Shown: positions 1 through 64,000 of the stretch, piece after piece | Layout of the letters: each line of letters starts with the position of its first letter | Position numbering within the stretch: the first letter of the stretch is position 1 | From: Methanoculleus sp. | Lineage (GTDB): Archaea > Halobacteriota > Methanomicrobia > Methanomicrobiales > Methanoculleaceae | NCBI GenBank assembly: GCA_018433835.1 | Contig: JAHDQM010000020.1 | Coordinates: 1-64,000, forward strand | Length of the DNA stretch: 64,000 bases | Direction of reading: 5' to 3' | Made by a program: the position numbers and the translations under genes | Notes under the pieces: model-generated | Database searches by the model: none | Seen by the model: only the letters and a program-made list of their open reading frames with translations | What the model was told of the DNA's origin: nothing

Positions 1-41
1 AGGGGGGTCTCCCCCCTCCCCACCTGACGGTGGTCGAGCTC

Positions 42-56
42 CGTTCCTTTGGAACG
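42..56. repeat. small palindromic hairpin
   Basis: Six-base stem CGTTCC/GGAACG around a TTT loop, flanked by GAGCTC and GTCGCACTCC. The flanks resemble sequence next to the type B hairpin modules elsewhere in the window. It is noncoding and lies downstream of purM. Confidence 0.5.
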
Positions 57-95
57 TCGCACTCCCCGTCAGCCCCTCCCCCCAGACGCGATATG

Positions 96-136
96 CGACT
101 GGCCGAAGGGCAGGAGCACGAGCACCGCAGGTGCGC
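96..136 (+). repeat. type B hairpin module, copy 1
   Basis: Begins GCGAC, then GGCCGAAGGGC, spacer AGGAGCACGA, then stem GCACC/GGTGC (122-126 and 130-134) around GCA. The same order of parts recurs near 28.5, 31.6, 51.0, 53.1 and 60.8 kb. This copy is intergenic, between the window edge and the 3' end of purM. Confidence 0.75.
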
Positions 137-245
137 AGTCCCCTCGAAATCCGTGCACGGGTGTGCCACAAGTGCTTCATCTGCCACTCAAGAACAACAA
201 AACGTAAAAACAATTTCTCAAGAGGAAGGGATTTGAGAATCCTCT

Positions 246-2690
246 TCACCGGATCTCCACACCCCTCAACCGCACCCCCGGCTCCTCCGTCACCTCGCCG
301 ACCACCCTGGCGTCGGGGACGATCGATTGGATGGCGGCCACGCTTTCGGCCGGGGCGACGAAGGCGTAGCCCATGCCCATGTTGAAGGTGCGGTACATCT
401 CCGCATCGCTGATCCCGCCAGTCTCCTGCAGCCAGGAAAAGATCTCGGGGACCGCGAGGGGATCGGTGAAGGAGAACCCGTACTCCGAGAGCCTCTTGAA
501 GTTCAGGAGGCCGCCGCCGGTGACATGGCACATCCCGTGGACGGTGCATGCCTCCGTCACCCGGAGCACCTCTGAATAGATCCGGGTGGGCGTCAGGAGT
601 TCTTCGCCGAGGGTCTTTCCGTTCGGAAGGAGGGTGTCGTAGGAGGCGCAGTCCTCGACGACCCGGCGGGCGAGCGTCAGGCCGTTGCTGTGGACGCCGC
701 TCGAGGGAACGCCGACGATCCGGTCGCCGGGGACGATCCCCTCGCCGGTGACGACCTTCTCCTTCTTCTGGACCCCGAGGCAGGTCCCCGCGAGGTCGAG
801 GCCGTTCACGAGCCCCTTGAGGGTCGCTGTCTCGCCGCCGACGATGCTCATGTTCGACTGCCGGGCCCCATCGTTCAACCCCTCGCCGATCCGGGCCATT
901 TTCTCGGGCAAGAGCGCGTCGGTCGCTATGTAGTCGACGAACGCCACCGGTTCGAGATTCATCACGTAGAGGTCGTTGACGTTCATCGCGATGCAGTCGA
1001 TCCCGACGGTGCTCCAGTCCTGCAGGGCGTCGGCGACGAGCATCTTGGTGCCGACGCCGTCGACCGCGAGCGCGAGGACGAAAGGCCCGCAGTCGATCAG
1101 CCCGGCAAAGTGCCCGACCTTCCCGAGCATCGGGAACGCGCCGGTCCTCCGGTAGGTGAGGCTGTCGATCAGCGCCCGCACCGCCCGGACCTCGAGGTCG
1201 ATATCGACCCCCGCTTCACGGTAGGTATGTCCTTCAGCACGGCACAACCCTCCGGGTTGTGCCTGGCAGGAAGATGCAAAGGCATCTTCCGTGTCATCAG
1301 AGTTCTCCGAGAGACGGAATTCGTCGTGCAGCACCTGCAGGGCCCGTTTGCCGTCCCCGGCCGTCACGACGAACGAGACGTTCACCTCGCTTGAGCCCTG
1401 CGAGATCATCATCATGTTGATGTTGGCCCGGCCGAGCGCGGAGAAGATCCGGCCTCCCGTTCCGGGGGTGCCGGCCATCCCCGCACCCACGACCGCGAGC
1501 GCAGCGACGTCCCGGTCGTAGGTGACCTCGCGTACGACGCCCTGCTTCACGATCGGGTTGAGGGCGCTGATGGCGGCATCCAGGTGGGATTCGTCGATGA
1601 TAAGGGAGATGTTTGCCTCGCTTGAGCCCTGCGAGATCATCATGACGTTCACCTCCCGCTCAGCGAGCGCGGAGAAGATCGTCTTTGCCACACCGGGGCG
1701 GCCGATCATCTGCGCACCGTTGATATTGACCAGCGCCACCTTCTCGATCAGGGCAATGGCCTTGACCACCCGCTTCTCCTGGTGCTTGTCCCGGAGGACG
1801 AGGGTGCCGGGTACTTCGGGCCTGAAGGAGTTCTTGACCCGGATCGGGATATCCTTCTGCATCGCGGGTTCGATCGACCGCGGGTGGAGGACCTTCGCGC
1901 CGAAGAAGGAGAGCTCCATCACCTCAAGGTAAGAGATGTCGTCGAGCACCCGGGCGTCCTTGATGATCCGGGGGTCGGAGGTCATCACCCCGTCGACATC
2001 GGTCCAAATCCAGACCTCGTCGGAATCGATCCCGGCGCCGACGACGGCGGCCGAGTAGTCGGAGCCGCTCCGGCCGAGGGTGGTGATGACACCCTGCTCG
2101 GTCGCTCCCATGAAGCCCATGATCACCGGGACGGCGTCGACGAGCAGCGGGGCTACCCGGCTCCGGATCCTCTCCTCGCTCGCCGGGAGGGCGCGGGCGT
2201 CCCCGTGATTCGCCGTCGTGACGATCCCGGCCTCGGCACCGTCGAGGACGACCGAAGAGATGCCGCGCTGGCGGAGGGCGGCGCTCACGATCGGGGCGGA
2301 GAGCCGCTCCCCGAAGGAGATGATGTAGTCGCGGGACCGGGGAGTCAGCTCCTTGAGGGTGTATACTGCGGTGAGGATGTTCTGCAGCCGGGTGAGCCGG
2401 TCGTCGATGACCGCCGTCACCTCGCGGGCGTAGTCAGGGGCCGTCTCCTCGAGGAGCCGGGTGTGCCGGGTCCGCATCGCCGCTAGAAGCGTCCCGATCT
2501 CCGGCTGCTCCTTGCTTGCTATGACCTCGTCGGCCACCGCGATGATCTGGTCGGTGACTCCCGAGCATGCCGATACGACCACCGCGACCTCGTCGCCTGC
2601 TCGCCGATGCGATTCCACAATGTCTGCGACCCGTCGGATACAGTCTGCCTCACCGACGGAGGTGCCGCCAAATTTCATTAAAAGCCTCAT
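246..2690 (-). CDS. lysC-purM: aspartate kinase fused to phosphoribosylformylglycinamidine cyclo-ligase (LysC-PurM)
   Basis: Single 814-residue frame. Residues 1 to about 465 are an aspartokinase: N-terminal KFGGTSV, a kinase core, then two ACT repeats that each contain MMISQGSSE, the usual site of feedback control by lysine or threonine. Residues from about 489 are a complete PurM (AIR synthetase, fifth step of purine synthesis) with DGVGTKM and GGETATL. The two enzymes belong to unrelated pathways. About 20 residues between them are encoded by a type A hairpin element (1238-1293). A likely original purM start (ATGAC, 1297-1293 on the minus strand) survives just before the element but is out of frame with PurM. 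The body of both enzymes looks intact. The fusion is probably recent; a separate PurM could only arise by internal initiation, for example at a TTG within the element. Confidence 0.92.
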   Translation of the reverse strand: MRLLMKFGGTSVGEADCIRRVADIVESHRRAGDEVAVVVSACSGVTDQIIAVADEVIASKEQPEIGTLLAAMRTRHTRLLEETAPDYAREVTAVIDDRLTRLQNILTAVYTLKELTPRSRDYIISFGERLSAPIVSAALRQRGISSVVLDGAEAGIVTTANHGDARALPASEERIRSRVAPLLVDAVPVIMGFMGATEQGVITTLGRSGSDYSAAVVGAGIDSDEVWIWTDVDGVMTSDPRIIKDARVLDDISYLEVMELSFFGAKVLHPRSIEPAMQKDIPIRVKNSFRPEVPGTLVLRDKHQEKRVVKAIALIEKVALVNINGAQMIGRPGVAKTIFSALAEREVNVMMISQGSSEANISLIIDESHLDAAISALNPIVKQGVVREVTYDRDVAALAVVGAGMAGTPGTGGRIFSALGRANINMMMISQGSSEVNVSFVVTAGDGKRALQVLHDEFRLSENSDDTEDAFASSCQAQPGGLCRAEGHTYREAGVDIDLEVRAVRALIDSLTYRRTGAFPMLGKVGHFAGLIDCGPFVLALAVDGVGTKMLVADALQDWSTVGIDCIAMNVNDLYVMNLEPVAFVDYIATDALLPEKMARIGEGLNDGARQSNMSIVGGETATLKGLVNGLDLAGTCLGVQKKEKVVTGEGIVPGDRIVGVPSSGVHSNGLTLARRVVEDCASYDTLLPNGKTLGEELLTPTRIYSEVLRVTEACTVHGMCHVTGGGLLNFKRLSEYGFSFTDPLAVPEIFSWLQETGGISDAEMYRTFNMGMGYAFVAPAESVAAIQSIVPDARVVGEVTEEPGVRLRGVEIR
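1238..1293 (-). repeat. type A two-hairpin element, copy 1, inside lysC-purM
   Basis: On the minus strand the element runs from CACGG to CCGTG. Hairpin 1 has stem GGAAGATGC/GCATCTTCC with a 4-base loop (plus-strand 1269-1290). TGCCA follows, then hairpin 2 with stem GGCACAACCC/GGGTTGTGCC and a 3-base loop (1241-1263). Both stems pair perfectly. Copies at 28897 and 31469 keep the frame of the element but change the stem bases on both sides. Confidence 0.85.
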
Positions 2691-2749
2691 TCTGGCTCAC
2701 TTGTCCCTGCAATTACTTTATGGTATTATACAACGCACCGACTAATAAG
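2691..2749. promoter_or_regulatory. divergent promoter region lysC-purM / tfrAB
   Basis: The only space between two divergent genes. It contains AT-rich stretches (ACTTTATGG near 2715 and TATTATACA near 2724) that could serve as TATA boxes; the first lies about 30 bases before the tfrA start, which would give a short leader. Inferred from position and composition only. Confidence 0.4.
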
Positions 2750-4381
2750 ATGCTTGTTGACGAGATTGTGGACGCGCACGTGCTGGTTATCGGAAGCGGC
2801 GGCGCCGGGGTACGGGCTGCCGTCGAGGCCTCCCGGTACGGCGGCGTGGCCCTGGTCTCCAAGACCATCGCCGGCAAAGGCGGGTGCACGACGATGGCGG
2901 AAGGCGGTTACAATGCCGTGCTGCGGGACCAGGACTCGATCGCGGTCCACCGCGAGGATACGCTCTCCGGCGGGGCGTACCTCAACGATCCCGCTCTGGT
3001 AGACGCACTGACCCTTGAAGCGCCGGAGCGGATGGCGGACCTCGTCCGCTGGGGCGCGGTCTTCGACGTCACACAAGACCGGCAGGTCGCGCAGCGGCCG
3101 TTCGGCGGCCAGCGGTTCCCCCGGACCTGCTACGCCGGAGACCGGACGGGCCACGAGATGATCATGACCCTCCTCGACCGCCTCGACGCGACCGATACGC
3201 ACCTCTACCAGGAGGTCTCGGTCGTCGACCTAGTAAAAGACGAGAACGGTGCCGTCGCCGGCGCCGTTGCTCTCGACCGGGACGGGGACGTCGTGCTCTT
3301 CCGGGCCGACGCCACGGTGCTTGCGACCGGCGGGGGGACGCAGGCCTACGATATATCCACGAACTCCGCCGCCGGAACCGGGGACGGGTTCGCAATGGCC
3401 TACCGGGCGGAGGCGGAGCTGATCGACATGGAGATGATCCAGTTCCACCCGACCGGAGCGGTCTACCCCTACGACGCCCGCGGCCGGCTGGTGACTGAGG
3501 CGGTCCGGGGCGAGGGGGGCATCCTATTAAACGCGCGGCGGGAACGGTTCATGGAGCGCTACGACCCCGAGCGGATGGAACTCTCCACCCGGGACGTGGT
3601 GGCCCGGGCGATCGCGACCGAGGTGCTGGAGGGGCGGGGCACGACCCGCGGCGGGGTTTACCTGGACGTGACCCACCTCCCGAGAGAAAGAATCGAGGCC
3701 CGGCTCCCGGTGATGCTCGAGCAGTTCCTCGCGTTCGGCGTGGATATCCGGCGGGAGCCGATGGAGGTGGCGCCCACCGCCCACCACATCATGGGCGGGC
3801 TCCGGATCACCCCTGAGTGCCGGACGACCATCCCCGGCCTCTTCGCCTGCGGGGAGGTGACCGGCGGGGTGCACGGCGCCAACCGCCTCGGCGGGAACGC
3901 CCTTGCCGATACGCAGGTCTTCGGGAAGCGCGCCGGGGAGTTCGCCGGAAAGGCGCCGGAACGGAGCGGCCGGATCGATGCCGCCCGGGTCGATGAGGTA
4001 ACCCGGATGCTCGACGCCTTCTTCGAGGGGGCGATAAACCCCGCAGATGTCAGGAAGGACCTGAAACTCACGATGTGGAACCAGGCCGGGATCTTCCGGA
4101 ACGCCCCCGACCTCCGGACGGCGCTCGGGCACGTCCGGCGACTGGCGGACAAGCGGCTCTGCGCCGCCTCGACCGCGAACCTTCTCGAGTGCTGCACGAT
4201 CCGGAACATGTGCACCACGGCGTCCCTGATCGTGCGGTGCGCCCTGCTCCGGCCCGAGAACCGGGGGGCTCACGTCCGGCTGGACGCGGAGATCGCGACG
4301 GACCCGGCGACTTCGCCATTCGGCCACACCTACGTCTCGCTCTCCCGCGAGGGGATCGAGCGGCGGGAGGTGCCGGCATGA
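2750..4381 (+). CDS. tfrA: thiol:fumarate reductase flavoprotein subunit TfrA
   Basis: 543 residues, of the succinate dehydrogenase/fumarate reductase flavoprotein family. The N-terminus has a dinucleotide-binding GSGGAG; GGCTTMAEGG and the HPTGAVYPYD region match the FAD and fumarate-binding parts of the family, and HHIMGGL lies near the capping-domain end. In methanogens TfrAB reduces fumarate with coenzyme M and coenzyme B, giving succinate for biosynthesis and the heterodisulfide. The start at 2750 is chosen because an upstream extension to 2567 would run into the divergent lysC gene. The stop overlaps the tfrB start (ATGA). Confidence 0.93.
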   Translation: MLVDEIVDAHVLVIGSGGAGVRAAVEASRYGGVALVSKTIAGKGGCTTMAEGGYNAVLRDQDSIAVHREDTLSGGAYLNDPALVDALTLEAPERMADLVRWGAVFDVTQDRQVAQRPFGGQRFPRTCYAGDRTGHEMIMTLLDRLDATDTHLYQEVSVVDLVKDENGAVAGAVALDRDGDVVLFRADATVLATGGGTQAYDISTNSAAGTGDGFAMAYRAEAELIDMEMIQFHPTGAVYPYDARGRLVTEAVRGEGGILLNARRERFMERYDPERMELSTRDVVARAIATEVLEGRGTTRGGVYLDVTHLPRERIEARLPVMLEQFLAFGVDIRREPMEVAPTAHHIMGGLRITPECRTTIPGLFACGEVTGGVHGANRLGGNALADTQVFGKRAGEFAGKAPERSGRIDAARVDEVTRMLDAFFEGAINPADVRKDLKLTMWNQAGIFRNAPDLRTALGHVRRLADKRLCAASTANLLECCTIRNMCTTASLIVRCALLRPENRGAHVRLDAEIATDPATSPFGHTYVSLSREGIERREVPA

Positions 4382-5841
4382 AGGAGATCACAATCCTGGT
4401 CTCGCGCTATGACCCGGCCGTGGACGCGGAGCCGCACTTCGAGGAGTACACGGTCCGGGTCAACGAGGGCGCCCGGGTGCTCCACGCTCTCCACGCGGTC
4501 CACGACGAGCACGACCCGACGCTCGCCTACCGCTACTGCTGCGGGTCGGGCCAGTGCGGAAGCTGCGCCGTCAGGGTGGACGGGAAGCCCGTTCTCGCCT
4601 GCATGGAGGAGGCCCGCGACGGGATGACGGTCGAGCCGCTTGACCTTCCGGTCTTAAAGGACCTGACGGTGGATATGAGCCCGGTCATCGCGAAGATCGC
4701 CCGGATATGCCCGGCTCCGGACGCGGGGCTCCCCTCAAGGGAGGAGATCGAGGCGATCAAGCCGCTCCGGGACTGCATCGAGTGCCTCTGCTGCGTATCG
4801 GCCTGCCCGGCGCTCCAGGTGACGGAGTTCGCGGGGCCGACTGTGCTGCGGCAGGAGATGCGTCTCGCCCTCGACCCCCGCGACTCGGGGGACCGGATAG
4901 GCGACGCCATCGAGAAGGGGCTCTTCTACTGCACGACCTGCAAGCGGTGCACGGAAGTCTGCCCGAAGGAGATCGACGTCCCGGGCAAGGCGATCGAGAA
5001 ACTCAGGGAGATTGCGAACCGGCGCGGGCTGACCCTTCCCCGCCACCAGGAGGTGGCGCGGCTGGTGCAGGAGACGGGACGGAGCGTCGAGCGGACGGAA
5101 GCCACGTTCCTCGAGCAGGTACCCGAGGTGATCGAGCCCGACGGTCCCGTCCGCGGGGAGGTGGGGTTCTTCGTCGGGTGCATGTTCAACGGCCGGGTGC
5201 CGCAGACGGCGCTCGACGCGATGGAGGTCATGAAGCGCAACGGGATCCGGGTGATCGTCCCCCACGACCAGGTCTGCTGCGGTTCGCCGCTGATCAGGAC
5301 GGGGCAGACGTCGAACGTCGGCGACCTGAAGCGCAAAAACATCGAGGCTTTCGCCAGCCGCGGGATCAAGACCGTGATGACGATCTGCGCCGGGTGCGGG
5401 GCGACGCTGAAGAACGATTACGAGACGCCGTTTACGGTGAAAGACGTCACCGAGGTCCTCACCGAGTACGGGATCGAGCTCCCGGCGAAACTCGACGTCA
5501 GGGCGACCTACCACGACCCCTGCCACCTCCTCCGCGGCCAGGGGATCAGCGAGCAGCCGCGCACGATTCTCCGCGAGGCCGTCCGGGAGTTCGTGGAGAT
5601 GCCCTCACAGTGCTGCGGCGCCGGCGGCGGCGTCCGGTCGGGGGTGCCGGAGGAGGCCAAAGCCCTCGGGGCGAAACGCGACGAGTGCGTGAAGGCGACC
5701 GGTGCTGACGTGGTGGTGACGGTCTGCCCGTTCTGCGAGTTCCATATTGCGGATTGTACGGACGTTCCCGTGAAGAACCTGACGACGATCCTCCTCGAGG
5801 GTTACAAAAAGAAGGACGCGGAGCGGGAAGGCTCTGCGTGA
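4378..5841 (+). CDS. tfrB: thiol:fumarate reductase iron-sulfur subunit TfrB
   Basis: 487 residues. The N-terminal 2Fe-2S ferredoxin-like part has CCGSGQCGSC and a later CMEE cysteine. The middle carries two 4Fe-4S motifs (CIECLCCVSACP, CTTCKRCTEVCP). The C-terminal half has two CCG-type domains (VCCGSP, CAGCGA; HDPCH, QCCGAGGG), as in HdrB, which bind the cluster that handles the CoM/CoB disulfide. Start ATG overlaps the tfrA stop, so the pair is translationally coupled. The only close paralogue expected in the genome is heterodisulfide reductase; the succinate-dehydrogenase-like N-terminus together with CCG domains identifies TfrB. Confidence 0.93.
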   Translation: MKEITILVSRYDPAVDAEPHFEEYTVRVNEGARVLHALHAVHDEHDPTLAYRYCCGSGQCGSCAVRVDGKPVLACMEEARDGMTVEPLDLPVLKDLTVDMSPVIAKIARICPAPDAGLPSREEIEAIKPLRDCIECLCCVSACPALQVTEFAGPTVLRQEMRLALDPRDSGDRIGDAIEKGLFYCTTCKRCTEVCPKEIDVPGKAIEKLREIANRRGLTLPRHQEVARLVQETGRSVERTEATFLEQVPEVIEPDGPVRGEVGFFVGCMFNGRVPQTALDAMEVMKRNGIRVIVPHDQVCCGSPLIRTGQTSNVGDLKRKNIEAFASRGIKTVMTICAGCGATLKNDYETPFTVKDVTEVLTEYGIELPAKLDVRATYHDPCHLLRGQGISEQPRTILREAVREFVEMPSQCCGAGGGVRSGVPEEAKALGAKRDECVKATGADVVVTVCPFCEFHIADCTDVPVKNLTTILLEGYKKKDAEREGSA

Positions 5842-5850
5842 GTCTCCCGA

Positions 5851-5870
5851 TCATCTCCTTTTTTGTATAG
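5851..5870 (+). terminator. possible T-tract terminator after tfrB
   Basis: A run of six T (5859-5864) follows 18 bases after the tfrB stop, typical of archaeal U-rich termination. No strong hairpin precedes it. Confidence 0.45.
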
Positions 5871-6113
5871 TCCGGGGTTGCCCCCGGCGGATTCGCACAG
5901 GCAATCTCGTTTCCAGCGGGCGCCTATCGCGGGCTTGTGGATGCGCCGACCTCTCCTGCCTCCGGAACCGGCGCTAGTTTTATGCAGCCCCCATTCAACC
6001 CTGGTATCAGGTACAGTCCCCGGACGAGCTCCTGCAAGACGACTGATGCACCGGGAAACCAGAGCACGTGCAATTAATATAGTGCCCGGTAAGACTCTAC
6101 CAGAGGAAGGGAA

Positions 6114-6716
6114 ATGCAGATCGCGAGTGCTCCCGACGGCACCATCCACATTGACGGAAAGGTTGTGACCGCACTCGATCGTTTTGTAGCCTCGGTGACG
6201 GGCATCGTCGAGCGGTATACGCGCTACGTGATCGTCAGCGGGTACGTTGCAATCCTCTTTGGAAGGGCCAGGGGTACGGAAGATATCGATCTCCTAGTCG
6301 ACTACATGGACCGCGATACGTTCCGGTCATTTTCCGAGGACCTTCTGGCACGAGGATTCTATTTCCTGAACTCCGACGACATCGGGGAGATCTACTCGAT
6401 GCTCTGCGACAGGCTTGCCGTGCGGATTGCCGGGGCCGGGAGGATCATCCCGAACGTCGAGATGAAGTTCAAGAAAGACGACTTCGATCGTTATGCGATG
6501 TCCAGGGCGAAGGCGGTAGAATTCGACGACATCCGGTTCTTCGTATCGCCCATCGAACTGCAGATTCCCTACAAACTCTATCTTGGGAGCGACAAGGATA
6601 TCGAGGATGCAGTCTATCTCTGGGTGTTGTTCGGGGAAATGCTGGACGGCAATCTCCTGCGATCATTCATGGAGCGCCTGCAGGTCCGGGGGGAGCAGTA
6701 TGGAATTGAGGTTTGA
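6114..6716 (+). CDS. nucleotidyltransferase-fold protein, possible antitoxin/toxin component
   Basis: 200 residues. GYVAILFGRARGTEDIDLLVD near residues 43-63 matches the nucleotidyltransferase core seen in AbiEii- or MNT-like proteins, with the paired acidic residues D-I-D. The rest has no clear domain. The downstream small gene starts 17 bases before this stop, so the two form a coupled pair, an arrangement typical of toxin-antitoxin modules. Its role as toxin or antitoxin is inferred from context only. Confidence 0.65.
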   Translation: MQIASAPDGTIHIDGKVVTALDRFVASVTGIVERYTRYVIVSGYVAILFGRARGTEDIDLLVDYMDRDTFRSFSEDLLARGFYFLNSDDIGEIYSMLCDRLAVRIAGAGRIIPNVEMKFKKDDFDRYAMSRAKAVEFDDIRFFVSPIELQIPYKLYLGSDKDIEDAVYLWVLFGEMLDGNLLRSFMERLQVRGEQYGIEV

Positions 6717-6930
6717 TCGCGAGAAGAACCGGCAGGAGCGGCTGGCCTTTGTCCGGAGACATGCTCTCTGGGTCAGGGAGGTTCCAAACGAGGTGTGGAG
6801 CCGCGAGCAGGCCGACCTGATCGACGCGTTCTTTGAGAATGCCCGGAACTTCGCTCTTTCCCGGTCCGAGTACCTCCGGATGCACCGGGTTGCCCGGCAC
6901 AGCCGCGAATCGATGCACGGTGACGGGTAA
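6700..6930 (+). CDS. small hypothetical protein coupled to nucleotidyltransferase
   Basis: 76 residues, charged and probably helical, beginning MELRFDREKNRQERLAF. ATG at 6700 overlaps the end of the nucleotidyltransferase gene. No family recognised. Its size and coupling suggest the partner of the upstream protein. Confidence 0.55.
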   Translation: MELRFDREKNRQERLAFVRRHALWVREVPNEVWSREQADLIDAFFENARNFALSRSEYLRMHRVARHSRESMHGDG

Positions 6931-6950
6931 CTCAGGCAGGGCGGACGGGG

Positions 6951-7030
6951 CCGTTTCCAACCATTGGTTCAAATATATTCCACGTGGAACGAAATGTGTC
7001 CATGCAGATCGTTTCACTTCTAACCGGGGG
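6951..7030. repeat. dispersed 80-bp repeat, copy 1
   Basis: Aligns without gaps to 11731-11810; by hand count 61 of 80 bases match. It contains the perfect 12-base palindrome TTCCACGTGGAA (6979-6990) next to an AT-rich AAATATAT. It lies in the gap between the small gene above and the 3' end of ablB. Function unknown; it could be a regulatory site or the relic of a small mobile element. Confidence 0.6.
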
Positions 7031-7081
7031 GACCTGCACCTCCGAAAACCTGCCAGGGATTCGGACATTTCGCGTGACGCA

Positions 7082-7099
7082 CCATCTCTTCTGAGATGG
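7082..7099. repeat. short perfect hairpin
   Basis: Stem CCATCTC/GAGATGG around TTCT, in the gap downstream of ablB. It could act in transcription end or be a lone module of the hairpin family. Confidence 0.4.
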
Positions 7100-7218
7100 C
7101 CCGAGCCGACGTAAACCGATGCTCCCTTTTGCTGTTTGCTTCCCGTATTGTGCCAGCAGGTGGACGTGCGCCCTGAAGGCGGCACGACACCCATCCTTAC
7201 ACGGCGGAGGCTTCTCCG

Positions 7219-8058
7219 TCACCTCTCCAGCGCCCGGTACCAGACGTTCATGCTCTCGAACCCGCCGCAGATGTTGGTGTTGTTGACGAGGGTCCCGGCC
7301 CAGTTATACCCGGCGCGGGCAAACGTGATGTTAATCGAATACGAGAGAGCCCGGGCGATGGTGAAGGCGGTCTTCATCCCGGCCGCCCGCATCTCCTCCT
7401 CCATCCGGGAGAGGAGGAAGCCAGAGAGGTTCCGGCCCCGGAAGTCCGGGTGCACGGCGAAATCGGTCATCTCGACGTTCTCGTCCGGCCTGTAGATCTC
7501 CGCCGAGGAGGCCGCCGCAAGCCGGCCGTCTCCGGCGCGGACGACGAAGTAGCGGTAGTCCCCGGCCATCGCCCCCCGCAGGTAGCCGGCATCGTCGATG
7601 GGAAACGGGTAGGTCGCAAAGACCTCGCCGTAGAGCGCGGCAAGGTCACCGGCGTCGTCTTCTGCCGCAGGCGCACACGTCCAGCCCGGCGGCAGGACGG
7701 CAGGACGGCGCTCTTCGGCGTTGGCCCGGACGGCCGCGAGGACCGCGGCGGTATCGGCCGACTCCTGCCGCCGTTCCGGGTCGAGGAACTTTGATGCGAA
7801 ACAGCCGTCCTCCCTGCCCCGGAAGAACCCGGGAACCCGCGCCTCGACGACGTAACCCCGGGCGAAGAAGAGGGGGAGAGCGGAGGCGGGCACTTTCGCA
7901 AAGATCTTCGTGTAGCCCTCGGCCTGGGCGAGCGCATCGAGGTCGTCCAGGATGCCGGGGAGGTCGCGGGGGGAGAGGTGCATCACGTAGATGCGGTCGC
8001 TCAGTCGGCCGTGCTGGACGACGGTGTCCCCGATGGCCGCGACGGTATCAGTTGTCAT
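7219..8058 (-). CDS. ablB: beta-lysine N6-acetyltransferase AblB
   Basis: 279 residues. The C-terminal half is a GNAT acetyltransferase; the acetyl-CoA loop region reads [15 protein letters not shown]. The N-terminal part matches AblB. It acetylates (3S)-beta-lysine on the epsilon amino group to make N-epsilon-acetyl-beta-lysine, a compatible solute of methanogens under salt stress. ATG at 8058 lies inside the end of ablA (11-base overlap), so the two are translated together. Confidence 0.92.
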
Positions 8059-9361
8059 GTCTCCGTTCGAACCGCTCGGTGTTCTCCGGGACGAGCGCCG
8101 TCGTCGGGTCCTCGTCGGAGAGGAGTTTTACGATCCCGACCGCCCTGGACTCGTCGGCGCCGTCGAGCTTGAGGTACAGCCCGCAGGTCGCGCACTTGCG
8201 GTCGCACCAGACCGGTTCGTAGGAGTCGGGCTCCCGGTAGGTGGTGATCACCCCCTCGAAGTTCCGCAACACCACCCGGTTCGTGGACCAGGATATGAGG
8301 TACTGGGGCATCACCGGGATCTTCCCCCCGCCCCCCGGGGCGTCGATGACGTAGGTCGGGACCGCAAAACCGCTGGTATGCCCGATGAGATTCTCGATGA
8401 TCTCGATCCCCTTGGAGACCGGGGTGCGGAAATGGGCAAGCCCCTCGGAGAGGTCGCACTGGTAGAGATAGTAGGGGCGGACCCGGTTCCTGACGAGTTT
8501 CTGCACCAGGGTCTTCATTATCCGGGGACAGTCGTTCACCCCCGCAAGCAGGACGGTCTGGTTGCCGAGGGGTATGCCGGCATCGGCAAGCCTTGCGAGC
8601 GCCTTCTGCGACGATGCGGTGATCTCCGCCGGGTGGTTGAAGTGGGTGTTCACCCAGAGAGGATGGTGGCGCGAGAGCATCGCGACGAGGTCCTCCGTGA
8701 CCCGGTAGGGGAGGACGACCGGAACCCGGGTGCCGATCCTGACCACCTCGACGTGCTCGATGTCGTCGAGTTCGGTCAGGATCCAGTCGAGCCGGTCGTC
8801 GGGGAGCATGAACGGGTCGCCCCCCGAGAGGAGGACGTCCCGGATCGCGGGGGTCTCCCGGATGTAGTCGAGGCTCTCGAGGATCTCGGCCTCCGAAGGG
8901 ATGGAATCGACATCCCCGACCTTCCGCTTCCTGGTGCAGTGCCGGCAGTACATGGCGCAGACGTTGCTGACCAGAAAAAGCACCCGGTCGGGGTAGCGGT
9001 GGGTGATGCAGGGGGCGGGGTGGTCGGCGTCCTCGGCAAGCGGGTCCTCCATATCGTCGGGCTCGACCTGCAGCTCCGCCGGCGACGGGAAGCACTGCAT
9101 GAAGATCGGGTCGTTCCAGATGTCTTTCGCATCGATGAGCGAGAGGTAATACGGCGTTATCCGCAGGGGGAACCTGCTTACGGTCTCCTCCAGCGCCTTC
9201 CGTTCATCCTCCCCGAATGATACGCCGAGCAGCCTCTCAAAAGTGGAGATATCGGTGATCGCGTGCCGCACCTGCCACTTCCAGTCGCGCCAAACTTCGG
9301 CGGCGGTGCCTGCATCGATCCTCCTTGCTATCTTCTGTTGATTGCTTGATAAAAGGGTCAT
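8048..9361 (-). CDS. ablA: lysine 2,3-aminomutase AblA
   Basis: 437 residues, radical SAM and PLP dependent. The cluster motif [12 protein letters not shown] binds 4Fe-4[14 protein letters not shown] follows, and CDRKCATCG near the C-terminus matches the family zinc site. It converts L-lysine to beta-lysine, the precursor used by AblB. Start at 9361 is set by the SD-like GGAGGAGC 6 bases upstream; the longer frame upstream is a shadow of the neighbouring glycosyltransferase. Transcription probably begins at the TATA box near 9400 and may respond to osmotic conditions, as known for abl operons. Confidence 0.95.
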
Positions 9362-9396
9362 TTGAAGCTCCTCCGGTTCACAACTGTACCGCCAAC

Positions 9397-9406
9397 CATA
9401 TATAAC
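9397..9406 (-). promoter_or_regulatory. TATA box of ablAB
   Basis: Minus-strand GTTATATATG, about 36-45 bases before the ablA ATG, with room for a short leader carrying the SD sequence. Confidence 0.6.
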
Positions 9407-9495
9407 AGGATCGATCTCCCCTAAAATATCCCGGAAATCAAAACAGAGCCCTAAAAATCGGGATCGTGGGGCGGAGCGCCGTGCCCCGGAGAACG

Positions 9496-10632
9496 TCAGT
9501 CCGGCCCATCGCCGCGTTTCAAGAGCATCATGCTCGTAAAGATCCCGGAGAAGACGACCTGCATCCCGGCGAGGAAGAGAGCCAGCGCCCAGACGGCGTT
9601 TGCAATCTGGAAGAGGGGGCCGAACCCGGAGGCGGCCCAGTCCCGGAGGATACCGAGCCCGACGAGGCCGCCGCCGGCCATCAGCAGGATACCGGCGAGG
9701 AGTTCCCACTCGAGGCTGTGGTAGTTCATGAGCCGGGAGACGAACGGTCCCGCCTCGCCGTAGCCCTGGACTGCCGAGTAGACGGCGATGTTGACCCCGG
9801 CAAAGAGCGCCTGGAGTCCGCCGACGAAGAAGAGGGCGCCGAGGATGAAGGAGTGGATGAAGGAGGTCTCGACGTCGCCCCGGAAGGCGAAGATGACCAT
9901 CAAAAAGAAGCCGAAGATCGCGAAGAGCAGGCCGGGGACGGTGATGAAGGGGATCGGCCGGTAGAGGAGCATGAACCGGACGTGCCGCCAGCCGTCGGAG
10001 AAGCTCTGCAGGTTCGAGGGCGCGACGCGGGCGGAGTAGGTGATCGGGACCTCGTCGATCCGGAGCCCGGCCTTCGCCGCCTCGATGATCATCTCGCTTG
10101 CAAACTCCATCCCCCCGGTCTTGAGGTTCAGCCGTTCGAGCGCCTCCCGCCGGAACGCCCGGAGGCCCGTGTGTGCGTCCGAGATCCGGATACCGAATAC
10201 CCGGTTGAGGAGCCGGGTGAGGAGGGGGTTGCCCACGTACTGGTGGAGGGCGGGCATGGCCCCGGGCCGGATCTCCCCACGGAGCCGGGAGCCGAGGACC
10301 ATGTCGGCGCCGGCGTCGAGCGGAGCGAGGAGTTTTGGGATCTCGAGGAAGTCGTAGGTGTTGTCCGCGTCCCCGATGACGACGTACTTGCCCCGGGCAC
10401 ACGCGAGCCCCGCAAGGTAGGCGTTGCCGTAGCCCCGCTTCTCCGGCCGGACGACCGTGGCCCCGAGGTCCCGGGCGATCGCCGCCGTCCGGTCGTCGGA
10501 CGAGTCGGCGATGATGATCTCGCCGTCGATCGAAAGATCGGCAAAGACCGTCCGGATCTTTCCGATGCATTCGCCGATGGTGGCTTCCTCGTTGAGCGCG
10601 GGGAGGACGACGGAGAGGGCGGGGGTATCCAT
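9496..10632 (-). CDS. membrane glycosyltransferase, GT2 family (dolichyl-phosphate sugar synthase type)
   Basis: 378 residues. The N-terminal GT-A domain has [16 protein letters not shown] and the metal-binding region [24 protein letters not shown] is typical of dolichyl-phosphate glucose/mannose synthase relatives. The C-terminal 150 residues hold about four hydrophobic segments. It probably transfers a sugar from a nucleotide to a polyprenyl or dolichyl phosphate for surface glycans or N-glycans. Start at 10632 (MDTPALSVV) is preferred to 10755, since the extra 41 residues are unlike the family. Confidence 0.85.
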
Positions 10633-11057
10633 GGGATTTCTCAAATAGTATCGGGCTTTAGCGGTATAGAGTGTATCGATTGGGGTGCGGGGTTTGGGGG
10701 ACTGGAACCGGCGTGTGCTCAGGGAATAACCCCACTTTTTTCCGAATCCGACCATTCAAGTACCACCAGGGTGGTCGGTGCTCCCAGGAGAGCCCGCGCG
10801 GGCAGTTGGCAGCCGGGGATGTTCACATCTGACGGCTTCCCCGGATACCCGGGACCGGAACAGAAGAGAGAGGAGCACTTCCCCACCGTATTTTAGAATG
10901 ACCTCGACACTAATCCGGCTGCTTGACTTGCGGCAAAGCAGGGGAACGCCATATAGAGACCTGATTCGGGTTACAGGGATCCGTTTGCAATGGATAGCCC
11001 TGCAAGCCCAGGGATCTCGTCGATTGGAGAGCCCGAAGGGTCAGCCTTCGCTCCGAG
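10633..11057. other. intergenic stretch with hairpins
   Basis: No gene supported. It holds a hairpin with stem ACCAC/GTGGT (10762-10775), the 12-base palindrome GCCCGCGCGGGC (10792-10803), and near 11030 a GCCCGAAGGGT segment resembling a type B module fragment. Confidence 0.5.
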
Positions 11058-11387
11058 TCAGAGCCGGAACAGCACAGCGAGTTTTGCATTGACCTCAGCC
11101 CTGAGGTCGTCATCAAGTTCTCCAAGTTCGCCGACCATCAGATCTTTCAAGACCGTTGCAATCTTGTCCAGTCGGATCACTGAATCGACTTTGAGACCGC
11201 TCTTCAAGAAACCTGCGTGGGAAGTGGTCACCATAACCCCTGCCGGAGCGGGTCCGGCATGGATCTTTGACGAGATGAAGGCCAGGACAACGTCGCGGTC
11301 ACCTTCATAGAGGACGAGTGCAGGACGCAGTTTTGTTGCTGTGAGATCGGTGAAGGGAAACGGTATCAGAACGATCGTCCCTTTCAT
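11058..11387 (-). CDS. mazF: type II toxin, MazF/PemK family
   Basis: 109 residues. The N-terminal GTIVLIPFPFTDLTATKLRPALVL is the MazF/PemK core. Members are mRNA interferases. The start codon overlaps the stop of the upstream small gene (11384-11587), as expected for an antitoxin-toxin operon. It resembles the broken mazF-like gene at 31.5-31.8 kb in this window. Confidence 0.85.
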   Translation of the reverse strand: MKGTIVLIPFPFTDLTATKLRPALVLYEGDRDVVLAFISSKIHAGPAPAGVMVTTSHAGFLKSGLKVDSVIRLDKIATVLKDLMVGELGELDDDLRAEVNAKLAVLFRL

Positions 11388-11587
11388 CGGTACACAGCCC
11401 TGACATCCCGGACGGTATAGAGGTCGGGCTCCTCAAGGAGAAAGGCAGAGAGCGACCGCTCAGAGAGTTTCATTATTGCCATCCTCTCCCGCTCATCGAG
11501 GAGAAGATCGATCTTCTCGGTGAGCTCTCTGATGCTCTCCTTGATCTCCCTGACGTCTGCTTCGATGCTGGTCATGAGTGTCCTCAC
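11384..11587 (-). CDS. putative antitoxin of the MazF-like toxin
   Basis: 67 residues. The first 35 are a heptad-rich helix (ADVREIKESIRELTEKIDLL), and the C-terminus is LYTVRDVRAVYR. No DNA-binding domain is recognisable. The role is inferred from size and from the 4-base overlap with mazF. Confidence 0.65.
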   Translation of the reverse strand: MRTLMTSIEADVREIKESIRELTEKIDLLLDERERMAIMKLSERSLSAFLLEEPDLYTVRDVRAVYR

Positions 11588-12237
11588 AAGAATTATGCAG
11601 ATGATCGGTGGGATATCCTATCAATCTTTGCGTTTGGCAATCGCCTGCACAGTCTCGGGATCAGGCATCGGCCATCTCCCCGGAATTTTTCTTTTTCGCA
11701 CGTGGAATATGCGATTGAACACGCACAGAACCATTTCCACTCATTGGTTCAACTGTGTTCCATGTAGAACAAATTTTGTCCATTCCGGTCGTTGCTCTCC
11801 TGATCGGGGGGTTCACACACCCCATTTACAGGAATCATACCGCTTACCTTCATCGATAACCGGGCAATATCGGTTGCCAGGAGCATTTCAGCAGAACCGA
11901 AAAAGAGAGCATGAGTTATTCCCTGAACGCTCATCCCCATGAAATCCAGGTAGCCGCCAGCAGCAACACCGTTGACCGGAGTGACCACGGGCGTCGTCGC
12001 GGCATCGCTCATATATGGAGGGGAACCGGCTATCCAGGGGCAGCTGATGCATAGGGACAGACTGCAATGGGCGAGACGGGGCATCCATTTTGCCGGCATT
12101 GTCCCGACGTATCCATTCACTCGCACTATAATCATTATACACCGCCCAAAACCCGGCGGCGTCCCTTTCTCCAATAAGATATCTTTTAACTTTCCGGAAC
12201 CCAATTTTGACGCAACAGACCGGAGGAACACGGAAAG
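11588..12237. other. long intergenic region with repeat copy 2
   Basis: No gene supported with confidence. The second copy of the 80-bp dispersed repeat lies at 11731-11810. A minus-strand frame from about 12160 to 11760 reads through small apolar residues (VNGVAAGGYLDFMGMSVQG) and could be a relic of a secreted or membrane protein, but has no recognisable family. TTTTAACTTTCC near 12184 may be part of the promoter for the downstream dehydrogenase. Confidence 0.4.
11731..11810. repeat. dispersed 80-bp repeat, copy 2
   Basis: Same length and orientation as 6951-7030, with no gaps. The central palindrome has decayed to GTTCCATGTAGAAC, while TCATTGGTTCAA and the terminal ATCGGGGGG are kept. Confidence 0.6.
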
Positions 12238-13503
12238 ATGCGGATAACTGTCGTCGGCGGGGGATACGTCGGCCTGGTCACGGGGGCCTGCTTTGCCGAG
12301 CTCGGGCATACCGTCGACATCGTCGAGATCGATGCGGGAAAGGCGGCGACGATCAACGCCGGGCGCGCCCCGATCCACGAGCGGGGCCTCGATGCGCTCC
12401 TCGCGAAGCACGCAGGCGTTCGGCTCAGCGCGGGGACGGATTATGGCCCGGTCGCCGACGCGGACCTCTCCTTCATCTGCGTCGGCACTCCCCCGGCAGT
12501 CGACGGGAGCGCCGACCTCTCGATGGTCGCCGCGGCGAGCCGGTCGATCGGGGAGGCGCTCCGCGGCGGGAAGCACTCGCACACCGTCGTCGTGAAGAGC
12601 ACCGTGCCGCCGGGGACGACGGCGGGCCTCGTCGTCCCCGCGGTCCTCGATCACGCCGGCCGGGACGACATCGGATTTGCGATGAACCCGGAGTTCCTCC
12701 GTGAGGGGCTCGCGGTCGAGGACTTCCTGCACCCGGACCGGATCGTGATCGGAAGCCGGGACGGCCGCTCGGGCGACGCCGTCGCCGCCGTCTACCGGGG
12801 GCTTTCGGCCCCGGTGGTGCGGTGCGGGCTCACCGCCGCGGAGATGATCAAGTACGCCTCGAACGCCCTCCTCGCGACGAAGATCTCGTTTTCAAACGAG
12901 GTCGGGAACGTCTGCAAGCGCCTCGGGATCGACGTTTACGAGGTGATGCAGGGCGTCGGGATGGACCACCGGGTCTCGGCGCACTTTCTTAACGCCGGCG
13001 CCGGGTTCGGCGGGAGCTGCTTCCCCAAAGACGTCGCGGCCCTCGTCCGCCTCGCGGAAGGGCTCGGGGAAGAGCCAGCGCTCCTCCGGTCGGTGCTCGA
13101 CGTCAACGACCGCCAGCCGCTCCGCATGCTCCGGCTGCTTGAGGAGAAGATCGGCGACCTCGCGGGGAAGCGGATCGCCGTCCTCGGCCTCGCCTTCAAG
13201 GACAACACCGACGATATCCGGGAGTCGCGGGCGATCCCGGTGATTGCCGAACTCCTCCGGCGGGGGGCGGCGGTCGCCGCGTACGACCCCCTTGCGGCGG
13301 CTTCGATGCGGCGGGTCTTTCCCGGGATCGACTGCGCCGCCTCGGCGGGCGACGCCCTCCGGGGAGCCGACGCCTGCCTGGTGATGACGGAGTGGCCGGA
13401 GTTCTCCGCCCTCGACGGGGAGTTCGATCTGATGAAGTCCCGGGTCGTCATCGAGGGGCGCCGGATCCTCTCCTGCGACGGAAAAGAGGGGATCTGCTGG
13501 TGA
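12238..13503 (+). CDS. UDP-glucose/UDP-sugar 6-dehydrogenase (AglM-like)
   Basis: 421 residues of the UDP-glucose/GDP-mannose dehydrogenase family. N-terminal NAD-binding VVGGGYVGLVTGACFAELGH; the middle domain has FSNEVGNVCKRLGIDV; the catalytic cysteine lies in GAGFGGSCFPKD; the C-terminal domain begins near GLAFKDNTDDIRES. It oxidises the C6 of a UDP-hexose to a UDP-uronic acid for N-glycan or surface polymer synthesis. The exact sugar cannot be told from sequence. Confidence 0.92.
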   Translation: MRITVVGGGYVGLVTGACFAELGHTVDIVEIDAGKAATINAGRAPIHERGLDALLAKHAGVRLSAGTDYGPVADADLSFICVGTPPAVDGSADLSMVAAASRSIGEALRGGKHSHTVVVKSTVPPGTTAGLVVPAVLDHAGRDDIGFAMNPEFLREGLAVEDFLHPDRIVIGSRDGRSGDAVAAVYRGLSAPVVRCGLTAAEMIKYASNALLATKISFSNEVGNVCKRLGIDVYEVMQGVGMDHRVSAHFLNAGAGFGGSCFPKDVAALVRLAEGLGEEPALLRSVLDVNDRQPLRMLRLLEEKIGDLAGKRIAVLGLAFKDNTDDIRESRAIPVIAELLRRGAAVAAYDPLAAASMRRVFPGIDCAASAGDALRGADACLVMTEWPEFSALDGEFDLMKSRVVIEGRRILSCDGKEGICW

Positions 13504-13524
13504 GCGGGGCCGGGAAAGAATGAT

Positions 13525-13980
13525 ATGCGATGCGGGAAGATGTACGACAGTATGAGACGGCGCCACCTGCTGAAAGCCGGAGAGAAAGAGGAGGTCTTCC
13601 GCACCGTCCGCACGGTCCTCGCCGGGTTTGACGAAATAGAGATCGGGTACGTCTTCGGCTCGTTCTGCAGGGGAGACTTCCATGACGTGGACGTGGCGGT
13701 CTTCATCGCCGGGGAACCCGCCCCCAACCAGGCGATGCGGTTCGCACGGGGGATCGAGCGGGAACTCGAACGGGCGCTGGGTCACCGCTTTGAGGCCGAC
13801 GTAAAGATCCTCAACACCGCCCCCGTCTCCTTCCAGCACGAGGTCATCAGGAGCGGCAGACGCATACTCTCCCGTGACCGGGGGAGGACAATCGGGTACG
13901 AGGCCGGCGTGCTCTCCCTGTACCTCGACTACAAGGATACGCTCGACTGGTTCGACCGGGTCCTGCTCACGAGGGCCTGA
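13525..13980 (+). CDS. MNT-type nucleotidyltransferase (MntA-like antitoxin)
   Basis: 151 residues. GYVFGSFCRGDFHDVDVAVFI is the minimal nucleotidyltransferase motif (GS...D-V-D). In MntA-HepT systems this protein adds AMP to the HEPN toxin and silences it. The HEPN gene follows 1 base after this stop. ATG at 13552 is an alternative start. Confidence 0.85.
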   Translation: MRCGKMYDSMRRRHLLKAGEKEEVFRTVRTVLAGFDEIEIGYVFGSFCRGDFHDVDVAVFIAGEPAPNQAMRFARGIERELERALGHRFEADVKILNTAPVSFQHEVIRSGRRILSRDRGRTIGYEAGVLSLYLDYKDTLDWFDRVLLTRA

Positions 13981-13981
13981 C

Positions 13982-14416
13982 ATGGCCCGGGACGAAGGGA
14001 TCCTCGGCCACCTCCGGGAGCTCGATGAGGCGGCCGGGGATTGGGAGCGTTACCGGTCCATCACGCTTGCCGAACTGAAGAGCGACCGGGACAAGCGGAA
14101 TATGGTGCTGCACGCGCTCCTCGTCAGCATCCAGGCATCGATCGATATCGCGAACCACCTGATCGCGGCCTCCAGCTCCCGGCGGCCCGAGATATACCGG
14201 GAGAGTTTTACCATCCTCTGTGACGAGGGGCTGATCCCGGAGGACCTCGGGGCCCGGCTCTCGGACCTTGCCGGGTTTCGGAACGTTCTGGTCCACGTTT
14301 ACTGCCGGTTGAACCTGGACGAGGTCTACGGGGTGCTGCAGGACGACCTTCCGGTCGTAAACCAATTCCGCGACCTGGTCCGGGCGATGCTCCGGGACCG
14401 CCTCCTCCCGGAGTGA
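13982..14416 (+). CDS. HEPN-domain toxin, HepT/DUF86 type
   Basis: 144 residues. The RNase motif Rx4H is present in GFRNVLVHVYCRL near residues 98-110. It pairs with the upstream nucleotidyltransferase, giving a complete MNT-HEPN module. Members cleave tRNA or other RNA when not adenylylated. Confidence 0.88.
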   Translation: MARDEGILGHLRELDEAAGDWERYRSITLAELKSDRDKRNMVLHALLVSIQASIDIANHLIAASSSRRPEIYRESFTILCDEGLIPEDLGARLSDLAGFRNVLVHVYCRLNLDEVYGVLQDDLPVVNQFRDLVRAMLRDRLLPE

Positions 14417-14606
14417 CGGCCGGGACACCCTCCAGCTGCGCGGCGGCCGCCCACCCTCATTTTCCCTTTAATATCGACGGAATCGCTTGATAACCGGGCA
14501 GCCAAAAGAGAACCGTTAATATTGCCGGGCATCAAGACTCTTAGTGAGTAACCATGATCACGTCCCCGTCCGCCGACCGGATCTCCTCCCTCTCCGGGGG
14601 CGGTCC

Positions 14607-15407
14607 ATGCCGGTGAGGCAGGGGCTGATCCCCGCCGCGGGCGCAGGATCGCGCCTTGGGCCGTTCACGAACGCGATCCCCAAAGAGCTCCTCCCCGTGG
14701 GCGAGAAGGCGGTGATCGAGCACGTCGTCGAGGCGATGTCGCTTGCCGGGATCACCGATATCGTCATCGTCGTCTCCCCGCACAAGCACGGCCTCTCCGA
14801 CTACCTGGGCTCGGGCAAGCGCTTCGGCGTCGACTTCACCTACGTGGTCCAGGACGAGCGGCTCGGGCTCGCGAACGCCGTCGCCGCCGGCGAGCACGTC
14901 ATCGACGGCACCTTCGCCGTCGTCCTCGGCGACAACTTCTTCGCTCCCCAGACGTTCCTCGCCGACCTCATCGGCTACCACGCCGCCCACCGCCCCGATA
15001 CCACCGTCGGCGTCGCCCGGGTGGAGGACGTCACCCGCCACGGGATCATCCTCCCCGACGGCGACCGGGTCGCCGACATGGTCGAGAAGCCGCGGCCGAC
15101 GGCCGCCCCGAGCAACCTCGGCGCCCTCGGGGCCTACGTCTTCGAGACTACCATCTTCGACGCCATCGCCCGCACCCCGCCCGGCCACAAGGGCGAGTAC
15201 CAGCTCACCGACGCGATCCGGCTCGAGATCGGCGAAGGCCGGGACGTCCGCTACCGCGTCATCGACGGCATCCACATCGACGTCGGGACGCCGCGGGACC
15301 TGATGCGGGCGAATGAGTGGTATTTGCGGGAGAATGGGCACATGGACGACACATCTTCAACTCACGCCGGGCACCAGCAGGATGGGACGATCCGGGACAA
15401 CCTCTGA
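14607..15407 (+). CDS. sugar-1-phosphate nucleotidyltransferase (GalU/RmlA-like)
   Basis: 266 residues. PAAGAGSRLGPFTNAIPKELLPV is the nucleotide-binding signature, VVLGDNFF the metal-binding aspartate region and VEKP the sugar-binding motif. It probably makes UDP- or dTDP-glucose and would feed the dehydrogenase gene upstream. A GTG start at 14544 would add 21 residues unlike the family, so ATG 14607 is used. Confidence 0.85.
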   Translation: MPVRQGLIPAAGAGSRLGPFTNAIPKELLPVGEKAVIEHVVEAMSLAGITDIVIVVSPHKHGLSDYLGSGKRFGVDFTYVVQDERLGLANAVAAGEHVIDGTFAVVLGDNFFAPQTFLADLIGYHAAHRPDTTVGVARVEDVTRHGIILPDGDRVADMVEKPRPTAAPSNLGALGAYVFETTIFDAIARTPPGHKGEYQLTDAIRLEIGEGRDVRYRVIDGIHIDVGTPRDLMRANEWYLRENGHMDDTSSTHAGHQQDGTIRDNL

Positions 15408-15420
15408 AGGGCATTCAAGC

Positions 15421-16353
15421 ATGAAACTCATCGTAACAATCCCCGCATACAATGAAGAACACTCCATCGGTGATGTCATCCGGGAGATCCCCCGCACCAT
15501 GGCCGGGATCGACCGGGTCGAGGTACTCATCATCGATGACGGCTCGACCGACAACACGGTGAAAGCCGCACTGAACGCCGGCGCCGACCACATCGTCTCC
15601 CACAAGAGGAACCTCGGGCTCGCAAAGACCTTCCGGGACGGCCTGAACGCCGCGGTAGAACTCGGAGCGGATATCATCGTCAACACCGACGCCGACTTCC
15701 AGTACAACGGAACTGAGATCCCGAAGCTCCTCCGGCCCATCTTCGACGGGAAGGCCGATGTCGTCATTGGCGACCGCCAGATCGACACCCTCGACCACAT
15801 GCCCCGCGGGAAGATCTGGGGCAACAAGCTCGCCACCTGGGTGACCCGCCGGGTGACCGGCTGGCCGGTCCGGGATGCCCAGACGGGGTTCCGCGCCTTC
15901 ACCCGCGACGCCGCCTGCAGGATGAACCTCACCGGCGACTACACCTACGTGCAGGAGACCCTCATCCAGGCGGTGAACAAGAACCTGACCCTCGTCCAGG
16001 TGCCGGTGGAGTTCCGGAGGCGGGATGGGAACTCCCGGCTGATCGCAAGCCTGTTCGGGTACGCCTCCGCGGCAGGCAAAACAATCGCACGGAGTTTCCG
16101 GGACTACCACCCGATCCAGGTCTTCACCTGGATCGGGCTCATCCTGATAATCATCGGCCTGGCCATAGGTTTCGGAGTCCTGACGCACTACTTTGAGACC
16201 GGGATGGTAACGCCCCACCTCCCCTCGGCGGTCCTCACCACCGTGCTCGTCATCGTCGGGCTGCAGGCAATTGTGTTCGGGCTGCTTGCGGATATGATGA
16301 AGACGCAGAGGATGCTGTCGGAGGAGATCCTGTACCGGCTGAAGAAACCGTAA
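15421..16353 (+). CDS. membrane-anchored glycosyltransferase, GT2 family
   Basis: 310 residues. The GT-A domain shows TIPAYNEEHSIGDVI, IIDDGSTDNT and NTDADFQYN. RDAQTGFRAFTRDAA matches the dolichyl-phosphate sugar synthase group. Two C-terminal hydrophobic segments (about residues 236-258 and 267-292) anchor it. It starts 13 bases after the nucleotidyltransferase gene, in the same operon. Confidence 0.88.
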   Translation: MKLIVTIPAYNEEHSIGDVIREIPRTMAGIDRVEVLIIDDGSTDNTVKAALNAGADHIVSHKRNLGLAKTFRDGLNAAVELGADIIVNTDADFQYNGTEIPKLLRPIFDGKADVVIGDRQIDTLDHMPRGKIWGNKLATWVTRRVTGWPVRDAQTGFRAFTRDAACRMNLTGDYTYVQETLIQAVNKNLTLVQVPVEFRRRDGNSRLIASLFGYASAAGKTIARSFRDYHPIQVFTWIGLILIIIGLAIGFGVLTHYFETGMVTPHLPSAVLTTVLVIVGLQAIVFGLLADMMKTQRMLSEEILYRLKKP

Positions 16354-16404
16354 TGGCAACGATAACCAATCTAAAGACGTTTTGCTCAGAGGCGTGGTAA
16401 GGCC

Positions 16405-17142
16405 ATGAGAATGGGAACAATATTGCGATCTTTGATTATCGCAGAATTACAACTGCCAATATCGGGAGGAAAGGTTCTTGATATCGGCTGCTATGACGGC
16501 TACTTGTTATCAACGATCAATGCTGAAAAAAAGGTAGGGATTGATATCTCCCCGGTACCCAGACATTCTGGCATCGAGTATATTCAAGGAGATTTTCTGG
16601 ATTATGATTTTGGAGAAGAGCGATTTGATAGAATATTAGCCATGGATGTTCTGGAACATATAGAGCGTGATGATTTATTTTTGGAGAAATTGGTTAATCT
16701 GCTCTCTGAAGAGGGTATAGCAATAATGAGCGTACCCAGCAAGAACATTAGAATTTTTCCAGGGTTCCTGCAGAATTGGGTTGATAAGAAATGGGGGCAC
16801 CATTATCGGCGGGGATATACACAATCTGAGATTGAAGAGCTGTTTGGTAACATCGGAAATAACCTAGATATTGAATTCCAGCCCTGGTCTTACCCAATAT
16901 TCCGACATTTATACTTCCCTTTGAGCATAATGTGGAGAGTTTTACCAAGCGTTACAGCAGGACTGCTAAAGTCTATTGTACGGCTCGACGCTAAATATAA
17001 ACATGGAGATTCAGGAAAAATATACTTCGTTGTTTATAGGCGCAACAACAAGTCAGATTCTGCAAAACTCCTAAAAGGAGCAATCACAGTAGTTAATAAT
17101 CATCAAATACCGCAGGATCAACCCCAGAGGGAGTACAGTTGA
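16405..17142 (+). CDS. SAM-dependent methyltransferase, class I
   Basis: 245 residues. Motif I VLDIGCYDGYLL, then FDRILAMDVLEHIE, are class I methyltransferase signatures. The gene marks the start of a clearly AT-rich block compared with its 5' neighbours. Substrate unknown; the setting suggests a sugar or glycan. Its stop overlaps the TTG start of the next gene. Confidence 0.83.
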   Translation: MRMGTILRSLIIAELQLPISGGKVLDIGCYDGYLLSTINAEKKVGIDISPVPRHSGIEYIQGDFLDYDFGEERFDRILAMDVLEHIERDDLFLEKLVNLLSEEGIAIMSVPSKNIRIFPGFLQNWVDKKWGHHYRRGYTQSEIEELFGNIGNNLDIEFQPWSYPIFRHLYFPLSIMWRVLPSVTAGLLKSIVRLDAKYKHGDSGKIYFVVYRRNNKSDSAKLLKGAITVVNNHQIPQDQPQREYS

Positions 17143-18368
17143 AAGTCCTTGTCTTAACAACAACGTTCCCACGATGGGAAAATGACACTGTTCCAGCATT
17201 CGTCTATCAATTGTCAGAGTCCCTTCAAAAGAATGGCCTGGAGATTGTTGTCTTGGCCCCCCATGACGGAAACGCAAAGCAATTCGAGGAGACCACAAGC
17301 GGTATGAAAATTTACCGTTTCCCTTACTTTATCCCCCATAAATACCAGAAATTAGCAAACGGTGCAGGGATTCTACCAAACATAAAGAAAAGTTTCCTAG
17401 CGAAACTGCAAATACCTATTTTGTTCATTGTCGAGGCATTCTACGCATTCTGGCTGGTACGCAAAGAGGCAATCGACGTTGTACATACCCATTGGATGGT
17501 TCCAAGCGGATTAATTGGAGCGACCATATCCAGATTTGTCCATAAAAGGCATATCTTAACAGAACATACGGCAGGAATTACAGCTTTGGATTATTTCCCA
17601 TTTAAAGAAAAATTTGCCCAATACATATTGAACAATTGCGAAAAATGTACTGTAGTGAGCACCCATGTATACAATAGATTGCTAGATCTGATCCCAACAC
17701 AAGAAAGAGCGAAAATTGAACAGAAAATTGAAATCATCCCTATGGGCGTTACTACCTCAAAATATGACAGTAGAACAGATATCAATGCTCTGAAGGCCAA
17801 ATATGGCATTCAAGAGCAGAACGTTTTGCTGTTTATTGGGAGAGTCGCTGAGAAAAAAGGTTTGGCCTACCTAATTTCGGCAATGCCTAAGATATTAGAG
17901 AAACATCCGAATACAATTCTAATTGTAATTGGCGACGGTCCGCTTCGGAGTGATATAGAAAAAACTGTCGAAAAAGAGAATCTAAGCTCACATATTGTTT
18001 TTGCTGGTACGGTCTCTGAGCAGGAAAAAATTGCCTACCTGCACCTTACAGACATCCTCGTTGTACCCTCGATCGTCACCGATCAAGGGGATACAGAAGG
18101 GATGCCAGTAGTAATTATGGAAGGATTGGCAGCCGGGAAGCCGATTGTTGCAAGTGATGTTGGGGGGGTAAGTGATACAATAGTCGACGGTGAAAATGGC
18201 ATTTTAGTTGAAGAGAGGAAACCCGGTCAACTTTCCGAGAAAATCAACGAATTGCTTGCGGATCAGGAACTAAAGGAGAAGATGGAAAGAAACGCCGCAA
18301 GATGTGCAAAACACTTTGATTGGAAGACAATTGGACGACGGCATGCTGATATTATAAAGGGCCTATAA
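17139..18368 (+). CDS. glycosyltransferase, GT4 family
   Basis: 409 residues with a GT-B fold. The N-terminus has TTTFPRWENDTVPAFVY; the C-terminal donor site has FIGRVAEKKGLAYLI and EGMPVVIMEGLAAGKPIVAS, the E-x7-E region of GT4. Start is TTG at 17139 overlapping the upstream stop. AT-rich like its upstream neighbour. Confidence 0.9.
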   Translation: MKVLVLTTTFPRWENDTVPAFVYQLSESLQKNGLEIVVLAPHDGNAKQFEETTSGMKIYRFPYFIPHKYQKLANGAGILPNIKKSFLAKLQIPILFIVEAFYAFWLVRKEAIDVVHTHWMVPSGLIGATISRFVHKRHILTEHTAGITALDYFPFKEKFAQYILNNCEKCTVVSTHVYNRLLDLIPTQERAKIEQKIEIIPMGVTTSKYDSRTDINALKAKYGIQEQNVLLFIGRVAEKKGLAYLISAMPKILEKHPNTILIVIGDGPLRSDIEKTVEKENLSSHIVFAGTVSEQEKIAYLHLTDILVVPSIVTDQGDTEGMPVVIMEGLAAGKPIVASDVGGVSDTIVDGENGILVEERKPGQLSEKINELLADQELKEKMERNAARCAKHFDWKTIGRRHADIIKGL

Positions 18369-18389
18369 GGGAACGTCTACAATAATCTC

Positions 18390-19679
18390 TTACCTTGGAT
18401 ACATTATCAGTTTTATGAACACAGAATATGCCTTAAGGACAGTCAATGGAATATAATAAAGAAATCTTTGGCCCCATACAGTTTTACTAACATATGCATT
18501 GGGATATATCAGAATAGCCCCGATATAACCAACAATAGTGGAAGTAAATTTTTGATCATAAACTGGAACTGATTTTTTGAATAATTCAAATAGCCTAATT
18601 CTGCTGCCCAAATAGTCTTTTTTTCTTGCAAGGATCCCTTTTTGGGACTCGATTGCTTTGTTGATTGACACCTCTGTAAGGGCAATATATCCTTTTGTTT
18701 CCATATCTGACAGTAATTTAGATGCTATTAACGATCGAACTATTATCATTGAGGTGCCTAATTTGTCTTGTTCTGTGATTTCTCCGAGCCATGCATCTCC
18801 CAGTGATATATCAGCCAGTTCAGAGGATAGATCGGGGCATACTAGACATCGATACGGGGTAAAAAAGTATGAACCAAAATAAGGAGCCCAGTAGTCCTTA
18901 AGAGGGACATTAACAGACTTCCCATCATTATATGTCACACATAACCCCCCAGGCCAACCTCTCCCCCTATAAGTTATATTCGAGACATTTTGTGTTCCAT
19001 CTGCGAATTTGTTCAAAAGGAACTTATTCCCCAAAAAGGACACAGTATGCGAACAAAATAGACCTATAGTTATGATAATTCGTTTTCGCGCCCACTCCTC
19101 TTTTTTTTGAAGATTTCTCACCCCATGAATGTGACACGGGAGACCAACAAAAGCATATTTCTCTTCAGTTTTGATTGATTTTATGTGTTTTAATGCTTCC
19201 ACCGGGGATGTAGGGGAATACTTTGAGCCTTGGGCTTGCAGAACCTCTTCTGAAGTGCGGGCAATAATGGTTTCCGCAAGTAAAGGATCGGTACTGTTCA
19301 TTCTTGTAATGATAGCACCATCAATTATCCTTTCATTTAAAAGATAAAGAATAAAGCTGGTTGCCATACCCCCTGAAGCGGACTCATATCTTATAGTTTC
19401 ATCAAGAGAATATCCAACATGAGTTGATAAATACTTGCCAATTTTGGCGTCGTATTTACTTTTTGGCCATAGCCAATCTCCAATGGCCTTTATATCACTT
19501 GTCTGACCAGGACAGACTGCAAGACATCTCCCACAACGGATACAGTAGTCATCGTTTAACTCCGGGTAAAAATGTTCATCAGAGGGAACCATGGAAATTG
19601 CATCTTGGGTACATATTGCTGAGCATGCACCGCAGCCAGTACAGATGTAACGAAGATCTAAATCTTTAATCGTTTTCAT
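18390..19679 (-). CDS. FrhB-like iron-sulfur oxidoreductase of a polysaccharide locus
   Basis: 429 residues. Two N-terminal 4Fe-4S motifs (CTGCGACSAICT and CIRCGRCLAVCP) are followed by the coenzyme F420 hydrogenase/dehydrogenase beta-subunit N and C domains (YESASGGMATSFILYLL, GLPCHIHGVRNL). Relatives of this layout often occur in polysaccharide clusters next to WcaK-type pyruvyl transferases, as here, rather than with hydrogenases. The reaction is unknown. Confidence 0.82.
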   Translation of the reverse strand: MKTIKDLDLRYICTGCGACSAICTQDAISMVPSDEHFYPELNDDYCIRCGRCLAVCPGQTSDIKAIGDWLWPKSKYDAKIGKYLSTHVGYSLDETIRYESASGGMATSFILYLLNERIIDGAIITRMNSTDPLLAETIIARTSEEVLQAQGSKYSPTSPVEALKHIKSIKTEEKYAFVGLPCHIHGVRNLQKKEEWARKRIIITIGLFCSHTVSFLGNKFLLNKFADGTQNVSNITYRGRGWPGGLCVTYNDGKSVNVPLKDYWAPYFGSYFFTPYRCLVCPDLSSELADISLGDAWLGEITEQDKLGTSMIIVRSLIASKLLSDMETKGYIALTEVSINKAIESQKGILARKKDYLGSRIRLFELFKKSVPVYDQKFTSTIVGYIGAILIYPNAYVSKTVWGQRFLYYIPLTVLKAYSVFIKLIMYPR

Positions 19680-20775
19680 GGCACTCGTCCTTCAGATCAT
19701 GAGAAATGTTTTCCTTTATCTGATCAAAGTATTGATGTCTCCAATCAATTGTATTCACCGGGGTTATGTCACGCGCTAGGTTTATTGTTTCAGATAACCT
19801 GTTAATATCGTCTTCTAGGAAAACATAATTCAACTCAGAAAACCATCCCACAGATTCAGGCAATTTATGATCGATGGTTTTCAGTACAATACATGGAGTT
19901 TTGGTGATTACAGAGAAAATAACCCCATGAAATCTATCTGTAATCACCAACTTATGACTCCTGAAAATTGAAAGAGCGTCCTTCAATTCTTTTTTTCGAT
20001 TCCTTCGTGGGATTAACTTATTCAGCGTCGTATCATATTCATTAAAAACCTCGCCGGCATCGCCTATTTGCTGGACAATTCTCTCTTTCATATTTCGGTC
20101 AATTATAGACTCGCTATCTTTTCTTAAACAGAGTAAAACATCTTTTCGAAACTTTAATTGAGGGCAGTTTGGATTCAGGTATAACACAAAGTCTGGACAA
20201 ACCATCGTTTTGCACTTCGGGAAGTATAACTTTGCCAAGTTGTAACTGTGGTTGTCACGAGCAATGATCGTTAAATTGCTATGCTGGTTATATGTTTTTC
20301 GAGTAATATTTAGTTGATTTTTCCCATTTTCTGTGTCGCTAAAATAGATAGTTTGTGGCAAGGAAACGATCTTATTATCCGGGAAGCAATTGATAACCAT
20401 CCTTCGTGCATTTTCTGTCCAAAGACCTCGATCTCCGAGGTTGCCACCACTGTGAAGGAATATAATGTCATCTCTCTGGATAATCTTTTTAATAGCGCCT
20501 ATGCCCAAATACGTCTCATTTTTATCGAATTCTAAGATTTTATAATCTTTAAAATTGTCCTCTAACCATTCATTGATAGCTACAGCTTGTGCATGATCAC
20601 CGACATTGGATAAATTAGCCGGAGGAGTTAATAGATACAGGATCTTCCGCGAGCACTTGTATTTTTTTGTTTGCATATAAATAAGTGGACCCGCAATTGG
20701 CCTGAAAACACTATATATATAACTAATATTGTTTTTTATAAATTCCCGGATCAACTTTTTCACTTGGACACCCAC
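19666..20775 (-). CDS. polysaccharide pyruvyl transferase family protein (WcaK-like)
   Basis: 369 residues. Markers are NVGDHAQAVAINEWL, FLHSGGNLGDRGLW and VITDRFHGVIFS, which fit the polysaccharide pyruvyl transferase domain. It probably adds a pyruvate ketal to a glycan. It overlaps the FrhB-like gene by 14 bases, so the two are coupled. Confidence 0.85.
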   Translation of the reverse strand: MGVQVKKLIREFIKNNISYIYSVFRPIAGPLIYMQTKKYKCSRKILYLLTPPANLSNVGDHAQAVAINEWLEDNFKDYKILEFDKNETYLGIGAIKKIIQRDDIIFLHSGGNLGDRGLWTENARRMVINCFPDNKIVSLPQTIYFSDTENGKNQLNITRKTYNQHSNLTIIARDNHSYNLAKLYFPKCKTMVCPDFVLYLNPNCPQLKFRKDVLLCLRKDSESIIDRNMKERIVQQIGDAGEVFNEYDTTLNKLIPRRNRKKELKDALSIFRSHKLVITDRFHGVIFSVITKTPCIVLKTIDHKLPESVGWFSELNYVFLEDDINRLSETINLARDITPVNTIDWRHQYFDQIKENISHDLKDECHEND

Positions 20776-21040
20776 TCCCCTGCATTATCAGCAATAATTT
20801 ATGTCTATCCAATACTTTGCCCAGTTAGTAGTTCATGGACAAAAAGGTCAAGTACTTTTTCGGGCAACGTCTCAGATTCTCTTTAATTTGGCCGAACCCT
20901 GCCTCCTTGCCTGATCATTCCTTCTGCGTGCCCAAATACCTTCCGCTGGTGTCCTACTCCTCGTTGGGATCCATCCAATTCACAATGTCTATTTATATTT
21001 CGCATTTAAACAATAATATACCCAAAAGGACCAATTAGGA
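20776..21040. promoter_or_regulatory. divergent AT-rich promoter region
   Basis: It separates the pyruvyl transferase from the flippase. TATTTATATT near 20990 is a plausible TATA box for the flippase, and TTAGGA just before 21041 a weak SD. Confidence 0.4.
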
Positions 21041-22507
21041 ATGCAGCGTCAGAGCGTCATCCAAGGAACCACCTATCTTCTCATAGCGCAGATCATTTTC
21101 CTTCTCTCCGGATATGTTGTCCACATTGGTCTCGGGAGGACACTTGGTCCAGCATCCTACGGCATATATACAGTGGTGATATCCATAGCCACCGTAATTA
21201 ATCTCTTTCTCACCACCGGGATTCCACAGGCAACGTCGAAATATATATCCGAGAATCCGATACAGGCAAAGAGAGTTCTGCGTTCCTCGCTCAAGATTTC
21301 CGTTCTGTTTAGCCTTGCTCTTTCAGGAGTTGTCATCGCAAGTGCGGATGGGATCGCGTACCTGTTGCAGGATCAGTCTCTTGCATTCTACATTCCAATC
21401 GTTGCCCTAATGATCGTTGCAACCGGACCCCGAACTGTTACTGTCGCTTACTTCAACGGGATCGGAGACTATAAGGTGCAGTCGATTCTGGTCGGGTTAT
21501 ACAACGTTCTTAAACCCGTCTTAATCCTTCTCTTAGTCTTCCTTGGGTTTTCTACCTTCGGTGCTATAGTTGGCTTCGCACTCTCGCCTGTGATCCCTCT
21601 TATTATCGGGCTCTTCCTCGTAGGGAGATATACTGTTATAAAATCAGAGCATTTTCCAATACAGACAATTCTCCTCTTTGCAGCCCCGATCATCGTCCTC
21701 TCTGCAACCATCAATCTAATTCTGAACCTGGATCTCTTCTTTGTAAAAGGGATCTTAATCGACAATGTCTTTACTGGATATTACTCCGCATCGGCTCAAA
21801 TAGCAAAGATTCCCTATTTCTTAATGGCTGCCGTCACCGCCGCCCTCTTCCCCGCTGTCTCAGCCTCCATGCACGAACACGAGCGGGTGCAAAATTACAT
21901 CTCGGAGTCGCTCCGGTATGCCCTCCTCTTCATTCTCCCCGGCACCGCTATGGTGGCGGCGACATCGACGGCTGCCGTTACCTTGATCTACTCTGATATC
22001 TACCAGCCAGCAGGTGCACCGCTCACCGTCCTGATTGTCGGCATGTGCCTCTTCGGCATCTTCGCCCTGCTCACCACCATCGTCAGCGCGGTCAGCAGAC
22101 CAGGAGTTGCCATGGCCATGGGCATCGGGGTGCTAGCGGTAGACTTTGCCCTGAACTGGCTCATGGTTCCCGCCTTTGGGATGGTCGGGGCAGCCGGCGC
22201 CACAACCCTGTCCTGCACCTTCGGGCTCGGGATAGCGGCTGCACACGTCTACTGGCGATACCAGGTGCTCATGCCCGTCGCATCTGCAGCTAAGATCCTA
22301 GCCGCCTCGCTCCTGGTCTTCATCGCACTCTACAGCGTCCCTGTCAGCGGCCCGATGCTGTTGGTCGCCTACGGGGCTGCCGGAGTCGGGTATTTCCTGG
22401 TGCTCTATCTGATGGACGAGATCCAGGAACGGGACATCGAACGGTTGAGAAGGTTGATCCCGGGACGAGGAATAACAGTCGAAACGGATCTAACCCGTCG
22501 GGACTGA
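21041..22507 (+). CDS. polysaccharide flippase (Wzx/RfbX type, MOP superfamily)
   Basis: 488 residues, almost wholly hydrophobic, with about 12-14 membrane segments. N-terminal ALGRTLGPASYGIYTVVISI-like region (GLGRTLGPASYGIYTVVISI) and TTGIPQATSKYIS are typical of oligosaccharide flippases. It would move lipid-linked glycans across the membrane. Composition becomes GC-richer through the 3' half. Confidence 0.88.
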   Translation: MQRQSVIQGTTYLLIAQIIFLLSGYVVHIGLGRTLGPASYGIYTVVISIATVINLFLTTGIPQATSKYISENPIQAKRVLRSSLKISVLFSLALSGVVIASADGIAYLLQDQSLAFYIPIVALMIVATGPRTVTVAYFNGIGDYKVQSILVGLYNVLKPVLILLLVFLGFSTFGAIVGFALSPVIPLIIGLFLVGRYTVIKSEHFPIQTILLFAAPIIVLSATINLILNLDLFFVKGILIDNVFTGYYSASAQIAKIPYFLMAAVTAALFPAVSASMHEHERVQNYISESLRYALLFILPGTAMVAATSTAAVTLIYSDIYQPAGAPLTVLIVGMCLFGIFALLTTIVSAVSRPGVAMAMGIGVLAVDFALNWLMVPAFGMVGAAGATTLSCTFGLGIAAAHVYWRYQVLMPVASAAKILAASLLVFIALYSVPVSGPMLLVAYGAAGVGYFLVLYLMDEIQERDIERLRRLIPGRGITVETDLTRRD

Positions 22508-22756
22508 GGTAGTCCCTCTGACCTCCCTGATCACCGGCCCCGTTTCCCGGAACATCTCGTCAACAAAGCGAACCGCCTCTTTTGCTTCATCATAGGAGAT
22601 ATAGGGCTTGAGCTCACTGATCCGCCGTGTCCAGACCTTGCACCCCAGGTCTCGTGCCTCCTTTGTCACGTAGAGAACCGTGGAGATCTTTTCGAGGTCT
22701 CTCACTCCGCGCTTCCCGAACTTCCGGCCAATAGAGTTTCCGGTCGAGATATGCAC
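22490..22756 (-). pseudogene. unrecognised protein fragment
   Basis: Encodes 88 residues from GTG 22756 (HISTGNSIGRKFGKRGVRDL, then DEAKEAVRFVDEMF). The coherent reading continues about eight codons upstream of this GTG to a stop without an ATG, so the N-terminus appears lost. The 3' end overlaps the flippase gene by 18 bases. No family assigned. Confidence 0.35.
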
Positions 22757-23094
22757 AGATTCCGAGATTATCTTCTCGTAACACTCTTTCGGTCACCCGT
22801 ACACACGATGCCCCCGTCACCCCCCACCGCCCCCGCCGATGACAGTTATAGCAATCCCGAACGGGAAGTCACTGTCAATGAGGATGCCGGAGGGAAAGGC
22901 GCCCGGGCTTCTCCCAATCGCGAGAGAGATCTCCTCGGGTTCGATGAGTCAAAATATCTCTTCTATGTCCAGGATCTAGTCTCGAAATCGCTGCTAATCG
23001 CTGCTGTGTGAGAGATATATTGGGGTGTATGGCGGGGCAAAACCCTACACCAACTTGAGAATAACTCCCTTTGGAGAAGAATTTCTGAGATTTA
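22757..23094. other. intergenic region, possible gene relic
   Basis: No intact gene. A minus-strand frame near 22935-22825 reads FPFGIAITVIGGGGGG before a stop, like the end of a small membrane protein, but it has an upstream stop. No other signal seen. Confidence 0.3.
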
Positions 23095-24012
23095 TTAAGG
23101 GGTCTCCTGATCAGTAGGCAATCCCCGGCTCTTGTTCTTCCCGGCGAGTATCCGTTGCAACCACTCTGCTCTGCTCGGCCCCATCAGACACGCAAAAAAC
23201 TGCTTCTCCTTCTCTGATAGGTCGCATCCCCGCGTCGATCTGAATTCGGACGTGCCATTCCAGTAATGGATGATGCCCGAGATCCGTCCAGAAACATCGT
23301 CGCCAAACCCCATTATTTCGGGATATGCATACGTGCAGTTAATGATGAGGATCACTGGGCAGTCAGTATCACTGGTGGCCTCCAAAATCTGGTTGATTAC
23401 TTTATTCTCCACTACAATCTCCGCTCTAGATGGACCGGCGTATCCGTCCCTCTCGATCCCCCTGCTAGGGTCAAAGAAGCCAGCATGTGGTGTATCGCTG
23501 TACATTGAATCGGCCTCAAGGCTCATCCGGGGTGTCGTGACCTCGATGAGGATATCCCTCCCATCCGGGCGAACCCTGAAGTCAAGGTTCTTCATGTTCT
23601 TGCTCTCCTCAACCATGCCTTCCAGCGAGACATCCCTCTCCGGAGACCAGCCGGCCCGCTTCAGTGCGTCGTAGACCTCGAGTTCGGAAGAGAAGTTCAG
23701 GAAGTGATTCAGGAGTTTTCTACCGAACTCTGCGTTCGCATACTCTGGATAAAGTGCCAGCCACCCCTCCACACGCTGAAGTCGGTCCCGAAACTCCTCA
23801 TCCTCTTCGGAATGCAACAGAAACCCGCCAAGAGAAAATTCAGCAATCTCCTCAAATCTCTCCGGAGGTATCTTCCCTCCGTACTGGTCGAAAGCCACCC
23901 GGTAGAGCAGAGGATTTCGGGGGATGATGCTGCTTAATACAGGATAGCAAGCAAGATTTTGCCGTATAATCTCCTTCTCCTCATCGGGGGCCTCAACGGT
24001 ATTGCGGTTCAT
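23095..24012 (-). CDS. hypothetical protein, possible PD-(D/E)XK-like fold
   Basis: 305 residues, no family recognised. The segment NLDFRVRPDGRDILIEVTTP has the beta-hairpin pattern of restriction-like nucleases, but E-V-T stands where E-x-K is usual, so activity is doubtful. The hydrophobic VILIINCTYAYPE that follows resembles proteins that act on cell nucleic acids, but this is weak. Single-gene unit. Confidence 0.55.
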   Translation of the reverse strand: MNRNTVEAPDEEKEIIRQNLACYPVLSSIIPRNPLLYRVAFDQYGGKIPPERFEEIAEFSLGGFLLHSEEDEEFRDRLQRVEGWLALYPEYANAEFGRKLLNHFLNFSSELEVYDALKRAGWSPERDVSLEGMVEESKNMKNLDFRVRPDGRDILIEVTTPRMSLEADSMYSDTPHAGFFDPSRGIERDGYAGPSRAEIVVENKVINQILEATSDTDCPVILIINCTYAYPEIMGFGDDVSGRISGIIHYWNGTSEFRSTRGCDLSEKEKQFFACLMGPSRAEWLQRILAGKNKSRGLPTDQETP

Positions 24013-24131
24013 CTCTTCAGTCCTCCGTCAAATCCCTGAAAGAAAATGAATATCTTCAGATTTATTGACATATTCATGCCTTTTTCTCCAGGTTTTATAA
24101 ACAGTTACATTCCGGGGGGACGGTTAAACAT

Positions 24132-24155
24132 CGCGGAGCACCCGAAGGGGGCAAA
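24132..24155 (+). repeat. possible degenerate hairpin module
   Basis: GCGGAGCACCCGAAGGGGGC resembles the second hairpin of type B with its GAA loop, but only part of the unit is present. Intergenic. Confidence 0.3.
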
Positions 24156-24261
24156 CAAATAAAAACACTTCTCGCCCGCTTGATCTTAACATCTCAGTGC
24201 AGCCAGGCCGCAGACGCGCAAACTTCTGTATGAGGTCTTCGCCAAAAGTCAGTTCCCGCCC

Positions 24262-25452
24262 TTACCCAATCGTCTCCGCGATGATCTCCCGGGCACACTC
24301 CTGCACGGTCTGCCGGTGCTCCTCCGGGCAGAAGAGATAGAAGATCGTTCGGGGCTCGCCGGTATAGGCCAGAGTAGAAAACGAGTCGATCTCGGTGACC
24401 GTCCCGTCCTTCCTCTCGATCAGGAACGGGAATTTATCCTCCTCAAGGAGGGTGGTAACCGACTTGAAGAGTGAGTTCTCGATCTTCACCAGGTCGGCAA
24501 CGATATAATCGGGATCGCATCCGCACTCCTCCGCCACCGCCCTCTCAATCATTCGGGCTCTGTCCGGGGTGAACTTTGTCCCGAGTTGGTACCGGAGGAG
24601 GTAGTCCTCCTCCTGCGAGACGTTGGACCCATACCCGCGTTTGAAGAGATCCCTTCTCTCCAGCCTCCGGACAAGGTCGGCTGCGGTGCTCTCCGGTCTT
24701 GAGAGCATCTGTGCGAGCAACCGTGCATCGTCAAGAGCCAGATAGTGCTCAAGAAAGTCATCCCTCCCTATCTGGATCTTCTCTGCATCCACGGCCCCGT
24801 CCCTGACGGCAACCTCGATCGCCCGCTGGAGCATCCCGTTTGCCACGACATTGGTGTGGTGGTGGTAGACCTGAGCGTGCATCAGGAACCGCGCCAGCCT
24901 GAAACTCTCGATAGCATCTATACCCTTTTCATGGACGGCAAGATCCTCGCGTTGCCGGAACCGGGTCTTTCGGGTCTTTCGAAGGGTATAGAGAACGCGT
25001 TCGAGGTCGAAATTGCCGTAGGCCACGCCGGTGTGGTAGGAGTCACGACGGAGGTAATCCAGCTTGTCGGCATCGATGTTGCTCGAAACGATCTGGTGGA
25101 GAATACCGTTCTGGTCCTCAGAGAGGACTGCGGCGACACCCTCGGCCACCTCGCCGAGGATTGAGGAGACCTCTTCGTCTTCCCTGATGATACGGCGGGT
25201 GACCGCCTCGTGCGTAGCATCTTTCCCATTGATCTCCTTCAGGGGCGCCTCAAAAACGTGAGAGAACGGGCCGTGGCCGACGTCGTGAAGCAGGGCGGCG
25301 TAACGAAGGATCATAAGGTCGTCGCCCTCGACCTGCAGCTGCCGCGCCATGAGGGTGGCGATGTGCAGGACGCCGAGGGAGTGCTCGAAGCGGGTGTGGC
25401 ACGCGGCAGGGTAGACCAAATGTGCGTTGGCAAGCTGCTTGATCCTGCGCAA
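24262..25452 (-). CDS. HD-domain phosphohydrolase (YwfO-like)
   Basis: Shown from the first conventional codon (TTG 25452, 396 residues). HTRFEHSLGV and LLHDVGHGPFSHVFE carry the HD metal ligands of dNTP triphosphohydrolase relatives. The true protein must be longer: in-frame codons upstream encode HVRDPLYGYIGL and LLDTPPFQRLRRIKQ, which are typical of the family N-terminus. No ATG, GTG or TTG lies between there and the previous stop. Initiation at ATC 25575, or frameshifting from the overlapping upstream gene, is possible. The pair with the next gene recalls ywfO-ywgA of Bacillus. Confidence 0.8.
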   Translation of the reverse strand: MRRIKQLANAHLVYPAACHTRFEHSLGVLHIATLMARQLQVEGDDLMILRYAALLHDVGHGPFSHVFEAPLKEINGKDATHEAVTRRIIREDEEVSSILGEVAEGVAAVLSEDQNGILHQIVSSNIDADKLDYLRRDSYHTGVAYGNFDLERVLYTLRKTRKTRFRQREDLAVHEKGIDAIESFRLARFLMHAQVYHHHTNVVANGMLQRAIEVAVRDGAVDAEKIQIGRDDFLEHYLALDDARLLAQMLSRPESTAADLVRRLERRDLFKRGYGSNVSQEEDYLLRYQLGTKFTPDRARMIERAVAEECGCDPDYIVADLVKIENSLFKSVTTLLEEDKFPFLIERKDGTVTEIDSFSTLAYTGEPRTIFYLFCPEEHRQTVQECAREIIAETIG

Positions 25453-25564
25453 TCTCTGGAACGGTGGGGTATCTAAAAGGCGGAGTTCATCCAGGGTAAG
25501 CCCGATGTACCCGTAGAGCGGATCCCTGACGTGCTTCTCATACGTGAGCGTGCGATTCCCCCGG

Positions 25565-26113
25565 TCATGAAAGATGAAGGTTCTTGAGGAGAGTCATCCC
25601 CCGGTCGATCTGGTCCTCTGTGAGATCCCAGTTCAGCGTTCTGGCAATCTCCCGGATCTCGTCATGCGAAAGATCCCTCTTCTCCAGCATCTGGATATAG
25701 TGAACCTTCGCGGCCCATGAGAGGGTCTTGGAGTCGAGGTTCGCGGTGTCCTCGCAGATATTGACGATCTCTTCTATCTCCCGGGCTTCTGAGGCGTGCT
25801 CCTTTTCCAGCCTTGAAACCAATTTCCTGCCATCATCTGTGAGGCTGTAGGTGTAGCGCTTCCAGTCGGGTGTTGCTGTAGATCCTGGAGCGACAGGTGT
25901 CTCTACTCTCTCCTCGATGAAGCCGTAGGAGACGAGGGCCTGGATCGCGCCGGCAATATCTGCGCTGTAGGGGCCGTAGTAATGCGGGCGATAGTGTGCC
26001 TTGATGGCGTCCGGAATCGTCGAGAAATATCCCAGCTTCTGGATCGCAGTCCGGCCCGGGATCCGACCTCCTGCCGCTTTCAGCATTACGAGAACGCCGT
26101 CAAATTCATCCAT
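25565..26113 (-). CDS. YwgA-like protein
   Basis: 182 residues. GGRIPGRTAIQKLGYF followed by HYYGPYSADIAGAIQALVSYGFIEE is the pattern of YwgA and related Panacea/DUF4065-like proteins with a winged-helix feel. The 3' end overlaps the extended reading frame of the HD gene by about ten bases, so the two are probably one transcript. In bacteria homologues are also adjacent. Function unknown. Confidence 0.65.
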   Translation of the reverse strand: MDEFDGVLVMLKAAGGRIPGRTAIQKLGYFSTIPDAIKAHYRPHYYGPYSADIAGAIQALVSYGFIEERVETPVAPGSTATPDWKRYTYSLTDDGRKLVSRLEKEHASEAREIEEIVNICEDTANLDSKTLSWAAKVHYIQMLEKRDLSHDEIREIARTLNWDLTEDQIDRGMTLLKNLHLS

Positions 26114-26188
26114 ACGTCAGGTCTCCAGTGAGTTTATGGCATAATCGTAGATGCCATATTTATAGGGCACGGCAAGTATACGAGTGTT

Positions 26189-26221
26189 ATGCTAATCTCC
26201 ATGTTCTGATTATATTAGCAT
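26189..26221. promoter_or_regulatory. inverted repeat in AT-rich upstream region
   Basis: Perfect 8-base arms ATGCTAAT and ATTAGCAT separated by 17 bases, about 75 bases before the YwgA-like gene and 250 before the Schlafen-like gene. TTTATAGGG near 26158 could be a TATA box. Possible operator. Confidence 0.4.
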
Positions 26222-26313
26222 GCCGATATGATTTTCTTTCCCCGGTATCCCAAAAACGCTTTTTTGCTGTTATAATTGGATGGGTCTAAACACCGTGGTT
26301 CGATCCGGTCACG

Positions 26314-26390
26314 CTACCCGCCGCCCAGCATCTTCACGATCACCGCCACCCCGCCGGCCCTCCAGCACCCCGGCAGGGGCAGTTTGGGAT
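26314..26390 (-). pseudogene. 3' remnant of small membrane-protein gene
   Basis: The minus strand ends GGVAVIVKMLGGG then stop, nearly the same as the end (GGVAVIVRVLGGG) of the small gene at 28347-28730. DNA around the stop (CGCCCAGCA, TCACCGCCACCCC) also matches. The rest of the gene is missing. The two related tails flank the Schlafen-like gene in the same orientation. Confidence 0.6.
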
Positions 26391-26511
26391 GACCTCCAGG
26401 TGAGCGGAGCGATTTGAAAAATAACATCGTTCTGCTCATGGTATTTTCAGACAACACCGTCGCCACCCCGGAATGATCGATCCTATATGCGTCCACGACT
26501 CACTTCCATGT

Positions 26512-28224
26512 ATGCACACCCCTGACGAAGTTCGCCGCCTCCTCGACGACCTCGATGTCGTTCCAGCCGACGAACTCGAAGGTCAGGATCTTGACTTCAA
26601 AGAATGGATCACACGCAGCCGAAACGACGCTCTCAATCAAGTCGTCGAATACGCTGTCTGCATGGCTAACGGTGGCGGCGGCACCATCGTCTTCGGTGTT
26701 CGGGATCGTGTCATCGGGAGGGAGCAGGCAATCATCGGTGTCCCTCCAGAGATCGACATCAACCGGTTGAAGAGGGTCGTCTACGATTCGACCGATCCTA
26801 AACTCACGCCCGTCTTTGAAGAACTCAGGGTACCTGAAGGAACCGGCCGTCTCATCCTGATGCAGGTTCATTATGGCATCCCCCCCTACACTGACACCAG
26901 CGGTCACGCGAAGATCCGGGTTGGAAAGGACTGTCAGCCACTCACCGGCACCCTGCGGCGCCGGATCAGCGTGGAGACCGGGGAGAACGATTTCACCGCT
27001 GGCGAACTTCCTGGACATCCCGAATCACACATTTCAGCGGCGGCTATGGAAATGCTCCGGACGTCGGCAGAGCGGGAGCATGCCCCTGATGAGTTCCTCG
27101 AACTTTCAGACGTAGACCTCCTTAGCTCGCTCGGTCTAATCCGGTCCGGACATATCACCCGGGCCGGGATTCTTCTTGCTGGAAAAGAACGCTCAATATG
27201 CCAACACCTCCCTAACTCTGGTTGGACACATCTCCGTATGGTTGATGATACCGACTATTCCAATCGTATGGACGGTCAGAATGCAATATTGGTTGCCATT
27301 GCACGGATATTCGATCGGATAATGGCCGACAATCCTATCACGACCCTCAAACAGGGGATGTTTCACTTTGAGTTCCGCCGGTATCCAGAGATTGTTCTCC
27401 GAGAGGCACTGATGAACGCCTTCTGTCACGCAGACTACAGGATTGGCGGGCCGGTGATCGTCCGCCAGTACCCCGATATGCTGGAGATCGGGAACCCGGG
27501 CGGGTTCATCGGCGGGGTCTCCCCTGAGAACATCCTCCATCATCCACCAGTTGCCAGGAACCCCCTCCTTGTCGGGGCGCTCATGCAGTTGCACCTGGTA
27601 AACCGAAGTAATCTTGGGGTTCCACGGATGTACAAAGCTATGCTGATCGAGGGAAAAGAAGTGCCGGTTATCAGGGAGCAGGGCGACGCTGTCACGGTGC
27701 TCCTTAAGGCCGGAGAGTTTTCTCTCCCCTTCCGGGTCTTTGTCGAGGAAGAGAGCGAAACAGGGAAGGGACTGACAGTCGATCACCTCCTCCTTCTTGC
27801 GCATCTGCTCCGCCATCCCGAGGTCGATACGCATACGGCCGCATCTCTGATCCAGCGATCCGAACGTGAGGTGCGGGACGTCTTACATGAGATGGAGACC
27901 GTGCGCGGCTACCTGGATCGGGGCGGCACAGGGCGTGGCACCTACTGGGTCCTTCGCCCGGACCTCCACCGGCGGCTAATGGCACCGGGCCACCCCGATC
28001 GAGATCGGCGGATCGACTGGGAAGCGGCGAAGACCCGGGTGCTCAGCGTGCTGCGGCAGCGGGCCAGCCGCGGAGAGATGGGCCTGTCTAACGCTGAAGT
28101 CAGACAGATCACTCATCTGGACAGATATCAGGTAGTCCGGTTGATGCAGCAGCTCCAGGAGGAAGAACCCCAGATCAGTCTTAAGGGGAAGGGGAGAGGA
28201 AGCAGGTACTTCTATCAGGAATAA
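26512..28224 (+). CDS. Schlafen AlbA_2 domain ATP-binding protein with C-terminal winged helices
   Basis: 570 residues from ATG 26512 (583 from 26473). The N-terminal AlbA_2 domain shows LDFKEWI, VEYAVCMANGGGGTIVFGV and later PPYTDTSGHAKIRVG. The central ATPase-like part has LREALMNAFCHADYR. The C-terminus has two winged-helix segments. Relatives are called ATP-dependent DNA helicase RecG-like or transcriptional regulators and often occur in defence or accessory regions. A long palindrome follows directly. Confidence 0.85.
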   Translation: MHTPDEVRRLLDDLDVVPADELEGQDLDFKEWITRSRNDALNQVVEYAVCMANGGGGTIVFGVRDRVIGREQAIIGVPPEIDINRLKRVVYDSTDPKLTPVFEELRVPEGTGRLILMQVHYGIPPYTDTSGHAKIRVGKDCQPLTGTLRRRISVETGENDFTAGELPGHPESHISAAAMEMLRTSAEREHAPDEFLELSDVDLLSSLGLIRSGHITRAGILLAGKERSICQHLPNSGWTHLRMVDDTDYSNRMDGQNAILVAIARIFDRIMADNPITTLKQGMFHFEFRRYPEIVLREALMNAFCHADYRIGGPVIVRQYPDMLEIGNPGGFIGGVSPENILHHPPVARNPLLVGALMQLHLVNRSNLGVPRMYKAMLIEGKEVPVIREQGDAVTVLLKAGEFSLPFRVFVEEESETGKGLTVDHLLLLAHLLRHPEVDTHTAASLIQRSEREVRDVLHEMETVRGYLDRGGTGRGTYWVLRPDLHRRLMAPGHPDRDRRIDWEAAKTRVLSVLRQRASRGEMGLSNAEVRQITHLDRYQVVRLMQQLQEEEPQISLKGKGRGSRYFYQE

Positions 28225-28230
28225 ATCAAA

Positions 28231-28266
28231 TGTGACCTGGAATGTGATTGTCACATTCCTGTCACA
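28231..28266. repeat. near-perfect 36-base palindrome
   Basis: Outer arms TGTGAC/GTCACA enclose a perfect stem GGAATGTGA/TCACATTCC with a TTG loop. It starts 6 bases after the Schlafen-like stop. It could be a transcription end signal, or an operator read by that protein's winged helices. The triloop stem also fits the general hairpin style of this window. Confidence 0.65.
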
Positions 28267-28346
28267 TTATCCGATCCGAAATGTGCGCAGATTGTGAAGT
28301 CATCATTTCACGGCATTCCTTCGATTGTCCCTGCCTGTGATCCGCC

Positions 28347-28730
28347 TCACCCCCCGCCCAGCACCCTCACAATCACCGCCACCCCCCCGCCGACGACCCC
28401 ACCGGCCCCGGCGCTGATCGTCGAGATCCTCTTCTCTCGCACCTTACGGTGCTCGAACTCCTGCTCCGCACCTTCGGTGCTCATGCTCCGGCCCTTCGGG
28501 CCATCGCACCCTGCGGCCAGTCGCTCTTCTCCAACCTTCTCCGCCCGCCAGCCCTCCAGCGCCCAGAGCCGGACCTCAAACTCCTCGTTCGAAGACCTTC
28601 GGTCTTCTCCCGCTCCCGCCCTGCGGCCGGTCGCGTCCCACTCCTCCATCCGTTGCAGCGCTTTACAAATCCACTTCACATCCCGGTTCGTCTCGTAAAC
28701 GAGCTCCCGGGTGGTCTTTTCGTTGGTCAT
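28347..28730 (-). CDS. small C-terminal membrane protein with two in-frame hairpin insertions
   Basis: 127 residues. The start MTNEKTTRELVYETNRDVKW and end ISTISAGAGGVVGGGVAVIV (then RVLGGG) look like one small protein with a single C-terminal membrane segment. Between them lie two stretches encoded by type B hairpin modules (about residues 31-46 and 67-100), which are arginine/glutamate rich and low in complexity. Without them the protein would be roughly 75-80 residues. Function unknown; holin-like size. Confidence 0.6.
   Translation of the reverse strand: MTNEKTTRELVYETNRDVKWICKALQRMEEWDATGRRAGAGEDRRSSNEEFEVRLWALEGWRAEKVGEERLAAGCDGPKGRSMSTEGAEQEFEHRKVREKRISTISAGAGGVVGGGVAVIVRVLGGG
28437..28525 (-). 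repeat. type B hairpin module, copy 2, within a gene
   Basis: On the minus strand GCGACTGGCCGCAGGG leads to stem GGCCC/GGGCC with loop GAA (28490-28502), spacer GGAGCATGA, stem GCACC/GGTGC with loop GAA (28468-28480), then an extra stem GCACC/GGTGC with loop GTAA (28439-28452). All three stems are perfect. Confidence 0.8.
28585..28640 (-). repeat. type B hairpin module, copy 3, within a gene
   Basis: The minus strand reads GCGACCGGCCGCAGGGC, spacer GGGAGCGGGA, then stem GAAGACC/GGTCTTC with loop GAA (28591-28607). The second stem differs from GCACC/GGTGC on both sides but keeps full pairing and the GAA loop. Confidence 0.8.
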
Positions 28731-28896
28731 CCAGGTAACCCTCCCGGTGGACTATAGGTGGTCGGGGACAAAAAGGCTGACCGTAACGATTATATTTCAG
28801 AATCCAAGCCCAATTCAGGCTCCCCGATAAAGTCAGACTGATGCCCTCCCGGGTCTACCCTATAGTTGTCTGTCATATTCCCGGGAGCATGCAGGC

Positions 28897-28951
28897 CACG
28901 GGAGATGCTTCGCATCTTCCTGCTAGGCACAACCGAGAGCGTTGTGCCGTG
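28897..28951 (+). repeat. type A two-hairpin element, copy 2
   Basis: From CACGG to CCGTG. Hairpin 1: GGAGATGC/GCATCTTCC (one unpaired base) with loop TTC. Then TGCTA, then hairpin 2: GGCACAAC/GTTGTGCC with a 7-base loop. It ends 14 bases before the ATG of the next gene, so it forms that gene's leader. Confidence 0.85.
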
Positions 28952-28965
28952 AGGAGTTACCAACC

Positions 28966-29472
28966 ATGGCAGACTTCGTTCAGACAACCGTGAACAAAAC
29001 GGCGGTCCGGGACCTTGCCGTCCCGATCGCCGACGTAACGTCGTTTAACAACCTCATCGAGACCGTCATCGACGACAACCCGTTCGGGTGCGTCGGGTAT
29101 ACGGGCGCCGACGGCGAGGCCGTCGCCCCGATCGTCCGCAACCGCGAGCACTACACCGCGAAGGTGAACTTCCTCGACGGCGAGGGCAAAAGGGTCGGGA
29201 CCGTCTCGCTCCAGTCCCCGACGATCGCCGCGTTCGAGGCGAGCGCCGCGGAAGTCCTCGCGAATGCGGCCCTCGCGGTCGCGATGGGCGGCGAGGCCGT
29301 CCGGAACGGCCCCGGCGAGACCTACTACGCCCAGCTCCGATGCCACGACCCGTCGGGTGACGACTACTACGTCACCTTCACCAGAAAGACCGTCCGGATC
29401 TCGTCCTACCAGGACGACGCCATCCGGAACGCGGTCGAGACCTGGGCCGACGCCGTCGCGTCGCTGGACTGA
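28966..29472 (+). CDS. hypothetical protein, 168 residues
   Basis: Soluble, acidic and GC-rich, from ATG 28966 after the SD-like GAGGAG. The sequence MADFVQTTVNKTAVRD and later YYAQLRCHDPSGDDYYVTFT, RISSYQDDAIRNAVETWADA suggests a compact alpha/beta protein. No family recognised. A type A element forms its leader. Confidence 0.6.
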   Translation: MADFVQTTVNKTAVRDLAVPIADVTSFNNLIETVIDDNPFGCVGYTGADGEAVAPIVRNREHYTAKVNFLDGEGKRVGTVSLQSPTIAAFEASAAEVLANAALAVAMGGEAVRNGPGETYYAQLRCHDPSGDDYYVTFTRKTVRISSYQDDAIRNAVETWADAVASLD

Positions 29473-29545
29473 GGGGGCTTTTGCCCCCTTTCACCGTTCA
29501 AACCCTGTGCGATCCCGGCGGGGCCGGATCAACTCCGTCATGCGA

Positions 29546-30667
29546 TCATTCCGTCTCCGGCGTGTCTTCCGACCATTCGATCAGTTTCTTCTTGAGCTCC
29601 TCTTTTGAAGGAAGATAAACCTGATACCGGGAAGCATAGACATTGGCATCTTTCGGGAGAGTGAGTTCTACAAGTGCGTCGTTCTTTATCTTGCACAGAA
29701 TGATCCCGACGGTCGGATTTTCATCCTCGAATTTAACTTTCCTGTCGTAATAGTTGACATACATCTGCATCTGGCCGAGATCGCTGTGAGTGATTCTTCC
29801 GATCTTAAGATCGATCAGGACATAACATCGGAGGATACGGTTGTAGAAGACAAGGTCTACGAAGTAGTGGTCGGCATCGAAAGTAAGTCGCTTCTGTCGT
29901 GCTTCAAAGAGGAAGCCTTTGCCCAGTTCAAGGAGAAACGTCTCCAGTTTGTCAATGATGGCTGATTCGAGATCGATCTCTCTGTAGCAGGCTTTCTCGT
30001 CAAGGCCGAGGAATTCAAGAACATACGGGTCTTTAAGCATATCCTGTGGCTTCTCAATGACGTGGCCGGTAAGGGCGAGGGCTCTCACACCGCTCTTGTC
30101 CCGGCTGAGTGCAAGCCGTTCATACAGGCCGGTGTTGAACTGCCGTTTGAGTTCCGAGAGCGACCACCGGTTCTGTTGAACCTCGATCTCGTAGAAACGG
30201 CGTTCGTCTCGGTTGCCGATGTTTATCAGGAAGACGTAGTGAGACCAGCTGAGAGCGAACCGGGGGGTGAATTGTGCAGACAGTGTCTGCGCAATTGGTT
30301 GCCCGACGGGAACGGCCGCATCGGACCCGCCGGACACTGCCAGGGGAGTCGATTCGGAGTATTCAAGGTAGAACCGGCGCATATATTCAAGATTTCGTTT
30401 GGAGAACCCCCTCCCAAACTCTTCGGTCAGGTGGCGCGACAGCTCCTGGATGGTCCGTTTCCCATACCCTGCCTTCGGATCTCCCTGCTGCTCATGTTCG
30501 ACTATCCGCCTGCCGATCTCGAAGTTAGTAACTACCTGTATCGTGTTGACATTCTGTGCTACGGCCAGGCGGGCTTTCCGGACGACATCCTGGATTTCTC
30601 TGATGAGAGGAAAAATGGGCTCTTCCTGTTCTCCTCCAGCAGTTCTCCCTACTGGTTTTTCCGACGT
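29546..30667 (-). CDS. PDDEXK nuclease domain protein, DUF1016/YhcG type, apparent ACG start
   Basis: Residues from about 95 on contain the DUF1016 C-terminal nuclease domain: FDADHYFVDLVFYNRILRCYVLIDLK gives the D...D-L-K pattern. The N-terminal DUF1016 part (VTNFEIGRRIVEHEQQG, YGKRTIQELSRHLTEEFGRG) is in the same frame, but the first conventional start is ATG 30382, in mid-gene. The expected start is ACG at 30667, with GGAGG 7 bases upstream. The whole reading is 373 residues, normal for the family. Either ACG is used or an ATG to ACG change has silenced the gene. Confidence 0.82.
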   Translation of the reverse strand, partial: TSEKPVGRTAGGEQEEPIFPLIREIQDVVRKARLAVAQNVNTIQVVTNFEIGRRIVEHEQQGDPKAGYGKRTIQELSRHLTEEFGRGFSKRNLEYMRRFYLEYSESTPLAVSGGSDAAVPVGQPIAQTLSAQFTPRFALSWSHYVFLINIGNRDERRFYEIEVQQNRWSLSELKRQFNTGLYERLALSRDKSGVRALALTGHVIEKPQDMLKDPYVLEFLGLDEKACYREIDLESAIIDKLETFLLELGKGFLFEARQKRLTFDADHYFVDLVFYNRILRCYVLIDLKIGRITHSDLGQMQMYVNYYDRKVKFEDENPTVGIILCKIKNDALVELTLPKDANVYASRYQVYLPSKEELKKKLIEWSEDTPETE

Positions 30668-30710
30668 ATTTCTTCCTCCTCTATCGGTTCTCGTTCAAGG
30701 TAGATGGTTG

Positions 30711-30727
30711 AGACCCACCCGGGGTCT
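30711..30727. repeat. short hairpin
   Basis: Stem AGACCC/GGGTCT with a 5-base loop between the DUF1016 gene and the UPF0175 relic. Style matches the hairpin modules. Confidence 0.35.
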
Positions 30728-30742
30728 AGCACATGGAGCGTC

Positions 30743-31005
30743 TTAATAACCGCGAGCTGCATAGGCAATGTCCTGGTCAAGGTCCTCCTCGGGGTAGTGC
30801 CGGGGGATCTTCCGCTTCCCGCGCAGTTCCTCCCACTCCCACCAGTTCATCCCGGCAAGAGCGGCTGCCTTACCCGAAGAGAGGATACCCCGCTGGTAGA
30901 GCGCCAGTGGCCGCGCTCCCGCTGCAGCTCGATCTGAACGGCATCGGGGGGTAGTCGAAGCGCCTGAACGATATCCTCCGGGACCCTGATGGTAACATCG
31001 GACAT
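30743..31005 (-). pseudogene. frameshifted UPF0175 family antitoxin
   Basis: From ATG 31005 the first frame gives MSDVTIRVPEDIVQALRLPP and then IELQRE. After that the coherent reading moves to another frame: ALYQRGILSSGKAAALAG, then NWWEWEELRGKRKIPRHYPE, to a TAA at 30743. Together they match a whole UPF0175 protein, usually an antitoxin for PIN toxins. The frame break lies near 30915. No partner toxin is seen. Confidence 0.8.
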
Positions 31006-31278
31006 AACCGGTTCACCTGATGAATAGGGGATAGAGGGGGAGAACTGATAAACGTGGTGATAGATCCCACTGTTCTTGACGAAGGATCACATCCCCAGTC
31101 CGATCTCAGACCTGCATGATTACCGGCGCTGTCACCGTACTGAACTGAGGAGAGAGGTATCCACCGCTCAATTTTCTCAGTGCGGAGCGCAAGGTCGCTT
31201 CGGTAAACAACCCCTCTTTAGACAGAGATATGTAGATTGAAACACCAGAGTATCAATATACCCAGAGGTGAGACCGCC

Positions 31279-31482
31279 ATGACCCGAGTAAAAGAGGAGA
31301 TCATCAGCGAGCTCGACGACCTCCCGCCCCGGACATGCGGTGAGGTGCTTGACTTCATCCGGTTCCTCAAATCCCGACGCCGGAAGGCCGCCCCCGACAC
31401 CGCCCTCGCGAGCGAGCCCACGCTCCGGAAAGACTGGCTCCGGCCCGAGGAGGAAGAGGCGTGGAACGCACGGGAACTGTGA
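31279..31482 (+). CDS. DUF2281-like antitoxin
   Basis: 67 residues from ATG 31279 (SD GAGGTGA). The N-terminal half ELDDLPPRTCGEVLDFIRFL matches DUF2281/VapB-like antitoxins. The stop TGA lies within the first loop of a type A element, so the C-terminus was set by the insertion or just touches it. The downstream mazF-like gene is broken, so this is an orphan. Confidence 0.75.
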   Translation: MTRVKEEIISELDDLPPRTCGEVLDFIRFLKSRRRKAAPDTALASEPTLRKDWLRPEEEEAWNAREL

Positions 31483-31518
31483 GCAGTTTCCTGTCAGGCA
31501 AATTTTCAATTTGCCGTG
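31469..31518 (+). repeat. type A two-hairpin element, copy 3
   Basis: From CACGG to CCGTG. Hairpin 1: GGAACTG/CAGTTTCC (one unpaired base) with loop TGAG. Then TGTCA, then hairpin 2: GGCAAATT/AATTTGCC with loop TTC. Only the ends and the CCTGYYAGGCA core match the other copies; the stems are different but paired. Confidence 0.85.
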
Positions 31519-31522
31519 ACTT

Positions 31523-31790
31523 GTAAAGGGCGATGTCGTCGTTGTACCGTTCCCTTTCTCCGATCTCTCAACCGTGAAACGAAGGCTGGCTCTTGTTGTC
31601 GCGACGGACGGAACGTCCGGAGCGGGAGCACCGTGAGGTGCGACTCGCGACGCCCGGTAGGGACGATGTCATACTTTGTCAAATCACGAGCCAGCAGATC
31701 CGGGATCGCTATGCTGTTGGTATCACCGATATCGACTTTGCAGAAGGAACGCTCCGAAAACCAAGCAACGTCCGGCCCCTCCGGGGCGGG
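31523..31790 (+). pseudogene. mazF/pemK-like toxin gene broken by hairpin elements
   Basis: First half, frame from 31523: VKGDVVVVPFPFSDLSTVKR and RLALVVATDG, the MazF core, with no start codon because the type A element sits there. A type B module (31601-31645) brings a stop at 31634. The second half resumes in another frame near 31655: DDVILCQITSQQIRDRYAVG, then ITDIDFAEGTLRKPSNVRP. A hairpin with stem GCCCC/GGGGC (31775-31787) lies at the end. Confidence 0.85.
31601..31645 (+). repeat. type B hairpin module, copy 4, within mazF relic
   Basis: GCGAC, stem GGACG/CGTCC with loop GAA (31606-31618), spacer GGAGCGGGA, stem GCACC/GGTGC with loop GTGA (31628-31641), GACTCGCGAC. Stem 1 is unlike the other copies but fully paired. 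Confidence 0.8.
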
Positions 31791-31842
31791 AGCTCGTGTT
31801 CCACAACCATTTAATAAATTGGACGATCATTCAATATATTGT

Positions 31843-32388
31843 ATGCTCCGGGAGTTCGAGAAGTTCGTCGGATTCCGGGTCCTCGCCTGGTTCCTCACCC
31901 ACCCCACGGGCGAGATCCACATCAATAAACTCGCCCGGGAGATTGGAGTCAGCCCGGGGAGCGTCAAGTCGTATGCCGATGCCTTCGAACGCGACGGGCT
32001 GCTCACCGTCACGCGCCTTGGCACGGCCAGGCTCCTCTCCCTCGACAACAACTCCTTTGCCGCCCGGGAGTTGAAGCGGGCCTGCATGGCCCTCCTCCTC
32101 GTCCGGGCCGGCATCGAGGACCTCGCGCCCGAAAGCATCGCGATCGCGATCTACGGGAGCACTGCGGCAGGGACCTTCGACGAGCAGAGCGATATCGACA
32201 TCCTGGTCATCGGCGACGGGGTCCAGGTCGATCACGACCGGGTGCCGGCACTGGAGGCGGCGACCGGCCGTGAGGTGCAGTTGACGGTCGTCCCCTACTA
32301 CCGGTGGGAGCGGATGAAAGAGGAGGACGACCCGTTTGTCACGAGCGTCTTGCGAAAGCACATGCTTATTGCGGGGGCTCGCCTATGA
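31843..32388 (+). CDS. winged-helix nucleotidyltransferase (MNT-type antitoxin)
   Basis: 181 residues. An N-terminal winged helix (ILNKLAREIGVSPGSVKSYA-like HINKLAREIGVSPGSVKSYA) precedes a nucleotidyltransferase domain with AIYGSTAAGTFDEQSDIDIL. ATG 31843 follows an AT-rich promoter (TTTAATAAATT, 31810). The stop overlaps the HEPN gene start. The pair is typical of archaeal MNT-HEPN toxin-antitoxin systems with a DNA-binding antitoxin. Confidence 0.85.
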   Translation: MLREFEKFVGFRVLAWFLTHPTGEIHINKLAREIGVSPGSVKSYADAFERDGLLTVTRLGTARLLSLDNNSFAARELKRACMALLLVRAGIEDLAPESIAIAIYGSTAAGTFDEQSDIDILVIGDGVQVDHDRVPALEAATGREVQLTVVPYYRWERMKEEDDPFVTSVLRKHMLIAGARL

Positions 32389-32804
32389 GGTGGGGGGAGT
32401 GCGTCGACCGGGGCCTCATCCGTGCCGACCCCGGAGCGGTGGAGCGTCTCCCCGGCTCGCTTGCATCCGCGGCGAGGTTCCTTCGAGCGGCGGAGAAGAA
32501 CGTGGCGATCGAGGAGTACGAGATGGCGCATCTTGCCGCCTACAACAGTGCGTTTCATAGTGTCCGTGCGTTCCTGTACGCTGCAGGCTACGTCGAGCGG
32601 AGCCACGTCTGTCTCGTTACCGCAGTACGGCATGCATCCAGCGACGATCCTGAGATCGTCGATCTCCTGAACGCCTTTGACAAACTCCGGGTTGCCAGGC
32701 ACAATGTCCAGTACAGCGGATCGCTTGTATGCGAAGAGGAAGCAGCGTTCTGTATCCGGCTGGCTCATCGGGCCCTTGCTCTGGCCCGGCAGCATTTTGG
32801 GTAG
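32385..32804 (+). CDS. HEPN-domain protein
   Basis: 139 residues, helical. AHLAAYNSAFHSVRAFLYAAGY is the long HEPN helix, and KLRVARHNVQYSG near residues 105-117 resembles the usual RxxRN motif with H in place of N. ATG overlaps the preceding stop. Probable RNase toxin or a related partner of the nucleotidyltransferase. Confidence 0.8.
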   Translation: MRWGECVDRGLIRADPGAVERLPGSLASAARFLRAAEKNVAIEEYEMAHLAAYNSAFHSVRAFLYAAGYVERSHVCLVTAVRHASSDDPEIVDLLNAFDKLRVARHNVQYSGSLVCEEEAAFCIRLAHRALALARQHFG

Positions 32805-32897
32805 AAGCCGCTGCAGTTCGATGGCAACGGGAGGGAGCACTCGTGCCTGGAGAATATCTCCCGGCGCCCTGATGACACAACCGGTGTCACCGATCAT
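32805..32897 (-). pseudogene. truncated 5' fragment of a second UPF0175 gene
   Basis: The minus strand reads CVIRAPGDILQARVLPPVAI then ELQRLL, matching the first 30 residues of the UPF0175 relic at 31005. Homology ends at ELQR where the HEPN gene begins. The rest of the gene is lost. Confidence 0.65.
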
Positions 32898-33001
32898 TCA
32901 CCGGGTGAACAGGAGAGAACTGACAGATCAGTCCTTCCCCCTTTCACTTTCATCCCGCGCCCGGCTCCTCGTTAACAATTTCCTCTTCTCCAGATCATCG
33001 T

Positions 33002-34132
33002 ATGACGCACTCCTCCCTCCTCCGCTCCGACGAGACTCTTTTTCGGGATCCCGAGGTCTTTGAGTTCACGTATCTCCCCGAGCAGATCCACCACCGCGAC
33101 GCCCAGGTCCGGGAACTCGCCTTCCTCCTCCGGCCGGCCCTCCGGGGCGCGAGCGCGGGGAGCGCCGTCCTCCGCGGCCCGCCGGGGACCGGGAAGACCA
33201 CCACCGTCCGCCGGATCTTTGCCGAGGTCGCCGAGACCACGAAGAAGCTCGTCCCGGTCTACGTCAACTGCCGCCACGACCGCACGGCGCTCGCGGTCTT
33301 CGGGTGCATCTTCGAACAGGCCTTCGGCTACGCACCGCCGTCGCGCCACCTCGACGGGATCAAGCGGGGGATCGCCGCCCGGCTCCGGGACGAGGACACC
33401 GCACTCGTCGTCTGCCTCGACGACGCAAACGAGCTCATCCCGGTCGGGACCTATAACACCCTCCTCTACCAGATCCTCCGGCTCTACGAGCGGTGGGATG
33501 TCCGGAAGCCCGGGGTCTTCGCGGTCGCAAGCGACCTCGGCCTCAACCTCTACGCGGAGGCCGACGAGAGTGTCCGGTCGGTCTTCCACCCGACAGAGGT
33601 TTTCTTCCCGCCCTACACGAAAGCCGAGATCCGCGGGATCCTCGCCGACCGCGTCCGGCAGGGCCTCTACCCGGGGGTAGTCTCAACGTCCCTTCTCGAC
33701 CGTATCGCGGGAATCGCCGCCGGCGAACAGGACGTCCGGGCCGGGATCGACCTCGTCCGGCTCGCGGTCCTCAGGGCGGAGAAGGATGGGCGCAGAAGGG
33801 TCGCACCCGCCGACGTGACGGCAGCAGCGCAGGCGGTCAGGTCACCGGCGCTCCGGGCCCGGGTTGCAGGGCTCTCGGCGGGCGAACGGGCGCTGCTCTA
33901 CCGGATCGCGGAGCTGTCGGTTGCGGGCACCGATATGATAGGAGGAGCTGTCTTTGAGGAGGTGCAGGACTACCTCCCGGTCGGGAAGACGGCCTACCAC
34001 GAGCACCTCAACGGGCTTGCGAAGGCCGGGATCGTCGACCTGGTGCCCGGGGCGGGCCGGGGACGGGAGGTGCGGCTCCGGTATAATCCCGCCGAGGTGC
34101 TCACCGTCTGCAAACCCCCGGACAGAAGGTGA
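33002..34132 (+). CDS. Orc1/Cdc6-family replication initiator (AAA+ ATPase)
   Basis: 376 residues. Walker A GPPGTGKTTT near residue 58, Walker B LVVCLDDANEL near 136, then the lid and a C-terminal winged helix (SVAGTDMIGGAVFEEVQDYL). It would load helicase at an origin or act as a paralogue with regulatory duties. No clear origin recognition box was found within 200 bases on either side, so an active origin here is not supported. Confidence 0.88.
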   Translation: MTHSSLLRSDETLFRDPEVFEFTYLPEQIHHRDAQVRELAFLLRPALRGASAGSAVLRGPPGTGKTTTVRRIFAEVAETTKKLVPVYVNCRHDRTALAVFGCIFEQAFGYAPPSRHLDGIKRGIAARLRDEDTALVVCLDDANELIPVGTYNTLLYQILRLYERWDVRKPGVFAVASDLGLNLYAEADESVRSVFHPTEVFFPPYTKAEIRGILADRVRQGLYPGVVSTSLLDRIAGIAAGEQDVRAGIDLVRLAVLRAEKDGRRRVAPADVTAAAQAVRSPALRARVAGLSAGERALLYRIAELSVAGTDMIGGAVFEEVQDYLPVGKTAYHEHLNGLAKAGIVDLVPGAGRGREVRLRYNPAEVLTVCKPPDRR

Positions 34133-34198
34133 GTTTTTACAAACCCGGATTCTCTCCGGGATCTGATATTCCGCCCCAATTCTTCGATTTTGTGATCG

Positions 34199-34224
34199 CC
34201 CTATAAAGGAACGCTTATATAGGG
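34199..34224 (+). promoter_or_regulatory. promoter with inverted repeat
   Basis: CCCTATA and TATAGGG arms with 12 bases between; the right arm contains CTTATATAG, a good TATA box for the two small genes downstream. A repressor site is possible. Confidence 0.5.
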
Positions 34225-34324
34225 TCGGCTGCTTTTTCCGGGATATTTGACGCACCCTTTTAACTGGCGGCTCCCGACGATGGTGTATGCGCCGGGATGA
34301 ATCCCGGTGCAGGGAGAAACAGAA

Positions 34325-34582
34325 ATGCAACACAACACCAGAAGAACCGAACCGAAAACCAGCGGCGGCAGCCCGGACCAGAAGTGTGACCGCACCGTCG
34401 GCCAGGCCGCCACTGGTACATCTTCACCGGAAGAGATAAGCGTCTCCCCGGTGCCGCTCTTCCTCGTCCCGCGAGCGGTCGCCGACGAGATCCGGCGCCA
34501 CGGGAGAGCTGTTCGCGAGATCAACGTCAGAAGGACCAGGAATCACCAGTACGCGATCAGCGTCGGGCGGGGGCGGGGGTGA
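34325..34582 (+). CDS. small hypothetical protein
   Basis: 85 residues, polar, with a disordered N-terminal half and an ordered C-terminal segment (LFLVPRAVADEIRRHGRAV). No family recognised. It overlaps the next gene by 4 bases. Confidence 0.55.
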   Translation: MQHNTRRTEPKTSGGSPDQKCDRTVGQAATGTSSPEEISVSPVPLFLVPRAVADEIRRHGRAVREINVRRTRNHQYAISVGRGRG

Positions 34583-34869
34583 CTTCGGAGGTGGGGACGT
34601 TCAGTCCCGGTCCCGATGGGATATTCCGGGTCTCCGACGAGGCCAATCGCTATCGGATCGAGAGCGGGGATATCTGGAACCTCCTCGTCTACGAGAGGGT
34701 GACCCGGATCACTCAGACGGCCGCGGACGGGGTCACCATCGAGGGGCACGCAGCGATGAACGCTTCGGGAAAGGCGGTGTACCACTCGGCTGCCGAACGG
34801 GTGAGTGTCGGCGAGGAGTGCTACTCGCGGCTGGTCCGGGAGGGGAGCAGGGGGGAGGGGGTGCGGTGA
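34579..34869 (+). CDS. small hypothetical protein
   Basis: 96 residues from GTG 34579, overlapping the previous stop. The middle (IWNLLVYERVTRITQTAADG) looks like a small beta-rich protein. No family recognised; it forms an operon with the gene above. Confidence 0.55.
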   Translation: MTSEVGTFSPGPDGIFRVSDEANRYRIESGDIWNLLVYERVTRITQTAADGVTIEGHAAMNASGKAVYHSAAERVSVGEECYSRLVREGSRGEGVR

Positions 34870-35708
34870 GGCACTCTTCCTGATGTCACTGATTCCGAGA
34901 TACCCAACCCACATGCAGGCTCCCTTGGTCATTCTCACCTAACCAATGAAAATTGTGGCCGCGATGCAACAATCGATCCACTTGATCACTGGGCTGTTGG
35001 AGCACGTGCCCTCTGAGACACCCTTCCATAACCACCTCAAGAAACTTGATGTGGACCAGTTAGAGGAAAAGAGCGCTGCGATCCTCGCCCGTAAAGTGCA
35101 CTAGGATCTCAAGCCCGGGAGCACGTATCAGTTTGCGATTGAATACACCAACGCTCTATACTACGGGAAGATCTCCGACGAAAATCAGCCATACAGCCTC
35201 AGAAACAAACGCAAGCAATCGACGAACGAGTTCTATTCCTATGTCACCCTCTACGTGATCACTAAAGATCAGCAGTTGACCCTGCCGGCGTATCTGGTGC
35301 GGCAAGGGATCTCAAAGGTTGGCTACATCGCCCGGTACCCAGACCGGATCGCCGAACTCAGCCTCGAAGTTGAAGTATTCTGGTTAAGAACATCCGGGTC
35401 GCTCTGCTCAGGATACATTTCTCGCTGGTGGAGCAAGGACCGCGAACGATTTTAATGTGCTCGTTTCAATTCGACAGTTATTCGACTCATGATCTGGGAA
35501 GCAAACCGGGTTTCGATGGGGGATGGTGAAAGGAATTGCCGTGTTAAGGTAACGGGTTTAGAGGGAGGAGGAAGTTAGCGAATTACAGGGTTCCAAGACC
35601 TAAGCAGAAATTGATCCAACCTGCCTATAACCACCCAACTGTGCTTCCAAAGCAAAAAAAAGATACGGGTCGGACCATAGCCGGTTTGATTCATAGCGCA
35701 TTGAGGGG
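34870..35708. other. gene-poor region with dead transposase
   Basis: Holds the transposase relic described separately. The last 250 bases (35456-35708) have no recognisable content. Confidence 0.5.
34964..35455 (+). pseudogene. degenerate DDE transposase, ISH3-like
   Basis: Reading from ATG 34964: QQSIHLITGLLEHVPSETPF, LKKLDVDQLEEKS, an in-frame TAG near 35102, then LKPGSTYQFAIEYTNALYYG, KQSTNEFYSYVTLYVITKD and ISKVGYIARYPDRIAELSLE. The pattern fits ISH3-type archaeal transposases. An internal part after residue 46 and the whole C-terminal third are missing. No terminal repeats were identified. Confidence 0.7.
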
Positions 35709-37997
35709 TTACGAGATGGGATCTCTACCGAAGTTCACTTCATATATAGAAACACGTTTTGTAAAATTACTCATCTCAGATGGTACTCTATCAACTGCGC
35801 CACCTAATACCTTGTATGGGACTGTAAATCTGGCAACCTCAATAAAATCAATATCTGGAGCCTCGTTTGAAATAGAAACTACGTCAAATTCAGACACATA
35901 GATTTTCTTGTTCTCGCCATATAATTTAACAGACGTGTTATTGATAGATCTTAGGATCGCAATAATATTGGCGCCATTCGCATCATCAATAAATAATACA
36001 TTTTTTCCATAAATATATTTCATCGGACTCGCTAAGATACGGCCTGGCGCTGTAAGTCTGTCAGGGCCATCTCCAAATATGATAATATCGTCATCTACTA
36101 ACTGGGAAATTTCAGTAGTAGTATCTGGTATACCATCCCACATTTTCTGCTTCAATAGTGAATCGTCTTGAGCGTAACCAAATATAACTATGGATACGAC
36201 AACTATGACAATCAATTGTTGAAATATTTTTTTCTGAGTTAATAGCTCACTAATATAATATATGCAATAACCAGCACAGATCATGAGGGTGGGGATTACA
36301 ATGGGAAGATAACGCCTCAACATCAACGGAACATACGGGCTATGGTTTATGTTGATGGTATAAATGATAAAGAACAGCAAAAAGAGCCCCAAAAGATAAT
36401 ATGCACTTCTTTTATGATCCTTCCCTCGTGTTAGGTTATTAATTAAAATTATCGAACCCACTACCCCGCAAATCAATATAAGAGGTGATAAATACCATGC
36501 TAATTTGCTCAAACTGTACGCATAAGATGTGTAAGCCGCATCCAGTGGCCGAATAACCCAATTATAAATTACAAAAATGGCTATTAAGAAAGATATAATA
36601 TAGCCCAATGTTGGTTTATTCCGGTGGATATATCGATCCACATCCTCAATCATATCATTCAGATTTTGCCTTAGGTCATTAACTAGTATTATTTTTTGGC
36701 CAAAGCCAACACTTGTCTTTAGTTTCTCAAAATTGATGTATACTAAAAAGATGCAACAAATCACGATAAGGAGATGTAAACTGGTCTTCGCCAGATCAGC
36801 GACAATTGGACCCGAGATAACCTTGCCAATTACACCCCTCAATATACCTTCAGTATAGATGGAAGAAAATTGTATAATATACAAGGTATTGAGTATCGAT
36901 GATATGAGAAACGCATTCGCGAAAATCATATCGTGATCTTTCATATTGTTAGAGAGCTTTAAATAGAAGTAGTACCCAAAAAAGGGTATAAGTAGGATAT
37001 AGGAATCGATTCGAACCAACAGGGACAGCGAAAGAGTTATGGCCGAAATGACGGCAAACTTATTATTCAAGCATTCTTTGTAGATAATAAATGCAAACAT
37101 CCCACTGAATATAAGGAATTGAACCATTACTTCAGTATACGGAGTGCGCGAAAAGAACAATTGAACAAAATTAAGGCTCAATAGCAAAGAACCAATAAAA
37201 GCAACATTCCAGTTAGTTATCTGTCGAGCAACCATGAAAACACTGAGAATCCCCATCATACCAAAAAACGGTGCGACATAAGTAACTCCCAAAATTCCAA
37301 AAACCGAATAAAATATTGCAATCCACACTGGAAACAGGTGATACAATAATGGAATAAACTCACCTTTTTTTGGATCAATAGGTGCGAAACAATGAGTTCC
37401 ATGAGTGGCAAAAACAGCATCTTGGTTAACTGCACTGATTAGCGGGTCGTGTACAACAATTGATCCGGTTCTGGCTATATTAACGCCATTGTTCATGTAG
37501 ACGCCACAATCCCACGTACCAATTAACCATTCGGCGGGGGGAAATAGAGCTAACAGCACCAATGCTAATCCAAAAATTGAAATGAGAGATATTGCCTCAG
37601 CATTGAAGATAGGTTTTGTAAATGACGTCCATCTGACCTCTTTAATCAAACATAGTGTAGCACAGAATCCTAAAAGAAGCAAACTAAGATTTAATAGTGA
37701 GAAAATGCCTGCCCCCGCAAGGAGTATACCAAAGACTGAGCTTATTACTATACTTATCAGAACTTGAACAAAAACGATCTCGGAAAACCTAAAATTGACT
37801 TCTTTTAGTGCAAAAGCATTGACGCATAATAACCCGGGAATAAAAAATATTAGTGGCAATGAGATCAGTATTTTAAAAAAAATTAAGAAGGCATCAAGTT
37901 GATGCGACAGGAAAAAATATAAGAACAAAAAGAATATGCCTCCTAGCATAATTCCGAGACTACCAAAACTATTTTTCACCGAACGGATCTTAGCCAC
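35709..37997 (-). CDS. large multi-pass membrane protein, probable GT39-like glycosyltransferase
   Basis: 762 residues with about 15 hydrophobic segments and very AT-rich DNA. WLIGTWDCGVYMNNGVNIAR after two or three membrane helices has the acidic loop expected in polyprenyl-phosphate-dependent glycosyltransferases, and RTPYTEVMVQFLIFSGMFAF lies further on. The soluble C-terminus begins near residue 640. It would transfer a sugar from a lipid carrier on the outer face. Family assignment is tentative. Confidence 0.65.
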   Translation of the reverse strand: MAKIRSVKNSFGSLGIMLGGIFFLFLYFFLSHQLDAFLIFFKILISLPLIFFIPGLLCVNAFALKEVNFRFSEIVFVQVLISIVISSVFGILLAGAGIFSLLNLSLLLLGFCATLCLIKEVRWTSFTKPIFNAEAISLISIFGLALVLLALFPPAEWLIGTWDCGVYMNNGVNIARTGSIVVHDPLISAVNQDAVFATHGTHCFAPIDPKKGEFIPLLYHLFPVWIAIFYSVFGILGVTYVAPFFGMMGILSVFMVARQITNWNVAFIGSLLLSLNFVQLFFSRTPYTEVMVQFLIFSGMFAFIIYKECLNNKFAVISAITLSLSLLVRIDSYILLIPFFGYYFYLKLSNNMKDHDMIFANAFLISSILNTLYIIQFSSIYTEGILRGVIGKVISGPIVADLAKTSLHLLIVICCIFLVYINFEKLKTSVGFGQKIILVNDLRQNLNDMIEDVDRYIHRNKPTLGYIISFLIAIFVIYNWVIRPLDAAYTSYAYSLSKLAWYLSPLILICGVVGSIILINNLTRGKDHKRSAYYLLGLFLLFFIIYTININHSPYVPLMLRRYLPIVIPTLMICAGYCIYYISELLTQKKIFQQLIVIVVVSIVIFGYAQDDSLLKQKMWDGIPDTTTEISQLVDDDIIIFGDGPDRLTAPGRILASPMKYIYGKNVLFIDDANGANIIAILRSINNTSVKLYGENKKIYVSEFDVVSISNEAPDIDFIEVARFTVPYKVLGGAVDRVPSEMSNFTKRVSIYEVNFGRDPIS

Positions 37998-38481
37998 TGA
38001 GATGCCCCCATATCTTATTATAAATCATCTCTTTCAAAATATATAGTACTCTCTGAGGTTATCCCGTAAAGATCTCAAAACCTTCAATATTATCCTAAAC
38101 AGAGCATTACTTTCTAGGTATTACTATCTGAACTATATCCCGGGTTATCGCAGGTGAAACGACTTTCAACGAGGAACTGCACCTAGCGGTGCTCGAACTC
38201 CGTTCCGACCAAAGCGTTGCAAGTTACCACGGGGTGTGATTTATGGTACGAATGAGTTTGAGGAAACCGAAGGCCTTCGAGTGTGTGAGTGAAACGAGTA
38301 CGAGATACTCAGAGAGTTGCGAGAGGGTCGGGGAAGTGCAACCCGGCGCGAAACGGAAGGTGCATGAGCACTGCAGGGAGCAATGGTTAGTCCCTTCCAG
38401 GCAGAGAGGCATTTGGGGACAACCTTTTGATGAAATTTATGGAGTTGATATTGACTGATATAAGGCATAATTGGGAAATGC
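37998..38481. other. intergenic region with degenerate hairpin modules
   Basis: It holds a hairpin with stem GCACC/GGTGC around TAGC (38179-38192), stem GAGTA/TACTC (38296-38310), and a worn type B-like run near 38345-38385 (GGAAGGTGCATGAGCACTGC). No gene supported. Confidence 0.5.
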
Positions 38482-41400
38482 TCATTGGTTCATCGAACCA
38501 CCTTGCATCCTCTCAACGGAGCGAGCATACAGACACTTATACTCCTCTGCCATATCTTCTACCGATTTCAGCATGATGCTCATAGCCTCCCTCCTCTTTT
38601 CAGCATAATCTTCAGGTGAATCGAGTATCTCTATAATTTTTGCTTTAAAATCGTTAAGACCTGACCCGTTGACGACCCATCCCCCACCGTGCTTCTCAAC
38701 CCTCTCTTTAAGCGCCCCCAGTCCCAATACGATAACAGGAATGCCCATCGCCCATGCTTCTGAAAGAGTATATGAGTATGTCTCGGGACATAATGAAGGG
38801 AATAAAATTAAATTTACTCCTTCTTTGTCTATGAGCGTTTTTAACTCAGCAAATCCATTATACAAGCCATATATATGGACGTTATGCCTAGCATAATATC
38901 CCGGTTCACTGTGGAGATCAGATACACCAAAAATACTCCAAATGACTCTTCCTTTGAATTCCTTCGCGCTTGCCAGTTTATAAAATAAATCTCTACCTTT
39001 ATTAGGCCCCAACCCTCCAATATACGCGATATGGAACAAATCGTTTTGAGAGGTTTCAAAAGAACCTCCATTGGTTCCCGCACGATCTGCGGCTCCTTCA
39101 TCGATCCCGTGTTCTATGACGGTCATCTTACCCCTAACATTCGGATAATACATCGACAGGATCTCCGATACAGACTGCGACGGGCAAACTATGGCCTCGC
39201 AACTCTCAAAAAAGTCGTCGAAGTGAGATCGCCATTTTTTGATGAACCCGGGATCTAACCCCTTGGATTTCTTTAAACAAACATCGCATTTTTCTATAGA
39301 GTTATCTCCTAGGCATAATTCAAAGTTGCAATCAAGCAGGTTGATATTTGGGCAAACCGAGTAGTAATCATGAACAGTGTAGAGTAGCGGGATGCCCCTC
39401 CGTTTAGCAACAGTGTTAATATCAAAGGAATGTCCAATCAGATGATGGATATGAATGAGATTTATCTTAAACGTATCAATTATATCAAGTAGAATTTTTT
39501 CATACTCGTCATTGTGAAACTCAAACTGCTTGAGCGGAGACTCCATGGTGAATACATACTCAGTCTCATGACCATTGTTAACCTCAGTCAGAACGACACG
39601 TGTTCCTTCTACCTGTAAAACGTAGAAAATGTAATCTTGTAATGCATTGATCAAATCTCTAACATGCTTCTCTGTACCGCCACCCCACGTGTGAAGCAAG
39701 AATAATATTTTCTTTTTACGTCCATTCGGATCCCACGTTCTCATCCTTTGTCGGATATTTTCGTGCAATTCTACTAACGGGTTTGATTGGATATATTCAT
39801 GGACGATAGGAAGATATTTGGGGTGCTTTTGTGACAGGACTTCTAGATTTTTGCGGCAAAGTTCCGCTTTCCTCGCTGAGAAGGAGCCCTCGCCCTTATG
39901 AAAAACAAACGTATCGTCGCACAGGACGTGCTTATAGCCATAACTCTTCGCACGCATGCAAAAATCGTTCTCTTCTCCATAACCCTTCCCAAAAGACTCT
40001 TCGTCAAAATATCCAACCCTCTCGAGGGCCTCCCTCTTAATGTACATACAAAAGCCAACTGCTGTTGGGATCTCTGAGTATTCTCTAAATGATATTTTCT
40101 CAATGAATTCCGCAAAAGAGTCAACGGTGAACCCGGCAGGAATATCATTCTCTTCACAAAAAACAGGGACAGAGCAGATGGTGCCATTATTCGTAAAAGG
40201 GGTCACTGTTGCAATATTTTTACTCGAATAGGCACATTTCCGCAGTTTTTCTCCCCAACCGCAAGTTACAACAGTGTCGCTGTTAAGGAGGACTACATCA
40301 TTCTTCGAATACTTCATCCCCCTATTTACAGTCTTAACGAAGCCCAGATTTTCTTCGTTCTCCAGCAGTAGTAACCTATCCGATTTTAAGGTCCGTAGTC
40401 TTGAAAACAGATCAGAAATTCTGGCATCTGTACTGCAGTCATTTATCAGTATCACTCTAAAGTTATCCCAGTGCTTAAAAACACTATATGTACATCTGAT
40501 CAAATCTTCGTATGCATTATACACAGGGATAATAACATCTATATTGAACTCATCCTGAGTTACAAGGGCATCAGATGTTTTGAGCAGATCTTCTATTTGA
40601 CCAAGATAACCTGTCTTTTCGATGATATAAACATGTTCTGCCCCTCCTTGAGGAGTTTTTTGGTTTTCGGCAATTTCCACTATATTAATATAGTCATTCT
40701 GATAACAAGAATCGAGAGCAAGTCCCGTCCCATCCGGTGGATATCGTCCAGCATCGGTGTTTGGGGACGGAAAAACTCTAATCATCGACGAAGACCGATC
40801 ATCTGTCGCTAAATAAAGTACTCCTCCAACTTTCAGCGAATCCAAACAGTGTTCTAAGAAGATCTGGGGTTTGTCCACTTTCTCAACTATATCGAGGACC
40901 ATGCAAAAGTCTAAACAACTCAATTTGGGTTCATATCCAGTATATGTGGTACCAGAAAGACATGATGTCCTAGAGCTGCCTAGATCGCTTTCGAGCAACG
41001 CTTTGGCATCATCGACATTTATGTGTATTATATTGACATTCCTCGGGACGCGGGGGGAAGTATCCTCTGTACCAATGCATATGCCTCTACCTCGGATATA
41101 TTTCAACACCAAACTGTCGACAACATCATCGTTCATCGCTTTGCAAAATTTGTGGGAAGTCTCGATATCGTTAGAACCAGCACAACAGAGAGAGCGACCC
41201 ACAGCATTCTTTCTAAATTTGTAGTATTCCCCTGCTTTGAGCCAAAGGCATCTCAATCCCTCATCAAATAAAATTCTGCCGCCTTTCAATCCGAGATCAT
41301 ATATTTCACGTCTCCTTGTGCTGGGAGGAAGAAACCTCTCGACAAACCCGTTATGAAATTTCATCAACAGCCGCCATACAACACTTTGCTTCATACAGGC

Positions 41401-43107
41401 GAGCTCGTTGGACAATTGCATCAACTGAATTGCCTGCTGCCGGGTCTGCTCATCGAGCGAAGCAACCTGTGCATCACGCTCCGAGATGGTCCTCTGCAAC
41501 GACCGAGTTTCCTCTGTCAACTGCTCGATCTGCTCATCGAGCGAAGCAACCTGTGAATCACGCTCCGAGATGGTCCTCTGCAACGACCGAGTTTCCTCTG
41601 TCAACTGCTCGATCTGCCCGTCAAGCAAAGCAACCTGTGAATCACGCTCCGAGATAGTCTGTTGCAGAGATTGAATTTTCATATTGGATTGGACAATCTC
41701 CTGGTTTAGATGAGGGATTGTTTCGTCAACGTCCTTGACAAGCCAACTTCCTGTTATTGCCACATTATTGATCTGCCTTTCAGCCGGAATGACAACCCAG
41801 GGATCAATCGTATCAAACCGGAGCTCATTGTCCGAGATACGCTCGCCATTCGTAGCTAAATTTTCAGGCTCAACGAGACGGGCATCGCCATTTTTCATCT
41901 CCACCCGGATTTTGTCGATAGATATATGACAAAGCCGCCCTTCGACCGGATCCCAGCGTAAGGATTTGATATTGTTAAACCCTCTCAAATCAAAGAAAGC
42001 GTGAAACGGTGTCCTCGAAGCCCTTGAATTAACGGTGGATGAAACTTTTTGCTTTTCTGAAAAACCATATCCTGTATCGATGTAACAATATGTCTGCACA
42101 TTAAATGCTTGCAACTCCTGTGGAAGGTGTCTGCAATTGAACTCATACCAGTAAGGAACACCAGCAGACATACATCGGGAACAAATGGGTTGGCCTCGCG
42201 TCTTAACATCAAATATTTCATCCTCCGTCAGTTCAAACAGGGACCCGACAGTGTAATACTCACTGTTCTTCGAGAGAACGCAGCATGTGAGAACGTTATT
42301 ATATTCGTCTATAACGAGTTGATTCTGCAAGTACGGGCAAGATTTCGTGTCCCCTTTATGCAATAACAATGGTTTGATATGATCGATAAATAAGTCATCT
42401 TCAATTCTTTGTTTTTTTACGGGATCGATTGTTTCGGTCAAGTATTCTATTGCTTCTTCATAATCCATTAAATGCGGCATCCCGACTTGGAATCGAATAT
42501 TCTTATTACTGAAATACTCAAATGCCCTTGATATCTCCCCAGTGTTAAATTTATATGCGTAGAGTAACACTTCAAGAGTATTGGGCGGAGCTAACTCATT
42601 CAAAATGCTGATATTCTGTAGCACCTTTTCGAAATCCAACCGGTGAACTTTGTCATACGATTGTTGGCTGAATCCAGGAAGTGAAAGACGAATATATGAG
42701 AGGTTGTCCAGCAACGATGAGTTTAAATTTTTTGGGATAAACGACCCGTTCGTAGATAGGGCAAATGACTGATCTGCTTCTTTCAAAATATGCAGAATCT
42801 CATTGAGTCGGGGGTGCAAAAGAGGGTCGCCCCAGTTAAACAGCCCGAAAAAAATGTCGTTGTTAAGCAAACCAAGTTCATACAATCTGTTCAATCCACG
42901 GGAAAATTCTTCCGGGGGAATAAAACGGGCCGGTCTCCCTTTGGTGACACCGCTCCCCGTTGGGCAGTACGTGCATTTTGCATTACAAATGCCGGATATC
43001 TCGTAGTAAACAGTATTAATGTCAATATCCGAACGGGAAAATTGGGTTGTTTTTTCGGCCGGTGCATCTTTCACTGACGGATATTGTTCTTCGTAAACTG
43101 GACTCAT
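38482..43107 (-). CDS. giant multidomain surface-glycan protein: radical SAM, coiled coil, methyltransferase, GT2 and GT4
   Basis: 1541 residues from ATG 43107. A radical SAM domain has CNAKCTYCP at 41-49; extra cysteines near 255-345 (SCPYLQ, TCCVL, CSRCMSAG) look SPASM-like. Residues about 470-560 are a coiled coil of 28-residue repeats. Around 690-830 lies a methyltransferase-like segment (LDFCMVLDIVEKVDKPQIFL). A GT2 domain begins near 854 (DVIIPVYNAYEDLIRCTYSV, LINDCSTD), and a GT4-like domain near 1130 (FLLHTWGGGTEKHVRDL, AYIGGLGPNKGRD). It follows the exporter genes in one operon and is AT-rich. The product is unknown; it may build and cap a repeating glycan. Confidence 0.85.
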   Translation of the reverse strand: MSPVYEEQYPSVKDAPAEKTTQFSRSDIDINTVYYEISGICNAKCTYCPTGSGVTKGRPARFIPPEEFSRGLNRLYELGLLNNDIFFGLFNWGDPLLHPRLNEILHILKEADQSFALSTNGSFIPKNLNSSLLDNLSYIRLSLPGFSQQSYDKVHRLDFEKVLQNISILNELAPPNTLEVLLYAYKFNTGEISRAFEYFSNKNIRFQVGMPHLMDYEEAIEYLTETIDPVKKQRIEDDLFIDHIKPLLLHKGDTKSCPYLQNQLVIDEYNNVLTCCVLSKNSEYYTVGSLFELTEDEIFDVKTRGQPICSRCMSAGVPYWYEFNCRHLPQELQAFNVQTYCYIDTGYGFSEKQKVSSTVNSRASRTPFHAFFDLRGFNNIKSLRWDPVEGRLCHISIDKIRVEMKNGDARLVEPENLATNGERISDNELRFDTIDPWVVIPAERQINNVAITGSWLVKDVDETIPHLNQEIVQSNMKIQSLQQTISERDSQVALLDGQIEQLTEETRSLQRTISERDSQVASLDEQIEQLTEETRSLQRTISERDAQVASLDEQTRQQAIQLMQLSNELACMKQSVVWRLLMKFHNGFVERFLPPSTRRREIYDLGLKGGRILFDEGLRCLWLKAGEYYKFRKNAVGRSLCCAGSNDIETSHKFCKAMNDDVVDSLVLKYIRGRGICIGTEDTSPRVPRNVNIIHINVDDAKALLESDLGSSRTSCLSGTTYTGYEPKLSCLDFCMVLDIVEKVDKPQIFLEHCLDSLKVGGVLYLATDDRSSSMIRVFPSPNTDAGRYPPDGTGLALDSCYQNDYINIVEIAENQKTPQGGAEHVYIIEKTGYLGQIEDLLKTSDALVTQDEFNIDVIIPVYNAYEDLIRCTYSVFKHWDNFRVILINDCSTDARISDLFSRLRTLKSDRLLLLENEENLGFVKTVNRGMKYSKNDVVLLNSDTVVTCGWGEKLRKCAYSSKNIATVTPFTNNGTICSVPVFCEENDIPAGFTVDSFAEFIEKISFREYSEIPTAVGFCMYIKREALERVGYFDEESFGKGYGEENDFCMRAKSYGYKHVLCDDTFVFHKGEGSFSARKAELCRKNLEVLSQKHPKYLPIVHEYIQSNPLVELHENIRQRMRTWDPNGRKKKILFLLHTWGGGTEKHVRDLINALQDYIFYVLQVEGTRVVLTEVNNGHETEYVFTMESPLKQFEFHNDEYEKILLDIIDTFKINLIHIHHLIGHSFDINTVAKRRGIPLLYTVHDYYSVCPNINLLDCNFELCLGDNSIEKCDVCLKKSKGLDPGFIKKWRSHFDDFFESCEAIVCPSQSVSEILSMYYPNVRGKMTVIEHGIDEGAADRAGTNGGSFETSQNDLFHIAYIGGLGPNKGRDLFYKLASAKEFKGRVIWSIFGVSDLHSEPGYYARHNVHIYGLYNGFAELKTLIDKEGVNLILFPSLCPETYSYTLSEAWAMGIPVIVLGLGALKERVEKHGGGWVVNGSGLNDFKAKIIEILDSPEDYAEKRREAMSIMLKSVEDMAEEYKCLYARSVERMQGGSMNQ
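41430..41680 (-). repeat. 84-bp tandem repeat coding a coiled coil
   Basis: About three units, each coding 28 residues around ISERDSQVASLDEQIEQLTE, i.e. four heptads. Two units are almost identical at DNA level, so copy number may change by recombination. It joins the radical SAM half to the glycosyltransferase half. Confidence 0.85.
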
Positions 43108-43151
43108 TCCCTCTACCTTCTCTGTAAATATTCCTTCGCCTTGGAAAATTC

Positions 43152-43910
43152 TCACATTCCCGATCCGGCCGCTGAGATCCGCAGGTACTCCTCGACCACC
43201 TTGCCGGTCTCCCCCGACGAGAGAATCCTGCCGCCCTTCAGCAGCATACACCGCTCGCACAACCCCTGCACCGTCCCGAGGGCGTGCGAGACGATGATGA
43301 TCGTCTTCCCCTGGCGCCGGATCTCCTCGATCTTCTCGCTGCACTTGCGCTGGAAGGCCTCGTCGCCGACGGCGAGCACCTCGTCCACCAGCAGAATGTC
43401 GGGGTCGGTCTGGACGGCCGTAGCAAACGCGAGCCGGACCGCCATCCCCGACGAGAAGTTCTTGAGTTTCATGTTCTCGAAACGCCGCAACTCGGCAAAG
43501 TCGAGGATCTCGTCGTAGCGCTTCCCGATCTCTTTGCGGGTCAGGCCCATGATCGAGCCGTAGAGGAAGACGTTCTCCTTCGCCGTGAGGTCCGGCTGGA
43601 ATCCGACCCCGAGCTCGAGGAAGGGGGCGATCTTACCGTTCACCCGGACACGCCCGGAGTCCGGGTAGAGCACACCGGCGAGGATCTTTAAGAGCGTGCT
43701 CTTCCCGCTCCCGTTCGGCCCGATGACCCCGAACGTCTCCCCCCGGCGGACGGTGAAGGAGACGTCGTCGAGTGCCTGGAACAACTCGTAGGAGTAGTTC
43801 CCGCCCTTGAGAAGCCCGACGATATGCTCGTAGACGGTGACTTTCCGGTCGTGGGGGATCCGGAACTCCTTGCTGAGGTGCTCGACCACGATCGCTTCAT
43901 CGCTCTCCAT
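43152..43910 (-). CDS. polysaccharide ABC exporter ATPase (TagH/Wzt type)
   Basis: 252 residues. Walker A GPNGSGKST, signature LKNFSSGMAVRLAF and Walker B ILLVDEVLAVGD are present; the early HDRKVTVYEHIVGLLKGGNYS is typical of the polysaccharide/teichoic acid exporter group. It lacks the long C-terminal sugar-binding domain of some Wzt proteins. The upstream permease is its partner. Confidence 0.92.
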   Translation of the reverse strand: MESDEAIVVEHLSKEFRIPHDRKVTVYEHIVGLLKGGNYSYELFQALDDVSFTVRRGETFGVIGPNGSGKSTLLKILAGVLYPDSGRVRVNGKIAPFLELGVGFQPDLTAKENVFLYGSIMGLTRKEIGKRYDEILDFAELRRFENMKLKNFSSGMAVRLAFATAVQTDPDILLVDEVLAVGDEAFQRKCSEKIEEIRRQGKTIIIVSHALGTVQGLCERCMLLKGGRILSSGETGKVVEEYLRISAAGSGM

Positions 43911-44672
43911 TTAGATCTCCTCCGCGAACCGGCGTTCAAGCCGCTTGAAGACCAGGGTTCCTGCAGCGACCATCACAGCCCCCACGGCGAGGAGGGCAAG
44001 AAGGCTCGCCGGGGAGGGGGTCACCCCATAGAGCAGGAACTCCCGGTAGGTCTCGATGAGCACGGTCATCGGGTTGAGCATGTAGTACTCGAGGAACGCC
44101 GCCGGGATGATGCTGATCGGGTAGACGATCGGGGACAGGAAGAACCCCGCCTGCATGACCACGTCCCAGACCTGGTTTAAGTCCCGGAAGTAGACAAAGA
44201 ACGCAGCAAGAACCAGGGATGCGCCGTAGACGATCAGGAAGTAGATCCCGTGCACGACCGGGAAGAAGAGGATGTTCGGCGTCACTTTCGCGCCCAGGAT
44301 GAAGAGCAGCGGGATCAGCACCACGAACTCGAGGATGGAGCTGATGAAACTCGAGAGCACGGAACTCATCACCAGGATCTGGCGGGGGATGTAGAGTTTG
44401 GTCACCAGGCCCGGTCTGCCGACGATCGAGCCCATCGCCGTCATGGTCCCGTTGGCGAGGAACCGCCACGCGATGAGCCCTATCAAGAGGTAGAGCGCAA
44501 AGTTCTCCTGCTCGAACCGAAAGACGTTCATGAAGACGAAGTAGAGGACCAGCATCATCAGAAGCGGGTTTAAGAGTGACCAGGCAAACCCGAGCACCGA
44601 ACTCTGGTACTTGACCTTCAGGTCGCTGATCGTAAGGTTCCAGATGAGATCTCTGTAATCAACTAGCCACAT
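43911..44672 (-). CDS. polysaccharide ABC exporter permease (TagG/Wzm type)
   Basis: 253 residues, six membrane segments, ABC-2 type. ISDLKVKYQSSVLGFAWSLL near the N-terminus and YFRDLNQVWDVVMQAGFFLS are typical. It sits directly before its ATPase gene and overlaps the glycosyltransferase gene upstream by 14 bases. Confidence 0.92.
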   Translation of the reverse strand: MWLVDYRDLIWNLTISDLKVKYQSSVLGFAWSLLNPLLMMLVLYFVFMNVFRFEQENFALYLLIGLIAWRFLANGTMTAMGSIVGRPGLVTKLYIPRQILVMSSVLSSFISSILEFVVLIPLLFILGAKVTPNILFFPVVHGIYFLIVYGASLVLAAFFVYFRDLNQVWDVVMQAGFFLSPIVYPISIIPAAFLEYYMLNPMTVLIETYREFLLYGVTPSPASLLALLAVGAVMVAAGTLVFKRLERRFAEEI

Positions 44673-45615
44673 GTGTGGGTCTCCCGATGTTACTCCATGT
44701 CTGTGTGAATCGCTTGATAACGCTGTCCGGCACCTTCCGCCGGATCGTCGAGCGCTTGCGGAGCATCCGGGGAATACCCCGCACGGCGTCGACCTTGGAC
44801 CTGACGATGGCCCATCCCCGTCCCCTCACCGCGTAGTAGGGAATGACGGCGAGGTTCCGCCCGAGAATCCAGGGGAGCGAGGTGACGAGCAACCGTGAGG
44901 GGAAGTTCTTCATGACGTACCAGACGACGTTCCGGTTCCCGTAATAGACGGCGAAATCGGTCCCGACGCCCGCCGTCCCGCCGTGATAATGATATACCTG
45001 CGCCCCCGGCACGTAGCGGCACGTCCAGCCCGCAAGCCGCGCCCTGAACGCCAGGTCCACATCCTCCATGTAGCAGAAGAAGTCCTCGTCGAAGAGCCCG
45101 ACCTCATCGAGCATCTCCCGCCGGTAGAGGGCGGCGCCGGCGCAGGGGCCGAAGACCTCTTCGGGACGGTCGTACTGCCCGTGATCCGGCTCGTACATCC
45201 CCCGGTCCCAGGCGGCGCCGCTCCGCGAGATGCAGATCCCGGTGGAGTTGATCGAACCGTCCGGGAAGAGCATCTTCGCGGCGCACATCCCCGCGGCGGG
45301 GTCGGCGTCCATGGCGTTCCCGAGGTGCTCCACGAAACGGGAATCCGCCCTCGTATCGTTGTTCAGGGTGAGGACGTACTCCCCCCGGGCGGCACGGATA
45401 CCGGCGTTCGTCCCGCCGGCGAACCCCAGGTTCTCCCGGTTCCGGACGATCCTGACCTCCGGGTAGTGCTCCTCGACAAACTCCACGCTCCCGTCGGTAG
45501 AAGCGTTGTCGACCAGAATCGTCTCGAAGTCCCGGTAGGTCTGTAGTGCAAGAGAGGAGAGGCAGTCCGCCAGGTACTTCCGGCCGTTGTAGTTCGTGAC
45601 GACGACGCTGATCAT
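44659..45615 (-). CDS. glycosyltransferase, GT2 family (rhamnosyltransferase-like)
   Basis: 318 residues. ISVVVTNYNGRKYLADCLSS, ILVDNASTDGS and LTLNNDTRA mark the GT-A fold, and CYMEDVDLAFRARLAGW the acceptor motif of WbbL-type rhamnosyltransferases. The dTDP-rhamnose genes beside it support rhamnose as donor. Confidence 0.88.
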   Translation of the reverse strand: MISVVVTNYNGRKYLADCLSSLALQTYRDFETILVDNASTDGSVEFVEEHYPEVRIVRNRENLGFAGGTNAGIRAARGEYVLTLNNDTRADSRFVEHLGNAMDADPAAGMCAAKMLFPDGSINSTGICISRSGAAWDRGMYEPDHGQYDRPEEVFGPCAGAALYRREMLDEVGLFDEDFFCYMEDVDLAFRARLAGWTCRYVPGAQVYHYHGGTAGVGTDFAVYYGNRNVVWYVMKNFPSRLLVTSLPWILGRNLAVIPYYAVRGRGWAIVRSKVDAVRGIPRMLRKRSTIRRKVPDSVIKRFTQTWSNIGRPTHVAS

Positions 45616-45634
45616 CCCCTCCCTCGCCCCCTTA

Positions 45635-46369
45635 TCACTGCCGCTCGGCCGACTCCGCCTGCTTCATACGGTACCGCTGGACCATCACGCTCGCCCGCAT
45701 CAGGCTGTCGAACGTCCCGGCGTCGCTCCAGAATCCCGAGAGGATGCTGTACTTCATCTCGCCGTTCCGGACATAGGCATTGTTCACGTCGGTGATCTCG
45801 AGTTCGCCCCGGCCGGAAGGCTTGAGGGTGCGGATGATCTCAAAGACCCGGGCATCGTAGAGGTACAGACCCGTGACGGCAAGGTTCGACTTCGGCGCCT
45901 GCGGCTTCTCTTCGATCGAGAGGATCCGGCTGCCGTTGACCTCGGCCACCCCGAACCGTTGCGGGTCCGGGACCTCCTTCAGGAAAATCTTCGCCCCTCT
46001 GTCGAACGAACCGACGTCCTCCCTGAAGTCGTCCTCGAAGATGTTGTCGCCGAGAACGACCGCGACATTATCGGTCCCGGCCCACTTCCGGGCGAGGCCG
46101 AGCGCCTGGGCGATCCCCCCCGCTCCCTCCTGGATCTCGTAGGTGATGCTGACGCCGAACTCCGAGCCCGAGCCGAGCAACTCGAGGAAGTGCCCCACGT
46201 GCCCCCGGCCGGAGACGATCATGATCTCCTCGATCCCGGCGCCGATCAACTTCTCCAGAGGATAGCAGATCATCGGTTTGTCGTATACGGGCAGCAGGTG
46301 CTTGTTCGTCACCTTCGTCAGGGGGTAGAGGCGGGACCCGGTACCCCCGGCAAGAATTACGCCTTTCAA
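45635..46369 (-). CDS. rmlA: glucose-1-phosphate thymidylyltransferase RmlA
   Basis: 244 residues. GVILAGGTGSRLYPLTKVTN is the nucleotide-binding signature; VVLGDNIFEDDF and EEKPQAPKS follow. It makes dTDP-glucose from glucose 1-phosphate and dTTP, the first step to dTDP-rhamnose. It is the shorter form of about 240 residues, and its start overlaps the rmlD stop. Confidence 0.9.
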   Translation of the reverse strand: MKGVILAGGTGSRLYPLTKVTNKHLLPVYDKPMICYPLEKLIGAGIEEIMIVSGRGHVGHFLELLGSGSEFGVSITYEIQEGAGGIAQALGLARKWAGTDNVAVVLGDNIFEDDFREDVGSFDRGAKIFLKEVPDPQRFGVAEVNGSRILSIEEKPQAPKSNLAVTGLYLYDARVFEIIRTLKPSGRGELEITDVNNAYVRNGEMKYSILSGFWSDAGTFDSLMRASVMVQRYRMKQAESAERQ

Positions 46370-47178
46370 TGAGATTCACCTTTTGCGTTCAGATAATCAG
46401 CAAGCGCACCGCTCCAGTGCCGGAGCGGGGCTGTTTTCGTGTTCACCAGCACAGAATAGGCCGGGCGTTTTGCCTTCCGCGGGAACTCTGCGCTCGAGCA
46501 GGGTACCGCGTTTGTGATGATTGCACGGGCAAACTCGTACCACGAGCAGACGCCGTCGTTCGTGACATGGTAGATCCCGGGAGGGTTTTCGACGATCTCC
46601 GGTGTCTTTCGGGCAAGGTCGACCGTGTACGTCGGTTTCCCGACCTGATCGTTCACCACCCGGACCGGGTCCATCTGCTTTGAGAGGTGAAGCATGGTCT
46701 CGACGAAGTTCTTCCCGTGCGCCCCGAAGAGCCAGGAAGTGCGGATGATCCGGTAATCGTCCATGTTTTTCGCGATATTCTGCTCCCCGAGGAGTTTGGA
46801 GGCCCCGTACACGTTGATGGGGTTCGGCACGTCGGACTCGGTATATTCCACCTTCGAGCCGTCAAAGACGTAGTCCGTGCTGTAGTGGACGAGGGTGGCC
46901 CCGGCGTCGGAGCAGGCCGATGCAATGTGCGCGAGCGCCTCCCCGTTGACGGCGAACGCCAGGTCCCGGTTATCCTCGCACCCGTCGACGTCGGTATAGG
47001 CCGCAGCGTTGACAACCAGGTCGGGAGAGAGGTCGCGGATACACGCAGAAACCGCCCCCTCGTCGGTGATATCCAGTTCGTGGCCGCGGTGGACCGCTCC
47101 GGGAAAAACCGCCTGCAGATCGTGGCCGAGCATTCCGTATGCGCCGAAGATCACCGTTTTAATGGCCGCCACCACCAC
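46366..47178 (-). CDS. rmlD: dTDP-4-dehydrorhamnose reductase RmlD
   Basis: 270 residues. IFGAYGMLGHDL binds NADPH; VNAAAYTDVDGCED, STDYVFDG and YGASKLLGE are the SDR catalytic parts with Y-x3-K. Final step to dTDP-L-rhamnose. The GTG start lies 28 bases inside the 3' end of rmlB. Confidence 0.92.
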   Translation of the reverse strand: MVVAAIKTVIFGAYGMLGHDLQAVFPGAVHRGHELDITDEGAVSACIRDLSPDLVVNAAAYTDVDGCEDNRDLAFAVNGEALAHIASACSDAGATLVHYSTDYVFDGSKVEYTESDVPNPINVYGASKLLGEQNIAKNMDDYRIIRTSWLFGAHGKNFVETMLHLSKQMDPVRVVNDQVGKPTYTVDLARKTPEIVENPPGIYHVTNDGVCSWYEFARAIITNAVPCSSAEFPRKAKRPAYSVLVNTKTAPLRHWSGALADYLNAKGESH

Positions 47179-48113
47179 TCATTCTCGGTATACCATTGGA
47201 CGGTCGCCCGTAAGGCAGTTTCGAAGTCGAACTCCGGCTTCCAGCCCATCGCCCGGAGTTTCGAGGAGTCGAGCGAGTACCGCCAGTCGTGTCCCGGGCG
47301 GTCGGGAACGTACTCGATCATCGACTCGTCCTTTCCGAGGGCCTTGAGGATCTCCTCGGTGATCTCGAGGTTGCTCTTCTCGTTGTCGCCGCCGATGTTG
47401 TAGACCTCTCCCGGCTCCCCGTGGCGGAGGACGAAGTCGACCGCCCGGCAGTGGTCGGCCACATGGATCCAGTCACGGACGTTTTTGCCGGTACCATAGA
47501 CCGGAACCTTCTTCCCCTCGAGGAGGTTGGTCGCAAAGAGCGGGATGAGTTTCTCCGGGTACTGGTAGGGTCCGAAGTTGTTCGTGCAGCGGGTGACGAT
47601 GACGGGGAGATCGTGGGTGATATGGTACGACCGCGCAAGGAGATCCGAGGCCGCCTTGCTCGCCGAGTAGGGGCTCGAGGGATTCAGGTTGTCCGTCTCC
47701 CGGAAGGATCCGGACCGGATGCTCCCGTAGACCTCGTCGGTCGAGACATGGATGAATCGCTTAATACCATGGCTCAGCGCTTCTTCGAGCAGCACGTGGG
47801 TGCCGAGGACGTTCGTCCTGACAAAGACGGAAGAGTCGTGTATCGACCGGTCGACGTGACTCTCGGCTGCGAAGTGGACGACGGCATCGATCGGGTGTTC
47901 CCGGAAGACGGAACCGACAACTTCCGGATCGCAGATGTCGCCCCGGACAAACGTGTACCGCGGATCTCCGGCAATATCCTTCAGGTTGTCCGGGTTTCCC
48001 GCGTACGTGACTTTGTCCAGGTTTACGATGGAGTCGTCGGGATGCTCCACAAGCATTTGCCGAATAAAGTTGCTCCCGATGAACCCGAGCCCGCCGGTTA
48101 CGAGGATTCGCAT
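47151..48113 (-). CDS. rmlB: dTDP-glucose 4,6-dehydratase RmlB
   Basis: 320 residues. LVTGGLGFIGSNFIRQML binds NAD; HFAAESHVDRSI and STDEVYGSI, then YSASKAASD give the active site of RmlB. Second step of the dTDP-rhamnose pathway. Confidence 0.94.
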   Translation of the reverse strand: MRILVTGGLGFIGSNFIRQMLVEHPDDSIVNLDKVTYAGNPDNLKDIAGDPRYTFVRGDICDPEVVGSVFREHPIDAVVHFAAESHVDRSIHDSSVFVRTNVLGTHVLLEEALSHGIKRFIHVSTDEVYGSIRSGSFRETDNLNPSSPYSASKAASDLLARSYHITHDLPVIVTRCTNNFGPYQYPEKLIPLFATNLLEGKKVPVYGTGKNVRDWIHVADHCRAVDFVLRHGEPGEVYNIGGDNEKSNLEITEEILKALGKDESMIEYVPDRPGHDWRYSLDSSKLRAMGWKPEFDFETALRATVQWYTENEWWWRPLKR

Positions 48114-48117
48114 AGTA

Positions 48118-48594
48118 TCACCCGTGTTTCAGCCCCGGAGCAAGGCCCCAGTCATAGGGGATCTCGCTCGTATCGGGCGGAAGCCGGAACTCGTCCGGGT
48201 CCTCGTAGTTGTACGGCAGGGTCGGGATGCTCACGAAGAACGCAGTCTCGGTGCCGATTCCCTTGAACCCGTGATAAACGCCGGGGGGGACGCTGATGAG
48301 GATCGGATTCTTCTCCCCGACGAAGAACTCCATGAGGTTTCCCCGGGTGGGCGAATTCTCCCGTGCATCGTAAAGCGCGACCTTCATCATCCCGTGAATG
48401 CAGGTGAAGTTGTCGGTCTGCTTTTTATGATAGTGCCAGGCTTTCACAACCCCGGGGTATGCCGTCGTGCAGTAGACCTGCCCGAACTTCTCGAAAATAG
48501 CGTCGTCACACCGGAGGATCTCCATGAGCCATCCGCGCTCGTCCGGAATGAGACGCAAGTTTTTAACAACCACCCCGTCGATGGTCGGTTTCAT
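48118..48594 (-). CDS. rmlC: dTDP-4-dehydrorhamnose 3,5-epimerase-like RmlC
   Basis: 158 residues, cupin fold. RLIPDERGWLMEILRCDD, YPGVVKAWHYHKKQTDNFTC and PPGVYHGFKGI carry the histidines and tyrosine of the RmlC family. First gene of the rhamnose operon, which continues through rmlB, rmlD, rmlA, GT2, permease, ATPase and the giant protein. A related ketoisomerase role cannot be fully excluded. Confidence 0.85.
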   Translation of the reverse strand: MKPTIDGVVVKNLRLIPDERGWLMEILRCDDAIFEKFGQVYCTTAYPGVVKAWHYHKKQTDNFTCIHGMMKVALYDARENSPTRGNLMEFFVGEKNPILISVPPGVYHGFKGIGTETAFFVSIPTLPYNYEDPDEFRLPPDTSEIPYDWGLAPGLKHG

Positions 48595-48630
48595 GACAAA
48601 GTAATGGTTATTTTGTCTGTATAATGCTTC
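48592..48630 (-). promoter_or_regulatory. rmlC start region with inverted repeat and TATA
   Basis: GACAAA (48595-48600) and TTTGTC (48612-48617) flank the rmlC start, and minus-strand ATTATACAG lies just upstream. It may control the whole rhamnose/export operon. Confidence 0.4.
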
Positions 48631-48789
48631 TGGATTGACTGGATCGGGAATCGTATGATTATCATAAGCGCTGGCTCAATATCCGTGCTTCTGGTTTTCT
48701 TGCCTGGAATACCGTAACGGTAGTTTTGAAACATCCAGCGATCACAACGTCGAACAATACAGGTACGCAAGCCCGGTGACAAAACCTGC

Positions 48790-49731
48790 TTAAGGTAGTT
48801 TCGCTTCGCCCGATACACCCGAAAGGCCGTCCCTTAACCCGGACAGATAAAACCGTATCTTCCTCAATTCCCCTCTCCGGAACAATAAGCAGCAGTAATA
48901 CGGGCACCGGACTAAAATCTCCGTGAGAAGGATGTAAATAAATTCCGACCGTCTGAAATGCTTTTTTGCAACTAACAACCAGTTGCGGGAGACATAGTAA
49001 AGATACGGCGCACTGAACGATCCGAGTGTTGCCGAGACCTTATGCTGCACCCGGGCGGCAGGAGCGACGAGCAGGCCGTACCCCATCTCCTTTGCCCTGA
49101 TGCACCAGTCGGTCTCTTCGTGCATGAGAAAGAGTGATTCGTCAAACAGACCGATATCTCTGAGTGCAGAGGCCCTGAAGAGCAGAGCGCACCCGACAAG
49201 CCCGAACGGAGGTTTCGCTGGCTGCTCTGCGGACCTCGACCCGTTCTTCAGATACAATCGCGGGTATCCTAGATACATCTCCGTGCCGGCAGACCAGATG
49301 GCATCGGGGTTCTCCGAATACATCACCAGTGGCTGGCAGGCGGCGCAGTCCCGGTGGGTCTCCAGTTCATGAACAAGGGTTGCCAGCGCGCCGGGTTCAA
49401 CACTGACGTCGTTATTCAGCACAAAGATGTAGTCTGGCTCCTGTTCCATCGCATGAAGGATGCCGGCGTTATTCCCGCCAGCGTACCCCAGGTTCCGCCC
49501 GGTCTCCAGGATCTCGATATCGGGGAACTGCACCCGGATCGCATCGATAACAGCATGATCCGTGCTGTTTTCCACCAGGAGCACCTTGAAGTTACCGTAC
49601 TGCAGTTCCAGCACGGAACGTATCGTCTCTACAGTATCGCGAAGATTGTTATAGTTGAGAACGACGACGTAGACCAGAGGAAAACGGTCGTTTAAGTGGG
49701 CAATCATCCGGTCTGTCGCGGAATCGCTCAT
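48790..49731 (-). CDS. glycosyltransferase, GT2 family
   Basis: 313 residues. VYVVVLNYNNLRDTVETIRS, LLVENSTDHAV, FVLNNDVSV and MHEETDWCIRAKEMGYGL match WbbL/rhamnosyltransferase-like enzymes. It is transcribed toward the rhamnose operon and probably adds to the same glycan. Confidence 0.86.
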   Translation of the reverse strand: MSDSATDRMIAHLNDRFPLVYVVVLNYNNLRDTVETIRSVLELQYGNFKVLLVENSTDHAVIDAIRVQFPDIEILETGRNLGYAGGNNAGILHAMEQEPDYIFVLNNDVSVEPGALATLVHELETHRDCAACQPLVMYSENPDAIWSAGTEMYLGYPRLYLKNGSRSAEQPAKPPFGLVGCALLFRASALRDIGLFDESLFLMHEETDWCIRAKEMGYGLLVAPAARVQHKVSATLGSFSAPYLYYVSRNWLLVAKKHFRRSEFIYILLTEILVRCPYYCCLLFRRGELRKIRFYLSGLRDGLSGVSGEAKLP

Positions 49732-49772
49732 TTACCTGCTCCTGTAGTTACCTTCTCACAGAACGCTCCGGG

Positions 49773-50897
49773 TCATAACAGACCACGGTAGTATTTCTCA
49801 ACCTGCACCGTGACCTTACCCCAATCGAAATCTCTCGCAGTCCTGGTTATCAGGTCTTGATTTTCCGGTCCTTTCTCCAACCAGAAGAGAATCCCCTCCC
49901 CCAGCTCCCCCGCCGAGAGCCCCGAGCGGTACCCGTTCACGCCCTCCTGCACGAGATCCCCCGCCGCGTTCCCCGGGTGGTCCGTCGTCACCACGGGGAG
50001 CCCGCAGGCCATCGCCTCCAGCGCCGCGATCCCGAAGCCCTCGCGGGTCGAGGGGAGGACGAAGACCCGTGACGCCTTCATCGCGGCGACGACCGAGTCG
50101 TGGTCGGGGAGGAAACCGGTGAAGGTCACCGCCCCGGCGAGCCCGAGGTCGTGCGCGAGCCGCTCGAGCGCCGGCCGCTCCGGGCCGTCGCCGACGACCA
50201 GGGCGCGGAGATCGGGGACCTCTTTCCGGACCGGCACGAGCGCCCGGAGGAGAAGGTCGACGTTTTTTTCCCGGATCAGCCGGCCGGTGAAGATGACGTC
50301 GGAGCCCTCCGCCGCCGGGGCGACGGCCGCGATCCGTTCCGTGTCGATCCCGTTCGGGACGACCGGGACCGGTCCGGCGACCCCGAGGGCTTCGAGTGCC
50401 CGGGCCGTCGAGGGCGAGACCGCGACCGGGTGAACGGTGAGCCCGGCGGCCAGCCGCTCGACGGCCTTCCCGAACGCCCCCCGCGGCCCGAGGTAGTCAT
50501 ACCAGTAGTCGCCCCAGACCTCGTGCCAGGTGACGACGAGCGGGAACCCCCGCCGCACCGACGCCGCCTTCGCCGCAAAGCAGGAGAAGTAGGGGAAGTT
50601 CTGGCAGTCGACGACGTCGGCGCCGGAGGAGAGAAGCGGCCGGAGCACCGCCTTTCCGAACCGGAGCGCCTGCGGGACCGTCCGCCGGCCGCCTGCATAC
50701 AGGGCCTCGCCGGGACAGACGCCGTGTATGGTCACCCCGTCCCGCTCGATCGTCGCCGGGCCGTCCCATGAGCGCATCCCGTAGACGTGGACCTCGTGCC
50801 CCCGGTCCGCGAGCCGGACCGAGACCTCGCGGATGCGCTTCTCGACCCCGCCTTTCACCCAGGGGTAGACGGCGTCGTAGACGTAGGCGATCTTCAG
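49773..50897 (-). CDS. glycosyltransferase, GT4 family, apparent CTG start
   Basis: 374 residues from the codon at 50897. The body is a typical GT4: VYDAVYPWVKGGVEKRIREV at the N-terminus, FTGRLIREKNVDLLLRAL and STREGFGIAALEAMACGLPV in the donor domain. The natural start (KIAYVYDAVYPW preceded by one codon) is CTG, with GGAGG 7 bases upstream; no ATG, GTG or TTG is near. The frame stays open to ATG 51266, but that extension is coded by hairpin modules and is low complexity. CTG initiation is the simplest reading. Confidence 0.82.
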   Translation of the reverse strand: MKIAYVYDAVYPWVKGGVEKRIREVSVRLADRGHEVHVYGMRSWDGPATIERDGVTIHGVCPGEALYAGGRRTVPQALRFGKAVLRPLLSSGADVVDCQNFPYFSCFAAKAASVRRGFPLVVTWHEVWGDYWYDYLGPRGAFGKAVERLAAGLTVHPVAVSPSTARALEALGVAGPVPVVPNGIDTERIAAVAPAAEGSDVIFTGRLIREKNVDLLLRALVPVRKEVPDLRALVVGDGPERPALERLAHDLGLAGAVTFTGFLPDHDSVVAAMKASRVFVLPSTREGFGIAALEAMACGLPVVTTDHPGNAAGDLVQEGVNGYRSGLSAGELGEGILFWLEKGPENQDLITRTARDFDWGKVTVQVEKYYRGLL

Positions 50898-51278
50898 GGG
50901 GTGTCCTCCTGTGGATAGGTTGCGGGAGGAGGGGGATAAGGGTATTCGTTTTGGGGAACGACTTCCCCGAAGTGCGACGTTCCGGAGCGCGACTGCCGGG
51001 ACGGCAGGAGCGTGAGCACCGAAGGTGCGGAGGGAAGGAGTTCGAGAAGACCGAAGGTCTTTGAGGCGCGAGCGTAGTGAGCACGAGCACCGCGAGGCGC
51101 GAGGTCCACCCGGCGGAACGGCGGGTGCATGAGCACCGTTAGGTGCGAGGAGGGCCGGGATAGCATCTCTCCGGGAAGGGGTTGGCCGGTTCCCCCCGGG
51201 AGTCGGAGAAGGGAATCTGGTCGTGCCGGAGGAGGGATGCAAGTTCAGAACAGCACAGCAACGCATAACAACTATACG
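50898..51278. other. intergenic region packed with hairpin modules
   Basis: It contains type B copy 5, then further stems: AAGACC/GGTCTT (51047-51061), a C-rich stem around a GAA loop (near 51107-51126) and GCACC/GGTGC around GTTA (51133-51146). No gene supported. Confidence 0.6.
50986..51065 (+). repeat. type B hairpin module, copy 5
   Basis: GCGAC, stem CTGCCG/CGGCAG with loop GGA (50993-51007), spacer GAGCGTGA, stem GCACC/GGTGC with loop GAA (51016-51028), then AAGACC/GGTCTT with loop GAA (51047-51061). It lies 90-170 bases before the GT4 gene, pointing the other way. Confidence 0.8.
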
Positions 51279-51788
51279 CTATACCGTTGCGTCTGCAGAA
51301 GGGCGTACCAGGGTGAGAAACTCTACCCGGTTAAAATCCTGATCATTCGTCGCAAAATAGTCGATATCGTGCTTGCGTGCAGATGCAGCGTGCAGCGCAT
51401 CAGAGAATAGCAGCCCATACTGTTGCGAGATCTGGAGGGTATCGCTCAGGAGATCGGATGTATCGAGGACTATGAGGTTATACTGTTCCAGCACCTCTCT
51501 GGTCATGACATACGGGGTGCTTATGTCGGTCAAAACGTCCGGATGTTTCTTTATATAGGCAATCGCCTTCCGTGGTGAAAGATGCTTCTCCATGTACATC
51601 TGGGTGAGAAGAGCTTTGTGGAAGAGCTCGTCTACAACAGTGGAATTGATATAGCCCGTAATATCTTTGGTCTGCACCTTTTCGAGAAGTGTTTCGCACG
51701 ATGAAGAGAAACGCGTGATGGTATAAGCGTAGAGGAGGATATTTGTGTCAAGAAACACCGATCCCTCCTCCAATTCAGAGAAGTTCAT
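51279..51788 (-). CDS. PIN-domain toxin, VapC-like
   Basis: 169 residues. FLDTNILLYAYT gives the first acidic residue of PIN RNases, STVVDELFHKALL the glutamate, and LLFSDALHAASA with YFATNDQDF the C-terminal acidic residues. The start overlaps the stop of the preceding antitoxin-like frame by one base. Complete and probably active. Confidence 0.88.
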   Translation of the reverse strand: MNFSELEEGSVFLDTNILLYAYTITRFSSSCETLLEKVQTKDITGYINSTVVDELFHKALLTQMYMEKHLSPRKAIAYIKKHPDVLTDISTPYVMTREVLEQYNLIVLDTSDLLSDTLQISQQYGLLFSDALHAASARKHDIDYFATNDQDFNRVEFLTLVRPSADATV

Positions 51789-52276
51789 CAGTACAACTCT
51801 TCAAGATCTTTTTCGGCCAGTTTCAGGACGTATTCTTCAGGAGCATAGAGCTTTGTCATTTTTTTAGGTCTTCTTTTCAACCGGACCATCACTCTCTCTT
51901 CCCCCTGTTCCAGGGGCTGATCGAGCCGGATTGTCGTATTATCGATTAGTGTTCCATCGACCTCTACCGACATGGGACCACTCCATGGGATCACTATGAG
52001 AGCCTGAATAATAAAAGGTTCTTTCGTTATCGTGACCGGAAGTGGGGCTTCACTCGACAGGGCCGGCGCTCGTGCAGTCCGGGATGTGATCAACCCTGCA
52101 TGAGTTCTGATCTCAACACCTTTTCGATGCAAAAGAGCAAGAGCCGCGAGGTACATCGCATAGTAGGCACGATTGATCGAGTCTTCATAGTGACCTTCAG
52201 TGCAGAGGGTGCGCGCTGCATCGAGGCGCTGATGCGATTTGCAAAGAAGCGCTGTTATAACAGACCGATCAGCCAT
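51788..52276 (-). CDS. hybrid protein: HEPN N-terminus joined to VapB-like antitoxin
   Basis: 162 residues. Residues 1-64 match the start of a HEPN toxin (SINRAYYAMYLAALALLHRK) but the second half of that domain is missing. Residues 102-162 (SVEVDGTLIDNTTIRLDQPL, then ERVMVRLKRR) look like a complete small antitoxin, with its own ATG at 51973 and a GGAGTGG SD. A junction of about 37 residues without clear family joins them. Probably a recombination product; the antitoxin can be made from 51973 and would pair with the PIN gene. Confidence 0.7.
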   Translation of the reverse strand: MADRSVITALLCKSHQRLDAARTLCTEGHYEDSINRAYYAMYLAALALLHRKGVEIRTHAGLITSRTARAPALSSEAPLPVTITKEPFIIQALIVIPWSGPMSVEVDGTLIDNTTIRLDQPLEQGEERVMVRLKRRPKKMTKLYAPEEYVLKLAEKDLEELY

Positions 52277-52278
52277 GC

Positions 52279-52596
52279 CTAAACCGCCACGCCATCCCGG
52301 ATAACATGCCTGATGAAGGGATACTGCCGGTGCGCCGCAACATCGGCCCGCGAGATGACCTTGACCGAGAGCCGCTCACCCGTCTGCATCAGCAGATCAA
52401 AAGCAAGTCCGTTGAGGTATTCGCGAAGACGAAAGTCCTCTCTGGACGTAATCACAAGGATATCGATATCTGATTCCGGCCGATCATCTCCCCGTGCCAC
52501 GGAGCCAAAGAGTATGATCTCTTCTATTGCATCGCCGCACGCCTCCCGTGCCTTTGCCGCGAACTCCTGGACGATCGGCCGCTTGACCGAAAGCAT
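52279..52596 (-). CDS. MNT-type nucleotidyltransferase
   Basis: 105 residues from ATG 52596. ILFGSVARGDDRPESDIDIL is the core motif. It lies 2 bases before the HEPN-derived gene, so it was once the antitoxin of an MNT-HEPN pair whose toxin is now truncated. The longer frame to 52932 is unlike the family. Confidence 0.83.
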   Translation of the reverse strand: MLSVKRPIVQEFAAKAREACGDAIEEIILFGSVARGDDRPESDIDILVITSREDFRLREYLNGLAFDLLMQTGERLSVKVISRADVAAHRQYPFIRHVIRDGVAV

Positions 52597-53058
52597 ACAA
52601 CGGAGTTGTTGTGAATATACGGCTATAATGATTACTGCTCTGGCGGTCAGACACCCCCTTCTCTGCCGGGGAGATCGCCCAATTGGTTGGGAGAAGCAAG
52701 AAATGGGTATCAGTCGGTTACTTAAAGCCGATGATACGTGACGGCCAACTGGAATACGTGATCCCCGGAGAGCCAAACCATCCGGAGCAGAAATACACAG
52801 TGGGAAGAAGTGAACAGGAAATCTGAATGCAAACTCTGCAGGTTCTTCCCGCACTCCGGATACCGGAGGACTGTCGACGTGGGATATAGGCAATAGTGCT
52901 CTTTTCCACAGGGATGCAAGGAATTTGAACACTGTTTACTTACCAACCACTTTGCCTACTACGCCGATTCCAAATGAACAGACCATATCCGGCCTTCATC
53001 CCACGCGGAACGCTCCCCTTCGTCCCCCCACCTCGCCCGCGCTTCGTGCTCCTCTTTT

Positions 53059-53100
53059 GCACCTGCGGTGCTCATGCTCCGGCTCTATGGCCCGTCGGAC
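53059..53100 (-). repeat. type B hairpin module, copy 6
   Basis: The minus strand reads CGACGGGCCATAGAGCC, spacer GGAGCATGA, stem GCACC/GGTGC with loop GCA (53059-53071). The first hairpin is partly decayed. A looser hairpin, AATCCC/GGGTTT around AAA, lies at 53142-53156. Confidence 0.65.
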
Positions 53101-53223
53101 TCCGCACCTGGGGTGTGAAGTGCGAGTGTAGCGAGCATGAGAATCCCAAAGGGTTTCGATGTGCGACGGTTCGGCAGGGTCGGAGCGGGCACCCCGGTAC
53201 CTGTCCTGTCGGGGCGCCTATTA

Positions 53224-53268
53224 TGGCAAATTTATTCACTGTGGCAAATGTGCACACCAATAAATATC
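53224..53268 (+). promoter_or_regulatory. direct repeats and TATA of relBE-like operon
   Basis: TGGCAAAT occurs at 53224-53231 and 53242-53249, followed by AATAAATATC near 53260, about 25 bases before ATG 53289. This could be the operator for autoregulation by the antitoxin. Confidence 0.5.
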
Positions 53269-53288
53269 ATAACGATCCATGGAGATGC

Positions 53289-53519
53289 ATGTCTTCCGCC
53301 ACAAGCGATGTCGGCAACCAGATCAAGCGCATTCCCGTGAAAAAGCCCACCTGGATGGACCTGCACGACCTCAAAGAGGCCGGAGAGAGCTATGATGAGC
53401 TGCTTAGCCGGATGATCCGGCGCGAGCGTGACTATCGCGACTGGAAGATGATCGTCGAGATCGAGGAGACCGGCGAGTTCGTAGCCTTCGACCCGAACGA
53501 CCTCCTGCAGGACGACTGA
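53289..53519 (+). CDS. RelB-like antitoxin
   Basis: 76 residues. KPTWMDLHDLKEAGESYDEL followed by a basic segment and an acidic C-terminus (FVAFDPNDLLQDD) is the pattern of archaeal small antitoxins. The RelE-like gene begins 21 bases after the stop. Confidence 0.75.
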   Translation: MSSATSDVGNQIKRIPVKKPTWMDLHDLKEAGESYDELLSRMIRRERDYRDWKMIVEIEETGEFVAFDPNDLLQDD

Positions 53520-53540
53520 GGCGCCCGGGAGCAGGAGAGC

Positions 53541-53822
53541 GTGTTCACCGTTCTGATCGAGAGGAAGGCACGGGAGTTCTTAAAGCGGCTCCCCCCAAAA
53601 ACCCGGCGCATCGTCGTTGAAAAGATCCAGGAACTCGCGGATGACCCGTTTCCGGGAGGGAACAAGGAGAAACTTGAGTTTCCCCATCCCCCTGCAGTCT
53701 ACCGCCTCCATATCAGCAGATCCTTCACAGTTTTCTATATCGTCGAGCATGAGGAGAGCATCGTCAAGATCGAAAAGATCGTGACGATCGAGAGGGCGCA
53801 CAAGGAGTATTCACGCCGGTGA
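53541..53822 (+). CDS. RelE/ParE-type toxin
   Basis: 93 residues from GTG 53541. FLKRLPPKTRRIVVEKIQEL, then YRLHISRSFTVFYIVEHEE and a terminal R-rich tail are typical of RelE-type ribosome-dependent mRNA interferases. Complete, next to its antitoxin. Confidence 0.87.
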   Translation: MFTVLIERKAREFLKRLPPKTRRIVVEKIQELADDPFPGGNKEKLEFPHPPAVYRLHISRSFTVFYIVEHEESIVKIEKIVTIERAHKEYSRR

Positions 53823-53964
53823 GGCCCCGGCCGGGGGGAGAGGCCGGGTGCTGGCCGCATCCCCACCCACACAGCAGGAGGATCATGTGGGAGCACGGAG
53901 CGCGAATCCCACCTCCAGTCATACCTCTTAATTACCGGCCGCCCCCAAGATCAACCTACGACCT

Positions 53965-56403
53965 ATGGCTCCTGCTGCACGAAAAGATCATAAAACCGCA
54001 CTCACCGCCGCCATCCTGCTCGTCTTCATGCTCGTGGCGATCCTCCTCCGCGCAATCCCCCACGCCGTGCTCGTCGACGGCTCGTTCACCAGCCTCATCG
54101 GCGCCGACGCCTGGTACAACCTCCGCCAGGTCGAGGCGATCGCGGCAAACTACCCCGGCTACGCCTGGTTCGACCCGATGACCGCCTACCCGACGGGGAA
54201 GGAGATCGCGTGGGGGCCGCTCTTCCCGTTCATCACCGCCACCCTCTGCACCCTCGCCGGGGCGGCGTCCCGGCCCGAGATCGTTTATACCGCCGCGTGG
54301 GTCCCCCCGCTCCTCGCCGCCGCCGTCGTCCCGGTGGTCTACCTCACCGGAAAGACCATCGGCGACAGAAAGACCGGCCTCGTCGCCGCCGGGCTCATCA
54401 CGATCGTCTCGGCATCGTTCTTCGCGCGGTCGATCTTCGGGTTCGTCGACCATCACGTCGCCGAGACACTCTTCTCCACCCTCTTCTGCCTCGCCTACAT
54501 CGCCGCGCTCGCCTACGCCGCCCGGCACCCGGTCACGCTCGCGGAGACAAAAACCATCCTCCCCGTCGCGCTCCTCGCCCTCGGCGCCGGGGCCGCATAC
54601 CTCCTCGGCCTCCTCGTCATGCCGACGATGATCCTCTTCGCGCTCATCGCCGGGATCTTCACGCTGCTCCAGGCCGTACGGAACCACCTCGACGGCACCG
54701 GGCCGGAGGGGCTCCTCCTCGTCAACGCCGTCACCTTCGCCGTTCCCGCGGTCTTCCTGCCCATATCCGGGTTCATGGTCGACTCGATGTCGCTCTCGCT
54801 CTACTCCGTCGCCCACGTCTACGCCTACCTCCTCCTGATCGCCGCGACCGCCCTCCTCTCCGGCATCTCGCTGACGCTCAAAGGAAAGCGGCGTGAGTAC
54901 CTCGCCGCTCTTGTCGCGCTCGGGATCGCTGCGATCGCCTTCCTCAACCTCTCCGACGTCGGGAAGACGATGACGAGCGGCCTTATGACGTTCTTCGGCC
55001 GGGATATGACGGCCACCGCCATCCGGGAGATGGGGCCATGGGACGCCGGACTCGCGTGGCAGAGCTTCAACGTCGGCCTCCTCCTCATCCCCGCCGGGCT
55101 TGCCGTGCTTGCCCTCCGGGCCCGGCGCGAGAACCGGCCGGAACTCCTCTTTACGATCGTCTGGTCGGTCGTCATCCTGATTGCGACCATCCAGCACCTG
55201 CGGTTCGAGTACTACCTCGCCGTGAACCTCGCGCTCCTTGCGGCGATCGTCGTAGCGTGGGCGCTCGACTATGGGCTTCCCAAGACGACCGCGTTCTTCA
55301 GGGAGCCGGAGGGCAAAAAGAAGAAAAAAACGCTTCCCACCGCGGAGGTCGCGGCCGTCGGGATCGCCGTCCTCCTCGTCGTGGCCCTCGTCGGAGCATC
55401 GGCCTCGGAAAACATCGGCTACGCGCAAAACGGCGTTCCCCGCACCATGCTCGCCGACGACTGGCGAAACGCCCTCGAGTGGATGAACGCCAATACCCCC
55501 GGCCCCGGCGTGGACTACTACGCGATCTACGACCAGAATTCCTTCACCTACCCCGAAGAGTCCTACGGCGTCATGTCCTGGTGGGACTACGGCCACTGGA
55601 TCACCTTCATCGCGCAACGGATCCCGGTCACCAACCCCTTCCAGGACAACGTCCGCCGCGCCAGCGGGTTCTTCCTCGCCACCGCCGAAGAAAAGGCCGA
55701 CGCAGCCGGCTCCCGCTACGTCGTCACCGACGGGAGGATGGCCGCCGAAGTGTTCCCGGCCATCGCCTACTGGCACGACGCGGCGGCGGGGACCGAGCCC
55801 TACGCGACGGCGCTCCTCGTGCCGGTGGGAGGGGACACCTACAGCATCGAGCCGCTCTATAAGGAGGCCTACTACGAGACGATGGCGGTGCGGCTCCAGG
55901 CCCTTGACGGGACGCGGGTAGAGCCGGAGAAAGCCCTCTACGCCGAGTACGACACCGCTTCGGTCCCGGAGACCGGCTACGCGAGGCTGACCGACAGCCG
56001 GGAGATGAACCCCGCCGAGGCGCAGGCGGCGGTCGACGCCTACGCAGGACCGGGTAAGGCCGCGGTCTTCGGGACCGGTGCCGCCACCCCGCCCGGAACC
56101 GTCCCGGCGCTCAAACACTACCGGCTCGTCTACGAGTCCTCGCCGGATGCGGAAACAAGCGTGAAGATCTTTGAATTCGTCGAAGGCGCCGTGATCCCGG
56201 GCGAGGGCGTCATAGAGGTCACGGTCGTCACCAACACCGGGCGGGAGTTCGTCTACCGGCAGCAGAGCGAGAACGGGACTTTCGTCGTCCCCTACTCCAC
56301 GACCGGCAACCCCTACGACGTGAAGACCGTCGGGAACTACCGGATCGTCGGCGGCACGGGAGAGTTCACGGCGACCGAGGAGGCCGTGACGAGAGGAGCG
56401 TAG
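53965..56403 (+). CDS. aglB: dolichyl-phosphooligosaccharide-protein glycotransferase (AglB/STT3)
   Basis: 812 residues. One N-terminal membrane segment, then SLIGADAWYNLRQVEAIAAN with the catalytic acidic residue, about 12 further segments, and the conserved WWDYGHWITFIAQRIPVTNP of the STT3 soluble domain near 536. It transfers the lipid-linked glycan to Asn in N-x-S/T sites outside the cell. The C-terminal domain is shorter than in some relatives. The 3' end overlaps the convergent gene by 38 bases. Confidence 0.95.
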   Translation: MAPAARKDHKTALTAAILLVFMLVAILLRAIPHAVLVDGSFTSLIGADAWYNLRQVEAIAANYPGYAWFDPMTAYPTGKEIAWGPLFPFITATLCTLAGAASRPEIVYTAAWVPPLLAAAVVPVVYLTGKTIGDRKTGLVAAGLITIVSASFFARSIFGFVDHHVAETLFSTLFCLAYIAALAYAARHPVTLAETKTILPVALLALGAGAAYLLGLLVMPTMILFALIAGIFTLLQAVRNHLDGTGPEGLLLVNAVTFAVPAVFLPISGFMVDSMSLSLYSVAHVYAYLLLIAATALLSGISLTLKGKRREYLAALVALGIAAIAFLNLSDVGKTMTSGLMTFFGRDMTATAIREMGPWDAGLAWQSFNVGLLLIPAGLAVLALRARRENRPELLFTIVWSVVILIATIQHLRFEYYLAVNLALLAAIVVAWALDYGLPKTTAFFREPEGKKKKKTLPTAEVAAVGIAVLLVVALVGASASENIGYAQNGVPRTMLADDWRNALEWMNANTPGPGVDYYAIYDQNSFTYPEESYGVMSWWDYGHWITFIAQRIPVTNPFQDNVRRASGFFLATAEEKADAAGSRYVVTDGRMAAEVFPAIAYWHDAAAGTEPYATALLVPVGGDTYSIEPLYKEAYYETMAVRLQALDGTRVEPEKALYAEYDTASVPETGYARLTDSREMNPAEAQAAVDAYAGPGKAAVFGTGAATPPGTVPALKHYRLVYESSPDAETSVKIFEFVEGAVIPGEGVIEVTVVTNTGREFVYRQQSENGTFVVPYSTTGNPYDVKTVGNYRIVGGTGEFTATEEAVTRGA

Positions 56404-56968
56404 CCCCCCTGACGCAGAGGAGCCTTCGCGCCGCAGTGGCGTTCGTCGCGACCGCAAGGACGACGAGCGCCGGGAGGACGAGACCGGTGAGCAATCCGAC
56501 GATGACGACCGCGATCCGCTCCGGGCGGGCGAAGAGGCCGGCCCGGCACTCGACCCCGAGCCCTTCGGCCCGGGCCCGGGCGTAACTGACCATCAGCGAC
56601 CCGACTGCGGCGGCAAACGCAGCCTCGACACCCCAGGCAGTCCCCGTCCCCGCGTAGTAAACGATCAGTCCGGCGTAAACCGCCGCCTCCGCGTAGCGGT
56701 CCAGGAACGAGTCGAAGAACGCCCCGAAGACCGAACCGGCGCCGGTCACGCGGGCGAGCGCCCCGTCGAGGGCGTCGAAGGCGCAGGATGCCGCAACAGC
56801 GAGTCCGGCAAAGAAGAACGATCCTCCGGCGCAGAGAACCCCGGCGACCGCCATCCCGAAAAACCCAAGCAGCGTGAGGGTGTTCGGGGTCGCCCCCGTC
56901 CGGGCGACGAGAGCCGCGATCCGCGTGAGCGTCCCGTTCGTCCTTGCCCGGAGCAGCTCCTCGATCAT
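56366..56968 (-). CDS. CDP-alcohol phosphatidyltransferase (archaetidylinositol phosphate synthase-like)
   Basis: 200 residues, about six membrane segments. The CDP-alcohol motif appears as FDALDGALARVTGAGSVFGA followed by FFDSFLDR, with all the aspartates and the glycines. In methanogens this family makes archaetidylinositol phosphate from CDP-archaeol. The last 15 residues (after TNATAARR) run into the aglB end and look unusual, perhaps from loss of the original stop. Confidence 0.86.
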   Translation of the reverse strand: MIEELLRARTNGTLTRIAALVARTGATPNTLTLLGFFGMAVAGVLCAGGSFFFAGLAVAASCAFDALDGALARVTGAGSVFGAFFDSFLDRYAEAAVYAGLIVYYAGTGTAWGVEAAFAAAVGSLMVSYARARAEGLGVECRAGLFARPERIAVVIVGLLTGLVLPALVVLAVATNATAARRLLCVRGATLLSSRPPRSP

Positions 56969-57204
56969 CGGCCCGTCACCCCAAAGAGATGATCCGCGAC
57001 CGCCCCCGACTGCACCATGGCAAAAGATCGTCGCTCTCAGGAGATAAGGGTGTCTCTCCCGGCGGGGTAATGATTATATCCATAGTCCTAATGGGTGTAA
57101 CCATTCTGCCGCCCGGTGACGGGAAGCGTGAGATCCGGCCGCCAGAGCATCCATACACCGTGGACTTCGGGGACGGGAGAGGCCTGGAGAACAGGAGAGA
57201 GCCT

Positions 57205-57420
57205 TCACTCCCTCTGCAGGGCACGGATATATTCGGCGAGGAACTGCTCAATGTCGCCGACATCCTCCCGGAGCAGATCGTAAATCCCGTCGTTGTCGAT
57301 GTCCCAATAGATGCGGATCAACCGGACCATCGCCTACAGGCGTTTTCCAAAGTCTTCGTCGAAGAACCCTTGTTCCTGCAGGATACGGAACGTGTCGGCA
57401 CAGGCATGGGTCCCCCGTCC
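57205..57420 (-). pseudogene. broken HepT/DUF86 HEPN gene
   Basis: The minus strand codes ADTFRILQEQGFFDEDFGKR, L, then TAG, then AMVRLIRIYWDIDNDGIYDL and REDVGDIEQFLAEYIRALQR before TGA at 57205. This is the second half of a DUF86 HEPN toxin. The in-frame TAG and the change of the R-N-x3-H motif (RLIRIYWD) make it inactive. The 5' half is not recognisable. Confidence 0.75.
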
Positions 57421-57510
57421 CGGGACACCGGAGTGGAGGATGCGGCGGGCCGTGCAGACCCGCGGAAGGGGGGCAGCGTAACTTCCCGAACAGCAAAAAT
57501 AGGGAAGAGC

Positions 57511-58365
57511 CTAGCGCGTCCCGCCGCAGCCGCAGGTGCAGCCCGCCGGTTTCCTGGCGCCGACCCTGATGCTCACGATACTCTTGCTGATCGACGCCCT
57601 CTCGTCCTCGCCGAGAGAGAACTCCCCGAGGACCCCGGCAAGCTCCGGCTCGCTCACGATCAGGTCGAGCGGGAAGACCGTCTCCCCCTGGACCATGACC
57701 TCCGTAAAGCCTGCACCGGCGATACTGCCGAGGTACTCCTCCTTCGCCAGCGCTCCCGCAACACAGCTGCTGTAGAGGAGCGCCGAGTCGCGGAGGGGTG
57801 CCGGGAGGGGTGCCGTCAGCACGATGTCGGAGACCATGAGCCTGCCGCCGGGACGGAGGACCCGGAACGCCTCTGCAAAGACCTGCGGTTTATCGGTAGA
57901 GAGGTTGATGACGCAGTTTGAGAGGATCACGTCAACCGAGTTGTCCGCCACCGGCAGGTGCTCGATCTCGCCGAGACGGAACTCCACGTTCGCCCGCCCG
58001 CTCTTTTTTGCGTTCTCCCGCGCCTTATCGAGCATCTCGGGCGTCATGTCGACGCCGATGACGCGGCCCGCCGGCCCGACACGCTCTGATGCGAGGAAGC
58101 AGTCGAATCCCGCTCCCGACCCCAGGTCAAGGACGACGTCGCCTTCCCGGAGGGAGGCAAGAGCCACGGGGTTGCCGCACCCGAGCCCCAGGTTCGCGCC
58201 CTCCGGCACCCGTTCGAGGTCTTCCTCCGAGTAGCCGATGCCGAGGCTCACCGACTCGGCCGTCCTGCCGGTGCCGCAGCACCCGGTGCCGCACCCGCAC
58301 CCGCCCTGCCGGACCACCTGCCCGTATGCATTCCGTACCTGTTTGTGGATATCTTCTTCCTTCAT
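57511..58365 (-). CDS. arsM: arsenite S-adenosylmethyltransferase ArsM
   Basis: 284 residues. GCGCGTGCCG near residue 25 and C-terminal CTCGCGG offer thiols. [15 protein letters not shown] is the SAM motif, and [20 protein letters not shown] carries the catalytic cysteine seen in ArsM. It methylates As(III). The next gene upstream is an AbrB-like regulator in the same operon. Confidence 0.93.
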
Positions 58366-58380
58366 CGCGATAACTCCCGG

Positions 58381-58671
58381 TCAGTTTTGTTCTCCTCTGC
58401 CTGTGAGCTCCTCCGCCATGGGAGAGAGCAGCGCCGTCACCATGCCGTTGAAAAAACCCGCCTTGATCAGCGTGATGCAGCAGACGTCTCCTTCCTTCCC
58501 CCAGAAGACGACCGCAAGCCGGTCGCCGGGAGCGATTCCCGCGCGTTCGCGGATATCTTTCGGGAGCACCACCTGTCCCCGTGCGTCGACGCTCACGACC
58601 GCCTCGATCGTGCAGGCTCCGGAACAGGAGGGGCTCCGCCCGTCTCCCGGGGCATCTTCCATACGGCTCAC
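58381..58671 (-). CDS. AbrB/MazE-type DNA-binding protein (HgcAB-associated family)
   Basis: 96 residues. VVSVDARGQVVLPKDIRERA is the swapped-hairpin AbrB fold, preceded by CSGACTIEA and followed by GDVCCITLIKA with paired cysteines. This pattern is that of the family named HgcAB-associated protein, though hgcA and hgcB are not in the window. The cysteines could sense metal or arsenite. Ends 15 bases before arsM. Confidence 0.78.
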   Translation of the reverse strand: MSRMEDAPGDGRSPSCSGACTIEAVVSVDARGQVVLPKDIRERAGIAPGDRLAVVFWGKEGDVCCITLIKAGFFNGMVTALLSPMAEELTGRGEQN

Positions 58672-58706
58672 CGGATCAGGGTTGTCGGCGGAAGCACATC
58701 AATGTT

Positions 58707-58740
58707 CCGAATATTCTGAATATTCTGAAAAATCAGTATT
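58707..58740 (-). promoter_or_regulatory. probable operator of the arsM operon
   Basis: ATATTCTGA occurs twice in tandem (58711-58719 and 58720-58728), followed by TCAGTAT (58734-58740) in the opposite sense. It lies 40-70 bases before the AbrB-like gene and is AT-rich, so it may overlap the promoter. Confidence 0.55.
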
Positions 58741-58914
58741 GCCGACGGGTGAGCGAACAGGCCCCGGACCTCGCCTGCGGAGACTTTAAGCGGGCTGCAG
58801 CCACCAGTGGCCTGACCGCTCTCCCGGTCGACAACCGGCCAGGAGCGCGCCGGGCCGGCCCGGAACAGCAACCCGTTCATCCCCCTGCCGAAGGCATTCG
58901 GGTATAGGCCGGCC

Positions 58915-60090
58915 TCACGCGGCGGGAACCCGCTCTTTCGCCTCCTCGCCTGCGAGATATTCGTGCGCCTCGATCGCCGCCTTCGCCCCCTCGCCGGCGG
59001 CGACGATGATCTGCTTGGCCCGAACACAGGTCGCGTCTCCGGCCGCAAAGACCCCCGCGACGCTCGTGAGGCCGTTTTCGTCGACGATGATCTCGCCCTG
59101 CTCGTTCAGCGCCACCAGGTCCCCGAGGAACTCCGTATTCGGCACGAGCCCGATCGCGAGGAAGAGCCCCGCAACGTCGAGGGACATCTCCTTCCCGGTA
59201 TCCCGGTCGCGGATCGTGATCCCGGCCAGGGCCTCTTCACCGTGGAGGGCCGTCACCTCGTGGCGGAGGTAGATCCGCACGCCGAGCTCCTTCGCCCGGG
59301 CGACATAGACCTCATCGCACCGGAGATCGCTCCTGACGATCATGGCCACGGAACTCGCGATCTTCGTCATCTCGATAGCGGTCTGGACCGCCGCGTTCCC
59401 GCCGCCGACGACGGCTATCGGCCTATCGCGGAAGAGCGGGGCGTCGCAGGTCGCGCAGATGGAGATGCCCCTCCCCATCAGCCGCTCCTCGCCCGGGAGC
59501 CCCAGGGTCCGGGGCTCTTTCCCGGGAGCAAGGATAACCGTCCGGCAGTTGAACGTGTTCTCCGAGGCGGTCCGGACGACGAAGACGCCGCCCTCCTTCC
59601 TGACGCTCCGGACGCTGTCGATCTCGAGATGGGCGTCGAACCCCCGGGCCTGCTCCTCGAACTTCCGGATGAGATCCTCTCCCCTGATCGTCGCAAACCC
59701 CATGTAGTTCTCGATCGTCCAGCTCCAGGCCGCCTGGCCGCCGACGTTCTCCGCTACGACGACGGTCTTCATGAGTTTTCGGGCGCAGTAGACCGCGGCC
59801 GTCAGTCCGGCCGGCCCGGCGCCCACGATGACCACATCGTAGACCCCGCCCGCAACCGGCGTCCCGAAGAGTTCCCGGAGCCTTTTTGCGTCGAACCCGA
59901 CGATCACCTCGTCGCCAAAGACCGTGACCGGCACCCCCCGCTGTCCCGAGAGCCGGATCATCTCCCGGGCCGCCTCGTGATCTTTGCCGACGTCGACGGC
60001 CTCGTATTCGACACCGTGTTTCCTGAAGAACGCCCGGACCATCCGGCAGTAGGGACAGTTCTCCGTCGTGTAGACCTTCACACCTGCCAT
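58915..60090 (-). CDS. glutaredoxin-thioredoxin reductase fusion
   Basis: 391 residues. Residues 1-78 are a glutaredoxin-like domain with CPYC at 13-16 and GVPVTVFGDEVIVGF. From residue 84 a thioredoxin reductase follows: VVIVGAGPAGLTAAVY (FAD), ICATCDAPLF with the redox pair, VVGGGNAAVQTA (NADPH-like site) and FAAGDATC. The reductase can thus carry electrons to its own glutaredoxin. It may use NADPH or F420H2-derived electrons. Confidence 0.92.
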   Translation of the reverse strand: MAGVKVYTTENCPYCRMVRAFFRKHGVEYEAVDVGKDHEAAREMIRLSGQRGVPVTVFGDEVIVGFDAKRLRELFGTPVAGGVYDVVIVGAGPAGLTAAVYCARKLMKTVVVAENVGGQAAWSWTIENYMGFATIRGEDLIRKFEEQARGFDAHLEIDSVRSVRKEGGVFVVRTASENTFNCRTVILAPGKEPRTLGLPGEERLMGRGISICATCDAPLFRDRPIAVVGGGNAAVQTAIEMTKIASSVAMIVRSDLRCDEVYVARAKELGVRIYLRHEVTALHGEEALAGITIRDRDTGKEMSLDVAGLFLAIGLVPNTEFLGDLVALNEQGEIIVDENGLTSVAGVFAAGDATCVRAKQIIVAAGEGAKAAIEAHEYLAGEEAKERVPAA

Positions 60091-60180
60091 GGGATTGAGT
60101 ATCTCAGGAGCCCTATTTAACTTGTGAAGGTCGGCGGTTCGCCAAACCCGGGAACGGCTGCGCCGGACCGGAAAAAGAGA

Positions 60181-60681
60181 TTATTGAATTTCGCGGAACA
60201 TACGCGCCGGAACCCCGCAGATCGGGCACTTCTCCGGCGCCGCCCCGAGCTCGACGTTGCCGCAGACCGGACAGAGGAAGACCTTCTCCGCATCGAGGTC
60301 TTTGCCTTCCCGGACGGCCTCGAGTGCCTGGAGGTAGAGGTTCGCGTGCACCTCTTCCGCCTTCATCGCGTGGGTAAAGACGATCGAAGCCTCGTTCTTC
60401 CGCTCATCCTTCGCCTCGGCGACGAACGCGGGATACATCTCCATGAACTCGTAGTTCTCCCCCTCCATAGCACCTTTGAGGTTCTCCTCGGTGCTCCCGA
60501 CGGCGTTCACGATGAAGAGGAGGCGTTTCGCGTGGACGGCCTCCGCTTCGCTCGCCGCCCGGAAGAGTTTTGCCACCGCCGGGTAACCCTCGGCGGCTGC
60601 CTTCTCTGCAAAGACCGAGTACTTTCTGTTCGCCTGGGACTCCCCGGCGTACGCATTCTGAGCGTTCTCATCAGTCGGCAT
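60181..60681 (-). CDS. rbr: rubrerythrin
   Basis: 166 residues from ATG 60681. The four-helix diiron domain (AYAGESQANRKY, ASEAEAVHAKRL, EASIVFTHAMKAEEVH) is followed by a C-terminal rubredoxin-like site (CPVCGNVELG, CPICGVPA). It reduces hydrogen peroxide in anaerobes. TTTAATAGG near 60706 is a possible TATA box. The start at 60720 would add 13 residues unlike the family. Confidence 0.93.
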   Translation of the reverse strand: MPTDENAQNAYAGESQANRKYSVFAEKAAAEGYPAVAKLFRAASEAEAVHAKRLLFIVNAVGSTEENLKGAMEGENYEFMEMYPAFVAEAKDERKNEASIVFTHAMKAEEVHANLYLQALEAVREGKDLDAEKVFLCPVCGNVELGAAPEKCPICGVPARMFREIQ

Positions 60682-60740
60682 GGATGGATCATTGCGGGAC
60701 GCTCCTATTAAATCTTTCACATTCTTCCCCCGGAAACCCT

Positions 60741-61760
60741 ATGCCGCTGGAGAACCTACTCAGGCGCATGCGGGAGGATGATGCGGCGGGCCGAAGGGTG
60801 CGACGGGCCGAAGGGCAGGAGCGTGAGCACCGAAGGTGCGAAGGAACGGAGCTTGAGAAGCCATCAGGCTTCGAGTCCGGAGCGCGAGCACCGAAGGTGC
60901 GAAGCCGGGTGCAGCGGATCTTCATCGTCGTCCTCGCCTTAAACCTCTCCGTCGCCCTCGCAAAAGCATCCTTCGGCATCCTCGCCGGATCGGTGAGCAT
61001 GGTAGCGGACGCTCTCCACTCGGGGTTCGACTCATTCTCGAACGTCGTCGGCATAATCGCCCTCTACTTCGCCGGGAAGCCCCCCGACCCGGAGCACCCC
61101 TACGGCCACGGCAAGATCGAGACGCTCGGCACCCAGGTCATCGGGGCGATGCTCCTCCTGACCGCCGCCGGGATCCTCTACGAAGGCTACCGGCGGCTCG
61201 TCGAACCCGCCGCCCCCGAGATCACCGCAGTCACCGTCGGGGTCATGGTCGGGACGCTCGTCATCAACCTCGCCGTCTCCACCTACGAACGTCGAAAGGG
61301 CGAAGAGTACCGGAGCCAGATCCTCGTCGCCGACTCCCAGCACACCCGAAGCGACGTCTTCGTCTCCTTAGCCGTCCTCGGCGGCTTCCTTGCCGTCAGG
61401 CTCGGCTACCCCGAGGCCGACCCGATCATCGCGTTTGCCATCGGCCTCCTCATCGCGAGGATGGGGATCGGGATCCTCTACGACGCAGCAGAGGTCCTCA
61501 CCGACACGATGAACCTCCCCTGCGACCCGGCGCTCGTCCGGGCGGTGGTGATGAACACCCCCGGGGTTGCCGGGTACCACGACTTCCGGTGCCGGGGAAA
61601 GCCGGGCGAGATCCTTGCCGACATCCACATAGTCGTCGACCCGGCCCTCCCGGTCTCCCGGGCCCACGAGATCTCCGACGAGGTGGAGCAGCGGCTCAAA
61701 GAGGCGGTGCCGGGGCTCGCCGAGGTCGTGGTCCACATCGAGCCCGACGACTCACCCTAG
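60741..61760 (+). CDS. cation diffusion facilitator family transporter with hairpin-coded N-terminal insert
   Basis: 339 residues. From residue 56 the protein is a normal CDF transporter: LNLSVALAKASFGILAGSVS, VADALHSGFDSFSNVVG (metal site), HPYGHGKIE, VADSQHTRSDVFVSLAVLGG, and a cytosolic C-terminal domain. Residues about 15-55 (GRRVRRAEGQEREHRRCEG and on) are coded by type B modules and are not part of the family. The natural N-terminus would be MPLENLLRRMREDD joined to VQRIFIVV. It exports a divalent metal such as Zn, Fe, Mn or Co. Confidence 0.9.
   Translation: MPLENLLRRMREDDAAGRRVRRAEGQEREHRRCEGTELEKPSGFESGARAPKVRSRVQRIFIVVLALNLSVALAKASFGILAGSVSMVADALHSGFDSFSNVVGIIALYFAGKPPDPEHPYGHGKIETLGTQVIGAMLLLTAAGILYEGYRRLVEPAAPEITAVTVGVMVGTLVINLAVSTYERRKGEEYRSQILVADSQHTRSDVFVSLAVLGGFLAVRLGYPEADPIIAFAIGLLIARMGIGILYDAAEVLTDTMNLPCDPALVRAVVMNTPGVAGYHDFRCRGKPGEILADIHIVVDPALPVSRAHEISDEVEQRLKEAVPGLAEVVVHIEPDDSP
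60792..60905 (+). repeat. type B hairpin modules, copy 7, within the CDF gene
   Basis: GCGACGGGCCGAAGGGC, spacer AGGAGCGTGA, stem GCACC/GGTGC with loop GAA (60827-60839), then stem GAAGCC/GGCTTC with loop ATCA (60857-60872), spacer CCGGAGCGCGA, stem GCACC/GGTGC with loop GAA (60888-60900). All are in frame with the transporter and contain no stop. Confidence 0.85.
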
Positions 61761-62342
61761 AAGCTGCCCGAGTTCGTAGCCCTTCCGGTACGCCGCCTCC
61801 ATCACCTCCGGCCGCGTCCTGATATCCCGGATCGTGTCCATATCGTTTCTGAGCACCTCGTCCCAGTACGGGCAGTCGATGATCTCCCCGAACGCCCGGG
61901 CGGTCATCTTCACGCCTTCAAAGACGTTCGGGATGTTCATCCCGGCGATCGATATGAAGAGCATCTTGCGCTCCTTCCGCCGTTCCGGGGTGATGAAGGA
62001 CTGCCCCCGGTGGTATTTGGCCATGTAGAAGACCTGGAACCGGTCCATGAACGACTTGAGCCTTCCGGGGATGCCCATCGTCATCACGGGGGTCGCGATG
62101 ATCAGACCGTCCATCTCGCGGAACTTCCGAAAGATCTCCGCCATCTCGTCCTGGATCAGGCAGGTTTCGCTCCCCATGCACTGGAAGAACTCCATGCAGG
62201 GCAGAACGTCCATGTGCGCGACCTCGATCTTCTCTACCTCGCATCCGGCCTCCTCCGCGCCCCTGACGGCCTCATCGAGGAGGCAGGCGGTGTTCCCGTC
62301 GAGAAGGGGGCTCCCGAGCAGCGCGATAACCTTTTTCGGCAT
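61752..62342 (-). CDS. flavodoxin-like FMN oxidoreductase
   Basis: 196 residues. ALLGSPLLDGNTACLLDEAV is the FMN phosphate-binding loop; DGLIIATPVMTMGIPGRLKS follows. Cysteines in LPCMEFFQCMGSETC are fewer and spaced unlike the classic iron-sulfur flavoprotein, so a cluster is possible but unproven. It converges on the CDF gene with 9 bases of overlap. Confidence 0.82.
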   Translation of the reverse strand: MPKKVIALLGSPLLDGNTACLLDEAVRGAEEAGCEVEKIEVAHMDVLPCMEFFQCMGSETCLIQDEMAEIFRKFREMDGLIIATPVMTMGIPGRLKSFMDRFQVFYMAKYHRGQSFITPERRKERKMLFISIAGMNIPNVFEGVKMTARAFGEIIDCPYWDEVLRNDMDTIRDIRTRPEVMEAAYRKGYELGQLLG

Positions 62343-62478
62343 GGTTCAGGGTAGTGCGCGACCCTATTAATAAGATGCGGGCTTCCCCGGTTAACCGGAT
62401 GCCCCGGCCAGACCGGTTCCCTCCAGGGGGACAACTGCTAAATACCTTGAAAAGACATTATCGACCTGGTGAATTTCT

Positions 62479-62724
62479 GTGGTTGAACCTGGAACAAAGA
62501 AGACAGCGAAAGCCGGTGAGAAGCCGGGCCCCGGCCGGTTCATCTGTATCGACTGCGGGCGGGAGATCCGGCTCGGCAGCACCGATGAGGATCTCGTCAG
62601 GTGCCCGACCTGCGCCTGCGAGATGTACAACTGCTTCCCGATGACGCATATCAGGCCGGACATCAAGACGCCGGAGGATGTCATGCATCCCCCTGAAAGG
62701 AAGAAGGAACCGGAAAGCCACTGA
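62479..62724 (+). CDS. small zinc-ribbon protein
   Basis: 81 residues from GTG 62479. CIDCGRE and [11 protein letters not shown] give a four-cysteine metal site; the tails are charged and probably flexible. It starts the oxidative-stress operon (desulforedoxin, CMD protein, peroxiredoxin). A rubredoxin-like redox role is possible. Confidence 0.65.
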
Positions 62725-62734
62725 GGTGAGAAGA

Positions 62735-62860
62735 ATGGTGAACGTATCGGCAAAAGGGCAGGTCTACCACTGCGAGATCTGCGGAAACGTGGTCCAGGTG
62801 CTGGAAGCCGGCGGCGGCGAACTGGTCTGCTGCGGCGAACCCATGGTGCTTGAGGGGTGA
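62735..62860 (+). CDS. stand-alone desulforedoxin-type protein
   Basis: 41 residues, too short for most gene lists. [14 protein letters not shown] and ELVCCGEPM form the complete Fe(Cys)4 desulforedoxin fold usually seen as the N-terminal domain of desulfoferrodoxin. Here the superoxide reductase domain is absent, so it is an electron carrier or metal-binding protein. The SD GAGGTGAG precedes ATG 62735. Confidence 0.82.
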
Positions 62861-62865
62861 TCGAG

Positions 62866-63216
62866 ATGGAAGAGAAGAACCTGGAAGAGAAGATCGGGAA
62901 AGTTCCCGTGATCTTCAAAGAACTCAAAGAGACGGACCCCGATCTCTACGGGAAGGTCATGGGGCTCGACCAGATGATCTGGGCCGACGGCGCCCTCTCG
63001 AAACAGACGAAGAAGATCATCGCGATCGCGATCGCAGCGGCGCTCCGGGACGGGCACGCCGTCCGGGCGCAGATGGCCGGTGCCGGGAGCCTCGGCGTAT
63101 CGAAGGAGGAGATCGAGGAAGGACTCCGGGTCGCGTTCCTGCTCGCGGGGATGCCGGCCTACGTCCACGGCAAGACCGCCCTCGAGGAGTACCTGGGCAA
63201 CCGCCCGCGGAAGTAA
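62866..63216 (+). CDS. carboxymuconolactone decarboxylase family protein lacking the active-site cysteines
   Basis: 116 residues. The helical CMD fold is visible (QTKKIIAIAIAAALRDGHAV, VSKEEIEEGLRVAFLLAGMP). In AhpD-type enzymes a CxxC-x3-H motif stands where RDGHAVRAQM stands here, and there is no cysteine at all. It is therefore not an AhpD reductase and may be structural or bind another ligand. An alternative start GTG at 62857 overlaps the preceding stop; ATG 62866 has an SD 5 bases upstream. Confidence 0.8.
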   Translation: MEEKNLEEKIGKVPVIFKELKETDPDLYGKVMGLDQMIWADGALSKQTKKIIAIAIAAALRDGHAVRAQMAGAGSLGVSKEEIEEGLRVAFLLAGMPAYVHGKTALEEYLGNRPRK

Positions 63217-63219
63217 GTC

Positions 63220-63864
63220 GTGGAGCCCGAAGAACTGCTCCAGATGCCGGTCATCGGCGAGAAAGCGCCCGAATTCGACGCGCTGACCACCCACGGGCCC
63301 CTGAAACTCTCGGATCTGGCGGGGAAGTGGGTCATCCTCTTCTCCCACCCGGCCGACTTCACGCCGGTCTGCACCACGGAGTTCATGGCGTTTGCCGGTA
63401 TCGCCGACGAACTCGCGGCGCTGAACGTCCAGCTCGTCGGCCTCTCCATCGACAGCGTCCACTCGCACCTTGCATGGGTCAGAAACATCAGGGAGAAGAT
63501 GGGTGTCGAGATCCCGTTCCCCATCATCGCCGACCTCGACATGAAGGTCGCCCGGCGCTACGGGATGATCCATCCCGGGCAGAGCAGCACATCCACCATC
63601 AGGACGGTCTTTTTTATCGACGATAAAGGGGTCATGCGTGCCATGCTCTACTACCCGATGTCCAACGGCCGCTCCATGCCCGAGATCCTCAGGCTCACGA
63701 AGGCCCTCCAGACCTCGGACGAGCACGGCGTCGCGACGCCGGCGAACTGGCAGCCCGGGGAGAAGGTCATCGTCCCGGCGCCGAAGACCCCCGAAGAGAT
63801 CGAGAAAAGGATGAAGGAAGGCTACGAGTGCAAAGACTGGTACCTCTGCTTCAAGAAACTCTGA
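63220..63864 (+). CDS. peroxiredoxin (Prx6 type)
   Basis: 214 residues from GTG 63220. ILFSHPADFTPVCTTEFMAF has the peroxidatic cysteine in P-x3-T-x2-C; the later YECKDWYLCFKKL holds extra cysteines as in archaeal Prx6 enzymes that work as two-Cys types. It reduces H2O2 and alkyl peroxides. Last gene of the stress operon, 3 bases after the CMD gene. Confidence 0.92.
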   Translation: MEPEELLQMPVIGEKAPEFDALTTHGPLKLSDLAGKWVILFSHPADFTPVCTTEFMAFAGIADELAALNVQLVGLSIDSVHSHLAWVRNIREKMGVEIPFPIIADLDMKVARRYGMIHPGQSSTSTIRTVFFIDDKGVMRAMLYYPMSNGRSMPEILRLTKALQTSDEHGVATPANWQPGEKVIVPAPKTPEEIEKRMKEGYECKDWYLCFKKL

Positions 63865-64000
63865 AACTCCCACTTTCTTTTCATCTGCCTGCAAAAGCCG
63901 GCCGGATCAGTATGTGATCGATTATAACCGTTTCTCCACCGTGATCGCACCGGAACGGCGACGATCCGAAAAACCGGCGCAACCGGACAGGGCACGAACA

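Follow-up and report, generated by a model that had tools for sequence, protein, structure and literature searches.

Hairpin elements of mitochondria, among them the double-hairpin elements (DHEs) of Allomyces and Schizosaccharomyces and those of sponges, are short, dispersed and mostly intergenic, sometimes genic; Allomyces copies are reported to be without flanking duplications (PMC2800124, PMC10085805). Rickettsia palindromic elements (RPEs) are reported to be mobile palindromes of ~150 bp that lie in frame in unrelated genes and add a peptide to their products (PMC10969869). The element studied here, from Methanoculleus, works most like these two systems. Like a DHE, it is short and has two hairpins side by side, and it is present or absent between relatives without flanking duplication. 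Unlike DHEs, which belong to mitochondrial DNA, it resides on an archaeal chromosome, in a genome with Methanoculleus relatives. It also differs in its stem modules, its arrays of head-to-tail copies and its conserved CACGG/CCTGNCAGG/CCGTG junctions, and in that it inserts in frame in coding sequence and has exact empty sites among relatives. As with RPEs, some copies insert in frame in coding genes, but the Methanomicrobiales element is only 49-57 bp long and comprises two separate hairpins.

Other known elements are less similar. REP, REPIN and BIME elements are short, non-autonomous palindromes found in pairs and arrays, and one end of the REP palindrome bears a GTAG or CGTC tag. In contrast, the present element ends in CACGG/CCGTG (as read by eye, with CGTC occurring inside some stems as GCGTC), lies inside coding genes, has stems of unrelated sequence and is low in copy number. 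Integron attC sites, which lie beside cassettes, are recognised as folded single strands whose stem sequence is free, and each is a single long, imperfect hairpin that has core boxes. The methanogen element has the same freedom of stem sequence but a different layout. Like MITEs, it is short and non-autonomous and has terminal inverted repeats (5 bp); unlike MITEs, it causes no target duplication at three flush sites and consists of two hairpins rather than a shrunken transposon. The copies described below very probably belong to a family of mobile elements, very small and non-autonomous, in Methanomicrobiales, and we infer that they move in folded form.

Three two-hairpin copies in one window

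The window, a stretch of 64,000 nucleotides of Methanoculleus sp., contains the following features.

246..2690, minus strand: one 814-aa open reading frame, aspartate kinase (residues 1-463) and PurM (489-802), the linker encoded by copy 1
1238..1293, minus strand: copy 1, 56 bp, 5' end of the element at 1293, at the lysC stop/purM start overlap; empty sites in relatives
1269..1290, minus strand: copy 1 hairpin 1, GGAAGATGC/GCATCTTCC (RNA folding)
1241..1263, minus strand: copy 1 hairpin 2, GGCACAACCC/GGGTTGTGCC (RNA folding)
28897..28951, plus strand: copy 2, 55 bp, in a leader, directly 5' of the AGGAG ribosome-binding site
28900..28920, plus strand: copy 2 hairpin 1 (RNA folding)
28926..28948, plus strand: copy 2 hairpin 2 (RNA folding)
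28966..29472, plus strand: gene 3' of copy 2, 168 aa, MADFVQ..., multi-copy family
31237..31482, plus strand: antitoxin-like open reading frame, its final codons and stop inside copy 3; DUF2281 and VapB matches, both below cut-offs
31469..31518, plus strand: copy 3, 50 bp, stems unlike those of copies 1 and 2; 18 distinct insert-free loci in relatives
31472..31491, plus strand: copy 3 hairpin 1, GGGAACTG/CAGTTTCC, in the register of copies 1 and 2; the lowest-energy fold has a shifted register
31497..31515, plus strand: copy 3 hairpin 2, GGCAAATT/AATTTGCC (sequence, RNA folding)

A first-pass annotation had proposed the element from these three copies. Its coordinates, CACGG/CCGTG ends and TGYYA linker proved exact in all three, and the contexts were as described: copy 1 inside a fused gene, copy 2 in a leader and copy 3 at a new gene end. 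The two-hairpin element is also real. RNA folding returns two hairpins for each copy, with fold z scores of -6.28, -4.49 and -3.66 for copies 1, 2 and 3. In the lowest-energy fold of copy 3, hairpin 1 is displaced by a few bases and contains a bulge; by eye, it can also form in register with the other copies, with eight pairs, one of them G-U. Because the stems of copies 1 and 2 are nearly identical, the window alone offers one contrast, copy 3 against copies 1 and 2, and the evidence for covariation was drawn from the wider family.

A family in Methanomicrobiales

A covariance-model scan found more copies both in this genome and in other Methanomicrobiales. In this genome, five copies are strong (E 8.2e-13 or better) and one, in tnpB, is weak (E 4.4e-5), with another match at E 0.008; relatives occur in 36 of 232 Methanomicrobiales genomes and 8 of 40 genera. 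Copies lie in genes, leaders and transposable elements, and some stand head-to-tail in arrays of two or three. The family layout is CACGG-stem-CCTGNCAGG-stem-CCGTG, most commonly 51 or 55 bp long. Among 89 family copies, a listing that leaves out L014, L045-L047 and L078-L083 (weak or partial) as well as L344, L349, L341:316 and L354:271, the linker is TGNCA or TANCA in 52, and the length is divisible by three in 34.

In the genome, the complete element far exceeds chance, unlike its core motif. With at most one mismatch, TTCCTGNNAGGC gave 3 matches against 3.98 expected, which is not above chance; TTCCTGYYAGGC gave 6 matches genome-wide against 3 for a reversed control, and one of the six, at G000:C35, lies in an apparent CRISPR spacer and is not the element. 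In viral contigs, a pattern with free stems matched at least 120 stretches, which look like chance, since the best stems among the 192 matching segments assessed (loci L220-L339) were 6 bp plus 6 bp; two stem-specific patterns had no matches there. The window contains no match to Rfam models at the gathering score, and nothing similar was found in the literature searched, in line with the initial impression that no such archaeal element had been described.

Stems stay paired through two-sided change

In an alignment of 28 copies that was not fitted to structure, 97.4% of the 499 alignment cells in stems are paired, and 12 of 18 pairs are altered on both sides; none of 500 shuffles reaches either value. 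The 28 rows were hand-chosen and include repeated sites (the tnpB left end with four rows, its relative with two and the FMN-reductase site with two). Across five covariation measures, no shuffle of 500 matched the alignment on four, and 12 of 500 did so on the fifth. A model-fitted alignment of all 55 strong matches, 51 of them distinct, agrees, with 0/500 shuffles on all five measures. The closing CAC/GTG pairs show no two-sided change in the 28-copy alignment, so a three-way junction is without covariation support. The stems do remain paired through changes on both arms, as the first-pass annotation had proposed.

Seven 7-base stem arms are shared by both hairpin positions, in a count of 48 arm pairs that treats one-base variants separately and includes a few misplaced splits. 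As stems are swapped as modules, two-sided changes may reflect not only compensatory mutation but also the exchange of modules or the copying of arms. They could even be a by-product of hairpin repair, in which template switching copies one arm to the other and keeps palindromes perfect without selection. The stems are indeed near-perfect and recur as modules, and wobble pairs are few (10 of the 499 cells), but repair would account for the pairing and not for dispersal. Moreover, the lysC/purM copies in two genomes, G001 and G023, have lost their fold and arrays hold unpaired cells, and so repair does not keep every copy perfect. We regard this explanation as possible but doubtful.

Flush insertion and the lysC-purM fusion

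Comparison of empty with filled sites, which the first-pass annotation had proposed, settles mobility. Insertion is flush, with neither target duplication nor deletion, at three sites: lysC/purM, the antitoxin/toxin junction and the tnpB N-terminus. At the antitoxin/toxin junction, where copy 3 supplies a new stop to the antitoxin-like gene, one search of 30 loci returned 18 distinct loci without the insert and 2 filled; at the tnpB N-terminus, 16 rows lack the insert and 1 has it.

At lysC/purM, the best 30 loci from 58 genomes with a match comprise 23 empty sites, 3 intact copies, 3 decayed copies and 1 short remnant. Frame and fold were read in 24 of these loci, and G002, G015, G012, G024, G006 and G029 were assigned by empty-site alignment alone. 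A single lysC-purM reading frame is open in five genomes, in one of which the element has shrunk to a short remnant. The 56-base insertion of copy 1 joined these two metabolic genes in one reading frame; a TTG within the element, in frame with purM, might allow internal initiation. On the gene tree, genomes with filled sites and those with relics are scattered, which does not support a single ancestral insertion inherited vertically; the account also needs recombination, precise loss or repeated insertion.

The three intact lysC/purM copies have fold z scores of -5.3 to -6.4. By contrast, the decayed copies in G001 and G023 score 0.3 and 1.8 and fold no better than shuffles. As old copies at this site lose their fold, it appears to be spreading, rather than a host function, that keeps it. 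The original proposal of selection for the fold therefore holds in part: paired two-arm change is real, further copies exist and their stems keep pairing, but some old copies lose pairing, and selection for a host function is not needed.

Copies in the MADFVQ leader

The 168-aa protein encoded 3' of copy 2 has no match in Pfam or NCBIfam. In relatives, its leader occurs in empty, one-, two- and three-copy versions; 17 loci carry one to three copies directly 5' of the ribosome-binding site and 13 loci of the same gene family carry none, some MADFVQ loci having entered the comparison because the covariance model had found them. Stems in this leader differ in both arms, GATGC/GCATC against GACGC/GCGTC, and pairing persists in many of them. 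The position and the co-varying stems fit a functional RNA or regulatory leader, whether riboswitch-like or a stability or terminator element, with a fold kept by the host. For the family as a whole we consider this distinctly unlikely, given that other copies lie within coding sequence (tnpB, transposase genes, the FMN-reductase-like gene and lysC-purM), that the 13 loci lack the element, that the fold decays at lysC/purM and that the window has no Rfam match. At the MADFVQ leader, where many copies still fold, there may be a local function.

Target sites and mobilisation

There is at most a hint of a weak target preference. Position -7 from the element is T at 17 of 22 sites, hand-picked from the 28 aligned copies (0/2000 simulations on base composition). 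Automatic clustering of 96 copies gave 21 clusters, 3 of which follow another element; among the 18 used, T stands at -7 in 11 (315/2000 simulations), one cluster pooling 35 copies from several sites. On the 3' flank, no column is prominent among the 22 picked sites, and the best columns in the 18 clusters are +13 (41/2000) and +16 (118/2000).

The single-strand hairpins, the lack of target duplication and the frequent association with tnpB-type insertion sequences would fit a REP/REPIN- or IS200/IS605-type element moved in trans by a Y1 (HUH) transposase, perhaps since lost. The hinted T at -7 would also match the right end of the element (T.CCGTG), as though cleavage were the same at the flank and at the right end, but the automatic clusters do not confirm it, and CACGG and CCGTG ends are not the GTAG or CGTC tags of REP. 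Y1 transposases (PF01797) have no match in this genome, and membership in the REP/RAYT group fails on this point. Y1 matches exceed the cut-off in only 2 of 21 carriers within the genus, compared with 4 of 14 non-carriers; for reverse transcriptases the figures are 2 of 21 and 1 of 14. Two of the genomes counted as non-carriers (G014 and G003) have weak element matches in another scan. Neither enzyme is associated with the element as its mobilising activity, and no parent transposon was found in these two families. Movement by a Y1 transposase is an unlikely account.

Under the mobile-element reading that we prefer, the moving form would be a single strand of DNA (or RNA) folded as two hairpins; its recognition would depend on the fold and on the CA(C)GG/CC(G)TG junctions, and not on stem sequence. 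An enzyme acting in trans, from the host or a resident element, would join the folded form flush into the target, and selection on spreading would maintain stem pairing. Once fixed, a copy may decay or stay as a linker, an in-frame peptide, a leader or the end of a gene, and insertion sequences bearing a copy would disperse the element too. More tentatively, fold alone might define a class of mobile elements, in archaea as in fungal mitochondria, whose enzyme reads two DNA (or RNA) hairpins whatever their stem sequence and joins them flush, fusing genes and adding repeat peptides. With stem modules exchanged and reassembled at CCTGNCAGG and CCGTG-CACGG junctions, such an element would be a combinatorial hairpin string more than a fixed sequence. 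The archaeal family, with its exact empty sites, intact copies and close relatives including M. sediminis S3Fa, a strain with an array of three copies, is one in which movement could be caught.

Insertions within coding sequence

Copies lie inside tnpB, the FMN-reductase-like gene, lysC-purM, and genes read as IS256-like and IS5-like transposases. The same site within an insertion-sequence element recurs across different genomes. With several sites located in transposase genes, those of tnpB elements among them, dispersal might be attributed solely to hitch-hiking on insertion sequences, the element having no movement of its own. We find this highly improbable in view of the clean host-gene insertions with exact empty sites, the junctions that have no insertion sequence (lysC/purM and antitoxin/toxin) and the presence or absence of copies at the MADFVQ leader.

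Insertion is in frame in lysC-purM, the FMN-reductase-like gene and the tnpB C-terminus (a 51-bp copy, its frame read in G000 only), which is not true of all copies. The FMN-reductase-like gene occurs with one, two or three copies of 51 bp, every copy lengthening the protein by 17 residues, and illustrates stepwise protein growth by 17-residue units. At the tnpB C-terminal site, CTGTGGA is seen by eye on both sides of the copy.

Distribution of the type A element

Contig C53 of G000, a genome of 2.94 Mb with Methanoculleus relatives, contains the window. All three copies claimed in the first-pass annotation were found where it had placed them.

1238-1293, minus strand: type A copy 1, lysC/purM junction
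28897-28951, strand as shown: type A copy 2, leader of the MADFVQ gene
31469-31518, strand as shown: type A copy 3, end of an antitoxin-like gene

Each has the layout CAC, hairpin GG...CC, 5-base linker, hairpin GG...CC, GTG, which is identical in the reverse complement, and each folds better than 200 of 200 dinucleotide shuffles, in agreement with the two-hairpin fold proposed for it; in the lowest-energy fold of copy 3, hairpin 1 takes a shifted register. The core motif by itself occurs at chance level and the entire element above it. Window-wide, exact CACGG...CCGTG stretches of 20-140 bases included no further copy of type A shape.

The covariance-model scan recommended at that stage returned more copies both in the genome and in other Methanomicrobiales. 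With a first model, built from five copies, G000 yielded five strong copies (the three window copies, C43:24302 and C59:7790) and two weaker matches, C43:25241 (E 4.4e-5) and C6:50159 (E 0.008), and 27 of 61 own and related genomes were matched with E at most 0.01. A second model, built from 55 matches, was applied to 232 genomes of the order and matched 36 of them with E at most 0.001, in 8 of 40 genera; within the own genus it matched 21 of 35 genomes. Because all 13 genomes matched in a phylum-wide spread sample (13 of 392, E 0.0001 or better) belong to the own genus or order, the range seen is Methanomicrobiales, with bacteria and other phyla covered by one stem-specific pattern only. The eight stretches returned by that pattern were all from Methanoculleus or euryarchaeal/Methanomicrobiales MAGs. 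A literature search, mostly without subscription papers, found no such element described for Methanoculleus or Methanomicrobiales.

Empty and filled sites

Empty orthologous sites, whose comparison with filled ones had also been proposed, demonstrate insertion of the element, with nothing duplicated at lysC/purM. Among 30 loci at this junction, 23 are without the element, three hold an intact copy (genomes G000, G032 and G008), three a decayed full-length copy (G001, G023 and G002) and one a short remnant (G011); the nearest empty forms, GATGACTGA, contrast with the filled form GATGA-element-CTGA. Genomes with a filled or relic site do not form one clade in the LysC+PurM tree: G008 pairs with G016 (100/90) and G011 with G014 (88/76, under the starred level), G016 and G014 both being empty. 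Segment exchange, repeated insertion or precise loss may account for this scatter.

The antitoxin/toxin junction reads GGAGCGATTTGT in relatives; one search gave 18 distinct loci without the insert versus two filled, and further filled junctions are found at loci L055, L038, L058 and L061. The tnpB site of C43:24302 is without an insert in 16 rows. Another tnpB site, close to the C-terminus, has a 51-bp insert in six distinct places in five genomes, and the reading frame is open in G000. The junction at this site is less clean because CTGTGGA stands on either side of the insert. The MADFVQ leader lacks the element at 13 loci, holds one to three copies at 17 and retains a single hairpin at three, counts that are not frequencies, as twelve of the compared loci came from covariance-model matches. 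By eye, this leader carries a different two-hairpin insertion of about 45 bp, devoid of CACGG ends, at L158 and L008, and may thus be an insertion hot spot. The MADFVQ proteins (window 28966-29472 and paralogues) form a multi-copy 168-aa family with the conserved leader TGTCTGTCATATTCCCGGGAGCATGCAGGC and several copies in G016; searches of Pfam and NCBIfam gave no match.

Covariation and decay of the fold

Paired change on both arms, as originally claimed, is seen in two alignments. In the model-fitted alignment (55 matches, 51 distinct), 95.6% of cells are paired, 14 of 21 pairs have both-side changes, and none of 500 shuffles attains any of five measures. In a structure-free MAFFT alignment of 28 hand-chosen representatives, the corresponding values are 97.4% of 499 cells and 12 of 18 pairs; four of the measures were attained by 0/500 shuffles, the remaining one, further pair types, by 12/500. 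Sliding the structure along this alignment lowered pairing to 35-56% in every version. At the three closing CAC/GTG pairs of this alignment both-side change is absent, so the ends may be conserved at the sequence level.

Stem arms include GGAAGATGC, GGGAACTG, GGAAACTGC, GGAAAATGC, GGCACAACC, GGCAAATT, GGAAAATC and GGCAGATC, and among 89 distinct copies seven 7-base arms were found in either hairpin position. The element also occurs in arrays of two or three units, abutting or with one C between them, as one-hairpin remnants (L082, L083) and alongside one-hairpin look-alikes (L080, L047).

Selection for the fold, the reading first given to these paired changes, need not be selection for a host function: stems stay paired family-wide, but the fold is lost in the lysC/purM copies of G001 and G023. 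Measured on segments including up to 8 flanking bases against 100 simple shuffles, fold z is -5.3 to -6.4 for the three intact copies and 0.3 and 1.8 for these decayed ones; at lysC/purM, therefore, the fold is not maintained for the host.

Effects on genes

In empty lysC/purM loci the lysC stop and purM start overlap briefly, and the element brings both genes into a single frame. This frame is stop-free from the end of lysC through purM in G000, G032, G008, G001 and G011; in G023, with its decayed copy, the two genes remain separate. The G000 halves match asp_kinases (452 bits) and TIGR00878 purM (332 bits). Because purM could restart at a TTG within the element (G000, G032, G008) or at the ATG that opens the decayed copy (G001), a single LysC-PurM polypeptide is no more than likely.

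The final codons and stop of the antitoxin-like ORF come from copy 3; the family matches of this ORF fall under the cut-off. The adjacent toxin frame (window 31519-31700; locus L118 in G004) is broken, with copy 3 at its start and, inside it (about 31600-31652), another palindromic repeat, unrelated to type A and about 45-50 bp long, in a region that is MazF-like by eye. This repeat occupies the same place in G004 and has many genus-wide matches, some in tandem.

In three genomes from another taxonomic family (G052, G107 and G108), a protein that we take to be an FMN reductase contains one, two or three 17-residue units ahead of its VLGISGSP motif. Each unit is one 51-bp type A copy, and the other 22 of 25 loci compared lack them. 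Copies also lie inside transposase genes that are presumably IS256-like (L206, 51 bp; L207, 53 bp) and IS5-like (L059, 51 bp). The same sites within insertion sequences recur across genomes; such copies thus travel along with their carriers.

Possible mode of movement

The moving form would be a folded single strand, DNA or RNA, joined flush into the target; our best guess is that recognition would be by the fold and its junctions. The scarcity of wobble pairs (10 of 499 cells in the MAFFT alignment) points weakly to DNA. No Y1 transposase was found in G000, and across the genus Y1 exceeds the cut-off in 2 of 21 carriers versus 4 of 14 non-carriers. Reverse transcriptases occur in G000 and G032 among carriers and in G022 among non-carriers. 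One of these three matches in 35 genus genomes, G000:C59:2393-3019 (L366), lies about 5 kb from the C59 type A copy on a 9.7-kb contig.

With the element oriented purine-rich stem first, 17 of 22 hand-picked sites have a T at -7, seven bases ahead of the element (0/2000 simulations); automatic, over-merging clustering gave 11 of 18 (315/2000) and left this signal unconfirmed. A genuine signal would make the flank similar, in the spacing of its T, to the right end of the element itself (T.CCGTG), as one might speculatively expect if one enzyme cuts both.

In form, the closest known elements are the double-hairpin elements (DHE) of fungal mitochondria. The lack of flanking duplications led to the suggestion of an RNA route for the Allomyces elements (PMC2800124); those of fission yeasts are described as potentially mobile, and they may have passed from one species to another (PMC10085805). 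The type A element works like a DHE but differs in location and several details, and is therefore not classed as one. In effect, the Rickettsia palindromic elements are closest (PMC10969869).

Neighbouring repeats

At five loci in five genomes (L022, L033, L068, L080 and L047), a longer inverted repeat, by eye like ACCGGTCTCCAG ... CTGGAGACCGGT, encloses copies or single hairpins between its arms. At loci of the f4/g6 group (G101, G103 and others; L346-L352, L354-L358), strings of hairpins and further repeats cluster around motifs such as TCGAGAA and CCGGAGG; the two-hairpin unit sits among them, at times with more hairpins in a row.
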